Assembly: GCA_947472765.1 (NCBI GenBank)
Contig: CANJCM010000028.1
Coordinates: 1 to 50,967 of the forward strand
DNA: 50,967 nucleotides
Reading direction: 5' to 3'
From: Opitutia bacterium
GTDB taxonomy: Bacteria; Verrucomicrobiota; Verrucomicrobiia; Opitutales; Opitutaceae
Of this stretch, positions 1 to 50,967 are shown piece after piece. The notes beneath the pieces were generated by a model. The model was not told the origin of the DNA and searched no databases. It worked only from the letters and a program-made list of their open reading frames with translations. The position numbers were made by a program, and so were the translations under genes. Position 1 is the stretch's first letter. Each line of letters opens with the position of its first letter.

Positions 1-1139
1 AACCGCAGCGGCTGATCTCCAGTGGCGATCTCGACTTGAACGTAGCGGTAGGTCCGGAACCAGAGCGTCTGAAACCGGCGATGGTCGCCACCGTCGGGAC
101 GGAAGCGATCGCGCAGTCCCGTGATGGATTTGCCCTCGATCTCGTCGCGATGGCCTTTCTTTCCAGCCGCATCCTTGAGTGACTCCGCATAGATCAACTC
201 GATCGTAGCGCCGGCGCCCCCGCTCGTTTCGAGGACCGCATAGCCGTTGGTGAGATAGTCCTGATCGAGCAACAGCACCGCACGGGAACGGGGCGGAACG
301 ACGAGGTCGCCCGCACCACGGAGAAATGCATCGCTGGCCGGCACGCCTTCCGCGCGACGAACCCGAGCGAGGCGCAGGGGTTTCTCCTCCATGGGCGGGA
401 GGATGCTGGGCACGAGTTGCCAGCCGCCGGCCTCGCCGAACGGTTGCGTGCCGCGAAGCTGGAGTTGCGCGCCGGGGCCGGGCACGACGGGCTTGGCCGC
501 GGCCCAGCTTTGGTCATCAAAATCGAGACGCTGCCAACCCCAGGGATAAGTCGCCGCCTCGACCGCTTCCCCCGGAGGGGCGGCGTAGTAACCGCCGATC
601 GTGCGGGGATCGATCGCGACGACCGAATACGCGGGATCGGCCAGTACCTTCCAAGCCGCGCCCGTATTCGCCCCACTTTCTCCAGGACTGTTTCCCTGGA
701 CCAGAAACCCCGTGCGCCGGCTGAACTGGGCAACCGGGCGGGTTGGCCCCCAATTCCAGACGGCCGCCGAAAGGACATTGCGTCCCGCGGTGAGAAACGG
801 CGCGAGGTCCAGCGTGGCATAACGCCAATGCGCGAGGTCGGAGCGCTCGGGTCCCGTGCCCACGGACCGGCCATTGACGAAAAGCCGGTACCGGTTGTCG
901 CCGGAAACGTGCACAATGAATTTGTCCGGACGGCTCGGCAGATCGATGACGCGACGAAAGTGCCAGACTCCATACGCGTCTCCCGAATCCGTGGGATGCG
1001 CGATCCACTGCGCGGCCGGGGCGCCCGAGAAGACCAGCAGCGGCGGCGGTGGGGTTTGGGCGAACGAGGAACCGAGGGCGCAGCCGAGCAGCCAGATGAG
1101 TCGAAGAAATTTTCCGAGGCGGAAGCAGTGCAGGGACAT
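1..1139 (-). CDS. Alpha-L-rhamnosidase, N-terminal part (runs off window)
   Basis: An open frame of about 379 codons reads leftward from an ATG at 1139 to the window edge without a stop. It starts with a signal peptide (charged MSLHCFRLGKFLR, hydrophobic stretch, cleavage near SSFAQ), so the product is exported. The mature start has the beta-sandwich pattern of bacterial alpha-L-rhamnosidases of family GH78: AQWIAHPTDSGDAYGVWHFR, then FIVHVSGDNRYRLFVNG, NVLSAAVWNWG and later QTLWFRTYRYVQVEI. These belong to the N-terminal carbohydrate-binding-like domains; the catalytic (alpha/alpha)6 barrel lies beyond the window. The family removes terminal L-rhamnose from polysaccharides or glycosides. Other long frames over this stretch are Arg/Pro-rich shadows. 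A TAG-N17-TTCGTCT element lies about 350 bases upstream in the same direction. Family call is firm, exact substrate unknown. Confidence 0.85.
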   Translation of the reverse strand, partial: MSLHCFRLGKFLRLIWLLGCALGSSFAQTPPPPLLVFSGAPAAQWIAHPTDSGDAYGVWHFRRVIDLPSRPDKFIVHVSGDNRYRLFVNGRSVGTGPERSDLAHWRYATLDLAPFLTAGRNVLSAAVWNWGPTRPVAQFSRRTGFLVQGNSPGESGANTGAAWKVLADPAYSVVAIDPRTIGGYYAAPPGEAVEAATYPWGWQRLDFDDQSWAAAKPVVPGPGAQLQLRGTQPFGEAGGWQLVPSILPPMEEKPLRLARVRRAEGVPASDAFLRGAGDLVVPPRSRAVLLLDQDYLTNGYAVLETSGGAGATIELIYAESLKDAAGKKGHRDEIEGKSITGLRDRFRPDGGDHRRFQTLWFRTYRYVQVEIATGDQPLR

Positions 1140-1490
1140 CGCAAAGGCGGGGTTATCGTTGGGGTTGGAAGGAAACGAGTCAGGTCGCGGGCTAGTTCCA
1201 TTTCACCGCCGCCGATGGGCGGCAATGCCTTGCTCGGTCCTCGGGGGAGGAGGTTCGGCCCGAACGAGGGCCATCCTTGGATTGCCTTCTGGTCGAGTCG
1301 ATCCGAGGAAAACCGAGCGAATGCCTTCTGCTTGGATTTCGAAGTTGCCGTCGTAGCCCGCGGCGTGAGCAGCGGACTTTAACCGCAGCACGCGAGAACT
1401 TCCTCTCCTCACGGACATGGCCACCGCAACCCGCTCATTGTCCGCGATCAGGGCGCCCGCACACTGAAGCACAGCAAATGGACTGACCTT
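1140..1490. other. Leader between rhamnosidase gene and its putative promoter; no convincing gene
   Basis: About 350 bases separate the rhamnosidase start from the nearest promoter-like element. A minus-strand frame of 101 codons covers most of it (1203-1508), but its start overlaps the promoter element, it has no ribosome site and it resembles nothing I know. It may be an untranslated leader, or hold a small gene that I cannot support. Confidence 0.4.
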
Positions 1491-1517
1491 AGACGAACGA
1501 GAGGCCATCCCGGACTA
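1491..1517 (-). promoter_or_regulatory. TAG-N17-TTCGTCT element (site C), upstream of rhamnosidase
   Basis: On the minus strand the sequence is ATAGTCC, then 14 bases, then TTCGTCTAAG. The TAG ends exactly 17 bases before TTCGTCT, as in eight other sites in the window. It faces the rhamnosidase gene. Confidence 0.55.
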
Positions 1518-1601
1518 TCTCAATTCGCGGCTAAATTTTCCTCCCCGACCGGACAATTCGCTCGCCTCACTCCTCAGTGAAGACGCAATTTTTGGCCCGG
1601 A

Positions 1602-2162
1602 TTGAGCAAACCCCAGAGTGACCCCGCTCGTTGGTTCAACGAGGAAGTGAAGCCACATGAAGGGACGCTTCGCGCGTATTTGCGAAGCGCGTTTCCTTCT
1701 TTGCGCGACGTAGACGACCTCGTGCAGGAGTCTTTCAGCCGGCTCTTACACGCCCGGAGACTCGGCAAGATAATGCACACAAAGGCATTTCTCTTTACGA
1801 CCGCCCGCAACGCGGCCCTCGATTTCGTCCGCCGGCGCAAGGTCGTTTCGATCGACGGCGTAGCCAACTTGGAGAACTTGTCCGTCTACGTAGATAGCCC
1901 GGATGCGGCTGAAACGCTGAACAAGAAACAAGAAATCGCACTATTGACGGAGGCGGTCCAAAGCCTGCCTCTCCGCTGTCAGGAGGTGATGACCCTGCGG
2001 CTCCGCCATGGCCTTTCGCAGAAGGAAATCGCGGCCAAGCTCGGGGTCTCAGAGCACACGGTGAAGAATCAACTGGCGAAAGGTATGAGGCGGAGTGCGG
2101 ACTTTCTTGAGTCCAGAGGTGTTTCATTGGCACGCCGGAAGGTAGACAAGACCGAACCATGA
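1602..2162 (+). CDS. RNA polymerase ECF-type sigma factor
   Basis: A 186-residue protein with the two regions of an ECF sigma factor. Region 2 spans about residues 20-90 and contains DVDDLVQESFSRL and TARNAALDFVRRR, which bind core polymerase and the -10 box. Region 4 spans about 125-175 with LPLRCQEVMTLRLRHGLSQKEIA and the helix-turn-helix LGVSEHTVKNQL, which reads the -35 box. The start is a TTG at 1602; no in-frame ATG lies near it. Its stop overlaps the ATG of the fecR gene (ATGA), so the two are translationally coupled. By analogy with FecI it should be held by the membrane anti-sigma factor next door and released when the TonB receptor that follows is occupied. None of the nine TAG-N17-TTCGTCT elements precedes it. 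Confidence 0.9.
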   Translation: MSKPQSDPARWFNEEVKPHEGTLRAYLRSAFPSLRDVDDLVQESFSRLLHARRLGKIMHTKAFLFTTARNAALDFVRRRKVVSIDGVANLENLSVYVDSPDAAETLNKKQEIALLTEAVQSLPLRCQEVMTLRLRHGLSQKEIAAKLGVSEHTVKNQLAKGMRRSADFLESRGVSLARRKVDKTEP

Positions 2163-3190
2163 GTTCCTTTCCGGACAAAGAACGCACGGAGGCAAAGGCC
2201 TCGGAGTGGCTCGCCCTGCGTGACAATGGCTTCACTCCCGCGGAGCAGCGGGAGTTCGAAGCGTGGTGTGCTGCCGATGCCGCCCACCGCGCCGCGGTGG
2301 CACGGCTTGATGCCGTATGGTCCGCCCTCCAGCAACTGCGCGGATTCGATTCCGACGTGACGACAATTGCCCCCCGCTCACGCGGAGCTGGAGTGTATCG
2401 CGCCATCTTCTTTGCCTCCGGCCTGGCCGCCTGCGCTGCGCTCGCAGCTGTATGGTGGTTTCGCCGGCCGGCCGGAGAAAACGCGATCCCGGAACGGATC
2501 GAATCGCATTCCTATGCCACGGTCGCCGGAGTCTACGAAAAGATCACCCTGTCCGACGGATCCACCGTCCAGCTCAACGGAGGGACGAGACTTTCGATCG
2601 CTTTCACCACGCGCGAGCGGCGGGTCACCCTCGAAGCCGGCGAAGCTCACTTCGCCGTGGTGCCGAACAAGGTCAGGCCCTTCCGGGTGGCCGCTGCCGG
2701 CACGGAGGTTTCGGCGGTGGGGACGGCATTCAATGTTCGCCTCCGGAGCGAGAAGATTGAAGTGCTGGTCACCGAGGGCCGGGTCCAGGTGGCTCGTAGC
2801 CACGAGAACCTGGGCTCCATGACCAGCCGGAATGAAGCGGACTCGACGCCGCTGCTCGCGGCGGGGGAGCAAATGGTGGTTTCGCGCGTCGCAGGGATCT
2901 CTCCGACGATTGTCGCAATGTCTCCGGAGGAGATTCGGACGGAGTTGTCCTGGCAGGTGGCAAAGGAGGCATTCGTCGATATGCCGTTGGGCGCCGTGGT
3001 CTCCCGCTTCAACCAGCGAAACAGACAACAAATTGAAATCGTGGATCCCGAACTCGTGAGTCAACCAGTGAGCGGAAGTTTCCGCACCGAAAACCTGGAT
3101 GGCTTGCTCCGACTCCTTGAGTCTGCTGACCTCGGCGTCGTCGTAGATCGCTCCGAGCCAGATCGAATCGTTCTGCGCCGACAGCGATAG
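2159..3190 (+). CDS. fecR: FecR family anti-sigma factor
   Basis: A 343-residue inner-membrane signal transducer. Residues about 12-62 are a DUF4880 domain (ASEWLALRDNGFTPAEQREF through AVARLDAVWSALQQL), the cytoplasmic sigma-binding part. A single membrane helix lies at about 81-101 (IFFASGLAACAALAAVWWF). Residues about 118-220 form the periplasmic FecR beta domain (YEKITLSDGSTVQLNGGTRL, VTLEAGEAHFAV, VSAVGTAFNVR). Residues 270-343 look like an STN-type C-terminal module (FVDMPLGAVVSRFNQRN, VSGSFRTENLDGLLRLLE). It lies between the sigma gene, with which it overlaps by four bases, and a TonB receptor carrying an N-terminal STN domain. That is the standard arrangement for surface signalling. 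Confidence 0.93.
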   Translation: MSSFPDKERTEAKASEWLALRDNGFTPAEQREFEAWCAADAAHRAAVARLDAVWSALQQLRGFDSDVTTIAPRSRGAGVYRAIFFASGLAACAALAAVWWFRRPAGENAIPERIESHSYATVAGVYEKITLSDGSTVQLNGGTRLSIAFTTRERRVTLEAGEAHFAVVPNKVRPFRVAAAGTEVSAVGTAFNVRLRSEKIEVLVTEGRVQVARSHENLGSMTSRNEADSTPLLAAGEQMVVSRVAGISPTIVAMSPEEIRTELSWQVAKEAFVDMPLGAVVSRFNQRNRQQIEIVDPELVSQPVSGSFRTENLDGLLRLLESADLGVVVDRSEPDRIVLRRQR

Positions 3191-3265
3191 TTACCCCTCC
3201 GGCGGATCGACACCGTCCGCCACCCGCGGGCATGCATAGGAAGCCCTTTCGCCAGAGCCGAGCAT

Positions 3266-6200
3266 GTGAACCTAACCCCGTCCCGTGTACGATCGAGAGA
3301 CCTCACGTTAACTCTCCCAGGGTTGATGAGGTGCGGGCTGATTATGTTCAGCCTTTGGAGCAGGATCTTGGCGGCGGAACTCCTTCCGTCGCACGAATAC
3401 CACCTCCCGGCCGGCAGCGCGACGGTGACACTGCGGGAGTTCGCAACCTCCTCCAGCATCGAACTCATCTTTTTCGCGCGGGATTTGCAGGGGATTACCA
3501 CGAACGCCGTCGACGGCCGCTTCACCGAGCGGCAAGCCTTGGAGCGGCTGATTGCCAACACCGGACTGTCGATCAAGGAAGACCGCAGTGGAGCTCTCCT
3601 CGTTGCCCGGCCGACAGCAGCGCGCGCCAAGGCCAAATCGGCTCCGGAGGTCGATCCAGCACCGAAGTCGCTCGTGCAGCAAATCACCGGTGTCGTTAAC
3701 CGACTTATACGTGGTCGGGAGGACCGTCCCGAGTCTGTCCGCGAAGGTGCCGCCGATGACAACGGGCCGATTCGGATGAATCCATTTTCGGTCACCGGCG
3801 ACGCCGACGTCGGATTCGTCGCAGCGGGATCTCTCGCCGGCGCGCGCCTGGCCACTCCGCTCAAGGACACCCCGGTTGCCTACAGCGTCGTCACCCAGGA
3901 ATTCCTTGCCGCCTTCAACCTGAACGACGCGGCCGACGCCTCCCAGTTCTCCGTCAACGTGACCTACAATCCCGGCGATGGAAGCATGCAGGGGTTCGCC
4001 ACGTCCGGTGCGGCGGGGCAACTCCCGTCGCAGGCGCAACAGCCGCTGATGATCCGGGGCCAGGCGTCGAGCCTGGCCCTGCGCAATTTCTTCCCGTACG
4101 CCAACACGCCCGACAGCTTCAACCTGGATCGGATTGATTTCACGCGCGGGCCGAACTCCGTCCTGTTCGGCGCCGGCGGCGGAGGCGGAGCCCTCAACAG
4201 CGTGACGAAGCAAGCGATGCTGGGTCGAAATTTCACAACGCTGCGTCTGCAGGCTGGAAGCTGGGACCGGCTGCGCACCACGGCAGACATCAACCAAACT
4301 TTCTCTCCCAAACTCGCGATCCGGACAAATCTCCTATGGGCGTCTGGCGCATCGTGGCGTGAACATGAGTGGGAGGATCGCACGGGCGCACACGTCACCG
4401 CGACTTACGAGCCCGTGCCGTGGCTGAACATTCGGGCCGAAGCGGAGTACCGGAAGGTCTCCCGACTGACGGCTTGGGGGAACTACCTCGATCACCTCTC
4501 GGCCTGGGATGGGGTGACCATTCCCAATGGCCCGGATGCTGGCCTGACCACGAGTCAGATGGCCCGGGCGGGGCTCGCCCGCTTCCCCCAAACCTTCGTG
4601 GGGCGGCCGGACTTCGGAGGCGTGGTGATGAACTTTCAAAACCATTTCACGACCACGTTCGCCAAGTATGATGCGAATCCGGCCGCGACCAGCTATGTGG
4701 CCGGTCAGCCAGTCAGAACCGTGGGCTATGCTGCCAATGCCATGAGCCCGGCTTCCTACGCCTTACGCGACGTCTGGGACCTGAACTACCGCTACTCGGG
4801 CCCGCTGGCAGGATCTCCATATTTCCGAATCCCTTCACCGAAGGAGAACTCGCTCTGGGATGACCCCAAGCATGATCAACCGAGTTACCAGGAACTGGCG
4901 CGCGACGTGGCGGTTTATTTGTCCTACCACCGCGGGGAATCGCTGTTCGTTGAATTGGCCGCCGATCTGAATTCCTCGCCGCGTCAGGGCCGAAACGACG
5001 GGCGACGGGGCCTGCAGCGGCTTTCCCTCGACCTCGACCGTTTGCTGCCCGACGGCCGGCCAAACCCTCACTTCCTCGAGGCCTACAGCGATTCACTGAC
5101 CTATAATGCGTATCGCGCGGAACGTTTCGCCAGCCTGCGCGCGCATGTCGCTTACGCCAGGAAGGTGCCAGCGGGAAAAGTCCAGGCCGGGCTCATGGCC
5201 GGCTCGCAAAATCAGGTCAGCGATGCGCGAGCGGACACCCTGATTCTCCCACTGACGTCGATTGCGCCCGATGCACGGGTCTGGATGGATGTCCCGGACA
5301 ACAATATCTTCGGCTATTACCGGCGCGTTTATCTCAATGATCGGGATCGGCAGCAACTCGGCCGGCCTTCGCTCACGCCAATCGAAACCCTGGATCCGGT
5401 AACTGGCATCCGCACCTCTGTCCGGCCGATTGTCGCGTATGAGTCGCGCCGGCCGGACTACAGCAACCAAGCCGTCAAGAACTACAAGTTCCTCCAACTG
5501 GCCACGAACTTGGATCTGTTCGCGAACCGGCTCGTCTTCATCGCTGCCGCACGTCGTGACCTCATCCGCGTCAACCAGCACCTGAACCGGATCGCACCCG
5601 ACTACCCTGCCGGCTGGCGCGGCGACTATATCCTCGGCCTGCCAGATGCGCCGCCGGACTATGAATCGCTGACGTATCTGCCCAAGGATGCCGCGGGCCG
5701 GGCAACCGGGCCCGCATTGATTGCGGACACCCGGCCCAGGATTCGTAATGCAGACGGGGTGAACGTGGCGGCACCGCAGTACGAAGCCGACCGCTTCCGC
5801 TCGGACTACAGCCCCCCCGACGTCAGCAGCCACGCCAATACCGGCACACTCGGAGCGGTCGTAAACGTCACCAAATCGCTCGGGATCTACGTAAACCGCA
5901 GCACGACCTTCAATCCTGCGAGCGGCCTTCTGATTCGCGATGTGTACGGCCAATTGATTCCACCCACGCGCTCGGTTGGTCACGACGCCGGCTTCCGCGT
6001 GACGATTCCGAACGGTAAGCTCTCCGCCAGTCTGGGATGGTTCGAAGGCCGGACGAAGGGCGCTCCCGCTGGCTTTGGCGTGGCGGGTTTGAACTTCACC
6101 AACCTTTACGGGACGTTCCGTGACACTCCGCTAATTGGCGATCTTTCCGCGGCGGAGGGAAACCAGGGAAATATTCGCGGGTTCAGCACGGGAACAAGTT

Positions 6201-7030
6201 CAACCCAGACCACGAATACGAAGGGTTACGAGGCGGAGATAACCGCCAACGTAGGCTCTTCGTTGCGACTCATGCTGAACGTGGGCAACTCACAGTTGTA
6301 TACCTCTTCGGCCTTCCTCGACGTGAAGCCCTTCATCGACCAGCACGACGGCACCGTCCGAAAGATTCTAGCCGAAGCCGGTGTCCTCATCGACCCGCGG
6401 ACGAATCTCGCGTCGGTCAACCCTGCCGTGGATGACCCGACCAGGATCAATCAGACCGCAGTCCGAAGCGCAGCCGAAGCATGGAATATCCTGCAAACCT
6501 CGACGATTCCTCTCCTCCAGACGCTCTCCGGCCGGGGCCCCACGAATGACACCGGCTGGCGGGTGAATTTTGCGTCGGACTACGGCATAACGCACGGGCG
6601 ATGGAAGGGAGTACGGGTGGGACTTGCGTTAAACTACTTTCCGCGGACGCAGGTCGGCGACCGGTCAGGTGACACCATCCGGGATCCGAACAATCCGGAC
6701 GTTGCGATCGACGACCCTTCCGTCGGCGCATCGAATCCGGTCTATGCTCCTGCCTATCTCAAGGGGACGGGCACGCTTTCATACGTCCTCGTTCTGGCCG
6801 CGTCACAGTCGCGCCCGAAGAAAATCCAGTTCGATTTGATCGTCGACAACCTGTTCGGGCACAACCGGCCGGTGTATTTCCCGGCGAACAACATCACTTC
6901 GACCAGTCATGGGGTCGCTTTCATTCCCCGGAGCGGCATCGTCTCGGATCCCGCACGCGTGACTATTCCAGGCAATCCCGGTTATTTGCCGCCGCGGAAT
7001 TTCATGCTGACCGCCAAGTTCGAATTCTAA
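3266..7030 (+). CDS. TonB-dependent receptor with N-terminal STN signalling domain
   Basis: An outer-membrane transporter of up to 1254 residues. The annotated start is a GTG at 3266; an in-frame ATG at 3326 with AGGG just upstream gives a cleaner signal sequence (MRCGLIMFSLWSRILA) and may be the true start. Residues about 44-113 are an STN domain (ATVTLREFATSSSIELIFF, RFTERQALERLIANTGLSI), which signals to FecR. The plug begins about residue 170 (VGFVAAGSLAGARLATPLKD, DRIDFTRGPNSVLFGAGGGG), followed by the beta barrel ending in the aromatic KFEF. It follows fecR by 75 bases, so sigma, FecR and receptor form one unit. Ligand is unknown; the carbohydrate-active neighbours suggest an oligosaccharide. 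It is a paralogue of the receptor at 22976-26380. Confidence 0.92.
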   Translation: MNLTPSRVRSRDLTLTLPGLMRCGLIMFSLWSRILAAELLPSHEYHLPAGSATVTLREFATSSSIELIFFARDLQGITTNAVDGRFTERQALERLIANTGLSIKEDRSGALLVARPTAARAKAKSAPEVDPAPKSLVQQITGVVNRLIRGREDRPESVREGAADDNGPIRMNPFSVTGDADVGFVAAGSLAGARLATPLKDTPVAYSVVTQEFLAAFNLNDAADASQFSVNVTYNPGDGSMQGFATSGAAGQLPSQAQQPLMIRGQASSLALRNFFPYANTPDSFNLDRIDFTRGPNSVLFGAGGGGGALNSVTKQAMLGRNFTTLRLQAGSWDRLRTTADINQTFSPKLAIRTNLLWASGASWREHEWEDRTGAHVTATYEPVPWLNIRAEAEYRKVSRLTAWGNYLDHLSAWDGVTIPNGPDAGLTTSQMARAGLARFPQTFVGRPDFGGVVMNFQNHFTTTFAKYDANPAATSYVAGQPVRTVGYAANAMSPASYALRDVWDLNYRYSGPLAGSPYFRIPSPKENSLWDDPKHDQPSYQELARDVAVYLSYHRGESLFVELAADLNSSPRQGRNDGRRGLQRLSLDLDRLLPDGRPNPHFLEAYSDSLTYNAYRAERFASLRAHVAYARKVPAGKVQAGLMAGSQNQVSDARADTLILPLTSIAPDARVWMDVPDNNIFGYYRRVYLNDRDRQQLGRPSLTPIETLDPVTGIRTSVRPIVAYESRRPDYSNQAVKNYKFLQLATNLDLFANRLVFIAAARRDLIRVNQHLNRIAPDYPAGWRGDYILGLPDAPPDYESLTYLPKDAAGRATGPALIADTRPRIRNADGVNVAAPQYEADRFRSDYSPPDVSSHANTGTLGAVVNVTKSLGIYVNRSTTFNPASGLLIRDVYGQLIPPTRSVGHDAGFRVTIPNGKLSASLGWFEGRTKGAPAGFGVAGLNFTNLYGTFRDTPLIGDLSAAEGNQGNIRGFSTGTSSTQTTNTKGYEAEITANVGSSLRLMLNVGNSQLYTSSAFLDVKPFIDQHDGTVRKILAEAGVLIDPRTNLASVNPAVDDPTRINQTAVRSAAEAWNILQTSTIPLLQTLSGRGPTNDTGWRVNFASDYGITHGRWKGVRVGLALNYFPRTQVGDRSGDTIRDPNNPDVAIDDPSVGASNPVYAPAYLKGTGTLSYVLVLAASQSRPKKIQFDLIVDNLFGHNRPVYFPANNITSTSHGVAFIPRSGIVSDPARVTIPGNPGYLPPRNFMLTAKFEF

Positions 7031-7049
7031 AGGCGCTGGCAGCAAACCA

Positions 7050-7075
7050 TCCCCCGGGCAGACACGCCTGGGGGA
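7050..7075. terminator. Hairpin between convergent genes
   Basis: TCCCCCGGGC and GCCTGGGGGA form a 10-base stem (one G-T pair) around the loop AGACAC. It lies 20 bases after the stop of the TonB receptor and before the convergent redoxin gene. It has no clear T-tract, so it may act in both directions or be Rho-assisted. Confidence 0.6.
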
Positions 7076-7158
7076 ATTCGCCGCCGCGACGTTGCTCGCT
7101 CGACTTCACCTGCGGGACCGCGCGACGCACCGCTGGTCCCGATGAACCGTCTCGCGAA

Positions 7159-8373
7159 TCAGTGCAGCGCGCCGCGGACCGTCTCGGTGTAGTACGGCCC
7201 GAGCTCCTTGAGAATCAGGTCGAGCAACTTGGCCGGGTCGGTGATCTGGCCATTCTGGCGCCAGATGATCTTCCCGCCGGGTGCAATCAAGACCGTGTGC
7301 GGCAGAGGTCCGTCCCATTTTTCATCCAGTGCTTTGCTCAAGGCGTCGGTGCTTGCGCCGGTATAGTGATAGTTGGTCGTGTTGCGTCCTTCCTTCTTCA
7401 AAATCGCCGTCAGCGCGTCAGAGGGACGCTGGTGATGCTTTTCGAGAAACTTTAGTGCCGATCCGCTCATCTTCGGGTCGTCGAGGCTGATCGTGATGAA
7501 TTCAAATTTCCGTGTGCTCAGCCGGCGGGAGATGTCCACAAGGTGGGGGAATTCCTCGACGCAGGGAGCGCACCAGGTCGCCCACACGTTGATGAGGCGA
7601 AACCGGTTCGAAGGATTCTTCGCCAGCGCTGCGACGCCGTCGGCGTCGATCGTCTCCAACTCGACTTTGCCGCTCTCCCACTTCGCATTGAATTCAGCAA
7701 CCTCGGCCTCCTTCTTACTATTCCACTTCGTGGAGCAACCAGGAGCGTTGGTCTTGGCCACCGTCACCGGCTTGCCGGCCAGGAGTTCATCGAGCGCGTT
7801 GCGCGTGTCGTGCACCTTCACGGTCTTCGGATCTTCGAACCGTGAGTCATCGACCCGACCCACGTACCGAAGCTTACGCTCGCGATCGAACAGGAATACC
7901 TGGGGGGTCGCCTGCACGCCAAACGCAGCCGAGGTAATCTGCGTGTCACCGTCATAAACGTAAGGAAATGGGAAGCCGGCCTCCTGGGCGTACAGCTTCA
8001 TCTCCTCGAAACTGTCGTTGTATTTGCTGTAGCCGAGTTCCTGCAAAGCGACCGCATCGGGGTTGTTGGGATTGATGGCAATGACATCGACGCCCTTGGA
8101 CTTATATTCCCGCACCATTGGCAGCAGGCGTGTTTCCGCGGCGTGCGAGAACGGGCAGTGGTTGGAGAGGAAAACCACCATCAGGATTGGGGCCTTGAAG
8201 TCCGACAGGGAGTAACTTTTTCCATCCACACCCGGAAGTCCTTTGAAATCGGGCGCGGGCGCCCCGAGTTCGAGGAGCTTCGGCGCCCCCGAGGGCTGAG
8301 CCGCGGGAGCAGAAGCGCACACCAACACGAGCGCGGCGGCGCAGAGGGGAATCAGGCGTTTTAGAATATGCAT
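7159..8373 (-). CDS. Exported protein with two thioredoxin-fold domains (redoxin plus TlpA-like)
   Basis: A 404-residue protein with a signal peptide ending near APAAQ. The first domain (about 33-205) is an AhpC/TSA-type redoxin (GAPAPDFKGL, SYSLSDFK, VVFLSNHCPFS with a single Cys at about 73, VQATPQVFLFD with the cis-proline). The second (about 225-395) is TlpA-like with a full active site WCAPC at 267-271 (FRLINVWATWCAPCVEEFPH) and a cis-proline in PLPHTVLI. The second domain should reduce or shuttle disulfides outside the cytoplasm; the first has only one cysteine and resembles peroxiredoxin-like thioredoxin proteins. It is monocistronic, with a TAG-N17-TTCGTCT element about 60 bases upstream. 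It may serve the haem-attachment cysteines of the CxxCH proteins nearby, which is inference. Confidence 0.88.
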   Translation of the reverse strand: MHILKRLIPLCAAALVLVCASAPAAQPSGAPKLLELGAPAPDFKGLPGVDGKSYSLSDFKAPILMVVFLSNHCPFSHAAETRLLPMVREYKSKGVDVIAINPNNPDAVALQELGYSKYNDSFEEMKLYAQEAGFPFPYVYDGDTQITSAAFGVQATPQVFLFDRERKLRYVGRVDDSRFEDPKTVKVHDTRNALDELLAGKPVTVAKTNAPGCSTKWNSKKEAEVAEFNAKWESGKVELETIDADGVAALAKNPSNRFRLINVWATWCAPCVEEFPHLVDISRRLSTRKFEFITISLDDPKMSGSALKFLEKHHQRPSDALTAILKKEGRNTTNYHYTGASTDALSKALDEKWDGPLPHTVLIAPGGKIIWRQNGQITDPAKLLDLILKELGPYYTETVRGALH

Positions 8374-8433
8374 GGGGAAGTAAATCGCAGGCTAGTCGGA
8401 CGATGGGAGTAAAATTGCCTTGGCTAGGAACTC

Positions 8434-8460
8434 AGACGAACCAACGAACGCCACGGGCTA
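8434..8460 (-). promoter_or_regulatory. TAG-N17-TTCGTCT element (site B), upstream of redoxin gene
   Basis: On the minus strand: CTAGCCC, 14 bases, then TTCGTCTGAG. It lies 60 bases before the ATG at 8373. Confidence 0.6.
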
Positions 8461-8505
8461 GTCCGAGCCACACCGAAACCGACTTTCGGAGGGAACCGAA
8501 CGATG

Positions 8506-11500
8506 TCATTTAGAGAGGAAAACCTCACTCTGGATGAGCTCGAGCAGAATGGACTTTATCCCGAAGTGACTCGAGCGCGTCCGCTCCAGAATGCCTTCGA
8601 TGGTCTTGCGATCACTGAAACGAACCGGGGCACCGGTGGCATAGACAGTCAATTGCCGGACGAAATTTCGAGCAATCTGTTCTTCGTCGCTTAGCAGCAG
8701 TCGTTTGAACGCCCTGATGTCGCTAAATTCCCTCCCGTCAGCCATCACGCCACTCGCGTCGACCGGCTGGGCGAAGTGAAACATGTACGGCCACCCATTC
8801 TTTCCGAAACCGACCGGGGTTGTCTCCGCGAGTCCGGTCGCACGGTACGACTCTCTCCACCCGCCAAGGACATCGAAGTTCTCCAGCGCAAATCCGGGCG
8901 GGTCAATTTTGCGGTGGCACATCGCACAACTTTCGTCCGCACGGTGTTTGTCCAATTGCTGCCTGATGGTAACGGCCCCCCTGATATCGGGCTCAACCGC
9001 CGGGACGGCGGCCGGCGGCGGCGGCATGTCAAAGCCAACGATCCGCTCCATGATCCACTTGCCCCGCAACACGGGCGAAGTCGTCGTGCCGTTTGCCGTG
9101 ACTTTCAAAATACTGGCTTGAGTCATCAGACCGCCGCGCACGGAACCAGAGAGCAAAGTGACCCGCCGCATGGCACCGCCCTCGACGTTCGGGATGCCGT
9201 AATGACTGGCGAGTCGTTCGTTGAGGTAGGTGTAATCCGAATCGACGATATTCCGGGCCGGCAGATTCCTTTCGAGCATATCCGCCACGTAGAGTCGGGT
9301 CTCCGCAAGTGCGGCCTCGGGCAATGAATCGTCGATGTAGTAGTCGTTGTAGAGCGTCGTTGACGGACTGGTGTCGTCGATCTTTCGCAACTCGAGCCAA
9401 TAGTCCAAGAACGCGGCGATGAAGCGGGTCGATTTGGGACTCTTGAGCATTCGCTCGACCTGCTGCTTCAGGATCGCGGTTTTCCGCAGTTCCCCCCGCA
9501 CCGCCAGTTCCTTCAGGGCCTGGTCTGGTTCGGAATTCCAAAGGAAAAGCGCCAGACGAGTGGCGACGGCATAATTGTCCAGCGGACCAACTGACTCGTC
9601 GACGTAGATCAGCCCCGGAGAGGCCAGGACCGCCGTGTAGCCAGCGATCATCGAGGCGGCAAAGCCGGCGCCCCCATTCAGCTCCTTTCGAATAAGACCA
9701 AGGAAGAGTTGGATGTCCTCCTCGTTCGGAGGTCTGCGATAGGCGCGGGCCACGAAACCGCGCAGGAGACGTTCGGCATCAGCCGCCGGATTTTGCGAAA
9801 CAACATCGACCGTAATCTTGCGCAGTCCGCTAATGGACCCCGAGCCGGCACCCGGCGCGCGGTCGTCGTAGTTACCCGCCGCCGCACCGGATACCTCTAA
9901 TTCTACTCCGCGTTCGTTCGCTGCCGTTTTTCGCACCGGCAGTTCGTCAAACAACAGCCGGTACCCGGCCGGAACCGCACCTTCGTGGATCGGGCCCTCG
10001 ACCTCCATCCACCGAAACGCCACGGCAGGCTGGCCGTCGGCTTGGGCCAACGCGTTGGTCCACCCACCCGCCTGCCCGGTCGGTCGCGACCGGAAAAATC
10101 GATTTGCATCCGTCACAATGAACTCATCCGAGTTCAGCCAGACGTCGTTCAATTCCACCGTTGCCGGGTTCGGAAGAAGGTCGAAGTCACCGAGGAGCCG
10201 GTTCGCCGTTCCGCCTTTCGCATAAACCGTCACCGGTTCGGAACGCCGGCCCAAGGATATCTCTTCGGGATTCGGAGTGTACCAAGACACGGGCCAGGCC
10301 ATGAAATAGGTCGGGCCCCCCGCGGGTCGCTGGGCCGGCGGCGTACCGGCGTGGATCCACGCCTGCGGAGCCGGCGCAATCGTCGGGCCAACCCACACGG
10401 AGTAGCCGCTGAAGCGGAGCCGATACCGGCCCGAAACCGGGGCGCGAAAGCCACTCCACCCGGAGGTGAAGCCCGTCACATAATTGCTCGAGACCCAGCC
10501 AACCGCCTCAAGCTCGCGCGTGCTGGGATCGACCTCGCGGGTCGCGGTCGTCGGCGAACTCTGCAGCGCCTTAAAATCAGGACCGCTGCCAAGGAGCGGG
10601 AATTTGCCCCGGTCGCTGCCCGCACCATACCCTCCACCTCCGGCCTTTCCGCGCCCCGGGCGCGGGCGCAGAAATTCGTCTCGCGCATAGAAGCGCGCCA
10701 CAGTTGTCGGCAAATGCAGCAGCTGCGTGGCGATGACCTCCCGCAGCGCCGTGTCCGCCACTCGCATGTAACGTGTGATATGGACGTGAGAGACGTCCAG
10801 GGCCTCGCCAATTTTGTTAAAGCGGAACGCCTCACCGTCCTCCGGCATCTCCTCCTTCAGTTGGAGCCAGGGGGCGCTGAGCAGATCACGCAGGACATGC
10901 TCGTATTCCGTCCGATTTAGCCGGCGGCGCGTGGCCCGACCGGTTTTCGCGATCAGCGCTGTTTCCTTCTGCTCAAGCGTGCCGCTCAACCCACGCACAA
11001 ACCCGGCCAGTTCCGCACTCCCGGGACGCCGCTTCTCCTTCGGAGGCATCTCGCCGGCCTGCACGCGGTCGTGGATCTTTACCCATTTGGTGAACGTCTC
11101 GGGCGCCGCCAAATCGAACGAGAGCGTGGTGAGGTCCAGCCCACCTTCCTTATCCACGTCGTTGTGGCAGCTGGAGCAATAGCGGTCCGTGAATTCGGTT
11201 GGTTCGAAAGAAGCGGGCGCCACCGCGGACGCCCCTTTTGCTGATTGGGCGGGACGGACCACTTGAACCGCAGCGTTCGCGGCCTTTGATGCGCCCTCCG
11301 CTTGATGCGGGTCGGCCACGCTGGGCAGCAATCGATCCGGCGAGACCGCCGTTTTGGAGACTGAAGCTGGAGTCTTCGGCGGCGAGAGCCACACCAGCAT
11401 GCGCTGCAGGTCCACCGCCACGTCAAACGTCAGCTCGTCGTACTTGCCTTGGTCGAACGGCAGCTTGTTCAGCTTTTCGAATCGGCCGCGATGCGCCTCA

Positions 11501-11727
11501 ATAAAGAGCCGGACCGATTCCTTCTGCCGGACATCGGGGTTGGATTTCCAGGCGTCCTCGAGCCTGAGGATTGCCGTCTGAAGCACCTCCATCGCCCGAG
11601 CCTGCTCAGGGGAGAAGGAGGTAGGTTCTTCCGAACCGGCCGGTGCAGCTGCATAACCGATTCCGACGAGGAAGAACAATACTCCGCATCGGGCGAGTGT
11701 CTGAGAAAGGGGCAGCAAGCACTTCAT
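8506..11727 (-). CDS. Haem-binding DUF1587/1592/1588/1585 protein with helical N-terminal extension (copy A)
   Basis: About 1073 residues from the ATG at 11727, chosen because it begins a signal peptide (MKCLLPLSQTLARCGVLFFL); a GTG at 11808 would add 27 residues but sits almost on the promoter element. After the signal comes a helical module of about 80 residues (FDQGKYDELTFDVAVDLQRM) not present in the other two copies. Then a PSCyt1-type domain with CSSCHN near residue 185 and GEMPPKEKRRP, DUF1587 (RRLNRTEYEHVLRDLL), DUF1595 and DUF1592 (ARAYRRPPNEED, ATRLALFLWNSEPD), DUF1588 with a second haem motif CAMCH near 932 (DPPGFALENFDVLGGWR), and DUF1585 at the end. Likely a periplasmic or surface c-type cytochrome-like protein of unknown reaction. 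Unlike the other two copies it has no DUF1552 partner alongside. Confidence 0.9.
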   Translation of the reverse strand: MKCLLPLSQTLARCGVLFFLVGIGYAAAPAGSEEPTSFSPEQARAMEVLQTAILRLEDAWKSNPDVRQKESVRLFIEAHRGRFEKLNKLPFDQGKYDELTFDVAVDLQRMLVWLSPPKTPASVSKTAVSPDRLLPSVADPHQAEGASKAANAAVQVVRPAQSAKGASAVAPASFEPTEFTDRYCSSCHNDVDKEGGLDLTTLSFDLAAPETFTKWVKIHDRVQAGEMPPKEKRRPGSAELAGFVRGLSGTLEQKETALIAKTGRATRRRLNRTEYEHVLRDLLSAPWLQLKEEMPEDGEAFRFNKIGEALDVSHVHITRYMRVADTALREVIATQLLHLPTTVARFYARDEFLRPRPGRGKAGGGGYGAGSDRGKFPLLGSGPDFKALQSSPTTATREVDPSTRELEAVGWVSSNYVTGFTSGWSGFRAPVSGRYRLRFSGYSVWVGPTIAPAPQAWIHAGTPPAQRPAGGPTYFMAWPVSWYTPNPEEISLGRRSEPVTVYAKGGTANRLLGDFDLLPNPATVELNDVWLNSDEFIVTDANRFFRSRPTGQAGGWTNALAQADGQPAVAFRWMEVEGPIHEGAVPAGYRLLFDELPVRKTAANERGVELEVSGAAAGNYDDRAPGAGSGSISGLRKITVDVVSQNPAADAERLLRGFVARAYRRPPNEEDIQLFLGLIRKELNGGAGFAASMIAGYTAVLASPGLIYVDESVGPLDNYAVATRLALFLWNSEPDQALKELAVRGELRKTAILKQQVERMLKSPKSTRFIAAFLDYWLELRKIDDTSPSTTLYNDYYIDDSLPEAALAETRLYVADMLERNLPARNIVDSDYTYLNERLASHYGIPNVEGGAMRRVTLLSGSVRGGLMTQASILKVTANGTTTSPVLRGKWIMERIVGFDMPPPPAAVPAVEPDIRGAVTIRQQLDKHRADESCAMCHRKIDPPGFALENFDVLGGWRESYRATGLAETTPVGFGKNGWPYMFHFAQPVDASGVMADGREFSDIRAFKRLLLSDEEQIARNFVRQLTVYATGAPVRFSDRKTIEGILERTRSSHFGIKSILLELIQSEVFLSK

Positions 11728-11814
11728 TTTAAGGACGCATCGACGCGCAGCAGTTTTGGCCAGGATGGGGCAATCCGCGGAACGGTCGGGGCGAACCGGT
11801 TCATGCACACTCTG

Positions 11815-11841
11815 AGACGAGCGAGTCGCGGGCGCGGCCTA
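11815..11841 (-). promoter_or_regulatory. TAG-N17-CTCGTCT element (site F), upstream of DUF1592 copy A
   Basis: On the minus strand: ATAGGCC, 14 bases, then CTCGTCTCAG (first base of the heptamer differs from TTCGTCT). It lies about 90 bases before the ATG at 11727. Confidence 0.5.
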
Positions 11842-11942
11842 TTTGGAAAAGGTTTTCCCGTCGCTGGCCAGCAGCTGATCCAGACCCGGCGATCTCCATG
11901 TTTGGGGCTTGCCCCCTCATTCCGGCAGCCGAGCCAAAGCGG

Positions 11943-14078
11943 CTAGTTTCCTGTGCCATGCGCGGGCGATTGCACGTTCTGCTGAAACGCTTCGAGCACG
12001 ATCCCCGGGGTCAACAACTCGGGCAGAATCGCCGGGGATGCGCGACCGGGGAGCCAAATCACGTTGAAGGGCACAGCGGAACGTTGATACGCCGCCAGCT
12101 CAGCCGTGATTTGCGGGTTCTTATTCGTCCAGTCTCCGCGAAGTGTGACCACCCGTTCCCGAGCCAGGAACTCCTTCACCTCTTGCGAAGCAAAGACTAG
12201 CTTCTTGTTGGTCTGGCAGGTGGCACACCATCGCGCCGTGAAGTCCACATAGATGGACCGACCCTCCGCGCGGTACCGGGCGACGGATTCGGGACTCCAA
12301 GGCTCCCACACTATTTCGCCGCGCGCCGCTGCGTCGGCGGCGGTGGAAATACCCCGCGGCCAGCCAGACCAGATGCCCACGGTGCCAAGAAAAACTAGCG
12401 CACCTACGCCGAGCCGCACCCGACCGGGGGACGCGCCCGGCGCCGTCCAACGGCCATACGACCAGACAGCCATGGCCACTAATACCAAGCTAAACAGGGC
12501 ACCGCGAAATCCTTCTTCCGAGGTTTGCGCCGCCAAGACCCACATTAAGAACGCTGTCGTGGCATAAAGCGGGAACGCCATAAACTGCTTGAAGGTTTCC
12601 ATCCAAGCTCCGGGCCGTGGCAGCATTTTAACGGCTGCCGGGAAAATCGAAAGCAGCAGGTATGGCATCGATAACCCGAGGCCAATCGCCGTAAAGATCG
12701 TGAACGACTCAACCGTCGAGACCGCCAGCGCGGCTCCAAGAGCGGGGGCGAGGAACGGAGCGCTACACGGAGTAGCGACCACGGTGGCCAATATTCCGGT
12801 GAAAAACGATCCGGCATAGCCGTCGCGGGACTGCAACTCACCTCCCACCGCCGTGGCCCGCAGACCAAATTCGAACACGCCGCTCATGTTCAGTGCGAAA
12901 ACGAGCATGAGCAGTGCGAGGCCATAAACAAAAACCGGCGACTGAAGTTGGAAACCCCACCCGAGCTGATCTCCACCGGCTCGGAGGATGGCAAGAACGC
13001 CAGCCAGCGACCAAAACGAGACTAAAACGCCGAGGGTGAACGTCAGCCCGTGGGCAACGACCTTCCGCCGCTGGTGGCCGGCCTGGTTAACGAACCCAAG
13101 AATTTTTATCCCAAGGACTGGAAACACGCATGGCATCAGGTTCAGGATCAGCCCTCCAGCCACGGCGAGAAACAAAGTCGTCACTAGACTGGTGGCAGTC
13201 GCCGCCGGCGCCGTAGCCGCAAAACTCACGGCTGAGATCTGCGCGTCGACCCGCAACGCAGGTTGGCGTCCCCCCGCCCACCATCCAGCCTCCGAGGCAA
13301 CGACGCCCTTGAGTTGGCTTACTCCGGTCGGGACATCCGGTGAAACTGGCAGCGTGAAAACGAAGCCGCCCTTTCCGTCGGCAACCACGGACTGTGGCGC
13401 ATCGAATGGAATCAGCCCGTCTTCAGAAAAAAAGTGAGGCTCCTGGGCGGGCACCTCGGTGCTCCGTGCCGGCGTCACCCGCAGACGAATCGCCTTTCCC
13501 TCGCGCGCGGCCGTCACGGTCCACGCCGGATCGGGCCGCGGCAGGTTCTCCAGCGTTCGGTGAATTTTCGCGCTCCAAACCGAATCCGCCTTCGGCACTT
13601 CGCGCGCGACCGGGAGCGTGAGCGCAAGATCGGCTTTGCCCGGAATACAAAGATCCTGACACATCAACCAGTCAGCTGCGGCAGTGATCGTTACCTCCGG
13701 GGCGAGAGCGAGATCAGTGGGAGGGGTAAGAGTGACAGGAAGGAACACCTCGCCCTCGAAACCATGCCCAACGATGTTCTTGCGGGAGTCGTAGAGCAAT
13801 TGGGGCGCCGGCCACTGGATTTCCCCCGCGGTCCAGCCCGGCGGCAGGTGCCACGTTATTGTCGTCGGCAGGCCGGTGCCGGGATTTTTCCAATAGGTAT
13901 GCCACGTCGCGTCATGGACAAGCCGCAGCGCGACGAGCACCGGTCGCCCCGGTTCGATCGACGTGTCTGCCGCGACGAGCGAAGCCGTCACGTGACTTGG
14001 CACCGCCGCGACAACTCCCGAGGACGTAACCGCGGCAAGCGTGCAGGCTAGAAACAGTCGGAGCAGGAATGAAATCAT
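11943..14078 (-). CDS. dsbD: DsbD/ScsB-like transmembrane thiol reductase
   Basis: A 711-residue protein. After a signal peptide (MISFLLRLFLACTLAAVTSS) comes a DsbC/DsbD-like sensor domain of about 240 residues (LVHDATWHTYWKNPGTGLPT, ADWLMCQDLCIPG). A multi-helix membrane core follows (about 290-560; GGLILNLMPCVFPVLGIKIL, VATPCSAPFLAPALG, two conserved Pro-Cys sites). The C-terminal thioredoxin domain has the active site WCATC near residue 618 (IYVDFTARWCATCQTNKKL). It carries electrons from cytoplasmic thioredoxin to exported thiol proteins, which include cytochrome c maturation factors. It lies 54 bases after a DUF1552 gene, with a hairpin between, so it may be cotranscribed with partial termination. 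Next to several CxxCH proteins it plausibly keeps haem-site cysteines reduced. Confidence 0.92.
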   Translation of the reverse strand: MISFLLRLFLACTLAAVTSSGVVAAVPSHVTASLVAADTSIEPGRPVLVALRLVHDATWHTYWKNPGTGLPTTITWHLPPGWTAGEIQWPAPQLLYDSRKNIVGHGFEGEVFLPVTLTPPTDLALAPEVTITAAADWLMCQDLCIPGKADLALTLPVAREVPKADSVWSAKIHRTLENLPRPDPAWTVTAAREGKAIRLRVTPARSTEVPAQEPHFFSEDGLIPFDAPQSVVADGKGGFVFTLPVSPDVPTGVSQLKGVVASEAGWWAGGRQPALRVDAQISAVSFAATAPAATATSLVTTLFLAVAGGLILNLMPCVFPVLGIKILGFVNQAGHQRRKVVAHGLTFTLGVLVSFWSLAGVLAILRAGGDQLGWGFQLQSPVFVYGLALLMLVFALNMSGVFEFGLRATAVGGELQSRDGYAGSFFTGILATVVATPCSAPFLAPALGAALAVSTVESFTIFTAIGLGLSMPYLLLSIFPAAVKMLPRPGAWMETFKQFMAFPLYATTAFLMWVLAAQTSEEGFRGALFSLVLVAMAVWSYGRWTAPGASPGRVRLGVGALVFLGTVGIWSGWPRGISTAADAAARGEIVWEPWSPESVARYRAEGRSIYVDFTARWCATCQTNKKLVFASQEVKEFLARERVVTLRGDWTNKNPQITAELAAYQRSAVPFNVIWLPGRASPAILPELLTPGIVLEAFQQNVQSPAHGTGN

Positions 14079-14089
14079 CAGGTTGAGAT

Positions 14090-14111
14090 TCCCCGGTCTG
14101 ACTCCCGGGGA
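14090..14111 (-). terminator. Hairpin after DUF1552 gene (copy A)
   Basis: TCCCCGG and CCGGGGA make a perfect 7-base stem with an 8-base loop, between the stop of the DUF1552 gene and the start of the dsbD-like gene. There is no T-tract, so it may be an attenuator rather than a full stop. Confidence 0.4.
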
Positions 14112-14132
14112 TTTACACGGAATCCAGGTATC

Positions 14133-15476
14133 TCACGTCATCTCGAGTCCCCGGCACGTTCCGGTGGATGACGAGAATTTATCCCGCTCGATCCCGAGCC
14201 GATGCAGCACCGAGAGGTAGACGTTAGTGAGGGGATAGGGCCGCGTGGCATCGAATGCGAGATGCTGTCCATGCTTCCAACCACCTCCGGCCAGGATGAA
14301 GGGAAGGTTCGTGCTCAGATGAGCGTTACCGTCCGAAAGATTGGTTCCCCAGAGGACATTGGTCCGATCCAGCAAGGTCTGGTTGTCCTCCTGCACCACT
14401 TTCAAGTTCGTCAGCAACGCGTTCAGCGCTTTGAAATTCTCCCGGTCCAGCACGTGATGCTGCGCCAGCTTTTCCGGCGATTTTCCGTGATGCGAAAGGC
14501 CGTGATAGCCCTCGGAAATCGGCACCTCGAACCGACCTTGGACGGGCGGCGTTCCGGCGGCATCGATGAACAACGTGATCGCACGACTCGAGTCGGTCTG
14601 CAGAACCAACAGCGCGATATCGTACATCACCCTCACCTTCTCGAAGAACAGCGCGGGGTTCGGCGGATCCACCGGCTCAGCGGCCTTGACCACCGGTTTG
14701 GGCTTTCGCTCCCAGCCTTGCGACGCCTGCAGCCGGCCCTCAAGGGACCTGACACTAGTCAGATATTGATCGATCCGCTCACGATCAGGAGAGCCCAGAT
14801 CACGTTCGAGTGCCTTGATTTGGCTGCTCACCGTATCGAGGATACTGCGGCCACCTTCGAGTTCCCGGACCTTCTCGTCGATTTCGGCCGGCGAACCCTG
14901 CACGAAGAGCTGGTTGAATACCTCCGCCGCCTTGTCCTCAGGGGGAACTGCCACGCCGCTGCCGGTGAACGACAGCCCTCTGGTCCGCGTGTTGACCGCC
15001 AGGGTCAACGACGGAAAGCGCGTCAACGTGCCGAGGTTGTCAGCCACCTCTTGATCGAGGGAGATGGTATTCCGGAAGCTGCTGCTGGCGGGATTCGGTG
15101 CCCCGGTCAGCCACGCCACCTCCGTCGGGTGACTACCCTGCACCGACGGCAGATTTACGCCGGAAAAGACCGTGAACTCGTTTCGGTGCGCTTTAATCAA
15201 CTCGACGTATTCGGAGGCCTGGTAGTCACGCCCCGAACCCACCGGGAAGTAATTCTGCGTGAGATACCCAATATTGTTCATGATTCCGAACACCCGGCGC
15301 GGAATGGCGTTCGCCGCTGAGGTGGCTTGGGCGCGAGCCAGCCGCGGCTGCATGGCATCCAGCAGCGGCAGCGCCAGGGCGACGCCCGTGCCGCGCAAGA
15401 AATACCGACGGGACATCGGTTGGCGCGTCGCGATATACGGAGCGGCAGCGGGCATCGGAGGGTGAATTGATTTCAT
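14133..15476 (-). CDS. DUF1552 protein with Tat-type signal (copy A)
   Basis: A 447-residue DUF1552 protein. The N-terminus carries a twin-arginine signal (MSRRYFLRGTGVALALPLLD at about residues 21-40), so it is exported folded. Family hallmarks include RVFGIMNNIGYLTQNYFP, VFSGVNLPSVQGSHPTEVAW, SSFRNTISLDQEVADNLG, ITLFIDAAGTPPVQGRFEV and the C-terminal LGIERDKFSSSTGTCRGLEM. The family is typical of Verrucomicrobia and Planctomycetes, is found next to DUF1592 genes and has no established reaction to my knowledge. The gene follows the DUF1592 stop by 22 bases and is surely in the same operon. Copy B at 26631-27959 is highly similar along its length. Confidence 0.92.
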   Translation of the reverse strand: MKSIHPPMPAAAPYIATRQPMSRRYFLRGTGVALALPLLDAMQPRLARAQATSAANAIPRRVFGIMNNIGYLTQNYFPVGSGRDYQASEYVELIKAHRNEFTVFSGVNLPSVQGSHPTEVAWLTGAPNPASSSFRNTISLDQEVADNLGTLTRFPSLTLAVNTRTRGLSFTGSGVAVPPEDKAAEVFNQLFVQGSPAEIDEKVRELEGGRSILDTVSSQIKALERDLGSPDRERIDQYLTSVRSLEGRLQASQGWERKPKPVVKAAEPVDPPNPALFFEKVRVMYDIALLVLQTDSSRAITLFIDAAGTPPVQGRFEVPISEGYHGLSHHGKSPEKLAQHHVLDRENFKALNALLTNLKVVQEDNQTLLDRTNVLWGTNLSDGNAHLSTNLPFILAGGGWKHGQHLAFDATRPYPLTNVYLSVLHRLGIERDKFSSSTGTCRGLEMT

Positions 15477-15498
15477 GGCGAGAAGGGTGCTGGGGCCG

Positions 15499-18291
15499 TC
15501 ACTTGTTCAAGAAGAGGTCATTCTGGATAATCTCGTAGAGGATGCTCCTGACGCCGTATTCGTCCCTCCGCGTCCGCTGCACGATCGCCTCAATCTGCGG
15601 CCGATCCGTGAAACGAATCGGAGCACCCGTGGCGTAAACCACGAGCTGCCGCACAAGATTTCGCGCAATTTGGGCCTCGTCCTGTAAGAGCAGCCGTTTG
15701 AAGGCACGAATATCTTCAAAGCTCCTTCCATCGACGGTTTCACCTCGAGCATCGACTGGCAGCCCGAAAAAATAGGTCTTGGGCCAGCCGTTCTTGCCAA
15801 AGCCGATCTCGGGATCCTGTCCCCTGGCAACGGCGCGGTAGCGATCGCGCCATCCGCCGAGGACGTCGAAATTCTCCAAGGCAAAGCCGGGCGGATCGAT
15901 ATTTCGGTGACACATCGCGCAACTCTCGTCCGCCCGATGCTTGTCCAGTTGCTGCCGAATCGTGGTGGCCCCGCGTATGTCCGGCTCCACTGCCGGCACC
16001 GCGGCCGGCGGCGGCGGAATTTCGTACCCGACGATGCGCTCCATGACCCACTTGCCGCGCAGCACCGGCGACGTCGTGGAGCCATTCGCCGTCAATTTGA
16101 GCACACTGGCCTGCGTCATCATACCTCCGCGTACGCTCTCGGCGGGCAAAGCAACCTTTCGGATGACTCCGCCCTGGACCCCGCTGATGCCATAATGAAC
16201 CGCGAGCCTTTCGTTCAGGAAGGTGAAGTCCGAATCGACGACATTCCGGGCGGGCAGATTCCTCTGCAGCAATTCGGTAAAGAAAGCCTGCGATTCCTCG
16301 ATGGCACTTTCGACCAGCCAGTCGTCCAGAAAGTAATCGCCGTACAGATTCATGTCCGGCGTCGTGTCCCAAATTTTCCGCAGCTCGATCCAGTAATCGA
16401 GGAACCCCTGCACGAACCGTTGCGACCGTGGATCCGCCAGCAGGCGATCCGTCTGCGCCCGCAAGACACCGGGCTGCCGCAATTCGCCCCGGTCGGCGAT
16501 TTGTCGCAGTTCAGCATCCGGCGCGGCGTTCGTTAAGAGCAAAGAAAGCCGGGTTGCCAGCGCGTGGTCATTAAGCGGCCCGCGGGAACCTTCGTCCAGG
16601 TAGACAAATTCCTGGGAAGCCAGGACCGCCGTATACGCGGTCACCATCGAGCCAACGAACCCAATGCCGCTTTCGTAGCGTTTCTGAAATAATTGCAGGA
16701 AAGGCGCGACGTCGGTCTCCGTGATGGGACGCCGGTAAGCTTTGGCGATAAAGGACTGCAGCAATCGGTGGGCATCCTGCGCCGGGCTCGCGGTCTCGAC
16801 TTCCACATTCACGGAAACCCGCGGACGCGAGAGATACTGCCCCGTAGCGCCCACGTACTTGGCGTAGCCGTTGCTTGGGTCAGGTGGCGCCGCCACTTGG
16901 ATGCGGACGCCTCCGCTCTCGACCTTCTTCATCTTCAAATCCCCAAAGAGCACCGCGTAGCCCGGCAGCGTGGGCTGATCGTAAATCGGTCCCTCCACCT
17001 CCATCCACCGAAACGCCACTCCCGGTTGACCATCGTTCTGCGACAATGGGTTCGTGTATTGCTCGTTGCCCGTCAGGCCCGGCCGTGAACGGAAAAAACG
17101 CACCGCATCCGTGAAGAGGAGCATGTCCGTCGCCAGTTCAACATTCCTCAGCTCAAAAACCTTTGGCTCCGGCGTGAGATCGAGCGTACCTACTTTGATC
17201 GCGGGGGACGGCGAGGCGCGAGTGTAGACGTTGACCACCTCGCTGCGGCGGCCGGGTGTGACGTCGGCATGATTGGCGAGGTGCCATTCCTCCGGTAAAA
17301 GACGCTCGGGTTCCCGTCCCCGGCTTCCCGGGTTGAGTCCGCCTTGGCCGGCGGCACCTGCCCGGACCGCCCGTGCTCCACCCGGTCCGATCCAGACTGT
17401 GTAGCCGCTAAAGCGAAGATTGTATCGTCCGGTCACCGGCACGCGGAAGGCATTCCAGATCGAATTAAACGCACTGCCGTAGTGGCTGTGAGTCCACGCC
17501 ATCGCTTCGACCTCGCGGGTCGCCGGATCCGACCCACCCACCGTGAGGGGGCCCTCGCGCTTCAGCGCCTTGAGGTCAGCCTGGGAGTTGAGGATCGGAA
17601 ACCGCCCCCGATCCGGTACGCCGTCCTGATTGACGAACGAAAGATTATCGCGCGCCCAGAAACGCTTCAAGGTGGTCGGCGGCTTCACAAGTTCCACCGC
17701 CATGGCTTCCCGCATCGCCGCTTGCGCTGCGCTCATATAGCGGGCGACGTGCACGTGGGAGACATCGAGTGCCTTGCTGATTTTATTGAAGTGAGCCACC
17801 TCGCCGTCCTCCGGCAATTGATCGCCCACCCGGAGGAGCGGCAGCTGAAACAAATCCCTGAGCGAATTCTCGAACTCGGCGCGATTCAAACGCCGCCGCT
17901 GAACCCGTCCGTACTTGCCCGCCTGATCGCTCTCAAACGAAACTATCCGGTCAGCAAGCCCCCGAAGGAATAAGGCCGTGGCCTTGGTCTCCGGACGATT
18001 CTTGTCCTTCGGCGGCATCTCACCGTTCTGCACCCGGTCGTGCACTTTCACCCAGGTGTTGAAGTTTGAGACGTCGTTCGGAGTGAACGCCAGCGTGGTG
18101 AGATCCAAGCCACCCTCCTTGTCGACGTCGTTGTGGCAGGTGGAACAGTAACGATCGGTAAAGGCGATGACGTCGCCGATTTGATCACTCGTCTGCGCCC
18201 ACGGGACGGACGGAGCAATGAAGCTCAACGCCGCGCCGCAGGCCCACAGCCACACTGGCAGACATCTTGGGGTAGCCACTACACAGCACAT
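15499..18291 (-). CDS. Haem-binding DUF1587/1592/1588/1585 protein (copy B)
   Basis: About 930 residues from the ATG at 18291, which opens a signal peptide (MCCVVATPRCLPVWLWACGA); the frame extends 50 codons upstream but that part looks non-coding. Domains in order: PSCyt1 with CSTCHND near residue 48 and GEMPPKDKNRP; DUF1587 (RRLNRAEFENSLRDLF); a beta-rich middle part (FRVPVTGRYNLRFSGYTVWI) with a Gly/Ala-rich insert; DUF1595 and DUF1592 (AKAYRRPITETDVAPFLQLF, ATRLSLLLTNAAPD); DUF1588 with CAMCH near 790; DUF1585. Two CxxCH motifs imply covalent haem and a periplasmic electron-transfer or oxidoreductase role. It is followed at 22 bases by its DUF1552 partner. Confidence 0.92.
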   Translation of the reverse strand: MCCVVATPRCLPVWLWACGAALSFIAPSVPWAQTSDQIGDVIAFTDRYCSTCHNDVDKEGGLDLTTLAFTPNDVSNFNTWVKVHDRVQNGEMPPKDKNRPETKATALFLRGLADRIVSFESDQAGKYGRVQRRRLNRAEFENSLRDLFQLPLLRVGDQLPEDGEVAHFNKISKALDVSHVHVARYMSAAQAAMREAMAVELVKPPTTLKRFWARDNLSFVNQDGVPDRGRFPILNSQADLKALKREGPLTVGGSDPATREVEAMAWTHSHYGSAFNSIWNAFRVPVTGRYNLRFSGYTVWIGPGGARAVRAGAAGQGGLNPGSRGREPERLLPEEWHLANHADVTPGRRSEVVNVYTRASPSPAIKVGTLDLTPEPKVFELRNVELATDMLLFTDAVRFFRSRPGLTGNEQYTNPLSQNDGQPGVAFRWMEVEGPIYDQPTLPGYAVLFGDLKMKKVESGGVRIQVAAPPDPSNGYAKYVGATGQYLSRPRVSVNVEVETASPAQDAHRLLQSFIAKAYRRPITETDVAPFLQLFQKRYESGIGFVGSMVTAYTAVLASQEFVYLDEGSRGPLNDHALATRLSLLLTNAAPDAELRQIADRGELRQPGVLRAQTDRLLADPRSQRFVQGFLDYWIELRKIWDTTPDMNLYGDYFLDDWLVESAIEESQAFFTELLQRNLPARNVVDSDFTFLNERLAVHYGISGVQGGVIRKVALPAESVRGGMMTQASVLKLTANGSTTSPVLRGKWVMERIVGYEIPPPPAAVPAVEPDIRGATTIRQQLDKHRADESCAMCHRNIDPPGFALENFDVLGGWRDRYRAVARGQDPEIGFGKNGWPKTYFFGLPVDARGETVDGRSFEDIRAFKRLLLQDEAQIARNLVRQLVVYATGAPIRFTDRPQIEAIVQRTRRDEYGVRSILYEIIQNDLFLNK

Positions 18292-18456
18292 ACGCGGGGG
18301 GTTCGAGAGAGGGCAAAAGGTCGCAGGGGGAAACGTCGCGCCTTCCAAGTTAGAGACGGCTAAGGTCTCGAACTGGCCTATGCCAGAACACGTTTTCCTC
18401 CTGCAGTCAGAAAGGTCCGGGCCGATTAGGCGGTGAATCATCTACCGGCTAATGAA

Positions 18457-18693
18457 CTATGTCCATGCCTGACGCGGAATCCGCTGCAGGGCCCGCCACA
18501 CGGCCCCAAGGCGGGTGACCGCCTGTCTATGACTGGGACTCGCCTCCCGCCACTTGCGAAACGCAATTTCTTGCGGGCGCGTAAGCCCGAAGTCTCTGCG
18601 GACCAGCCACAGAGCGGACAATTGATGCAACTTGTCCCGATTCGGTCTGGTTTTGCGAAGGGCACGGCTCATCGGAGAACGTTGGGAATACAT
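18457..18693 (-). CDS. Orphan DUF4880 (FecR N-terminal domain) mini-protein or FecR remnant
   Basis: A 78-codon frame from an ATG at 18693 (another in-frame ATG at 18672). The core ALWLVRRDFGLTRPQEIAF, then W, and AVTRLGAVWRALQRIPR aligns with residues 14-62 of the FecR protein at 2159-3190 (EWLALRDNGFTPAEQREF, W, AVARLDAVWSALQQLRG). It stops just where FecR would continue to its membrane helix; no membrane, FecR or STN part follows. It may be a decayed anti-sigma gene or a deliberate soluble sigma-binding peptide. In favour of function, the frame is clean, it is the first frame downstream of promoter site D, and it lies about 165 bases before the DUF1592 gene. No ECF gene is adjacent. Confidence 0.6.
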   Translation of the reverse strand: MYSQRSPMSRALRKTRPNRDKLHQLSALWLVRRDFGLTRPQEIAFRKWREASPSHRQAVTRLGAVWRALQRIPRQAWT

Positions 18694-18716
18694 TGAGGTG
18701 GGACCCCGTAAGACAC

Positions 18717-18743
18717 AGACGAACGTAAACCAAACCACGACTA
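18717..18743 (-). promoter_or_regulatory. TAG-N17-TTCGTCT element (site D), upstream of DUF4880-DUF1592-DUF1552
   Basis: On the minus strand: GTAGTCG, 14 bases, then TTCGTCTGTG. It lies 24 bases before the ATG at 18693 of the DUF4880 frame. It is divergent from site E, with 62 bases between the two elements. Confidence 0.55.
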
Positions 18744-18805
18744 CGCCCTAACCTCGGCTGTTTATACCTGACGCGCCCGAATCGGGGCGATTGGCCCGAA
18801 TGGCA

Positions 18806-18832
18806 TAGCCGGATCCCGATAGTTATTCGTCT
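18806..18832 (+). promoter_or_regulatory. TAG-N17-TTCGTCT element (site E), upstream of isomerase-like gene 1
   Basis: On the plus strand: ATAGCCG, 14 bases, then TTCGTCTCAG. This is the only plus-strand copy, and it faces the only plus-strand gene of the set. About 134 bases separate it from the ATG at 18967. Confidence 0.6.
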
Positions 18833-18966
18833 CAGATTGAAGCCTTTCTTCGCAACCCCGAGGCACTTCGCAATTGATGACCCGCCCCGGACAAGCGTCT
18901 CATCAGGACATCGCCGTCGCTCCTGCGCTGGCATCTTCCCGGACCAGCAGTCCTTTCGCTTTCCCC

Positions 18967-19923
18967 ATGAAAACCTATACCCGACGTCAGTTCACAAAAA
19001 TCGCGCTGGCCGCTATCCCGGCTGTGGGCGCTATCTCCACCTTTGCTTCGCGCGCCTCGGCGGCTGGCGCCGGCAAGGTCAATTCGAAGGTCAATGGTGT
19101 CCAAATTGGTCTCAATGTCCCTTATTCATTCGGCGGCCGCGTGATGAACGGAGACGAGATCCTCGCGAACTGCCTTCAGGTCGGGGTCAACGGCCTGGAA
19201 CTGCGCACCCAAGCCGTCGAACTCTTCCTCGGTGCGCCTGCCGCCATCCTGGCGAGTGGTCGGGGCGCGGCCAATAACGCCACTGCGCTACGTGATTGGC
19301 GGGCCAAAGCGGATCCCAAGCGCGCGGTGGAGTTCCGCAAAAAGTACGAAGACGCCGGCATGAAGATCGAGATCCTCAAGCTCGATAACACCTACTCGCT
19401 CGCCGATGCGGAACTCGATTACGTGTTCACCCTGGCAAAAAGCCTGGGGGCACGCGCGATTTCCACCGAGATCGCGGCGATCGACGACGAGGCCAAGCGT
19501 AACGTCGATCACAAGCGCCTCGCGGGTTTCGCCGACCGGCACGAAGTTTATGTCGGGATTCACGGCCACGAAAAGGTCACGCCCGATCACTGGGAGGCCG
19601 CGATCAGCCTCTCGAAATACATGGGCATCAATCTTGACCTCGGCCACTTCATCGCGGGCAACAACTACTCCCCGATCGACTACCTGAAGAAGCGGCACGA
19701 CCGCATCACCCATATTCACGTCAAGGATCGGAAGAAGAACATGGGCCCGAACGTGCCGTTCGGCGAAGGCGATACCCCCGTGGTGGAAGCGTTGCGCTTG
19801 ATGCGCGACAACAAGTGGACGTTTCAGGCCACCATCGAATTCGAATACCCGGTGCCGGCCGGATCCGATCGCATGGCGGAAATCACTAAAAGCGTGAAGT
19901 TCTGCCGCGACGCCCTGGCTTGA
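18967..19923 (+). CDS. Exported sugar phosphate isomerase/epimerase-like TIM-barrel protein 1
   Basis: A 318-residue protein from the ATG at 18967, chosen because it opens a Tat-like signal (MKTYTRRQFTKIALAAIPAV); an in-frame ATG at 18874 would precede it by a non-signal stretch. The mature part is an AP-endonuclease-2/xylose-isomerase-like TIM barrel: VQIGLNVPYSFGGRVM, LGARAISTEIAAID, VYVGIHGHEKVTPDHWEAAI, GINLDLGHFIAGNNYSPIDY, ITHIHVKDRKKN, FGEGDTPVVEALRLM and a final FQATIEFEYPVPAG. The His, Asp and Glu of these motifs are the usual metal ligands. Exported members occur in 3-keto-glycoside loci, where they act on oxidised sugars; that role here is inference from the DUF1080 and dehydrogenase neighbours. 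It converges with isomerase-like gene 2. Confidence 0.88.
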   Translation: MKTYTRRQFTKIALAAIPAVGAISTFASRASAAGAGKVNSKVNGVQIGLNVPYSFGGRVMNGDEILANCLQVGVNGLELRTQAVELFLGAPAAILASGRGAANNATALRDWRAKADPKRAVEFRKKYEDAGMKIEILKLDNTYSLADAELDYVFTLAKSLGARAISTEIAAIDDEAKRNVDHKRLAGFADRHEVYVGIHGHEKVTPDHWEAAISLSKYMGINLDLGHFIAGNNYSPIDYLKKRHDRITHIHVKDRKKNMGPNVPFGEGDTPVVEALRLMRDNKWTFQATIEFEYPVPAGSDRMAEITKSVKFCRDALA

Positions 19924-19960
19924 TCCTGCCAGCCACGCCGACCCTATACTATACGTCAAA

Positions 19961-19997
19961 CGCAGGGGATCCCGGGTCGGCATTCCCCTCCCCTGCG
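19961..19997. terminator. Hairpin between convergent isomerase-like genes
   Basis: CGCAGGGGA and TCCCCTGCG form a perfect 9-base stem with a 19-base loop, between the two convergent stops (19923 and 20069). Position suggests a shared terminator. Confidence 0.6.
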
Positions 19998-20068
19998 CTC
20001 GGCTCGGCCCAATCCGCGAAGGCCCGACCGGTGGAACGGGCTTAGCCCTCGCGGGAACAATGCCGGGC

Positions 20069-21103
20069 TTAAACCGCGCCGAAGTACTCTCGGACGAGTT
20101 TCAAGTTCCGCGGCAGCGCGGTTTCCCAGGGGTCGCCGCCTTCGCGCTGGAGAACAATCCATCCACGATAGTTCCCTTTTCGGAAGATGTCGGAAATCCG
20201 TTTGAAGTTGGCCGGACTGACGTTTCCGTCGGGCCCGGCATCTTCAAACCACAGCCGATAGTTTACCAGGTACGGCATACACGACCAGAGTTGCGCGTCC
20301 GTCACCGTGTTGGCGATGGCCAGCGAAATCCCCACCCAGGGACTGTTGACCTGCTTGATGATCGGAACCATCCGGTCCACCGGCGTTTCGTCGTGGTTTT
20401 CAACCCCGATAATGACCCCGCGTTTGCCCGCGTAATCACCGAGTTCTTCGAACGAGGCGATCATGCGCTTGTCGCCTTCGGCTCGATCGCCGCCGAAGAC
20501 CTGACCGGGATAAAATCGAACGAAGGTCACCCCGAGGATCGCAGCGTAGTCGATGACCTTCTTGGCTTCCGCCATGTCCTCGTCACGTGCCGGACCATAC
20601 GGCATCGAAGGATTCGAGGCTGAGCCGATGCCGCTTAACGTAAGGCCCTTGAGAAACGCGTGGCGCTTGAGTTTAAAGAAGTAGTCGTCAGCCCTCGAGC
20701 TGAAGAAATAGCTGCTGATTTGGGCGCCGTCGACGCCCCACTCTGAGCAAAAGTCCAGGAAGCTGAATAAGTCCCAGTCTTGGACCACCGGAGCGGCTGA
20801 CTGCTTCGCCTTGGCAGTATCCTCACCTTTCCGTGCACCCTTTTGTCCACCGCCTTGCTTCGCCTGGCCACCGCCACCGCCAGCCGGACCGCCGCCCTTT
20901 TTCCCCAAGGTGCCATCCAACTTGAACCGGCTATTAAACATGTAGTCAGCGATCGCGATTTTCAGCCGGTGGGGGTAAGCACCATGCGGAGTGCGGTCGA
21001 TGGAAACGAGTCCGCTGGCCGCGGGAACCGCAATGCCAGCCGCCGCGCCCAGGCCGGCGAATGTTGATACCTTGAGGAAATTTCGACGTGAGATGGGGTC
21101 CAT
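20069..21103 (-). CDS. Exported sugar phosphate isomerase/epimerase-like TIM-barrel protein 2
   Basis: A 344-residue protein. I place the start at 21103 because it opens a Tat signal (MDPISRRNFLKVSTFAGLGA) and because the promoter element (21112-21138) lies inside the longer frame that reaches 21148. The TIM-barrel part includes KIAIADYMFNSRFKLDG, WGVDGAQISSYFF, VDYAAILGVTFVRFYPG-like residues, RGVIIGVENHDETPVDRMV, SPWVGISLAIANT and a closing GWIVLQREGGDPWETALPRN. Compared with protein 1, the barrel is interrupted early (about residues 68-100) by a Gly/Lys/Gln-rich low-complexity insert that is probably disordered. Likely a periplasmic enzyme on an oxidised or phosphate-free sugar; the reaction is not known. 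The start lies only eight bases from the -10-like box, so the transcript may be leaderless. Confidence 0.85.
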   Translation of the reverse strand: MDPISRRNFLKVSTFAGLGAAAGIAVPAASGLVSIDRTPHGAYPHRLKIAIADYMFNSRFKLDGTLGKKGGGPAGGGGGQAKQGGGQKGARKGEDTAKAKQSAAPVVQDWDLFSFLDFCSEWGVDGAQISSYFFSSRADDYFFKLKRHAFLKGLTLSGIGSASNPSMPYGPARDEDMAEAKKVIDYAAILGVTFVRFYPGQVFGGDRAEGDKRMIASFEELGDYAGKRGVIIGVENHDETPVDRMVPIIKQVNSPWVGISLAIANTVTDAQLWSCMPYLVNYRLWFEDAGPDGNVSPANFKRISDIFRKGNYRGWIVLQREGGDPWETALPRNLKLVREYFGAV

Positions 21104-21111
21104 AACTACGG

Positions 21112-21138
21112 AGACGGACCGTTCGCCCGAACGGGCTA
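21112..21138 (-). promoter_or_regulatory. TAG-N17-TCCGTCT element (site I), upstream of isomerase-like gene 2
   Basis: On the minus strand: GTAGCCC, 14 bases, then TCCGTCTCCG (second base differs from TTCGTCT). The spacer contains a perfect dyad CCGTTCG-GG-CGAACGG that may be an operator. The ATG at 21103 follows after eight bases. Confidence 0.5.
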
Positions 21139-21183
21139 CGGGAACCATTATTTTTGCGGCCCTTATAAAGGCCTAAATTCAAT

Positions 21184-21209
21184 GCGCCGCCCGTACCCGC
21201 GGGCGGCGC
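21184..21209 (-). terminator. Terminator after VOC gene
   Basis: GCGCCGCCCG and CGGGCGGCGC form a perfect 10-base stem with the loop TACCCG. Read on the minus strand it is followed by ATTGAATTT, a weak T-rich tail. It ends the receptor-helical protein-VOC operon and separates it from isomerase-like gene 2. Confidence 0.7.
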
Positions 21210-21367
21210 TCTGACTTGCTAATCAGCTACCAAGTGCTGCAACCCAACAGTCACCGCTGACAGCAAATTTTGAAAACGAGGGGCCACGCTTTTGGACCTT
21301 CCTCGACAGGAAAAGGACTCGACCATGTGCCCGCCGCGGGAAGTCCCCCGCTGTCGGGTGTCTCGCA

Positions 21368-22315
21368 CTAAAGTTTAGCCGCGGCGGGCCGAGGTTCACC
21401 CTTCCTCGCTGGCGCCGTCGAAGGAGGCCGTGGCTTTCCGTCGATCGTATTTGGCTCCATGAGTTCTACCCGGGTACCATCGGGATCGTAGAGGTTGAGC
21501 TGCCTCTTACCATTCACCCCAGTCCGGATATTTGCCAATGCCCGACCGTTGGGCGCCAAAGCACGTCCCTTCAGTTCCGCCTCCGATTTCACCATATCAG
21601 GGACTTCGAGACAAATGTGCTCCGAACCGCGCAGTCGATCGGAGGCGGGCCATTCCTGATAGAGCATGAACTCCACATAATCGTTACCATCGGGCACACG
21701 GACGTTCACCCAGCTCAGACTCTGCGGATTGCCGCTGCCCCGCCAGAATTCGCTAAAACCGAGCACGTCGCCGTAGAAGTGCAGCGCCGCGTCGAGGTCA
21801 CCGATCGCAACGCCCACGTGCATGAGCCGGCTGGAAATGGCGGCGGGCGAGGCGGCAACTGACACAACCTGGCGCGGCACAAACTCGATCACGTTTTCAT
21901 TTGGGTCGCGAACGCGGAACGAAAGGTCGCCCGCAACATTCTTGGTCAGCTTTTCTGGCACGGCGATTCCGCGACTCTTCAGGTACATTCGCATCATCTC
22001 CACGTCCTCGACTGCGAATGCGACGTGATCCAGGCGAGGAAAGTCGAGGGGCACGTTCGGCGCGGCCACCAGCTCCACGATCTGCCTGTCGTTGACGCGG
22101 ACATGAGCCGCGGCCGCACCCTGAGGCGCGTCGACGACATTCAACCCGAGATACTCCTGATAGAAAGAGCGCGCCTTTCCCAAGTCGCTGGTTTTGAACG
22201 CGACTTTCGCAAGGCCAGTGATCTTTGGCCGTGTGGCGGAGCCGCCCGCGCCAGATTGCGCCGACAGTATACCCGCGCAAAGCGGAAGAAGGAGAAGACA
22301 ACGAAGCAGCTTCAT
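21368..22315 (-). CDS. Exported protein with two VOC (glyoxalase/dioxygenase-fold) domains
   Basis: A 315-residue protein from the ATG at 22315 (a GTG two codons earlier is possible), with a signal peptide (MKLLRCLLLLPLCAGILSAQ). The first VOC domain spans about 30-150 (GLAKVAFKTSDLGKARSFYQ, FPRLDHVAFAVEDVE, FRVRDPNENVIEFVPRQ). The second spans about 160-290 (SRLMHVGVAIGDLDAALHFY, GSEHICLEVPDMVKSEAELK, NLYDPDGTRVELMEP). His and Glu at the usual metal positions are kept. Such folds cover lyases, epimerases and dioxygenases; exported two-domain forms are common in Verrucomicrobia and their substrates are unknown. The gene follows the helical protein gene by 33 bases, which in turn follows a TonB receptor, so the three are probably one operon. 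Confidence 0.88.
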   Translation of the reverse strand: MKLLRCLLLLPLCAGILSAQSGAGGSATRPKITGLAKVAFKTSDLGKARSFYQEYLGLNVVDAPQGAAAAHVRVNDRQIVELVAAPNVPLDFPRLDHVAFAVEDVEMMRMYLKSRGIAVPEKLTKNVAGDLSFRVRDPNENVIEFVPRQVVSVAASPAAISSRLMHVGVAIGDLDAALHFYGDVLGFSEFWRGSGNPQSLSWVNVRVPDGNDYVEFMLYQEWPASDRLRGSEHICLEVPDMVKSEAELKGRALAPNGRALANIRTGVNGKRQLNLYDPDGTRVELMEPNTIDGKPRPPSTAPARKGEPRPAAAKL

Positions 22316-22348
22316 AGGCACGTCAGTTGGGGGTGATGAAAATCGAGG

Positions 22349-22921
22349 TCATTCAGCCTTCAGGGCGCGGGTGATTTCCGCCCAGCCTTCCCGCGTGAAG
22401 TTGCGGTCTAGTTCCGCACGCTTGTTGCGAATACGGGCGAGTCGCTCCTCCCGCGTTGCGCGCCCGGTCATCCCGACGGCGGGAAGTTGCGCCGCCTGTC
22501 TGGCGATTTCGCGGTCAAGGGCCACCAACGCGGCGACGACTTCCTCCCGGCGTGCGGGATCAGGATCGAGGGCAGTCAACTGCAGGTCGGCCGCACGCCT
22601 CGGCGGGGTAATGAGCGGCTGCCGGTAACGAGCTAGGCGCTGGGCCTGCTGGTTGATGTCGAAGCGAAGGTCGTCGGATTTCTGCTGGTCGAAATTCGCC
22701 CGGAGACCCTCTGCCCGCTTCCTGAGCGTTTCCAATGCTTCGACGATTCGCGGCTTATACCGCTCGTCATTGAAGTCGTTCAGTAACATTTCGAACCGCT
22801 TCAAGTCTGCTGCGACTGCTGCCAGCTCCGCCACACTTGCATCGTCCGTCTTCGGCGCTTCAGCCGAAAAGAGCGGAATTAAGCCCAGAAGAAGACACGA
22901 CATCAGTCGGAGCAGACGCAT
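22349..22921 (-). CDS. Exported helical protein of unknown function
   Basis: A 190-residue protein from the ATG at 22921, which opens a signal peptide (MRLLRLMSCLLLGLIPLFSA); the frame can start at 22969 but that adds basic residues before the signal. The rest is Arg/Glu/Ala-rich and predicted helical. The stretch ANFDQQKSDDLRFDINQQAQ, followed by RLARY and ITPP, matches the N-terminal extension of DUF1592 copy A (LPFDQGKYDELTFDVAVDLQ, then RMLVW and KTP). So this is a free-standing version of that module. It lies 54 bases after a TonB receptor and before the VOC gene. I do not recognise a named family. Confidence 0.75.
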   Translation of the reverse strand: MRLLRLMSCLLLGLIPLFSAEAPKTDDASVAELAAVAADLKRFEMLLNDFNDERYKPRIVEALETLRKRAEGLRANFDQQKSDDLRFDINQQAQRLARYRQPLITPPRRAADLQLTALDPDPARREEVVAALVALDREIARQAAQLPAVGMTGRATREERLARIRNKRAELDRNFTREGWAEITRALKAE

Positions 22922-22975
22922 TTGGTAAATGGGCAGATTTAGGCGGCAGGTGCGACGGCGCGGCTGCAACGGGAC

Positions 22976-25900
22976 TCAAAACGACATTTTTGCGCTCAGC
23001 TGGAAGCTCCGTGGATCGGGATAGACCGGGGTGCCTTTTACCAGAATCCGCGACGGGTCGGTGATGTCGCCGCTCCGCGGGACAATCAGTGTCGGCGCAC
23101 TTCCCTGGAAGGAGCTGGAGGTGCCACGCGGATAGATGACATCATGATCGTTGAACAGATTGTCGATCGTCAGATCGAACTGGATCGATTTTGGCACGAT
23201 GCGCCGTGAATCGTTAAGCCGGAGAGTATATGAAAGTGTACCCATCGTCCGAAAATACGACGGCGAGCGCAGGAACGAAGAGATGTCGGTATTGGGATCA
23301 TCAATCGCCTGATTCGGATTGGCGGAATTGCGAATGGTCTCCCGCGACCGCTCGCCAAGAATCATGGGCGGGAAATAGTTCACGCCCAGGCCGACTCTCA
23401 GGCCATTCAATGCTCCACGCCGGAAACGATAGTCCGTCGCCAGGTTTGCCTTCCAACCCGTGTCGGTTACGACGTTGCCGCCGCTCGCGGCCAAATCACG
23501 CAACGTCGGGATCGTGATGTCGTGCTGCGTATTCCACGCTGCGACCGCCGCCTGAACTGCGGCTTGGTTAATCTTTGTCGGGTCGTTCACGGCGGGATTG
23601 ATCGAGGCGTGATTCTGCCCATCAAACACGATCCCCGCCTCCTGCAGTTGCTTTCGCACACTCGGTTCGAACGCCTCAATGGCGGGAAGAACATTCGTAA
23701 AGGCCTTCGATACCTTCAGGTAGGTGATACCAACATTCGTCGTCAGCCGCCACGAAGAGGTTAAGTTTGCGGTGCCCTCGAATTCGTAGCCCCAGGTCTC
23801 GCGGTCGCGGGTTGAGGAACCGGCGAACACGATGTTGTTCAGGTTGTCGCCAATTGGGTTGAGATTCCCCACTGCCGGAACGTCGCGATACTCGGCGTAA
23901 CCTTGAATCGGCGAAACATCGAAGGATTGTCCGCCACCAGTTGTATTCTTGGTTTCACCCCAAAACCGGGCAATCGACCCGGAAAACTTCCCGTTCGGAA
24001 GTGTGAAGCGGATGCCGGCATCGTGACCCAGCGAAGTAGTGGGTGGAATCAGCTTTTGGTCATATCCACGCGCCAGAATACCGCTGGCCGTGGGATTGAA
24101 CGTGGTGCTGCGATTGAAATAGAACCCGATACTCCGGGTCACGTTTACCACTGTCCCCAGAGTGTAGGTGTTCTGGGCAACCACGACTTCCGGAGGACTG
24201 TAATCGCTCTGGAAGCGATCATTCCCATACTGGGGAGCCCGGGCGTTGATGCCGTTGACGGTCGTACGAGGCCGCGTCACTGCCAGCGTCGGAGCGCCCG
24301 TCGCTTTCCCTGCCGCATTTTTCGGCGTATAAATCAGCGTATCAAAGTCCTTGGGCGCCTTCGGCAGCCACGTATAGTAATCGCCCTGCCAACCTGCCGG
24401 GTAGTCGGCGGTCACGTTCCCCAGTTTCTGGTCGGCGTTGACCAAATCCCGCCGCCCCGCCGCGATGAGGACCACCCGGTTCTTGAAGAGGTCCATGTTC
24501 GCGGCGAGTTGAACGAACCGGTTTACACGCGTGACCTCGTTATTAAGCTCAGGCCGCGCGCTTTCCCAGGACATGAGCGGCTGAATCGCTCCTTTGATCC
24601 CAGTCACGGGATCAATCGCAATTGCTGGGGCCATCAACCGGGCCAGTTCACCGACTTGTGGAGTCGTATCATCGACGAGCACGCGCCGATGATGGCCGTA
24701 AAAGTAGTCGTTGTTTCCGTTGGGTTGATTCCAACTCCGAGCGTCGGCCGATCGAAACGTGATCGGCAGCATCAGCGTGGAAGCGTGTGCAATGGAAAGC
24801 TGCTCCTGCCAGCCACCCATCAACCCGGCCTGAACCTTGCCGAAGCGGGTCTCCTTCACGTAGGCCGCCTGAAGGCGCAGATTCCGGTAGTTCTCCTCGC
24901 GGAGAGTTACAAAAGGCATCGCGTCGCTGAACATCCGCAGGAAGTCGGGATTCGGGGTGCCGTCCGGACGGACACGACTGATGTCTATGCTCATACCCTG
25001 CAGACCACGGCGACCGTCATTCCGACCCATCCGGGGAGTTTCGTTGATGTCACCAGCGGCCTCGATGAAGAGTGACTCCCCAAGCGTGTAGGTGGCATAC
25101 GCTGTCGCAGACCGGGTCACTTCAGTATAGCTGGGAGCCCGGTGTCGGGGATCAGTCCACAGGGTATTTTCTTCCGGTGCGAAGAGTCTCCAATAGGGGG
25201 TACCACGCTGAACGGCTGCGTAGAGCTCCGGCGACTTCCAATACAGATTATCCATCGGATAAGTCGTGTTGTAACGGGTTTCGTTTCCGAATCCGACGGT
25301 GTTGACGGGCTTTCCGTTCAGGAAACCGGTCTGCGCGGGAGGGGCATTGTAGCGGGCTGAATCGGTCGTGTACGTGTTCTCGTAGTTGATGAAATTATTG
25401 CCCCATGACGGATGGTTCACGAAGTGCAGTGGAAAACGGAACACGCCGTACTGCGCCATCTGGCTGGCCGTGATACCCGGGTTGGCCCCGTCGATGTAAG
25501 TCTTGCCATCCCAACCTGTCAGCAGGTCGGTCAAAGTCTGCCACGCCTGAAGCCGGCGGGTGGAACGATATTCCACTTCACTGCGCAGAGTTAACCGCTG
25601 GGTCGGACGATAGGTCCCAGTCAGATGCAGGCCCTTACGATCCTCCCATTCGTGGTCCCGCCAGGTGTCGCCGGTTTGATACAACAGGTTTAGCCGCGCA
25701 GCAATTTTTGGGGTAATGACTTTGTTCGTGTCCAACGTAAACCGGTAGCGGTTGAAGCTCCCGACCTGGAGCCGAAGCTCCTGCAGATCCCGGTTTACCA
25801 GCGCCTGCTTGGTGTTCGTGTTGATCGAGCCGCCGCCATTGCCGATTCCGAAGAGCACCGAATTCGGCCCCCGGGTTACATCAACGCGATCTGCATTGAA

Positions 25901-26380
25901 GTTGTCCGCGGTCCCGCCCACCGGAAAGAAATTGCGCTGGGGAGACGCGGTATTCTGGCCGCGAATCTGCATCGGCTGATCCGTTGCCGTCCCGCTGAGG
26001 GAATTCATTCCACCCGACGCCGCGAAGCCCTGATTGCTGCCATCGACGGTGGAATACTGGACGTTCACCGAGTACTGCGCAGCGTCAGCGGCGTCGGTAA
26101 GATTGAACGCGTCGAGGAACTCTTTCGTCATGACGCTATACGCCACTGGCGTGTCCTTCAACGCCGTGGCAATGCGACCACCCGCCAGCGAACTGGCGGC
26201 AACAAATCCGACATCCGAGTCGGCCTGCACGCTGAAGGGATCCAGCTTGATGGCGGCTTCCGATGCGCTGGCGCCGGAGGGGGCCGGTGCGGTTTGCGCA
26301 ACCAGGGGGCCAGTCCAAATCACAAGGCTGGCAATCATGGCAGGACGAATGATCGCGATACGTGGTTTGCTTTGGCTCAT
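22976..26380 (-). CDS. TonB-dependent receptor without STN domain
   Basis: A 1134-residue outer-membrane receptor. A signal region (MSQSKPRIAIIRPAMIASLV, TGPLVAQ) is followed directly by the plug (VGFVAASSLAGGRIATALKD, DRVDVTRGPNSVLFGIGNGG). The 22-strand barrel ends in AKMSF. It is a clear paralogue of the receptor at 3266-7030 (shared TPVAYSV, EFL.AFNL.DAADA, NDGRRGLQ, FQSDYSPPEV against FRSDYSPPDV) but lacks the STN domain, so it should import without signalling to FecR. Genes for a helical protein and a VOC protein follow. Promoter site A lies about 105 bases upstream. A 7-base stem (GCCGGCG/CGCCGGC, 26407-26425) sits in the leader. Ligand unknown, probably an oligosaccharide. Confidence 0.92.
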   Translation of the reverse strand: MSQSKPRIAIIRPAMIASLVIWTGPLVAQTAPAPSGASASEAAIKLDPFSVQADSDVGFVAASSLAGGRIATALKDTPVAYSVMTKEFLDAFNLTDAADAAQYSVNVQYSTVDGSNQGFAASGGMNSLSGTATDQPMQIRGQNTASPQRNFFPVGGTADNFNADRVDVTRGPNSVLFGIGNGGGSINTNTKQALVNRDLQELRLQVGSFNRYRFTLDTNKVITPKIAARLNLLYQTGDTWRDHEWEDRKGLHLTGTYRPTQRLTLRSEVEYRSTRRLQAWQTLTDLLTGWDGKTYIDGANPGITASQMAQYGVFRFPLHFVNHPSWGNNFINYENTYTTDSARYNAPPAQTGFLNGKPVNTVGFGNETRYNTTYPMDNLYWKSPELYAAVQRGTPYWRLFAPEENTLWTDPRHRAPSYTEVTRSATAYATYTLGESLFIEAAGDINETPRMGRNDGRRGLQGMSIDISRVRPDGTPNPDFLRMFSDAMPFVTLREENYRNLRLQAAYVKETRFGKVQAGLMGGWQEQLSIAHASTLMLPITFRSADARSWNQPNGNNDYFYGHHRRVLVDDTTPQVGELARLMAPAIAIDPVTGIKGAIQPLMSWESARPELNNEVTRVNRFVQLAANMDLFKNRVVLIAAGRRDLVNADQKLGNVTADYPAGWQGDYYTWLPKAPKDFDTLIYTPKNAAGKATGAPTLAVTRPRTTVNGINARAPQYGNDRFQSDYSPPEVVVAQNTYTLGTVVNVTRSIGFYFNRSTTFNPTASGILARGYDQKLIPPTTSLGHDAGIRFTLPNGKFSGSIARFWGETKNTTGGGQSFDVSPIQGYAEYRDVPAVGNLNPIGDNLNNIVFAGSSTRDRETWGYEFEGTANLTSSWRLTTNVGITYLKVSKAFTNVLPAIEAFEPSVRKQLQEAGIVFDGQNHASINPAVNDPTKINQAAVQAAVAAWNTQHDITIPTLRDLAASGGNVVTDTGWKANLATDYRFRRGALNGLRVGLGVNYFPPMILGERSRETIRNSANPNQAIDDPNTDISSFLRSPSYFRTMGTLSYTLRLNDSRRIVPKSIQFDLTIDNLFNDHDVIYPRGTSSSFQGSAPTLIVPRSGDITDPSRILVKGTPVYPDPRSFQLSAKMSF

Positions 26381-26486
26381 GTATATTAGGACCGCATGAT
26401 TCGCCGGCCGGCGTCTGGCGCCGGCACGGAATCGCGGAGGGGCTATGGGGTGTTAACTAACCGAACCTATCGACTATCCACTTCTC

Positions 26487-26513
26487 AGACGAACCGCCTG
26501 GCAGGATCACCTA
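26487..26513 (-). promoter_or_regulatory. TAG-N17-TTCGTCT element (site A), upstream of second TonB receptor
   Basis: On the minus strand: GTAGGTG, 14 bases, then TTCGTCTGAG. It is placed about 105 bases before the receptor ATG. Confidence 0.55.
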
Positions 26514-26630
26514 CGCCCCAGCCACACAATTTATTTTTTCGCGCCACAGAGGCGACCGTCGCCCCCAAACGACCCGCACTGGATCACTCGCGCGCGCCGG
26601 GGAAACGTCGCAACCCCGTGAGTCACACGC

Positions 26631-27959
26631 TTACGTCATCTCCAATCCGCGGCAGGTCCCGGTGGATGAGGAGAACTTGTCTTGCTGCACTCCCATGCGG
26701 TGAAGCACGGAGAGATACACATTCGTCAGCGGGTAATTTCGCGTTCGATCGAAACCGAGATGCTGACCGTGCTTCCACCCGCCGCCCGCCAGGATGAATG
26801 GCAGATTATTGCTCAAGTGCGCATTGCCATCGGAGAAGTTTGATCCCCAGAGCACGTTGGTTCGGGTCAGGAGCGACTCACCTTCTTCATTCGATTCCTT
26901 GAGCCGATTCAGCAGTGCGTTGAACGCGCGGAAGTTTTCGCGATCGAGCGCATGGTGCTGCGCCAGCTTCTCCGGAGCTTTGCCGTGGTGCGACAAGCCG
27001 TGGTAGCCCTCGGTGATCGGAATGCCGAAGTTGCCCTGAATCGCGGGGGTGCCGGCCGCATCGATGAACAACGTCACGGCGCGGGTGGAATCGGTCTGAA
27101 GGACGAGTGCAATGATGTCGTACATCACCTTGAGCTTCTCGAAGAACTGGGCCGGGTTGCTGGGATCAACCGGCTCTTTCATATCCACCACCGGTTTCGG
27201 TTTCCGCTCCCAGCCTTGGGAAGCCTGGAGCCGGGATTCCAGTGAGCGCACACTGGTGAGATACTGATCCATCCTCTCGCGGTCGGTCGCACCGAGGGTG
27301 GACTGCAACTCCTTCACCTGGTCGGTAACCGTATCAAGAACACTCCGGCCATTTTCCAAATCCATCACCTTTTCTTCGATCTCTGACGGCGAGCCCTGGA
27401 CGAAGAGCTGCTTGAATACCTCCGCCGCCTTGTCTTCAGGGGGAATCGCCACGCCGCTGCCCGTGAACGAAAGGCTCCGCGCCCGCGTATTGAGCGACAG
27501 CGTCAAGGACGGGAATCGGGTGAGGGTTCCGATGTTGTCGGCAATGGCTTGGTCGACGGAAATGGTGTTGCGAAAACTGCTGCTGGCAGGATTCGGAGCG
27601 CCCGTGAGCCACGCGACCTCGGTCGGATGGCTGCCTTGAACCGAAGGCAGGGTGACCCCGGTGAAGACCGTCATGTCATCGCGATGCTCCTTCAGGAATT
27701 CCAGGTAAGGCGACGGTTGATATCCCCGCCCCTCGCCGAGGGGGTAAAAATTCTGCATGATATAACCCAGGTTATTCATGACGCCGAGCATCCGCCGCGG
27801 CTTATTAATTGCCGCTGCACCTGCCTGCGCGCGGGCGAATCGCGGCTGCATCGCGTCGAGCAGCGGGAGCGAAAGCAACACCCCGGTGCCACGCAGAAAA
27901 TGACGGCGGGACAGCGGCCGCCGGCTCGCTAGATACGGGAATCGCGCTTCGTTGTTCAT
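26631..27959 (-). CDS. DUF1552 protein with Tat-type signal (copy B)
   Basis: A 442-residue DUF1552 protein with a twin-arginine-like signal (PLSRRHFLRGTGVLLSLPLL). It matches copy A almost throughout: RMLGVMNNLGYIMQNFYPLG, SSFRNTISVDQAIADNIG, VTLFIDAAGTPAIQGNFGI, ITEGYHGLSHHGKAPEKLAQ and the same end SSSTGTCRGLEMT. The gene begins eight bases after the stop of DUF1592 copy C, so the pair is translated from one message. That two such pairs exist in one locus argues that each DUF1592 protein works with its own DUF1552 partner. Reaction unknown. Confidence 0.92.
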   Translation of the reverse strand: MNNEARFPYLASRRPLSRRHFLRGTGVLLSLPLLDAMQPRFARAQAGAAAINKPRRMLGVMNNLGYIMQNFYPLGEGRGYQPSPYLEFLKEHRDDMTVFTGVTLPSVQGSHPTEVAWLTGAPNPASSSFRNTISVDQAIADNIGTLTRFPSLTLSLNTRARSLSFTGSGVAIPPEDKAAEVFKQLFVQGSPSEIEEKVMDLENGRSVLDTVTDQVKELQSTLGATDRERMDQYLTSVRSLESRLQASQGWERKPKPVVDMKEPVDPSNPAQFFEKLKVMYDIIALVLQTDSTRAVTLFIDAAGTPAIQGNFGIPITEGYHGLSHHGKAPEKLAQHHALDRENFRAFNALLNRLKESNEEGESLLTRTNVLWGSNFSDGNAHLSNNLPFILAGGGWKHGQHLGFDRTRNYPLTNVYLSVLHRMGVQQDKFSSSTGTCRGLEMT

Positions 27960-27966
27960 AATTCGG

Positions 27967-30813
27967 CTATTTGTTTTGAAACAGAGGGCTCTGCACGATC
28001 GCGTCTAACATACTTCGGACGCCGAAATTAGTCGCCCGGGTTTGCTGTAGGATCTGTTCGACAGCAGCCCGATCGCTAAAGCGGATCGGCGCACCCGTGG
28101 CATACACGACCATCTGACGGGCAAGATTGCGTGCGATTTGCTCCTGATCCTGGAGCAGAATTTTCTTAAAATCCCGCACATCGTTGAACGCCCGGCCGTC
28201 AACCGTGCTGCCGCTTGGATCCACCGGCAGTGCGAAGTAATACGTCTTCGGCCAGCCGTTCTTGCCGAAGCCGACATCGGGCTCCTGGCCCTTGGCAATC
28301 GCCCGGTAGCGGTCACGCCAGCCGCCGAGAACGTCGAAGCTCTCAAGCGCAAAGCCGGGCGGGTCGATATTCCGGTGACAGCCTGCACAGCTTTCGTCCG
28401 CGCGATGCTTGTCCAGTTGCGCCCTAATCGTCGTCGCGCCGCGCACGTCTGGCTCGACGGCCGGAACCGATGCAGGCGGCAGGGGAATCTCATAGCCCAC
28501 CACGCGTTCCATGATCCACTTGCCGCGGAGGACCGGTGAGGTCGTGGTTCCGTTGGCGGTCAGTTTTAGCACACTCGCCTGAGTCATGATCCCACCGCGA
28601 ACGCTGTTCGCGGGCAACGCCACCCGGCGCAACTTCACGCCGTCGACATCCGGAACACCATAATGGGTCGCAAGCCTCTCGTTCAGGAACGTGAAGTCCG
28701 AATCGATGAGATAGCGGGCCGGCAGGTTCTGTTTCAGCAGTTCAGTGAAGAACAATTGAGTCTCCTCTACCCCAGCTTCCACCAGCGCGTCCTCGAGGAA
28801 GTAGTCGCCGTAGAGGTTCATGTCCGGCGTCGTGTCGAAGACCTTCCTTAATTCCAGCCAGTAATCGAGGAACGCCTGGACAAACCGGGCGGACTTTGGG
28901 CTCTCGAGCAGACGCTGCGTCTGTTGACGCAGGATTTCCGGGCGATGCAGTTCACCCCGCGCCGCCAGTGCGCGGAGTTCCGCGTCGGGCCCTCCGTTCG
29001 TGAGGAACAAAGCCAGCCGGGTAGCCAGAGCGAATTCGTCCAGCGGCCCATGCTGCCCTTCGTCGAGGTAGACAAATTGCTCGGAGGACAATACCGCAGT
29101 GTACATGGTCATCATCGCGGCCGCAAAGCCGATGCCACGATCGTGCCGTTGCTTGAACAGATTCAAGAATCGCTGGACGTCCGACTCGCGTACAGGATGC
29201 CGGTAAGCCCGGGCGATGAAGTTCCTCAGCAGCCGCTCGGCGTCGCCCTGCGGATCGGCGGATACCACTTCGACGGCCACCGTACCCTTCGGCCTGACTT
29301 GGTGAACGCCGACCAGCCCGGTGAATCGGCCGTACGTGCCGTCCGCGTCCGGCGGTGAGGGCAGCTGAAGTTTGACCCCGACGTTTTGCTCGCCCTCCAC
29401 CCGCCTCATCTTCAAGTCGCCGAACAGAAGCTGATACCCCGCGAGAGCGGGACCGTCGTACAGAGGACCCTCCACCTCCATCCAGCGAAACGCCACGCCG
29501 GGCTGTCCATCAGGTTGCGCCAGCGGATTCGTGTAATTGACCACGGCGGTCAGCCCTGGCCGAGAACGATAGAGCCTCGCCGCGTCTGTAATAATATACT
29601 GGTCCGCCTGGAGCGCGACGTTCTTCAATTCGAAGATCTGCGGCTCAGGCGTGAGATCGAACGTTCCAATTTTCTGTCCGGCCGACGGCGGCACCCGGGC
29701 GTAAACGTGGAGCGGCTCATCCCTCCGGCCCGGCGTGATATCCCGATGGTTGGACAGATACCATTCCGGCGGGCCAAGCTGCGGCGGTCCTCCCGGGCCG
29801 GCATTCCCCCCGCGTCCACCCGCCGCCGGAGTTGCCGCAGCCGCCTGCCCCGCCCCGTTTTGGGGCGCACCTTGGCCGCCATTGCCAGGTCCTCGACGCA
29901 GTTCGAGCGATCCCCCTGATCCCATCCAGACGGTGTAAGCACTGAAACGCAGATTGTATTTCCCGGACACCGGTGCACGGAAGCGGCTCCAGTTCGTGGT
30001 GAATGCGGTGCCGAAATCACTATGCGACCAAGCCATCGCCTCGATCTCCCTCGTGGCGGGATCGGAGTCCCCAACGGTGAGAGGACCTTGACGACTCAGG
30101 GCGCGCAGATCCGGACCGGAACCCAGAATAGGAAACCGGCCGCGGTCGGGCACGCCGTCCGTCGCGGTATACGCGTGATTTTCGCGCGCCCAATACCGCA
30201 CGGTTTTCGTGGGCCGTTTAAGCCATTCGGCAGCCATTGCCTCACGGACGGCAAGTTGCGCAGCGCTCATGTAGCGGGCCACATGAACGTGCGACACATC
30301 AAGCGCCTTGCTCACCTTGTTGAAATGAGCAGCCTCCCCGTCTTCCGGAAGTAGGTCTGCCACGCGCAGCGTTGGGATTTCCAGCAAGTCTCGCAGCGTG
30401 TTCTCAAATTCCGAGCGGTTCATCCGCCGGCGTTGGGCGCGTCCGTGTTCGGCGGCAATGGTTTGCTCGTATCCAGTAACCGCTTGTCCGACTTCCCTGA
30501 GAAATTCCGCCATTTCGCCCGTGGGCGGCCGCTTCTTCTCCTTCGGCGGCATCTCTCCACGCTGCACGCGATCGTAAATCCTGACCCAAGAGAGCAAGTT
30601 GCCGGCATCAGCCGGCGCAAATTCCATCGTGCTCAGGTCCAAGCCGGCCTCCTTGTCCACATCGTTGTGACACGAGGCACAATATTTATCGGTGAAATTC
30701 ACAACTCCCTCGGCTGGTGCTGCCGCCGTGGCGGGCAGGGCCGTTGACGAGACGGCGGCAACGACACAAAGAAAGCTGAAAATCGACGCGGTCGGCAGGA
30801 AAGGAATATTCAT
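27967..30813 (-). CDS. Haem-binding DUF1587/1592/1588/1585 protein (copy C)
   Basis: About 948 residues from the ATG at 30813, chosen because it opens a signal peptide (MNIPFLPTASIFSFLCVVAA); the frame continues 41 codons upstream over the promoter element. PSCyt1 haem motif CASCHND near residue 44 with GEMPPKEKKRP; DUF1587 (RRMNRSEFENTLRDLL); a beta-rich part (FRAPVSGKYNLRFSAYTVWM) broken by a long Gly/Ala/Pro/Gln-rich insert near residues 300-345; DUF1595 and DUF1592 (ARAYRHPVRESDVQRFLNLF); DUF1588 with the second motif CAGCH near 807; DUF1585. Closest in the window to copy B. Likely exported c-type haem protein of unknown reaction, paired with the DUF1552 gene that follows. Confidence 0.92.
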   Translation of the reverse strand: MNIPFLPTASIFSFLCVVAAVSSTALPATAAAPAEGVVNFTDKYCASCHNDVDKEAGLDLSTMEFAPADAGNLLSWVRIYDRVQRGEMPPKEKKRPPTGEMAEFLREVGQAVTGYEQTIAAEHGRAQRRRMNRSEFENTLRDLLEIPTLRVADLLPEDGEAAHFNKVSKALDVSHVHVARYMSAAQLAVREAMAAEWLKRPTKTVRYWARENHAYTATDGVPDRGRFPILGSGPDLRALSRQGPLTVGDSDPATREIEAMAWSHSDFGTAFTTNWSRFRAPVSGKYNLRFSAYTVWMGSGGSLELRRGPGNGGQGAPQNGAGQAAAATPAAGGRGGNAGPGGPPQLGPPEWYLSNHRDITPGRRDEPLHVYARVPPSAGQKIGTFDLTPEPQIFELKNVALQADQYIITDAARLYRSRPGLTAVVNYTNPLAQPDGQPGVAFRWMEVEGPLYDGPALAGYQLLFGDLKMRRVEGEQNVGVKLQLPSPPDADGTYGRFTGLVGVHQVRPKGTVAVEVVSADPQGDAERLLRNFIARAYRHPVRESDVQRFLNLFKQRHDRGIGFAAAMMTMYTAVLSSEQFVYLDEGQHGPLDEFALATRLALFLTNGGPDAELRALAARGELHRPEILRQQTQRLLESPKSARFVQAFLDYWLELRKVFDTTPDMNLYGDYFLEDALVEAGVEETQLFFTELLKQNLPARYLIDSDFTFLNERLATHYGVPDVDGVKLRRVALPANSVRGGIMTQASVLKLTANGTTTSPVLRGKWIMERVVGYEIPLPPASVPAVEPDVRGATTIRAQLDKHRADESCAGCHRNIDPPGFALESFDVLGGWRDRYRAIAKGQEPDVGFGKNGWPKTYYFALPVDPSGSTVDGRAFNDVRDFKKILLQDQEQIARNLARQMVVYATGAPIRFSDRAAVEQILQQTRATNFGVRSMLDAIVQSPLFQNK

Positions 30814-30853
30814 CGGCGGAAATGTGAACGGCGTTAAGGCTCCCCGTAGACCA

Positions 30854-30880
30854 AGACGAATCAGCGCTCGTCGCGGCCTA
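30854..30880 (-). promoter_or_regulatory. TAG-N17-TTCGTCT element (site G), upstream of DUF1592-DUF1552 pair
   Basis: On the minus strand: ATAGGCC, 14 bases, then TTCGTCTTGG. It lies 40 bases before the ATG at 30813, a normal leader length, which supports that start. Confidence 0.65.
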
Positions 30881-30977
30881 TCGAAGGCAAACATTTGCTG
30901 CCTACGTGCCGACGACGACGCATGCCGCCCCCGCAAGCCCGAGACCGGCCCACCGTGGTCGCGCTACGCCGGGCGGG

Positions 30978-31829
30978 TCAGAGCGCCCGGTAGAGGATGT
31001 TGCGATATTCCACCCTGAACGGCGGGCCGACGTGCATCTGGAAGCCGATCAGACCCTCAAGCACACGGGCTGGATCTTCGTCGATCAGGATGGCCATGAC
31101 CTTGCCGTTGATCACGTGGATAATCACCGAGTCGCGGGCTATGATGTGAAGGGAATTCCAATCGTTGATTTTCACCACTCCCTTGAGGGCGTCGGGATCA
31201 CCCACACTACCGACCAGCTTGAAATTGCGCCCACCGATAGCCCGGCTGAACAATCCGCGTGGCGAAAGGAAGCCTCGGCCACGCTCGTCAAAAATATTGC
31301 CGGTGTAATTGTTGATTAAGTCCATGTCGGCTTGGTAGCCCTTCAGTACCCATTTGCCCACGGCAGGCAGCTCGACACTGCGGTATTGGATGCCGCTGTT
31401 GGTGCCATTCAGGCGAAAATCGACCTTGAGCTCGAAATTCTTCGCTGTGCCGCCCCGCCAGATAAGAAAGCTATTGGCCTTCACGACCTTCTCCGGGGTG
31501 CTCTCACCCACGATCGCGCCGTCCTCCGCCCGCCAGAACGTGGTGTCCCCATCCCAGTTCGCGAGCGTCTTGCCATCGAAAATCGACACGAAACCGGCCG
31601 TGTCATCGGCCGGTCGGGGTGGCATCGTCATGACGCGCCCGTAAGTGGGTGCCGCACCGCCGCCCGGCCCGGCCGGGCCGCCGGGACCGGCTTTCTGGCC
31701 AGGAGGTATCTGGACCGCGTCACCCGCGGGCGGCTGTTGGGCCAGCAGTGTGGCAACCGCCACGAACAGGAGGGACGCGAAGCGAACGCGCCGGAAATCG
31801 GCGCAACGGGAGGTACAGGACGACTTCAT
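30978..31829 (-). CDS. DUF1080 protein, putative 3-keto-disaccharide hydrolase
   Basis: A 283-residue protein from the ATG at 31829, which opens an export signal (MKSSCTSRCADFRRVRFASL, then LFVAVATLLAQ). The frame extends 78 codons further upstream, but that part contains the promoter element and is non-coding. After a Gly/Pro-rich linker (about 45-65) comes a DUF1080 (PF06439) beta-sandwich: FVSIFDGKTLANWDGDTTFW, NFELKVDFRLNGTNSGIQYR, KGYQADMDLINNYTGNIFDE, WNSLHIIARDSVIIHVING, GLIGFQMHVGPPFRVEYRNI. Members of this family hydrolyse 3-keto-glycosides; that activity fits the dehydrogenase-like and isomerase-like genes of the locus. Monocistronic, with promoter site H about 215 bases upstream. 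Confidence 0.88.
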   Translation of the reverse strand: MKSSCTSRCADFRRVRFASLLFVAVATLLAQQPPAGDAVQIPPGQKAGPGGPAGPGGGAAPTYGRVMTMPPRPADDTAGFVSIFDGKTLANWDGDTTFWRAEDGAIVGESTPEKVVKANSFLIWRGGTAKNFELKVDFRLNGTNSGIQYRSVELPAVGKWVLKGYQADMDLINNYTGNIFDERGRGFLSPRGLFSRAIGGRNFKLVGSVGDPDALKGVVKINDWNSLHIIARDSVIIHVINGKVMAILIDEDPARVLEGLIGFQMHVGPPFRVEYRNILYRAL

Positions 31830-31953
31830 ATTGGGTGGGTGGAGTTGCGCTGGAACTGCGCGACGGTCGAATACAGTGGCCGGCGTAGGATTGCGCGACA
31901 GTCTCAGCTTGAAGGGCAGGAAAAAAACGGGCGAGTGGGTTCGCAGGGGGGCA

Positions 31954-32011
31954 GGCCGTGACGAGTTAGCGCAAACGTCACCACCCGCTGCGCTGCTAAC
32001 ATTTAACGGCC
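31954..32011 (+). repeat. 58-base palindromic repeat, copy 1
   Basis: An imperfect palindrome with outer arms GGCCGT/ACGGCC and inner arms GTTAGC/GCTAAC. It is a direct repeat of 32112-32169, equal in length (58 bases) and arm positions. It lies in the leader of the DUF1080 gene, downstream of promoter site H. Confidence 0.65.
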
Positions 32012-32117
32012 CGACCCCTTTGGATCTGCCGTCACCAGAACCAAGACGAACAAGCACCGTCAATGGGCTATCGAGCCGGCGATTTCGAGGGGTTCTTGGG
32101 TGAAGGGGTCGGGCCGT
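32006..32117. repeat. Perfect 15-base inverted repeat bracketing promoter site H
   Basis: ACGGCCCGACCCCTT (32006-32020) and AAGGGGTCGGGCCGT (32103-32117) are exact reverse complements, 82 bases apart. They are the facing edges of the two 58-base repeats and enclose promoter site H. They could form a cruciform or a binding site pair. Confidence 0.65.
32044..32070 (-). promoter_or_regulatory. TAG-N17-TTCGTCT element (site H), upstream of DUF1080 gene
   Basis: On the minus strand: ATAGCCC, 14 bases, then TTCGTCTTGG. It is the best match to the consensus together with site G. It lies between two copies of a 58-base palindromic repeat. Confidence 0.6.
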
Positions 32118-32169
32118 GACTTCTTAGCGTAAACCCCAGTGCCGCGGACGCCGCTAACATGTAACGGCC
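32112..32169 (+). repeat. 58-base palindromic repeat, copy 2
   Basis: Outer arms GGCCGT/ACGGCC and inner arms TTAGCG/CGCTAA, in the same orientation as copy 1 and 158 bases from it. The middle differs between the copies while the arms are kept, as expected for a structure-forming repeat. Confidence 0.65.
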
Positions 32170-32308
32170 GCCCCCTTAGGACCGGCTCGCGGACGGTGTG
32201 ACCGGTCGTGGCCGGATGCGATGTATATAGTCCGTTCGAGCCCCGCCAAAAATCTACCAGCAGTCGAACTCGCAAAATTCGCGCGTTGAATTTGGAGTCC
32301 CTTGTCGC

Positions 32309-33127
32309 TTGAACCGGCGCGTGCGTTTTCCCGGCCCCTGGCGTGCTTCTGCTCTGCTCCTCATCGGACTATTGTTCCTTTCATCGATGTGGGCCGCGAA
32401 CGTCGCGGACGATCGCGAGCGCGGCGCGAAACTTTTCGATGGCATGTGTGCCACCTGCCACGGCATCGGCGCCACCGGCGGCAGCGCGCCTCCGCTGAAC
32501 CGCCCGAAGCTCGAGCGGGCGGCGACGGATGACGCCTTTCGCGTGATTCTCACCCAGGGAATTCCCGAACGCGGGATGACGCGCGTCGGCCAGCTCAACG
32601 ACAACGAGCAGCGCCAGATCATCGCTTACGTGCGTTCGCTGGGTGCGACCGCGCCGGCACCCGTCCGCGGCGACCCGACCAAGGGAGTTGAGATCTATCG
32701 GCGGCTCGGTTGCGCCACCTGCCACATCATCAACGGACAGGGCGGCGCGGCCGGTCCCGAGCTTTCTTCGATCGGACAGCAGCGCGGGTCCGCCTACCTG
32801 CGGCAGTCTGTGCTGGATCCCGCCGCAACGCTGCCACTCGGATTTTCCGGCGGTTCTGTCGCGGCCGCGGGCTTCACCCGCTACCTGCCGGTGCGGGTGG
32901 TGACGACTCAGGGCCGCGAGGTTCGCGGTTACCGGGCCAACGAGGATACCTTTACGCTGCAGGTCCGCGAACTCGACGGGGCGCTGCATTCGTTTCGGAA
33001 GGCGGACCTGAAGCAGATCGAACGCTTAACGGGGACCAGCCTGATGCCGGAACTCGTAAAGCAGTTAGCGCCGGCCGAACTCGACGATCTGATTGCCTAT
33101 CTCGCCCGCCTCGGGACTTCACCATGA
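32309..33127 (+). CDS. Exported dihaem cytochrome c
   Basis: A 272-residue protein from a TTG at 32309 with a GGAG 12 bases upstream; the signal peptide follows (WRASALLLIGLLFLSSMWAA). The first cytochrome domain has CATCHG near residue 47 (GAKLFDGMCATCHGIGATGG) and a distal Met in IPERGMTRVGQL. The second has CATCHI near 134 (GVEIYRRLGCATCHIINGQG) and a beta insert (VVTTQGREVRGYRANEDTFT) of the kind seen in Verrucomicrobia and Pirellula haem-binding domains. Its last codons overlap the ATG of the PQQ dehydrogenase gene (ATGA), so the two are coupled. It most likely takes electrons from that dehydrogenase. No TAG-N17-TTCGTCT element precedes it. Confidence 0.9.
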   Translation: MNRRVRFPGPWRASALLLIGLLFLSSMWAANVADDRERGAKLFDGMCATCHGIGATGGSAPPLNRPKLERAATDDAFRVILTQGIPERGMTRVGQLNDNEQRQIIAYVRSLGATAPAPVRGDPTKGVEIYRRLGCATCHIINGQGGAAGPELSSIGQQRGSAYLRQSVLDPAATLPLGFSGGSVAAAGFTRYLPVRVVTTQGREVRGYRANEDTFTLQVRELDGALHSFRKADLKQIERLTGTSLMPELVKQLAPAELDDLIAYLARLGTSP

Positions 33128-34710
33128 AATTCGCCGGACTCTTTGTCGCACTCGTCATGGCGGCGGTCGGTGCCCTCGCCGGCGAAGTTCCGTTCAGCCG
33201 GATTGTCAACGCCCACGCCGATCCGGCTAACTGGCTGACCTACGGCGGCAATTACCAATCGCACCGCTTTTCGCGTCTCGATCAAATCAATCACGCGAAC
33301 GTTGCGAATCTGCGGACTGCCTGGGTCTACCAGACTAAGCCCGGCATCGTTGAGACTTCGCCGATTGTCGTGGACGGCGTCATGTACCTCACCGAGCCAC
33401 CGAGCACGGTGACGGCGCTGGATGCCGCGACCGGCCGACTGCTCTGGTCCTGGTCGCCGTCGCTCCCGCGGGATGTCGTCGTGATCGGCTCGCCGCCGGT
33501 GAATCGCGGCGTGGCGATTCTCGGCGGGACGGTATTCGTCGGGACAGTCCACGGACACCTGGTGGCGCTGGACGCCGTGTCCGGAGCCGTGCGGTGGGAC
33601 GTGGTGGTGGAGGACAACCGTCAGGGCTACTATCTGACACTCGCGCCCCTCGCATTGGACGGACTTATCGTCGTCGGTGTGGCCGGGGCCGAGGCGGGCA
33701 TCCGCGGCTTCGTCGATGCGTATGATGCCGTGACAGGTCAGCGCCGCTGGCGGACTCATACGGTGCCGGCACCGGGCGAAGCAGGCTTCGAGAGCTGGGC
33801 GGGCGAGAGCTGGCGAACGGGTGGCGGGTCGACGTGGCTCACGGGTTCGTACGATCCAAAGTTGAATCTGTTGTACTGGGCGACGGGCAACCCGGCACCG
33901 TACATGAATGACGACAGCCGCGCCGGAGACAATTTATACACCTGCAGTGTCCTCGCCCTGAATCCGGCTGACGGGAAAATCAAGTGGCACTTCCAATTCA
34001 CGCCGCACGACGTCCACGACTGGGATGCAAATGAAACTCTCGTGTTGTTCGACGCGGTCGTGCAGGGCCGGCCGCGCCAGCTGCTGACGCAGGCGAATCG
34101 GAACGGATTTTATTATGTGCTCGATCGCGAGAACGGCGAGTTTCTCACCGGCACGCCGTACGCCAAGCAGACTTGGGCCGACGGTCTTGATGCGAAGGGC
34201 CGGCCGATTGTCCGACCGGGAATGGCGCCGACAGCGGAGGGCACGCTCGCCTTCCCGAATGGACAGGGCGCGTCGAACTGGCAGAGCGCGAGCTACAGCC
34301 CGAAGACGGGGCTGTTCTATCAGTGCGCCCGGGAGATGGGTTCGATTTACTACAAGGGAGGCGCCGAATACCGTCCCGGAACTTCTTATCGCGGCGGAGG
34401 GGCGCGTCATCTCTATGGCGAAGACGCCTACAGTGCCGTGCGCGCGCTCGAGGCGACGACCGGACGGCTGAAGTGGGAATTCAAGCTGATGACGCCGGGC
34501 TTCACGAGTCTCCTTTCCACGGCCGGCGGTCTCGTCTTCGGCGGCACCGAGGAAGGCAATGTTTTCGCCCTGAACGACGAGACCGGCGCAAGGTTGTGGG
34601 ATCTCCAACTCGGCGGGCCGGCGCGGGGAATCCCGATGTCTTTTGCGGTCGACGGACGGCAACATGTCGCCATCGCCGCCGGCAACGCCCTCTTCGTATT
34701 CCGGCTCTGA
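33124..34710 (+). CDS. PQQ-dependent dehydrogenase (quinoprotein alcohol dehydrogenase family)
   Basis: A 528-residue protein from the ATG at 33124, which opens a signal peptide (MKFAGLFVALVMAAVGALAG). A longer frame from 32710 is a shadow of the cytochrome gene. The beta-propeller repeats are clear: VVDGVMYLTEPPSTVTALDA, GRLLWSWSP, FVGTVHGHLVALDAVSGAVR, GGGSTWLTGSYDPKLNLLYW, GNPAP, TPHDVHDWDANETLVLFD, FYYVLDRENGEFL, GLVFGGTEEGNVFALNDETG. The Asp of HDVHDWD lies where the family has its catalytic region. The vicinal Cys-Cys that normally precedes VNRGVA is replaced by Ser-Pro-Pro. It would oxidise an alcohol or sugar in the periplasm and pass electrons to the cytochrome encoded just upstream. 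Confidence 0.92.
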   Translation: MKFAGLFVALVMAAVGALAGEVPFSRIVNAHADPANWLTYGGNYQSHRFSRLDQINHANVANLRTAWVYQTKPGIVETSPIVVDGVMYLTEPPSTVTALDAATGRLLWSWSPSLPRDVVVIGSPPVNRGVAILGGTVFVGTVHGHLVALDAVSGAVRWDVVVEDNRQGYYLTLAPLALDGLIVVGVAGAEAGIRGFVDAYDAVTGQRRWRTHTVPAPGEAGFESWAGESWRTGGGSTWLTGSYDPKLNLLYWATGNPAPYMNDDSRAGDNLYTCSVLALNPADGKIKWHFQFTPHDVHDWDANETLVLFDAVVQGRPRQLLTQANRNGFYYVLDRENGEFLTGTPYAKQTWADGLDAKGRPIVRPGMAPTAEGTLAFPNGQGASNWQSASYSPKTGLFYQCAREMGSIYYKGGAEYRPGTSYRGGGARHLYGEDAYSAVRALEATTGRLKWEFKLMTPGFTSLLSTAGGLVFGGTEEGNVFALNDETGARLWDLQLGGPARGIPMSFAVDGRQHVAIAAGNALFVFRL

Positions 34711-34715
34711 CTTTA

Positions 34716-34961
34716 ATGGACGGCGGCAGCGCCGACTTGGAGGACTTCATCACGGTCGTCCACGGACGGTAGAACATCGCCAACGAAGTGGATCACGCGC
34801 CGCGGGAACTGAGGCAAGACGTGGGAGTATCGGTGCGCGGCATGCTGGATTCGCCGTCATTTGAGGAAGCGCTGCCCGGCCACCTGCCGGGGGATCAAGC
34901 GAGCCAGCGCCGGCTACCAATGCTGCGCAGGAAATTGCGCGGCATCGCCGCACTCACCTAG
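34716..34961 (+). pseudogene. C-terminal remnant of a nucleotidyltransferase-like gene with an in-frame stop
   Basis: Read from 34716 the frame gives MDGGSADLEDFITVVHGR, a TAG stop, then NIANEVDHAPRELRQDVGV, SPSFEEALPGHLPGDQASQR and MLRRKLRGIAAL before a second stop. This is the ending typical of a family of nucleotidyltransferase-like proteins (DLEDxxxVVDGR near the start, LPGHLPxDxASQ near the end), as I recall it. The N-terminal domain is absent; the remnant starts five bases after the stop of the PQQ dehydrogenase gene, so a deletion has probably joined the two. The internal stop shows it is not translated as one chain. Confidence 0.6.
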
Positions 34962-35195
34962 ATCCGCGGAATCCGCGGCCGATAATTGCATCCCTCTGAG
35001 GATCGCTGACTGACGCGCGCGAAGAGTTTTCTGGGCCTCAAAACTCTCCGCTTCTTCCTCTGAGAACGGGGTCCCGCATGCACAACGGCATGCACTAACT
35101 GATGCGAAATTGACGCTTATTGAGACTCAACAGGCAATATCAGCCACCCGCGGGCAAAATTGACTTCACGCAAGCCGCTCAAAATCAGGGCCATG
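34962..35195. other. Gene-free stretch with small hairpins, left of the tRNA scar
   Basis: No convincing coding frame. It holds two hairpins: CCGCGG-AAT-CCGCGG (34964-34978) and AGAGTTTT/AAAACTCT with a 9-base loop (35023-35047), the latter a possible plus-strand transcription end. Confidence 0.45.
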
Positions 35196-35226
35196 AAAAA
35201 GCCGGCTGGAAGAGCTTCCAGCCGGC
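35196..35226 (-). terminator. Rho-independent terminator of the former tRNA gene
   Basis: On the minus strand a perfect 12-base stem (GCCGGCTGGAAG/CTTCCAGCCGGC, two-base loop) is followed by TTTTT. It lies 10 bases after the CCA end of the tRNA fragment, just where a tRNA terminator belongs. Confidence 0.85.
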
Positions 35227-35236
35227 AGTCTCAAAA

Positions 35237-35260
35237 TGGAGCGGGCGAAGAGACTCGAAC
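35237..35260 (-). other. 3' fragment of a tRNA gene (tRNA-Gly-like): attachment site scar
   Basis: On the minus strand the bases read GTTCGAGTCTC, TTCGCCCGC, TCCA. This is a T-loop (TTCGAGT), the 3' half of the T stem (CTCTT), a 7-base acceptor strand (CGCCCGC), discriminator T and encoded CCA. The 5' half of the T stem does not pair, and there is no anticodon or D arm upstream; the tRNA is cut just inside the T arm. The acceptor implies a 5' end GCGGGCG, and U73 with CCA suits tRNA-Gly. Such fragments are left where a tyrosine recombinase inserts an element into a tRNA 3' end. Confidence 0.75.
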
Positions 35261-35261
35261 T

Positions 35262-35667
35262 GATGGCCGTTCTTATGTAAGATTCTACATATATTTTTGT
35301 TACAAAACCGCATCGGGGTCCGATGTAGCAGGGCATGCACTGGCAGAGTCCGGGGCATTTTCCGCGCAGGAAATGCCGGATTCGGGATGATGATAAGTGC
35401 GCTTTCAGACCACTTCCACCAAGCGGCTGTTCTAGTTGCGCCGGGGCTCGTCCGCACGTGCGGAGGGAAGTGCTACGTTTGGCGCGGCCCTGCTGCTGTC
35501 CGGGATTATCCAGTCCCCCGTTCGTCACCGGTCCGGCCCGCCATCGACTGCTATTTGACCCGCGGCGGAAGGCCCAGGCAGGCCTCGGACTCAACGACGC
35601 CAAACGAACCAGGGTGCGGCCAAACGACATTTGACAAAGGTGCGCTTGCTCGAAGAGTCCGAATCTC
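35262..35667. other. Left end of island, no recognised gene
   Basis: About 400 bases without a coding frame I can support. A minus-strand frame (35166-35798) crosses the tRNA fragment and its terminator and is therefore not a gene. TATGTA-N6-TACATA (35274-35291) lies next to the scar and could be a recombinase or regulator site. Confidence 0.4.
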
Positions 35668-36051
35668 GTGCGTCGCCTGGTTCCATATCTCAGCATGCTT
35701 CTGCTGGCCCTCTGGTTGCCAGCGACCCAGCACTGCGCGATGGAAGCAATCGGGCTGATTACGCGGACCTGCGCCGCCGATTGTGCGACGGCGAACAAAA
35801 CCGATATCGACGGCTGCGGCTTACTGGAGAGCGGCGCCTACAAGCCTTCGGTCAATGTCGCCAAGCTCGTCGCACCGTTGCTGTTGGTCTGCTTGTGTTT
35901 TGAGTACGCGCCGCTTTTGCGTGTCGCGCCAACGGCTGATGAGATTTCCCCGTCCGAGGCGTTCGAACGGCCCCGAGATTGGGTTTCGGCTTGGAATTTC
36001 GTGCGACGGGCCGCTCCGCCCTCGCGCGCTCCGACGCCGGTTTTCGCCTGA
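35668..36051 (+). CDS. Small exported Cys-containing protein of metal-efflux cluster, unknown function
   Basis: A 127-residue protein starting at GTG 35668 (MRRLVPYLSMLLLALWLPAT, a signal peptide). The mature start is Cys-rich: ATQHCAMEAIGL, TCAADCATANKTDIDGCGL, then LESGAYKPS. A second hydrophobic stretch (VAKLVAPLLLVCLCFEYAPL) precedes a polar tail. The pattern recalls small proteins of unknown function encoded ahead of CzcCBA or Cus operons in Verrucomicrobia. It may bind metal through its cysteines in the periplasm. It lies 109 bases before czcC in the same direction and is probably in the same operon. Family recognition is tentative. Confidence 0.6.
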   Translation: MRRLVPYLSMLLLALWLPATQHCAMEAIGLITRTCAADCATANKTDIDGCGLLESGAYKPSVNVAKLVAPLLLVCLCFEYAPLLRVAPTADEISPSEAFERPRDWVSAWNFVRRAAPPSRAPTPVFA

Positions 36052-36160
36052 TTAGTCCCTGCGCGGACTGATCGGCCTTTCTTCTGCGCTGCGCCTGCGC
36101 GCGCTGCGTTTCCGGGCGTATTGCGCCCGTGTGTTCCCTGCCTGCGTCCCATCATTTCCC

Positions 36161-37459
36161 ATGAAGAAGACTTTTTCCATTTCCACCTTTCGCCCGCTCT
36201 GCGGGCTTATCCTGCTGGCTCCGCACCTGCGCGCACAAGATACCGCGCCCACGGAATCGACCCCCGTCTCGCTTGCGGCCATCGTGAGCGGGGTCGTCGC
36301 TCAGAATCCTGAGCTGAAATACTACGAGGCGGAAATCGCCGCCGCCAAGGCTGGTGTCCGCTCCTCCACCACGCTGAGCAATCCGGAACTCAACCTCGAT
36401 CTCGGCCGCCGCCGCGTGCGCGACGTGTCCGGCGCACTGGCGGGCGAAGGCGCTTCCTGGGGCGTGTCCGTCACCCAGACATTCGAATGGCCCGGCCGGC
36501 TCGCTCTCCGCAAAGCCGTCGCCAACCGCCAGGTCGAACTCGCCGAGCTGGGGCTTGCCCGATTCAAGGCCGCGCTCGAGTCCCGCGCCCGCGTGCTCGC
36601 ATTCGGCCTCTACGCCTCCGCCGAAAAGGGCGAGGCCGCCCGTGAAGTCGCGGATCGATTCTCCGCCTTGAAGGAAACGTTCCTGGCCCGCGATCCGGCG
36701 GGCGTGACGCCGCTGCTCGAAACGCGGGTGATTGAAGCCACGGAACTGGCGCTCCAGCGGCAGGCGACCGAATCAACGCTCGCGATGCAAACCGCGCTGG
36801 TGGAACTGAACCAACTGCGAGGCGTCGCCCCGGCGAGCCCGCTCAAGGCCTCTTCGTCCAACTTGGTCTTCAATGCCGCGCCGTCGTTGGCAGCGCTGCT
36901 CTCGGCGGCGCGGGAAAACAATTTCGATTTCCGTGCCAAGAAAGTGGAGTTGGAGCAACAGGGCTTCACGGTGGAGCTCGCCCAAAACGAGCGTTACCCG
37001 ACATTCAGCGTGAGCCCGTATTTTTCGCAGGCGAAAGCGGGCGACAAGGAAACCAACTACGGCGTGGGGCTCTCGATTCCTCTCCCGTTGAACGCGCGCA
37101 ACCGTGCGGGACTCGATGTGGCCAAAGCCCGTCAGCGCCAGGCCGAGGTCGCTGTGCTCATCGCCCAGCGGGATCTTGAGCGCGATGTCATCGGCACCGC
37201 GCAGGCGTTCTCCGCCAAGGTGACCGAGTCGCAACGCTGGTCGCCCGAGTCGGTGCAGAAATTCCGCGAAGCGGCGGAACTCGCAGATCGCCACTACCGT
37301 TTGGGCGCGGTGCCGGTCGCGACCTACGTTGAACTCCAGAAAGCCTACCTGGAGGCCGTCGAAGCGCTGCTCGATACGAAACGCGAGGCCCTCGAAGCGG
37401 GGCTCAAACTCCAGCAACTCACGGGGCTCGACTTCAAGCCCGTGGAGATCGCGCCATGA
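36161..37459 (+). CDS. czcC: CzcC-like outer-membrane efflux protein (TolC family)
   Basis: A 432-residue protein from the ATG at 36161, which opens a signal peptide (MKKTFSISTFRPLCGLILLA); a GTG ten codons earlier is less likely. It has the two coiled-coil halves of the TolC/OEP family: EAEIAAAKAGVRSSTTLSNP with ELNLDLG and SVTQTFEWPGRLALRKAVAN in the first, and NERYPTFSVSPYFSQAKAGD, VGLSIPLPLNARNRAGLDVA, YRLGAVPVATYVELQKAYLE in the second. It forms the outer-membrane channel of a tripartite metal pump. Its TGA overlaps the ATG of czcB. Confidence 0.92.
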   Translation: MKKTFSISTFRPLCGLILLAPHLRAQDTAPTESTPVSLAAIVSGVVAQNPELKYYEAEIAAAKAGVRSSTTLSNPELNLDLGRRRVRDVSGALAGEGASWGVSVTQTFEWPGRLALRKAVANRQVELAELGLARFKAALESRARVLAFGLYASAEKGEAAREVADRFSALKETFLARDPAGVTPLLETRVIEATELALQRQATESTLAMQTALVELNQLRGVAPASPLKASSSNLVFNAAPSLAALLSAARENNFDFRAKKVELEQQGFTVELAQNERYPTFSVSPYFSQAKAGDKETNYGVGLSIPLPLNARNRAGLDVAKARQRQAEVAVLIAQRDLERDVIGTAQAFSAKVTESQRWSPESVQKFREAAELADRHYRLGAVPVATYVELQKAYLEAVEALLDTKREALEAGLKLQQLTGLDFKPVEIAP

Positions 37460-38157
37460 AGACCGTCCATCACTGGCTTGCCGTTCTCTGCGCCAGCGGT
37501 GCGCTGCTGCTCAGTGGCTGCGGCAAATCCGCGGACGAAGCAGGCGCCGCCAAATCGGAACAGGAAGAGGGCGGAGCCGAGGGCGTCGCGTTCAAGGAAG
37601 GACGAGGACTCAAGTTCACGCCGGAGATCATCAAGGCGCTGGAACTCAAGGCGAGTGAAGCGGAAGATCGTCCCATTGCGGGCGAGGTCCACCTCATGGC
37701 GCAGGTTTTCAAAACCGCACCGGAAGTGCTCGCCTCGGTCAGTCTCACACCTGCCGAAGCCGCGTTGCTCCAGACGCAGACCTTCACCGGCGCGAAACTG
37801 GTCCGCGTAGATCGTGGGGGCGAATCGGCGAACGGCCGCGTCGATGCGGTGTTCGCGCTCGATCGCACGCCCCCGCGCGTCGTCGGCGACTTCGTTTCGC
37901 TGGCGCTCAATGCCGCTCCCCGCACGGTGCTGACCGTGCCCCGCTCCGCGCTGCTCGACGGCGCGACCGGGCTTTTCGTTTACGTCGTAAACGGCGAGTT
38001 CTACCTGCGCACCCCCGTCAAGGTGGGCGCGCGCTCCGCCGATTTTATTGAAATCACCGACGGGCTCTATGCCGGCGACAGCGTCGTCGCCACGCCCGTC
38101 GAGCAACTCTGGCTGGCCGAACTGCGCCTCACCAAGGGCGGCGGACACAGCCACTAA
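37456..38157 (+). CDS. czcB: CzcB-like periplasmic adaptor, short lipoprotein form
   Basis: A 233-residue lipoprotein (LLLSGCGK lipobox), much shorter than the usual 350-400 residues of CzcB. The part present (LKFTPEIIKALELKASEAED, LASVSLTPAEAALLQTQTFT, FVSLALNAAPRTVLTVPRSA, GLFVYVVNGEFYLRTPVKVG, FIEITDGLYAGDSVV) covers beta-barrel and membrane-proximal domains. The helical hairpin and the paired lipoyl halves that should bridge to the outer-membrane channel are not evident. The C-terminus is His-rich (GGGHSH). It overlaps czcC and precedes czcA by 23 bases. It should link pump to channel, in an abbreviated way. Confidence 0.85.
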   Translation: MKTVHHWLAVLCASGALLLSGCGKSADEAGAAKSEQEEGGAEGVAFKEGRGLKFTPEIIKALELKASEAEDRPIAGEVHLMAQVFKTAPEVLASVSLTPAEAALLQTQTFTGAKLVRVDRGGESANGRVDAVFALDRTPPRVVGDFVSLALNAAPRTVLTVPRSALLDGATGLFVYVVNGEFYLRTPVKVGARSADFIEITDGLYAGDSVVATPVEQLWLAELRLTKGGGHSH

Positions 38158-38180
38158 GGACACCCGCTTCAGATTCCAAC

Positions 38181-41100
38181 ATGATCGACAAAATTTTAGA
38201 GTTCGCCCTGCGCCAGCGCGTTTTCGTGCTCCTCGCCGTGGTGGCACTCATCGCCGTTGGCGCGTGGTCGGCATCCCGCCTCCCCATCGATGCCGTGCCC
38301 GACATCACCAACGTGCAGGTGCAAATCAACACCTCCGTTCCCGCTCTCGCGCCTGAGGAAATCGAAAAGCTCATCACCTATCCCATCGAGGTGGAGATGG
38401 GCGGCATCGAAAAGCTCCTCGAAGTGCGCTCGCTCTCGAAATTCGGCCTGTCGCAGGTTTCCCTCATTTTCGCGGAGGGCACCGATATTTACCGCGCGCG
38501 CCAGCTCACCGCTGAGCGCCTGCAAGCGGTCCTCGACGAACTGCCCCCAGGAGTGACGCCCAAGCTCGCGCCCATCACGACGGGCCTCGGTGAAATCTAC
38601 CACTACACGGTTCACTACAAAAAAGATTTCAAAGATGCGCCCGCCGATCCCATCGAGCGCCTGCGTCAGCTCAAGCTGGTGCAGGACTACGTGGTGAAGC
38701 CCGCGCTGCGCACCGTGCCCGGCGTAACCGAAGTCAACACGTCCGGCGGTTACGACAAACAAATCGTGATCACGCCTGACCCGGCGAAACTCGCCAGCAT
38801 CGGCCTGACGATTTCGGAACTGGCCGATGTCCTCGCCGAGAACACCGCCAATGCTGGTGGCTCCGTGGTCGAAAAGGGCGGTGAAAGCGTAACCGTGCGT
38901 TCCGTGGGCCGAGTCCAGAGCGCGGATGAGATTGCCGCGCTGCCCCTCAAATACACCGGCCGCGCATCCGCCCTCACCGTGGGAGAGGTCGCCACAGTCG
39001 GCATCGGCTCCAGCGTCCGCACCGGCTCGGCGACGCACGATGGCGCGGAGGCCGTGCTCGGCTCCGCGCTGATGCTGCTCGGCGAGAACAGCCGCTTGGT
39101 GTCGCAGCGCGTCCACACGAAGATCGGCGAACTGCGCACAAAGCTCCCGCCGGGTGTGGTGATTGAGACGGTCTACAACCGCACCGACCTCGTGGACGCG
39201 ACGATCCATACCGTTGAAAAAAATCTCTTCGAGGGCGCCGTGCTGGTGATCGTCATCCTCATCGGCCTCCTCGGTAACTGGCGGGCAGCGCTGATTGTCG
39301 CCTGCGCGATCCCGCTCTCGATGCTCTTCGCGCTGACCGGCATGGTCCGCTACGGCGTGTCGGGCAATCTCATGAGCCTCGGCGCGGTGGACTTTGGTCT
39401 CATCGTGGATGGAGCCGTGGTGATGGCGGAAAATATCGTCCGCCTCCTGGCGTACCGCCAGCACCAGCTCGGCCGCTTGCTGACGCGCGAGGAGCGGATG
39501 AACACCATCCTCACGGCCTGCAAACAGGTCGGCACGCCGACCGTGTTCGGCGTGGCAATCATCACCATCGTTTATCTGCCGCTGCTCACGCTCACGGGCG
39601 TCGAGGGCAAGATGTTCGTGCCGATGGCGCTCACCGTCATCTTCGCGCTGATCGGTGCGCTGATCCTCGCCCTCACCGTCATCCCTGTTCTCTGCACCTT
39701 CTTCATGACGAAAAAGGTGAGCGAAGAGGACAACTGGCTCATCCGCCTCGCCAAGAATATCTACACCCCCGTGCTGCACTTCGGGCTCCGCTACCGGTGG
39801 GTCGTCACCGCGTTCGCCGCCGGGGTGTTTGCACTCTCGGTGTTCGTCTTCAACCGGCTCGGCGCCGAGTTCATCCCGCAGCTCGATGAGGGCTCGCTGG
39901 CCCTCCAGATGGTCCGCACCACCAGCATCGGCCTCAAGCCGTCGATGGACATGCAGACCGCGGCCGAAAAGCTGCTTTTGGAGAAATTCCCCGAGGTCAC
40001 CCATACCTTCGCCCGCGTCGGCACCTCGGAAGTCGCGACCGACCCGATGGGCGTGAACGTGGGTGATTCCTACGTCCTGCTCAAACCCTACCCGGAGTGG
40101 CGCAAGGTCGATGGCCGCGTCATTACGAAGGATGAACTCACCGACCTCATGGCGAAGGAGCTGGCGGTGCATTTTCCCGGTCAGGCCTACTTGTTCTCGC
40201 AGCCCATCGAATTGCGTTTCAACGAACTTCTCTCCGGCAGCCGCGCCGACATCGCCATCAAGGTTTACGGCGACGACTACGATTTGCTCGAAAAGCTCGC
40301 CTCCGAGGCGCGGGAGATCGTGGAAAAGATTCCGGGCGCAGCCGACGTGGAATTCGACGCCGCAGGGAAAGCCCCGGTTTTCCAAGTCGTGATGAACCGC
40401 CCGGCGATGAAGAAATACAATGTGCACGCGGAAGAGGTGAACAAGGTGGTCGCCACCGTGTTCGCTGGTCGCGAGGCGGGCGTGATCGTCGACGGCAACC
40501 GCCGTTATCCCATCGTTACGCGACTGAGCGACGCGGCCCGCGCCGATTTCGCGAGCATCGGCAATCTGCCGGTTCGCACGGCGGACGGTGGCCTCATCAC
40601 GCTGGAGCAGGTTGCCACGCTCGGCACCACCGAGAGCGTCAACACGATCAGCCGCGAAGCGTTTCAGCGCCGCATGGCGATCATGGTCAATCTGCGTGGG
40701 CGCGACGTGCAGAGCTTCGTGGAAGAGGCGCAGCAAAAGATCAGCGCGGAAGTGAAACTGCCGGACGGCTACTTTATCGAATACGGCGGGGCCTTCAAAA
40801 ACCTGAAGGAAGCCCAGGCCCGCTTGCTCATCGTGGTGCCAACCGCGCTGGCGATGATCTTCCTGCTCATCTTCATGGCGTTTGGCAGCGTGCGTCAGGC
40901 GCTCATCGTCTACACGGGAATTCCGCTCGCGGTGACGGGTGGCGTGTTCGCTCTCTGGGCGCGCGGCATCCCTTTCAGCATTTCGGCAGGCGTGGGCTTC
41001 ATCGCTCTTTCCGGCGTGGCCGTGCTCAACGGTGTCATGATGATCTCCTTCTTCAACCAACTGCGGGAGGAAGGAAGAGCGGTGCGCGATGCCGTGGTCG

Positions 41101-41327
41101 AAGGTGCGCTCACGCGCCTGCGTCCCGTGCTGATGACCGCCTTGGTGGCCGCACTGGGCTTCGTGCCGATGGCCATTGCGACCGGCCCTGGCGCGGAGGT
41201 GCAGCGACCCATTGCGACGGTCGTGATCGGCGGCATTATCAGTGCGACCTTTCTCACGCTCGTGCTGCTGCCTGCGCTCTACGACACATTCGAGAAAAAT
41301 CGTCCGCTAACGAAAGGGGCATCATGA
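38181..41327 (+). CDS. czcA: CzcA-type heavy-metal RND efflux pump
   Basis: A 1048-residue inner-membrane proton antiporter, full length for the family. The start MIDKILEFALRQRVFVLLAV and SRLPIDAVPDITNVQVQINT are diagnostic. Twelve membrane segments and two large periplasmic loops are visible. The TM4 motif is DFGLIVDGAVVMAEN at about 404-418, with both Asp residues and the Glu of the divalent-cation (Co/Zn/Cd or Ni/Co) type rather than the Ala/Met form of Cu/Ag pumps. VYLPLLTLTGVEGKMFVPMA and LSGVAVLNGVMMISFFNQLR are further landmarks. Divalent export is therefore expected, not copper. The stop overlaps the next gene (ATGA). Confidence 0.95.
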   Translation: MIDKILEFALRQRVFVLLAVVALIAVGAWSASRLPIDAVPDITNVQVQINTSVPALAPEEIEKLITYPIEVEMGGIEKLLEVRSLSKFGLSQVSLIFAEGTDIYRARQLTAERLQAVLDELPPGVTPKLAPITTGLGEIYHYTVHYKKDFKDAPADPIERLRQLKLVQDYVVKPALRTVPGVTEVNTSGGYDKQIVITPDPAKLASIGLTISELADVLAENTANAGGSVVEKGGESVTVRSVGRVQSADEIAALPLKYTGRASALTVGEVATVGIGSSVRTGSATHDGAEAVLGSALMLLGENSRLVSQRVHTKIGELRTKLPPGVVIETVYNRTDLVDATIHTVEKNLFEGAVLVIVILIGLLGNWRAALIVACAIPLSMLFALTGMVRYGVSGNLMSLGAVDFGLIVDGAVVMAENIVRLLAYRQHQLGRLLTREERMNTILTACKQVGTPTVFGVAIITIVYLPLLTLTGVEGKMFVPMALTVIFALIGALILALTVIPVLCTFFMTKKVSEEDNWLIRLAKNIYTPVLHFGLRYRWVVTAFAAGVFALSVFVFNRLGAEFIPQLDEGSLALQMVRTTSIGLKPSMDMQTAAEKLLLEKFPEVTHTFARVGTSEVATDPMGVNVGDSYVLLKPYPEWRKVDGRVITKDELTDLMAKELAVHFPGQAYLFSQPIELRFNELLSGSRADIAIKVYGDDYDLLEKLASEAREIVEKIPGAADVEFDAAGKAPVFQVVMNRPAMKKYNVHAEEVNKVVATVFAGREAGVIVDGNRRYPIVTRLSDAARADFASIGNLPVRTADGGLITLEQVATLGTTESVNTISREAFQRRMAIMVNLRGRDVQSFVEEAQQKISAEVKLPDGYFIEYGGAFKNLKEAQARLLIVVPTALAMIFLLIFMAFGSVRQALIVYTGIPLAVTGGVFALWARGIPFSISAGVGFIALSGVAVLNGVMMISFFNQLREEGRAVRDAVVEGALTRLRPVLMTALVAALGFVPMAIATGPGAEVQRPIATVVIGGIISATFLTLVLLPALYDTFEKNRPLTKGAS

Positions 41328-41743
41328 GACGGGCCCTGTTTCTCCTGCCCGGGATGGCGCTGCTTTCGGGATGTGTCTTCTTCATGCGCACGCCGGCTGA
41401 TCTGGCTGCTATCACGCACGGGCACTCCGACTCGTCGAAGGTCAAAATTCGGAATTTCGAACTCGTCCGTTATGAGGGGCGGATTCTGCTCGTTGGTAAG
41501 GTCGGTCGGCAATTCTTCGATGCGGACACGAGCAATACGCATCTCGACGTGTCGCTCTACGCCGCAGACGGCTCGGTATTGCGATCACTCGTAACGGATT
41601 TCAATCCCCGTCAAATCTCTCGCGCTTACCGTACGCCCGCTAGCTCCGGCTACCAGGTCGCGCTCGATCCACTCCCGCCGGGTCTCGCCCGTGTCGACGT
41701 GCGCGCCCATGACGGCGCTCACCCCGCTTCCCCCCTTCCGTAA
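41324..41743 (+). CDS. Small lipoprotein of metal-efflux operon, unknown function
   Basis: A 139-residue lipoprotein with the lipobox LLSGC (MRRALFLLPGMALLSGCVFF). The mature part includes DLAAITHGHSD, VKIRNFELVRYEGRILLVGK and HLDVSLYAADGSVLRSLVTD and looks like a small beta-sandwich. The HGH triplet could bind metal. It overlaps czcA by four bases, so it is made with the pump. I do not recognise a named family. Confidence 0.75.
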   Translation: MRRALFLLPGMALLSGCVFFMRTPADLAAITHGHSDSSKVKIRNFELVRYEGRILLVGKVGRQFFDADTSNTHLDVSLYAADGSVLRSLVTDFNPRQISRAYRTPASSGYQVALDPLPPGLARVDVRAHDGAHPASPLP

Positions 41744-41767
41744 TTCCACTCCCATAATCTCACTCCC

Positions 41768-42226
41768 ATGAAACTGCTCAAGATCGCCTCCCTTCTGTCC
41801 GCACTGACCCTTGCGGTCGGCGCGTTGTCCGCCAAACCCATCGCCGGCCCCAAGGGTGGACGAGTTGTCACCACCGAAGCGCCCCACGTGGAATTCTTCG
41901 TTGAGAAGGACCGCACCGTCGCTGTCACCTTCTACGACGCCGCTTTGAAGCCGGTCGCGCCCGGGGCCCAAATGGTCACGGTCATCGCCGAAGCCAGGTC
42001 AGGCAAAGCCCAGTTTGCGCTGGAAAAGCTCGCCACGGGCTTTGCCTCCAAACAACCGCTCCCCGCGGGCGACGAATACACGGTGGTACTTCAGGTGCGC
42101 GACGCGGCGGGAGCGAAGCCCAAGAACTACCGCATCCTCTTCCACGACGAAATCTGCAAGGAGTGCAAGCGGGCTGAATACGCCTGCATCTGCGACGATG
42201 CCGGTCACGAAGAGCATAAAAAGTAA
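41768..42226 (+). CDS. Exported protein with C-terminal Cys/His metal-binding tail
   Basis: A 152-residue protein with a signal peptide (MKLLKIASLLSALTLAVGAL). The core (PIAGPKGGRVVTTEAPHVEF, VAVTFYDAALKPVAPGAQMV, PLPAGDEYTVVLQVRD) resembles the beta-sandwich metal chaperone-like proteins often encoded with efflux pumps. The tail EICKECKRAEYACICDDAGH plus EEHKK has four Cys and two His in about 25 residues and should bind a soft or borderline metal. It lies 24 bases after the lipoprotein gene, in the same operon. Role as periplasmic chaperone or sensor is inference. Confidence 0.75.
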   Translation: MKLLKIASLLSALTLAVGALSAKPIAGPKGGRVVTTEAPHVEFFVEKDRTVAVTFYDAALKPVAPGAQMVTVIAEARSGKAQFALEKLATGFASKQPLPAGDEYTVVLQVRDAAGAKPKNYRILFHDEICKECKRAEYACICDDAGHEEHKK

Positions 42227-42234
42227 GCGCGCCT

Positions 42235-42525
42235 GTGCGAGTTGCCGACCCGGGCCAACGCCCACCCCACGTGAAAAAAGTCCCTTCTAAAGGCGAACGG
42301 TCCCGCCATCGGGAAGACGAGGATACCCTTATCTTGATTGGCGGGGCGGTCGTTGGCCTGGCGGGCGGTTTGATCCTCGGTGTGCTCAAGCATCGCACGA
42401 TGCTTTCTATGCAGGCGGGTGGAGTGGCCGGTATCGGCTTGGGCGGGCTCGGGTGTCTTCTCCGGACCGTTTGGCGAAAGTGGCGGACTGGCGGTGGCCG
42501 GCAGCGAAATCCAGCCAGTCACTAA
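42235..42525 (+). CDS. Possible small membrane protein
   Basis: A 96-codon frame from GTG 42235, eight bases after the previous stop. A basic N-terminus (HVKKVPSKGERSRHREDEDT) is followed by two hydrophobic Gly-rich segments (LILIGGAVVGLAGGLILGVL and AGGVAGIGLGGLGCLL) and a basic tail. The spacing and the hydrophobic pattern favour a real gene between its neighbours; there is no strong ribosome site and no family I recognise. Confidence 0.5.
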   Translation: MRVADPGQRPPHVKKVPSKGERSRHREDEDTLILIGGAVVGLAGGLILGVLKHRTMLSMQAGGVAGIGLGGLGCLLRTVWRKWRTGGGRQRNPASH

Positions 42526-42555
42526 CAACAGTTCGGCTTGTCCTAACCCTATCTC

Positions 42556-44541
42556 ATGAAATCTCACGATCACGCCCACGAGCCGGATAAGCATGGAGCG
42601 GAAGTTCCCGGGCAGGATCATGATCATGAGCACAGCGCTCATGATGGCTGCGACCACAGCTCCCCAAACCCGTGGGAAACGCGCAGTCTCGTCGCGTCGG
42701 GCGTGCTGGTGGGCACCGGCTTGATCGTGCAGTGGACCAAGGCGCTGCCGCCGGTCGCGATAGACGCGATCTGCACTGCGGCCATGCTCACCGGTGGCTG
42801 GTTCCTGTTGCCGAAAGCGTGGCGGGCGATCCTGCGGTTCCGGCCTGATATCAACCTGCTCGTCGTGATCGCGGCCATCGGCGCTTCCATCGTCGGTGAA
42901 TGGACGGAGGCGGCGACGGTGGTGTTTCTTTTTGGCGTCGCGGAATGGTTGGAGGGCTGGGCGGATCGGCGCGCCCGGCGAGCCACCGAGGCCCTGCTCG
43001 AAATTGCACCCAAGACGGCGACTGTGAAACGAGAAGGAGGATCAAAGGAGGTGCCGGTCGAGGAAGTGAAGCTGGCGGAAATCTTCACCGTCAAATCCGG
43101 CATGAATATCCCGCTGGATGGCGTCGTGCTGTCAGGCGAGTCCGCCGTCAATCAAGCACCCATTACGGGGGAGTCAGTCCCGGTGGAAAAAAGGCAGGGC
43201 GACACCGTCTTCGCAGGCACCGTCAACGGCGAAGGCTCGTTGGAGGTGAAGGTGACCAAGGCGGCCGGCGACACGACGTTGGCCCGAATCATTCGACTGG
43301 TGAAGGAAGCACAGGAGCAGAAAGCGCCGAGCCAGCGGTTCGTGGATGTTTTTGCGCGCTACTACACACCGGCGGTAACGGTGGGTGCATTGCTGATCTT
43401 TCTCGTGCCGCCGCTGGCATTCCACGGCGACTGGAACGAATGGCTCTACCGCGCCTGCGTGCTCCTCATCATCGCCTGTCCCTGTGCGCTGGTGATCTCA
43501 ACGCCTGTCAGCATTGTTGCCGGTCTGACCGCGTTGGCGAAGCGCGGGGTGCTCGTGAAAGGCGGCGCGCATCTGGAAGCGATCGGGAAACTCAAAGCGC
43601 TGGCGGTGGATAAGACGGGCACGATTACCGAAGGGAAGCCGCGCGTGCTCTCCGTCGTGCGGGTCGCGCAGGTCCCAGATGAGGAAATCGTCCGCGCCGC
43701 TGCCGCCATCGACGATCACTCGGCGCACCCATTGGCCGCCGCCGTGGTCACCTACGCGAAGGAAAAGAAAATCGAATTTCGGCGCGCCGAAAATTACCAG
43801 GCCAAGAGCGGGCGCGGAGCGGAAGCGGTGATCAATGGTCATCCGCACTTCGTCGGCAATCATCGCTTCACGCACGAACTGGGCCTGTGTTCTCCTGAAA
43901 TCGAGCGAATGCTGGGTGAGATCGAATCCCGTGGTGAGTCCGTGGTGGTCGTGGGCCATCGCCCGCATGACGCCTGCAAGGGCGAGGTGCTGGGCATTCT
44001 CGCCCTGGGCGATGCGGTTCGCCCCAACGCCAAAGCCGCGATCAGTGAACTGCACGCGGCCGGGGTGGAAAGGATCGTGATGCTGAGCGGCGACAATCAA
44101 AAGACCGCAACTTTCATCGCGAAACAGGTTGGGATCGACGAAGCCAAAGGTGACTTGTTGCCCGACGACAAGGTGGCGGCGATTAAACAGCTTCGGGAAA
44201 AGCATCACGTCGTGGGCATGGTGGGAGACGGCGTCAACGATGCCCCCGCCATGGCGATTGCGAGCATTGGCATTGCAATGGGCGTGGCCGGCACCGACGT
44301 AGCGATCGAGACGGCCGATATCGCCTTAATGAAGGACGATCTCGGGAGAGTCGCAGAGAGCGTCCTTTTGGGCCGCCGCACCATGGGTATCATCCGGTTC
44401 AATATCGGATTCGCGTTGGCCCTGAAGACGCTCTTTCTCGTGCTCACCCTGAGCGGACATGCGAGCCTTTGGCTGGCGATCTTGGCGGACACGGGTGCGA
44501 CGCTTCTGGTGGTGGCGAATGCGCTGCGGCTCCTGCGCTGA
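42556..44541 (+). CDS. P1B-type metal-exporting ATPase (Zn/Cd/Pb class), His-rich N-terminus
   Basis: A 661-residue P-type ATPase. The first 40 residues are His-rich (MKSHDHAHEPDKHGAEVPGQ, DHDHEHSAHDGCDHSS) and take the place of the usual CxxC metal-binding domain. Landmarks: GESVPVEKRQGDTVFAGTVN (actuator), CPC in IIACPCALVIST near 307, phosphorylated Asp in DKTGTITEGKP near 353, HP in SAHPLAAAVV near 391, MVGDGVNDAPAMAIASIGIA, and the last helix ADTGATLLVVANALRLLR with Asp near 645. CPC with that Asp points to P1B-2 (zinc, cadmium, lead export from cytoplasm to periplasm). With the CzcCBA pump it gives a two-step export path across both membranes. Confidence 0.93.
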   Translation: MKSHDHAHEPDKHGAEVPGQDHDHEHSAHDGCDHSSPNPWETRSLVASGVLVGTGLIVQWTKALPPVAIDAICTAAMLTGGWFLLPKAWRAILRFRPDINLLVVIAAIGASIVGEWTEAATVVFLFGVAEWLEGWADRRARRATEALLEIAPKTATVKREGGSKEVPVEEVKLAEIFTVKSGMNIPLDGVVLSGESAVNQAPITGESVPVEKRQGDTVFAGTVNGEGSLEVKVTKAAGDTTLARIIRLVKEAQEQKAPSQRFVDVFARYYTPAVTVGALLIFLVPPLAFHGDWNEWLYRACVLLIIACPCALVISTPVSIVAGLTALAKRGVLVKGGAHLEAIGKLKALAVDKTGTITEGKPRVLSVVRVAQVPDEEIVRAAAAIDDHSAHPLAAAVVTYAKEKKIEFRRAENYQAKSGRGAEAVINGHPHFVGNHRFTHELGLCSPEIERMLGEIESRGESVVVVGHRPHDACKGEVLGILALGDAVRPNAKAAISELHAAGVERIVMLSGDNQKTATFIAKQVGIDEAKGDLLPDDKVAAIKQLREKHHVVGMVGDGVNDAPAMAIASIGIAMGVAGTDVAIETADIALMKDDLGRVAESVLLGRRTMGIIRFNIGFALALKTLFLVLTLSGHASLWLAILADTGATLLVVANALRLLR

Positions 44542-44907
44542 TTCGCGCGAGTCCACGCGGGAGATTATGCAGCTTCAACGAGGTTCTCGTGCGGAGGCAT
44601 GCGGCCATGTGGCCATGTGGCCATTTCGTTTCAGCATCTCCAGCAGGACACTCCACCCCTAACGACCGTTAGTTGGCCGGCCGGTTGCCGGCCGCTTGCC
44701 GCCGGATGATTGCCGGCTTGCTGAAGACCGCCTGGTGCCCGCAGAACGCGGTTGATTGGGCACCGGGTCGGATGGATGAGCGGGATCCGCCGCCGGAGAG
44801 GTTTTGCTGGCAAGCAAGCCATGTGCGGACGGCGGCGCTCGTGCGCCACGAATTCCTCGCACGGATGCCGCACGGATCGGGCGGACACGCTCAGGCGGGG
44901 CGAAGCA
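44542..44907. other. Gene-free stretch between ATPase and radC-like gene
   Basis: No supported gene. It holds a short tandem repeat of GGCCATGT (2.75 copies, 44603-44624), the dyad CTAACG-AC-CGTTAG (44659-44672) and a stem GGCCGGC/GCCGGCC (44675-44693) that may end the efflux transcript. Confidence 0.4.
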
Positions 44908-45642
44908 TCAGAGGAGCCCCGATTCCCTGAAGGAATAATAGCCGCGCGCGAGTGGGTCGGCTCCGGTCCGGCCGATGATGACATGGTCAAGGAGTTCGAT
45001 GTCCACCGCCCTAGCCGCCTCCCGCAGCTGCCGCGTCACTTGTAGGTCAGGAGCAGACGGAGCGGGATCGCCGGACGGATGGTTGTGGACACATACGATG
45101 GCCGAGGCCGATTCGCGGATCGCCGCCCGGAATACCTCGCGGGGATGCGCCAGAGCCGCCGTCGCGGTGCCCGAGGTAACCTCGACCCGCTTCAGCAGCC
45201 GGTTCTTCCGGTTGAGGCACAAGACCCAGAACTTTTCGATCTCCAGTCCCGTGGCAATCGGGGCCATGTAAGAGGCAATCAACTCGGCCCGGTTAAGCAG
45301 CGGCGTTTCCGTCCGTGTGATCATGATCCGCCGGGCAATTTCGGCCAAGGTCGCCAACTGAAGTCCCTTGGACCGCCCGATGCCCTTCACTCGCTGGTAG
45401 TCACCGGCCGTCCAGGTCGCGAGTCCCGCCATCGAGCCCGCCTCCGCGATGAGCCGCGATGCCATTGACAGTGCCGTCTCCGGTGCGGTGCCTCCGCCCT
45501 GCAGCAGCATCGCAATCAATTCCGTGTCGCTGAGTGCCCCTACTCCGAAGTGCTCCATCCGGGACTGCGGTCGTTCGCCGCACGCGAGAGTGAATCCCCG
45601 TTCGGTCTGATCGGAGTCCGCCAACAGTTTGAGTTGAATCAT
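44908..45642 (-). CDS. radC: RadC-like JAB-domain protein
   Basis: A 244-residue protein from the ATG at 45642 (MIQLKLLADSDQTERGF); the frame extends 54 codons upstream over non-coding sequence. The N-terminal half has the UPF0758 helical part (RMEHFGVGALSDTELIAMLL, YQRVKGIGRSKGLQLATLAE). The C-terminal half is an MPN/JAB metalloprotease-like fold with the motif VCVHNHPSGDPAPSAPD (HxH and Asp) and the end LLDHVIIGRTGADP. RadC-type proteins are frequent in plasmids, prophages and conjugative elements; the old DNA-repair assignment is doubtful. It is on the opposite strand to the metal genes. Confidence 0.9.
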   Translation of the reverse strand: MIQLKLLADSDQTERGFTLACGERPQSRMEHFGVGALSDTELIAMLLQGGGTAPETALSMASRLIAEAGSMAGLATWTAGDYQRVKGIGRSKGLQLATLAEIARRIMITRTETPLLNRAELIASYMAPIATGLEIEKFWVLCLNRKNRLLKRVEVTSGTATAALAHPREVFRAAIRESASAIVCVHNHPSGDPAPSAPDLQVTRQLREAARAVDIELLDHVIIGRTGADPLARGYYSFRESGLL

Positions 45643-46365
45643 TGTGCCTGACGCACAGGACCGAGGCCCGGCCGAACACCATGTCCGGTGGTCGGGCTCC
45701 GTCCCGCGCGTTGGGCCCTGAAGGCATGGCCAGTCACGCCGGCGCAGCGCAGCGGAGCGCGGCGGGAAGGGGCGCTGGCGGAGCGCGCGCCCCTTGACGG
45801 CCATGACAGAATGGGAAAAACGCGCTGGGGAGGTTTCTTGCGCTTTGCCTCAGCCGGCTGACAAGCGTAAGCGTCCGACGCCGTGCCTCTCAGTAGTCGC
45901 CTGCCGCGCTCGAAGCCTTGTGAGCCCCCCTTTCATCCGAACCACACCGGCACCCAGAGTCTAACGGGCTGGCACCCACACGCCGCAACGTCCAAAGCCG
46001 AAAGGCGAATACGGGCACGAGGCCTTACGGCTTGGTGGAATACGTTCTTTCGTGGTTCGGATGTTTCCCTTTGGCGACCGTGCCCTGCTCTCCGGACTTC
46101 GCACTCCAGGCGTCGCCAATTATCCGGCATGGCTGCGACTCGCAGAAGTTCGCCGGGTGCTGACAGACCGGCCCATGCCGCGCCCCCCGTGGTGTATCGA
46201 TTGAGCTGCTCGATCTCTCCCCGACTCGCCGTCGGCTAATGCCAATTTCCGAGACACCGTCTCGGAAATCTCCGCGGGCGGATCCACGCGCAGTCGCCCC
46301 TTCGTCTGTTTCAACCTGCTAGCCGGGCAAGCGCCAGTTGGTGACGTTCAGGTCCGCCACATTTT
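45643..46365. other. Gene-free stretch with an 11-base palindrome
   Basis: About 720 bases between the radC-like and abiE genes. A plus-strand frame (45883-46239) has no family features. The perfect hairpin ATTTCCGAGAC-ACC-GTCTCGGAAAT lies at 46245-46269 and is related to two palindromes beyond the abiE genes (48157-48213). It has no T-tract. Confidence 0.5.
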
Positions 46366-47281
46366 TTAGAACCGTTTCCGCAGTTCTTCCGCCTGCGCGT
46401 CAAACTTGGCGGAATTCGACTTCTTGAGCCGCGCCAAATTCTGCAACTTCCACTGGATTGCCGGCAGTAGTGAAAGATGGGGGAATGGCAGGAGGCTCCA
46501 GTCGGGCGCGGCGGCGACGAGACCGATCAGAAATGCCTTTTGCGCCGGCGTGATCGCTGCGGCGATTTCCCGCCGCAGTCGCGTCCTCGTTTCGAGCAGT
46601 TGCGCGAGGCTCACCGGCTGGCGTTCCATGCCGACGAACTCGTTTTCAAAGATAGCAGTGAGGTCCAGATCCCGGGAAAAGAGCACCTCGTGCACCGGCC
46701 GATTGTGCCCAGCGAGGTAAGCGACGAAACAGTTCATCGTATCCGCCGACAATCCGTGCGTCGCGAACATGCCGTGCACGTCGAAGAAGTCGCGGGGGTG
46801 CTGGCGATCCAACGCCGCGACGAGTTTGCTCCCGTAGAGTTCGGGCACCGCAAGGGTCGGCACGCTGAAGCCCGCGGTGAAAAGATCGCTCGCGGCTGTC
46901 ACCAGCGGTCGCGTTTCGGTCGGCAGGACCGATCCCCGGAAAACGTGATTGATCTCAATCTTCACCTGCTCACGCCCCCCGACGAACGAAAAGCTTCGTC
47001 TCGTCGCCGACTGCCGTGGCCGTGACATCCGCCGCGATGCCGCGTTGCTTGAGCCGCTCGCGGATCGCGGTCAGCTCGGTTGCAATTTCCGCGAGGGCGG
47101 CAGCGCGCGGCTTTTCGTGCGGCAGATAAACGACGTCGATGTCGACCGACAAACGAGGCAGGTCCTGGACGAAGAGATTGATCGCCGTGCCACCCTTCAT
47201 GGCGAACACGCCCGCGCGAAACACCTCGGGCGCCGCGTCGAGCAGCAGGCGAACGGTATCGAGGTAGGCTTTGTCCATCAC
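46366..47281 (-). pseudogene. abiEii: AbiEii nucleotidyltransferase toxin gene, frameshifted
   Basis: Two minus-strand frames together make one AbiEii toxin. The first, from 47281, has the nucleotidyltransferase motifs FAMKGGTAINLFVQDLPRLS and VDIDVVYLP and stops at 46970 after TKLFVRRGA. The second carries on with GREQVKIEINHVFRGSVLP, PELYGSKLVAALDRQHPRDF (the conserved K and RDxxD-like segment) and DFFDVHGMF to 46366. Removing one base from the run of six C (plus strand, 46975-46980) joins them as KLFVRRGREQVKIEI and gives exactly 304 residues. The toxin transfers nucleotides and arrests growth when its AbiEi partner is lost. As written it is inactive, unless the run slips or the base is a sequencing error. 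It overlaps abiEi by four bases. Confidence 0.85.
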
Positions 47282-48018
47282 GGTTTGAGCACGAGGGTTT
47301 TGCCGTCAGGCAGGCGGGTGAGCCAACGCCCTCGACCACGCGGACCGGCGAGTCGGCGGGCTTCGGCGGCCCATTCGAGACTCAATTCCTCCGCCCACTG
47401 CACGCACAGGCGAACGACCTTTACGCTGGGGCAGTGCCGGAGCAGTTCGCCGAGCACATCGAGACGGGGCGACCGGACGCCCTCCATGATATTGCGCGCT
47501 TCCTCGAGTCCCTGTTGCGGAGTGCCAACGTCGCTCAGCAATTCAAGGAGAGCTCGCTCGGGCACCGAGACCAGCGGCCCATGCGGCGTTTCCGGCAACG
47601 GCTGAAGGCCGAAGTCGGCGGCGAGTTTGGCGTCAAAGAGCTTTCGGGCGACGTAACGCGACGGGAAGCGCTGAGTGAACCAAGTGGGGAGCGGTCGAGG
47701 ATCACGTCCCCAGAGCGTCAGCTTCTCCCGCGGGCTGACGTTGTGGCGTATGCCTCGCCAAGCCAGGGCAGTCTTGCCGCCGACGTGCAGGCGAGGGACA
47801 CGACGGGCCAAGACAGCTATTGTCGGAGCGACTTCCAGTTCGTCGTTGGGGAACATGAAGGCGCCCCGGCCCAGCCGCGTCAGCCAGCCCGCGCCCACGT
47901 AGTGCGAGGCGAGCGCGGGCGACACGCCGACCTCGCGGAGACGGGCCGTGTCCACCGGTCCACCCCGGGGGAGGGCAGCCAATGCCTTGATTGGGCTATT
48001 GGGAGTAGTTAAAGCCAT
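47278..48018 (-). CDS. abiEi: AbiEi antitoxin/transcriptional autoregulator
   Basis: A 246-residue protein with an N-terminal winged helix-turn-helix (about 5-75: DTARLREVGVSPALASHYVG, GWLTRLGRGAFMFPND) and the AbiEi C-terminal domain (LHVGGKTALAWRGIRHNVS, LLELLSDVGTPQQGLEEARN). In the type IV AbiE systems it represses the operon by binding inverted repeats ahead of it and counteracts the AbiEii toxin. The gene starts at 48018 and its stop overlaps the toxin start (ATGA). Such pairs stabilise mobile elements and can block phage. Its own frame is intact although its toxin's is broken. Confidence 0.88.
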   Translation of the reverse strand: MALTTPNSPIKALAALPRGGPVDTARLREVGVSPALASHYVGAGWLTRLGRGAFMFPNDELEVAPTIAVLARRVPRLHVGGKTALAWRGIRHNVSPREKLTLWGRDPRPLPTWFTQRFPSRYVARKLFDAKLAADFGLQPLPETPHGPLVSVPERALLELLSDVGTPQQGLEEARNIMEGVRSPRLDVLGELLRHCPSVKVVRLCVQWAEELSLEWAAEARRLAGPRGRGRWLTRLPDGKTLVLKP

Positions 48019-48081
48019 ATTTAATCTATCGCTGTGAAATCAATCAAAGGCTTGATTGAACATTATTCAATAGTTAAAGCC
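48006..48081. promoter_or_regulatory. Candidate AbiEi operator and promoter region
   Basis: An AT-rich patch in GC-rich DNA just ahead of abiEi. It holds a perfect palindrome TCAATCAA-AGGC-TTGATTGA (48040-48059) between two copies of the direct repeat TAGTTAAAGCC (48006-48016 and 48071-48081). AbiEi proteins bind inverted repeats in this position. Confidence 0.55.
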
Positions 48082-48156
48082 TGATTTGACCTAGGTGGTT
48101 CCTTTCAATCAGGCCGCAAAGCCCGGCTTGGGCAATGAAACGCGGCTGCGCGGGAG

Positions 48157-48213
48157 ATAATTCAGACAGCATCTGAATTATTCCTCCGGCCGATTTTTCA
48201 GACGGTGTCTGAA
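48157..48213. promoter_or_regulatory. Pair of related palindromes (operator-like)
   Basis: ATAATTCAGA-CAGCA-TCTGAATTAT (48157-48181) and TTCAGAC-GGT-GTCTGAA (48197-48213) share the pattern TTCAGAC-GTCTGAA. The second is also related, through the AGACGGTGTCT core, to the hairpin at 46245-46269. They lie 140-195 bases from the abiEi start and downstream of the element operon; they fit sites for a dimeric regulator. Confidence 0.5.
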
Positions 48214-48379
48214 GAATCGTGTGGTTCGGCCAGAGGAGGTAGAAGAATCGCCTCATCTGGCTGAGATTCACCGCGCCAACCCCCCCGGCCGAACCTGGCG
48301 GTCAAATCGGCGGCAAGCCGTCGCCGGCAGCAGCGATCTGATCCAGCGTATTGTCGGGTTCGGTCATACCGCGATGCCT

Positions 48380-48613
48380 TCAATTTAATTCACTCAGGCC
48401 GGTCCCGCCGGTCGTGAGATCCAGCAGCAACTGCACGACGGCCCGTTTCCCGCAGCTATCCAGCCGCACGAAACTCCCCGCGAAGTCCACCGCGGCGCCA
48501 TCCCGGAGATTGGCGAGGATTTCCCAGGCGGCCAATTCGCCCGATGAGGCGCCCGCATGCCCCCGCGCGATGCGCCGCAGCGTGACCATCGCCTCTCTGC
48601 TGGCCGCCGTCAT
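48380..48613 (-). CDS. Small element protein, unknown function
   Basis: A 77-residue protein from an ATG at 48613 that overlaps the stop of the previous gene (ATGA). Sequence is mainly helical: MTAASREAMVTLRRIARGHA, SSGELAAWEILANLRDGAAV, RLDSCGKRAVVQLLLDLTTG. The longer frame to 48709 has no coding look. I recognise no family. Last of the coupled operon; a 21-codon frame (48302-48367) follows but is too short to support. Confidence 0.6.
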   Translation of the reverse strand: MTAASREAMVTLRRIARGHAGASSGELAAWEILANLRDGAAVDFAGSFVRLDSCGKRAVVQLLLDLTTGGTGLSELN

Positions 48614-49242
48614 GCCGCGATGCCCGGCCGTGGTGCCTGCCCCACCCCAACTCTGTTCGCCGTCGCGACACTCGCCCCGCTCGCTCCGGCCGCCGGCACC
48701 GGCGGCCACGTCACCCCGGTGATCTGCGTTGCCGCATACCTCGCCGAGTCGTTCCGCAGCCGCTGCCAGCAGCCCAAGGACGGCGTCCAGTGGAAACCAT
48801 AGGTCCGCAGTTTCGCGATGGTGCCCTCCGGCGGTTTCACATCATGGTAAATCCGCACGCGGCATTCCTCGGCGTTGTCCTCCACCCGTCCGCCGGCAAA
48901 GGGCAACGTGACCGAAGCGCGTCCGCCCTCGTTCGCGAGTCCCTTCAACCGCCCCTGCATCCGCCGGATGTTCGCGCCGTTGTTGGTGAGCGCGTAGTCC
49001 GGAAAACCCACCCGCCCGGCAAAGTCGGGCTTGAGCAGTTCCCGTGCGCTGTGCTCCCGCTGGCCGCACTCCGCGACCAGCCGCGCGACCTTTTCGTCGT
49101 CGGTCAGCTGCCGGTTGCGGACAATGACATTCGCGGCCTTCATCGTGGCCTGCAGCTTCTCGGCCGCCGCGATCTTGGTCTGCAGGTGCTGCACTGCGTC
49201 CGGGTCTTCCGCCCGGACAACGGAGGGTGTCTTTAAATTCAT
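48610..49242 (-). CDS. Mobile-element protein with C-terminal GFHWTPS-CWQR module
   Basis: A 210-residue protein from the ATG at 49242, which overlaps the preceding stop (ATGA). The N-terminal part is coiled-coil-like (QHLQTKIAAAEKLQATMKAA). The middle has FPDYALTNNGANIRRMQGRL and VEDNAEECRVRIYHDVKPPE, and the end has KLRTYGFHWTPSLGCWQRLR with NDSARYAA. This TNNxANIRR, VExN, GFxWxPSxxxWQR order is common in proteins of conjugative transposons and phages that handle DNA or antirestriction, but its function is not set. The upstream part of the longer frame is a shadow of the SLOG gene. Confidence 0.75.
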   Translation of the reverse strand: MNLKTPSVVRAEDPDAVQHLQTKIAAAEKLQATMKAANVIVRNRQLTDDEKVARLVAECGQREHSARELLKPDFAGRVGFPDYALTNNGANIRRMQGRLKGLANEGGRASVTLPFAGGRVEDNAEECRVRIYHDVKPPEGTIAKLRTYGFHWTPSLGCWQRLRNDSARYAATQITGVTWPPVPAAGASGASVATANRVGVGQAPRPGIAA

Positions 49243-49685
49243 AACTTGGGTGATGGTCCGCTCCGCTGTCGCGGACCTGGTGTCAGGTTGATAATGGGCC
49301 GCTCCAGCGCCGGCCGCCGGGCCGCGAGCCGGCCCGGGCTTTCCACAATGCGCAGGCGTCGCCGCCGCGCCTTCTCCAGCAAATCGTCCGTCGGCTCCTC
49401 GCCGGGAAAGGCGATGACCGTCCGGGCGAGTTCGACGAGCGACGTGTTGCGCTCCTCCGGCGAAGCGGTGCCTTCGTGCATCCAGTTCGCCGTAACTTTC
49501 GAAACCGAAATGCCCCGACGCTCCGCCCAAGCCTCGACCTGATCGGCCACGCCGGCGCTCCCGTCCGTGAAGATCGTCTTCGCGCCACGCGCGCGCATCG
49601 TCCCCTCGATCAACAAAAAGTCGTCCGCACTCAGCACGCAGTGCCGCCCACCAGAGACGATCACGCCCAACGCGCGCACACTCAC
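49239..49685 (-). CDS. SLOG-domain (DUF2493-like) protein
   Basis: A 148-residue protein from GTG 49685, which overlaps the stop of the upstream gene (GTGA). The Rossmann-like SLOG fold shows in VIVSGGRHCVLSADDFLLIE, GAKTIFTDGSAGVADQVEAW, RRGISVSKVTANWM and TVIAFPGEEPTDDLLEKA. Such proteins bind nucleotide-derived ligands and are frequent in phages and integrative elements. It is between two small element genes, overlapping both by four bases. Confidence 0.8.
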   Translation of the reverse strand: MSVRALGVIVSGGRHCVLSADDFLLIEGTMRARGAKTIFTDGSAGVADQVEAWAERRGISVSKVTANWMHEGTASPEERNTSLVELARTVIAFPGEEPTDDLLEKARRRRLRIVESPGRLAARRPALERPIINLTPGPRQRSGPSPKL

Positions 49686-49951
49686 GGCCAGCGATAGCCC
49701 AATCGTTGCTTCCGATTCAGCGGCAAGCCTTGCCCCAACGGAGCCTGATACGGCCGTAGGGCAGGACGTTCGACCGCTAGCCGTTCGCGCACCCAGCCCC
49801 GCGCCTCCGCCACCCGGGCCAGCGCCGCGCGCACAGCCTCGTGCGCGGGCGTGTCTTTGAGACAATCGAAGTTCGCCGCCACCTTGAGCGAGAACTCCGC
49901 CTGACCGAGGTGGTCGTCGAGCTGCGACCGGGTGGACGGATCGACGGGCAT
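49682..49951 (-). CDS. Small element protein, unknown function
   Basis: An 89-residue, mostly helical protein (MPVDPSTRSQLDDHLGQAEF, ANFDCLKDTPAHEAVRAALA, RVAEARGWVRERLA). It begins four bases after the previous stop and its TGA overlaps the GTG of the SLOG gene. I recognise no family; the operon position supports it as real. Confidence 0.65.
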   Translation of the reverse strand: MPVDPSTRSQLDDHLGQAEFSLKVAANFDCLKDTPAHEAVRAALARVAEARGWVRERLAVERPALRPYQAPLGQGLPLNRKQRLGYRWP

Positions 49952-49955
49952 CGGA

Positions 49956-50396
49956 CTAAGCCGCGATCTTCGCGCCCGCCGCCGGAGGCGGCGTCGCCGG
50001 CGCCTGGGTCGGGTTGGCGAATTCCCGCCGCGTCTGCCGGTCTTTTTCCCTCAGCGCCGCATTCACGAAGGCCTTGTCCTTGAAGTAAGGATTCACGCCT
50101 TCCAAATCGCGGTCGATGCGCGCCTTCGCCTCCGCCGTCTGCGCGTTGTAAAACGCGCGGGCCTGCGGGAGCTGCTTCTCGATGAGCCGCATCTCGCTTT
50201 CGTGCTTTTGCTGGTCGCGATAGAGGAAGGTCTCGATCGCGCGCTCGGGGTTTTCCTTCACGAGCCGCGTGTAATACGTGACGTCGTCGGGGTTCGCCTT
50301 CTTGTGCGCCTCGATCTTCTTCTTCACCTCGGGATTGTCCCGGAAGACGAGCGGCTTTGGTTTGGTGTCGGGTTTTTCTTTTTGGTCGATGGCCAT
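49956..50396 (-). CDS. Charged coiled-coil element protein, unknown function
   Basis: A 146-residue soluble protein, rich in Lys, Glu and Ala (MAIDQKEKPDTKPKPLVFRD, NPEVKKKIEAHKKANPDDVT, DQQKHESEMRLIEKQLPQAR), with a Pro/Ala-rich tail. It is likely a long helix or coiled coil. Twelve bases separate it from the gene before it. No family recognised. Confidence 0.65.
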   Translation of the reverse strand: MAIDQKEKPDTKPKPLVFRDNPEVKKKIEAHKKANPDDVTYYTRLVKENPERAIETFLYRDQQKHESEMRLIEKQLPQARAFYNAQTAEAKARIDRDLEGVNPYFKDKAFVNAALREKDRQTRREFANPTQAPATPPPAAGAKIAA

Positions 50397-50408
50397 ATGC
50401 GTGTTGGT

Positions 50409-50699
50409 TTAGGCCGCCTCTTGATGTGCGGGCGGTGTCGGCACCGGGCGGGAGTCCCGCCCGAAGGGTTCGGAAAGCACAGGGTTGAACGGCGGCTCGG
50501 TCGGCCCCTGCACGAGGCGCAATGCGAGGTCGAACTGCCCGCAGATGTCGGCGGCTTCATGCCGGGCGAGCGCGAACGCCATGAGGCTGTTCGGTTCGAT
50601 CGTGGGATTCGCGCCGGTGAATCGGCTGTTCAATTGGTCAGCGGCCGAAGCGAATTCGGCGTAGACGGTCTCGGGCAGGTGGATGGTCAGGGTGATCAT
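50409..50699 (-). CDS. Small element protein, unknown function (first of operon seen)
   Basis: A 96-residue protein (MITLTIHLPETVYAEFASAA, DQLNSRFTGANPTIEPNSLM) with a short beta strand and helix at the start that recall ribbon-helix-helix proteins, then a Pro-rich tail. The similarity is too weak for a call. It heads the six-gene coupled block as far as the window shows. Confidence 0.6.
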   Translation of the reverse strand: MITLTIHLPETVYAEFASAADQLNSRFTGANPTIEPNSLMAFALARHEAADICGQFDLALRLVQGPTEPPFNPVLSEPFGRDSRPVPTPPAHQEAA

Positions 50700-50967
50700 G
50701 TCTTTTCTGGGTTGGATTTGGGTGGATGACTTGACCGGCCCTGAACTCCGGAGGGTCGGGACCGGAACGAAGCGGCGCTCGTCCCGGGAGCCGGAGGCTC
50801 GCCGAAGGCGGACGGGCGGCGGTGCGAAGTGAAGGCCCCGACCTTCCGGGGCGCGGCCGGACCTGCCGCCGGGGCGACGGTCGGCGGGCCGTGGCTCGGG
50901 ACGGCCCGCTGTCCGTCGCGGGCCGGTGCAACCGCGACGACAAAGCGGAGTCCAATCGCGACCCGCG
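50700..50967. other. GC-rich end of window, no supported gene
   Basis: Very GC-rich sequence with several inverted repeats of CCGG type. A minus-strand frame here (50638-50955) is Arg/Pro-rich and looks like a shadow. It probably holds the leader of the operon to its left. Confidence 0.4.

Follow-up and report, generated by a model that had tools for sequence, protein, structure and literature searches.

The window analysed in this work is the whole of contig CANJCM010000028.1 (C28; 50,967 nt) from the assembly GCA_947472765.1 of an Opitutia bacterium under Opitutaceae. The genes and sites identified in the window are listed in Table 1. The protein encoded at 1602-2162 matches Pfam Sigma70_r2 (44 bits) and Sigma70_r4_2 (52 bits) above their cut-offs and has no region 3 match, which is the composition of an ECF sigma factor (regions 2 and 4 without region 3). 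It scores 78.9 against the NCBIfam sigma70-ECF model (cut-off 42.9) and 54.8 against the FecI equivalog model, for which 260 bits are required. The sequence-only reading of this DNA had proposed a sigma factor without naming this gene.

A FecR-like gene lies directly downstream of the sigma gene, which is the arrangement of a FecI-type system. Its product matches Pfam FecR (69 bits) and DUF4880 (34 bits) above cut-off and FecR_C below it (21.7 against 24.4). The first TonB-dependent receptor that follows has a Plug domain above cut-off (36 bits) and an STN match of 22.9, below its cut-off of 28.4. The comparison covered 90 FecI-type loci from 32 genomes and 11 genera of one family. A FecR-like gene is found directly 3' of the sigma gene on the same strand in 88 of these loci (the other two stop at contig ends), and relatives of the N-terminal part of the first receptor are found in 69 of the 90.

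Table 1. Genes and putative promoter sites in the window.
Feature	Position	Strand	Remarks
Alpha-L-rhamnosidase, cut by contig end	3..1139	-	Pfam Bac_rhamnosid_N, 28.5 bits
Putative promoter element 1	1491..1517	-	Divergent from sigma gene, faces rhamnosidase; same place in orthologues
FecI-type ECF sigma factor	1602..2162	+	TTG start as listed; 186 aa
Putative intragenic promoter copy	1861..1887	+	In sigma2-sigma4 linker codons, faces fecR; one mismatch (TCCGTCT)
FecR-like anti-sigma / sigma regulator	2159..3190	+	4-nt overlap with sigma stop
Weak candidate promoter before first TonB receptor	3192..3217	+	TACCCC..CGTC; TA-N20-CGTC geometry, not TAG
First TonB-dependent receptor, possible STN-like N-terminal signalling domain	3266..7030	+	Pfam
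Redoxin/thioredoxin-like protein	7159..8373	-	Pfam Redoxin, AhpC-TSA
Putative promoter element 2	8434..8460	-	Faces redoxin gene; ATG 61 nt on
PSCyt1/DUF1592 family protein	8506..11808	-	Pfam
Putative promoter element 3 (CTCGTCT)	11815..11841	-	Faces DUF1592 gene 8506-11808; ATG 88 nt on, or alternative GTG
DsbD-like	11943..14078	-	Pfam
DUF1552	14133..15476	-	Pfam
DUF1592	15499..18441	-	Pfam
Putative promoter element 4	18717..18743	-	Faces DUF1592-DUF1552-DsbD genes 18441-11943
Putative promoter element 5	18806..18832	+	Faces plus-strand isomerase-like gene; ATG 44 or 134 nt on
Xylose isomerase-like TIM barrel protein	18874..19923	+	Pfam AP_endonuc_2
Second xylose isomerase-like TIM barrel protein	20069..21148	-	Pfam
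Putative promoter element 6 (TCCGTCT)	21112..21138	-	Faces second isomerase-like gene
Glyoxalase-like protein	21368..22321	-	Pfam
Small protein without Pfam match	22349..22969	-	
Second TonB receptor	22976..26380	-	Pfam
Putative promoter element 7	26487..26513	-	Faces second TonB receptor and genes after it; ATG 107 nt on
DUF1552	26631..27959	-	Pfam
DUF1592	27967..30936	-	Pfam
Putative promoter element 8	30854..30880	-	Faces DUF1592-DUF1552 pair; ATG 41 nt on
3-keto-disaccharide hydrolase (DUF1080) family protein	30978..32063	-	Pfam; true start probably inside this ORF
Putative promoter element 9	32044..32070	-	Faces DUF1080 gene; ATG 215 nt on

The nine TAG-N17-TTCGTCT elements were found again at the positions and on the strands that the sequence-only reading had given. 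That reading placed heptamer mismatches in the elements at 21112 and 32044. The former does carry one, the latter is perfect, and the second mismatch lies in the element at 11815. It had also counted three other TTCGTCT heptamers, and the window has five (10675+, 13483-, 39843+, 46301+, and 46995+). The leaders it described as ranging from eight to about 350 bases agree with the distances found here, of which the shortest are 7 nt (11815, to the alternative GTG) and 9 nt (21112, to ATG) and the longest is 352 nt (1491).

The nine elements are real, and their occurrence is not random. When one mismatch is tolerated, 10 matches are present in the window, namely the nine elements and the site at 1861 (+), while 100 dinucleotide shuffles of the window gave a mean of 1.29 and a maximum of 6. 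The exact motif occurs seven times in the genome (4,968,708 bases; 4.97 Mb), and all seven matches are within the 51-kb window, so the equal frequency everywhere that had been named as grounds for rejecting the regulon was not observed for the exact motif. A backwards control pattern has 10 exact matches in the genome. By itself the relaxed pattern lacks specificity: it has 101 one-mismatch matches in the genome, compared with 213 for the backwards control. Among the nine elements, TAG and CGTCT are kept in 9/9, C at letter 5 in 8/9, and G three bases past TTCGTCT in 9/9. The element as a piece of a longer repeat was rejected since the spacer and flanks are not conserved. A regulon defined by gene family, covering DUF1592 genes everywhere, was also rejected; the DUF1592 copies are mostly on other contigs and the exact sites are on C28 only. 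One DUF1592 protein has at least 14 genome matches at E 1e-200 or better (14 of the 59 first-look candidates were scored), most of them on other contigs.

The sigma factor has nine orthologues with 60-65% identity, and the promoter of the window recurs in fixed places at all nine of their loci. With a matrix built from the orthologues only, the nine elements rank 1-8 and 10 among about 102,000 window positions, and seven of them score above the best of 389 kb of background from their own genome; element 4 has the lowest score of the nine (4.5). The exact pattern TAGCCCG-N13-TTCGTCT has six matches in 95 genomes, all at loci of the window sigma factor and its orthologues. A local arrangement of the sites is likewise seen in those orthologous genomes whose contigs are long, one of them consisting of a single contig of 5.96 Mb. 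This locality bears on the suspicion that the confinement of the sites is an artefact of a contig misbinned from another organism, a reading to which the composition of the first 30 kb lends itself (GC 0.61; tetranucleotide distance 0.15-0.19 against 0.06-0.13 for the genome's own background). We regard misbinning as quite unlikely: besides the local sites in the orthologous genomes, the last 20 kb fits the genome (distance 0.11) and other contigs of the bin carry DUF1592 copies that share 60-66% identity with the proteins encoded on C28.

Across the 90 loci, TA-N20-CGTC is found after fecR in 38, upstream and divergent in 28, and inside the sigma gene in 37, and TA..CGTC at most other spacings and strands is found in 0-10. 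The divergent upstream site may be a plain promoter of a divergent gene, although at several loci the upstream gene seemingly runs in the same direction, as guessed from GC3. The place after fecR corresponds to the weak candidate site at 3192..3217, and a site is present there in 8/8 orthologues whose fetched sequence reaches that far. Leaderless receptor mRNAs, considered for an ATG near the -10 part in some orthologues, were rejected since open starts that fit the receptor are mostly 20-60 nt past CGTC. Upstream of the sigma gene on the plus strand, TA-N20-CGTC was found in only 2 of 90 loci, which is not the pattern of an autoregulated operon.

The letters of the external -35 part are associated with one residue in the recognition helix of sigma4. 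K155 occurs with C at external letter 5 in 20 of 21 loci, and the coupling between residue 155 and this letter has p values of 1e-9 (46 loci), 2e-6 (34 loci), and 0.004 (22 divergent loci), with external sites that were free of choice by likeness to the internal site. In the 22 divergent loci, the strongest coupling of residue 155 is with external letter 6, not 5. Control of these genes together by a dedicated ECF sigma factor, as had been proposed, is the best reading. It gains support from this coupling, from the recurrence of the promoter in fixed places at the orthologous sigma loci, and from the other FecI loci, which exhibit other letters in the same TA-N20-CGTC geometry; these comparisons show that the sites track the sigma factor. 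The nine sites could instead be classical transcription-factor operators or a variant of the housekeeping promoter. Their two-part form, fixed spacing, CGTC -10 part, and orientation toward genes, together with their conservation at sigma loci and the -35 letters coupled to the sigma4 helix, make such an origin extremely improbable.

The copy at 1861-1887 (+) inside the sigma gene was absent from the sequence-only reading. Taken alone, the internal site of the window is not significant (8.9 bits against 13.4 for the best background with the ortholog matrix). Across the 90 FecI-type loci, the linker codons often spell a copy of the sigma factor's own promoter facing fecR. NTA makes up 51 of 85 V/L/I codons in one column of the linker but 99 of 3742 elsewhere (p 4e-53), and the bias is kept in loci below 60% identity (27/39 against 40/1686, p 7e-32). 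CGTC lies exactly 20 nt past the internal TA.

The internal -35 letters also match the external sites of the same locus (3.04 of 5 letters against 2.00 when shuffled; 0/5000 shuffles as good, n=34), and the match was repeated with 21 and with 15 divergent loci (0/5000 each). The spacer control of this match was null. When 540 positions of the gene were scanned in 38 loci, the internal site came out best (z 6.7; next 3.4), and it kept the first rank when the -10 condition was dropped (z 5.5). Scans with shifted spacings of 20, 21, 23, and 24 were not counted as controls; the four are not independent because the scan window moves along with the spacing. An own-locus match of at least 7/9 letters occurs in 24 of 79 loci where 8.8 would be expected, with external sites that were picked by likeness to the internal site. 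The own-locus match is thus enriched, not universal. The internal TA is lost in the close orthologues L015 and L016 (2/9), and 39 of 90 loci are without NTA at the column, several of which match their own external sites with other letters.

The intragenic element might follow from conservation of the linker as protein (V-A-D-L-x-x-L-S-V) instead of being a DNA signal. The valine codon that gives CGT(C) is conserved as protein, and TA-N17-CGTC is found on the antisense strand of the sigma gene in 50 of 90 loci, a spike which indicates that coding conservation can make dyad spikes. However, the residue encoded at the NTA column differs between loci (V in 33, L in 30, and I in 22 of 90) yet the codon remains NTA, and the letters match the non-coding promoters of each locus with a null spacer control, so that this origin is very unlikely and the sequences show conservation at the DNA level. 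The couplings between residues and letters within the gene are inflated by shared ancestry. In 66 loci, the helix residue couples equally strongly with other sigma-gene positions (z up to 13.6), and in 41 divergent loci its coupling to the internal letter is second overall (7.5). The weight is therefore put on the codon bias, the own-locus match, the gene scan, and the external coupling.

The most likely role of the intragenic copy, as judged from these comparisons, is sigma-dependent fecR expression. The nine sites may be sigma promoters and the intragenic copy a roadblock or pause of polymerase on its own gene, that is, self-repression instead of a fecR promoter. The same sequence evidence would fit binding without productive transcription, and the discussion of PMC10771440 reports that, in other bacteria, sigma sites within genes mostly give no transcription or serve as pause sites. 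Nevertheless, the copy keeps both the -35 and the -10 parts and faces fecR, an orientation that a binding-only site does not need, and we consider a roadblock unlikely.

Beyond the family, no clear peak was found in three other families of the order, f3, f4, and f8 (29 of 30 loci alignable, best z 4.0), and no signal was found in one Sphingobacterium genome (30 of 38 FecI-like matches scanned, best z 3.7). No intragenic equivalent was found in fecI at the E. coli fec locus. These sets are small and do not prove that the site is absent there. A literature search, with most subscription papers outside its scope, yielded no sigma factor with its own promoter inside its own gene.

The whole explanation, which we consider probable, is that the nine elements would act as -35/-10 promoters (TAG-nCC ... 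GTTCGTCT) recognised by the FecI-type ECF sigma factor, with the intragenic copy facing fecR as a feedback. In a cell-surface signalling scheme that we infer from gene order and domains, the first TonB receptor would sense a ligand and FecR would then release or activate the sigma factor. RNA polymerase with this sigma factor would transcribe the rhamnosidase gene and, in the stretch from 7 to 32 kb, the minus-strand units together with a single plus-strand gene. The regulon would be a local set for glycoside uptake and oxidative breakdown, glycosides being the presumed substrate. The active sigma factor would give more FecR via the intragenic promoter without more sigma factor, which would place the feedback within coding sequence.

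We lean, with less confidence, towards a double code across the family, where the linker codons would spell the sigma factor's own promoter; promoter letters, helix residues, and linker amino acids would change together; and each active sigma factor would drive its own FecR. If so, each paralogue would be labelled with its promoter specificity, which could be read from the regulator's own gene, and thousands of uncharacterised FecI-type sigma factors could be matched to their targets from sequence.

The locus resembles FecI-FecR-FecA of E. coli, where the sigma and FecR genes are adjacent and followed by a TonB receptor, a promoter precedes the receptor as in the orthologues of the window locus, and no forward-direction site lies upstream of the sigma gene. 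According to the review PMC9249621, E. coli FecI acts on one promoter only, and fecIR is not under autoregulation. In contrast, the window has nine sites over 31 kb and the intragenic copy facing fecR. The iron-starvation box of PvdS is given as TAAAT-N16-CGT in PMC2235872. It is similar to the window sites in having TA and then CGT at nearly equal spacing, but the window sites read TAGnC with other -35 letters and a spacing one base longer (TA-N20-CGT against TA-N19-CGT), so they are not PvdS boxes. The PvdS box is an iron-starvation element, and iron control is not indicated for the window sites.

TonB receptor genes beside glycoside genes are also found in carbohydrate utilisation loci (Xanthomonas CUT; Verrucomicrobia MAGs), and Verrucomicrobia carry PSCyt and DUF1552-type genes, as described in the accessible sections of PMC5615132. 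Unlike the window, no sigma-promoter set is described in those sections, where the term sigma is absent. The promoter of Caulobacter sigV, an ECF system, sits inside the upstream cabp gene (PMC13171946). It is similar to the site reported here in lying within coding sequence; however, the gene that contains it is a different one, and the promoter drives the sigma factor and is not the sigma factor's own promoter within its own gene.

The nine TAG-N17-TTCGTCT elements proposed in the sequence-only reading (27 bases each at 1491, 8434, 11815, 18717, 18806, 21112, 26487, 30854, and 32044; all on the minus strand except 18806) were all recovered when the window, which is contig C28 in full, was checked directly. 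The one-mismatch pattern has 10 matches in the window compared with a mean of 1.29 in shuffles. The exact pattern occurs seven times in the 4.97-Mb genome and all seven are within the window. The relaxed pattern occurs 101 times genome-wide against 213 for a backwards control pattern, thus specificity is limited to the exact form or a matrix.

The features of the window are listed in the table below. Nine relatives of the window sigma, a FecI-type ECF factor, were identified in the 95 genomes searched (60-65% identity). Their loci exhibit TAGCCCG-N13-TTCGTCT-like sites in two fixed positions. The first is upstream of the sigma gene and points away from it, as the counterpart of 1491, and the second is between fecR and the receptor (the sequence of locus L017 is too short to reach it). 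No clear site was found in the window sequence before its own receptor. The matrix built from 16 distinct orthologue sites, with the window sequence excluded, ranks the nine elements 1-8 and 10 in the window, where rank 9 is a copy within the sigma gene. The top score in 389 kb of own-genome background, 13.4, is exceeded by seven of the nine elements but not by 30854 (12.0) or 18717 (4.5). The exact TAGCCCG-N13-TTCGTCT occurs six times in the 95 genomes, each time at a locus of this sigma. Judged from sequence, the nine sites are read as promoters of the window sigma. A one-mismatch variant, TAGCCCGTTTCCACCA..TTCGTCG, is common to two genomes (G024:C114:19447 and G025:C16:96725) and is perhaps the site of a related sigma.

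The sites also covary with the sigma protein. Using external sites (outside the sigma gene) picked without reference to the internal copy, K155 pairs with C at letter 5 of the -35 part in 20 of 21 loci and E155 with G in 10 of 11 (p for the K/C pairing = 1e-9 with 46 loci, 2e-6 with 34, and 0.004 with 22). The window sigma has K155, and C is present in eight of its nine sites. In alignments with E. coli sigma E and with SigE structures, residue 155 falls on the TVRSR arginine, a region that we take to be the -35-reading helix. Letters of the internal copy couple with residues 155 and 156, and the base after CGT with sigma2 residues 61-62, with values that are inflated by ancestry.

The survey of the internal copy covered 90 FecI-type loci, of which the first search supplied 30 and the other 60 were further places among the matches listed; they come from 32 genomes and 11 genera within a single family. 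A FecR-like gene is directly 3' of sigma in 88 loci; the other two stop at contig ends. At exactly spacing 20, TA-N20-CGTC is enriched in three places: after fecR (38/90 loci), upstream of sigma on the opposite strand (28/90), and on the coding strand within the sigma gene itself (37/90). Other spacings mostly occur in 0-10 of the 90 loci, except on the antisense strand of the sigma gene (spacing 17 in 50/90, 23 in 14, and 12 in 11), which is taken as coding conservation. One linker column of the codon alignment has NTA codons (V, L, or I) in 51/90 loci; elsewhere, with this column and column 145 excluded, NTA accounts for 99 of 3742 V/L/I codons. Column 145, directly after the internal CGTC, is a second NTA outlier (20/90 loci, reading CGTC-NTA) and possibly belongs to the start region. 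In 28/90 loci the divergent site precedes the sigma gene by roughly 60-130 nt (1491-1517 in the window). Because it is retained even in L013, L016, L020, L037, and L038, where a GC3 guess suggests that the upstream gene has the same orientation as sigma, the site may have a function besides that of serving a divergent gene.

The internal copy resembles the external sites of its own locus. Letters 3-7 of the -35 part agree at 3.04 of 5 compared with 2.00 when shuffled (34 loci, 0/5000), and the agreement likewise holds in 21 and 15 divergent loci. A spacer control exhibits no own-locus agreement (3.25 versus 3.19 shuffled). Of the -10 flanks, the right exhibits some agreement (1/5000) and the left little (59/5000). 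A blind scan of 540 gene positions in 38 loci under 60% identity, from 76 with enough flank, placed the internal copy position first (z 6.7; runner-up 3.4). Loci without the internal TA often match their external sites through other letters: both are TCACGGAAA in L106 and both are TTACGGAA in L035 and L088. Eight or nine of nine letters agree in 15 loci where 2.1 were expected (79 loci); the window's own locus ranks with the weak ones. Forward TA-N20-CGTC upstream of the sigma gene was found in only 2/90 loci. The internal copy, by its sequence, most likely drives fecR when sigma is active; a less probable rival reading is that polymerase only binds to the copy or is paused by it. Drive of fecR would damp the response if FecR acts as an anti-sigma factor and would sustain it if FecR acts as a pro-sigma factor, a role covered by a review (PMC9249621).

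In the window, a site precedes every minus-strand transcription unit that could be drawn from gene spacing between 32.1 and 7.1 kb, and a plus-strand isomerase-like gene and the rhamnosidase also have one. The regulon consists of the rhamnosidase, a redoxin, three DUF1592-type cytochrome proteins, two DUF1552 proteins, a DsbD-like protein, two isomerase-like proteins, a glyoxalase-like protein, a second TonB receptor, and a DUF1080/3-keto-disaccharide hydrolase. The putative role of this set is to take up a glycoside that carries rhamnose and to cleave it oxidatively. The matrix scan of orthologue loci (fetched flanks of up to 20 kb per side, shorter at contig ends) yielded little beyond the internal copy and the sites at the two fixed positions, therefore the large regulon seems peculiar to this genome. 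At a cut of E 1e-200, with up to 14 candidates scored per genome, three genomes of the same genus (G000, G004, and G010) each have 12-14 close relatives of the window DUF1592 protein and other genomes with a match have one or two.

Judging by its protein signatures, the source organism is probably an Opitutaceae-like Verrucomicrobium. Positions 1-30000 have a GC of 0.61 and tetranucleotides atypical of the rest of the genome, which leaves some doubt over the binning of the contig; positions 30000-50967 are genome-like. The atypical 30 kb would suit a possible acquired island, and its edge falls near the edge of the regulon.

Features of the window with their coordinates
Feature	Position	Strand	Remark
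FecI-type ECF sigma	1602-2162	+	Pfam and NCBIfam
Copy inside the sigma gene	1861-1887	+	faces fecR
FecR	2159-3190		Pfam and NCBIfam search
Candidate TA-N20-CGTC before receptor	3192-3217		weak candidate
TonB receptor	3266-7030		Pfam and NCBIfam search
Overlapping frames: cytochrome c domains and PQQ dehydrogenase-type beta-propeller	32309-34710	+	adjoin the regulon; no site in the window scan
Outer-membrane efflux protein, AcrB-type pump, and E1-E2 ATPase genes	36131-44541	+	likely a metal-efflux set
RadC-like gene	44908-45804		accompanies the AbiEii/AbiEi pair
AbiEii/AbiEi type IV toxin-antitoxin pair	46366-48018	-
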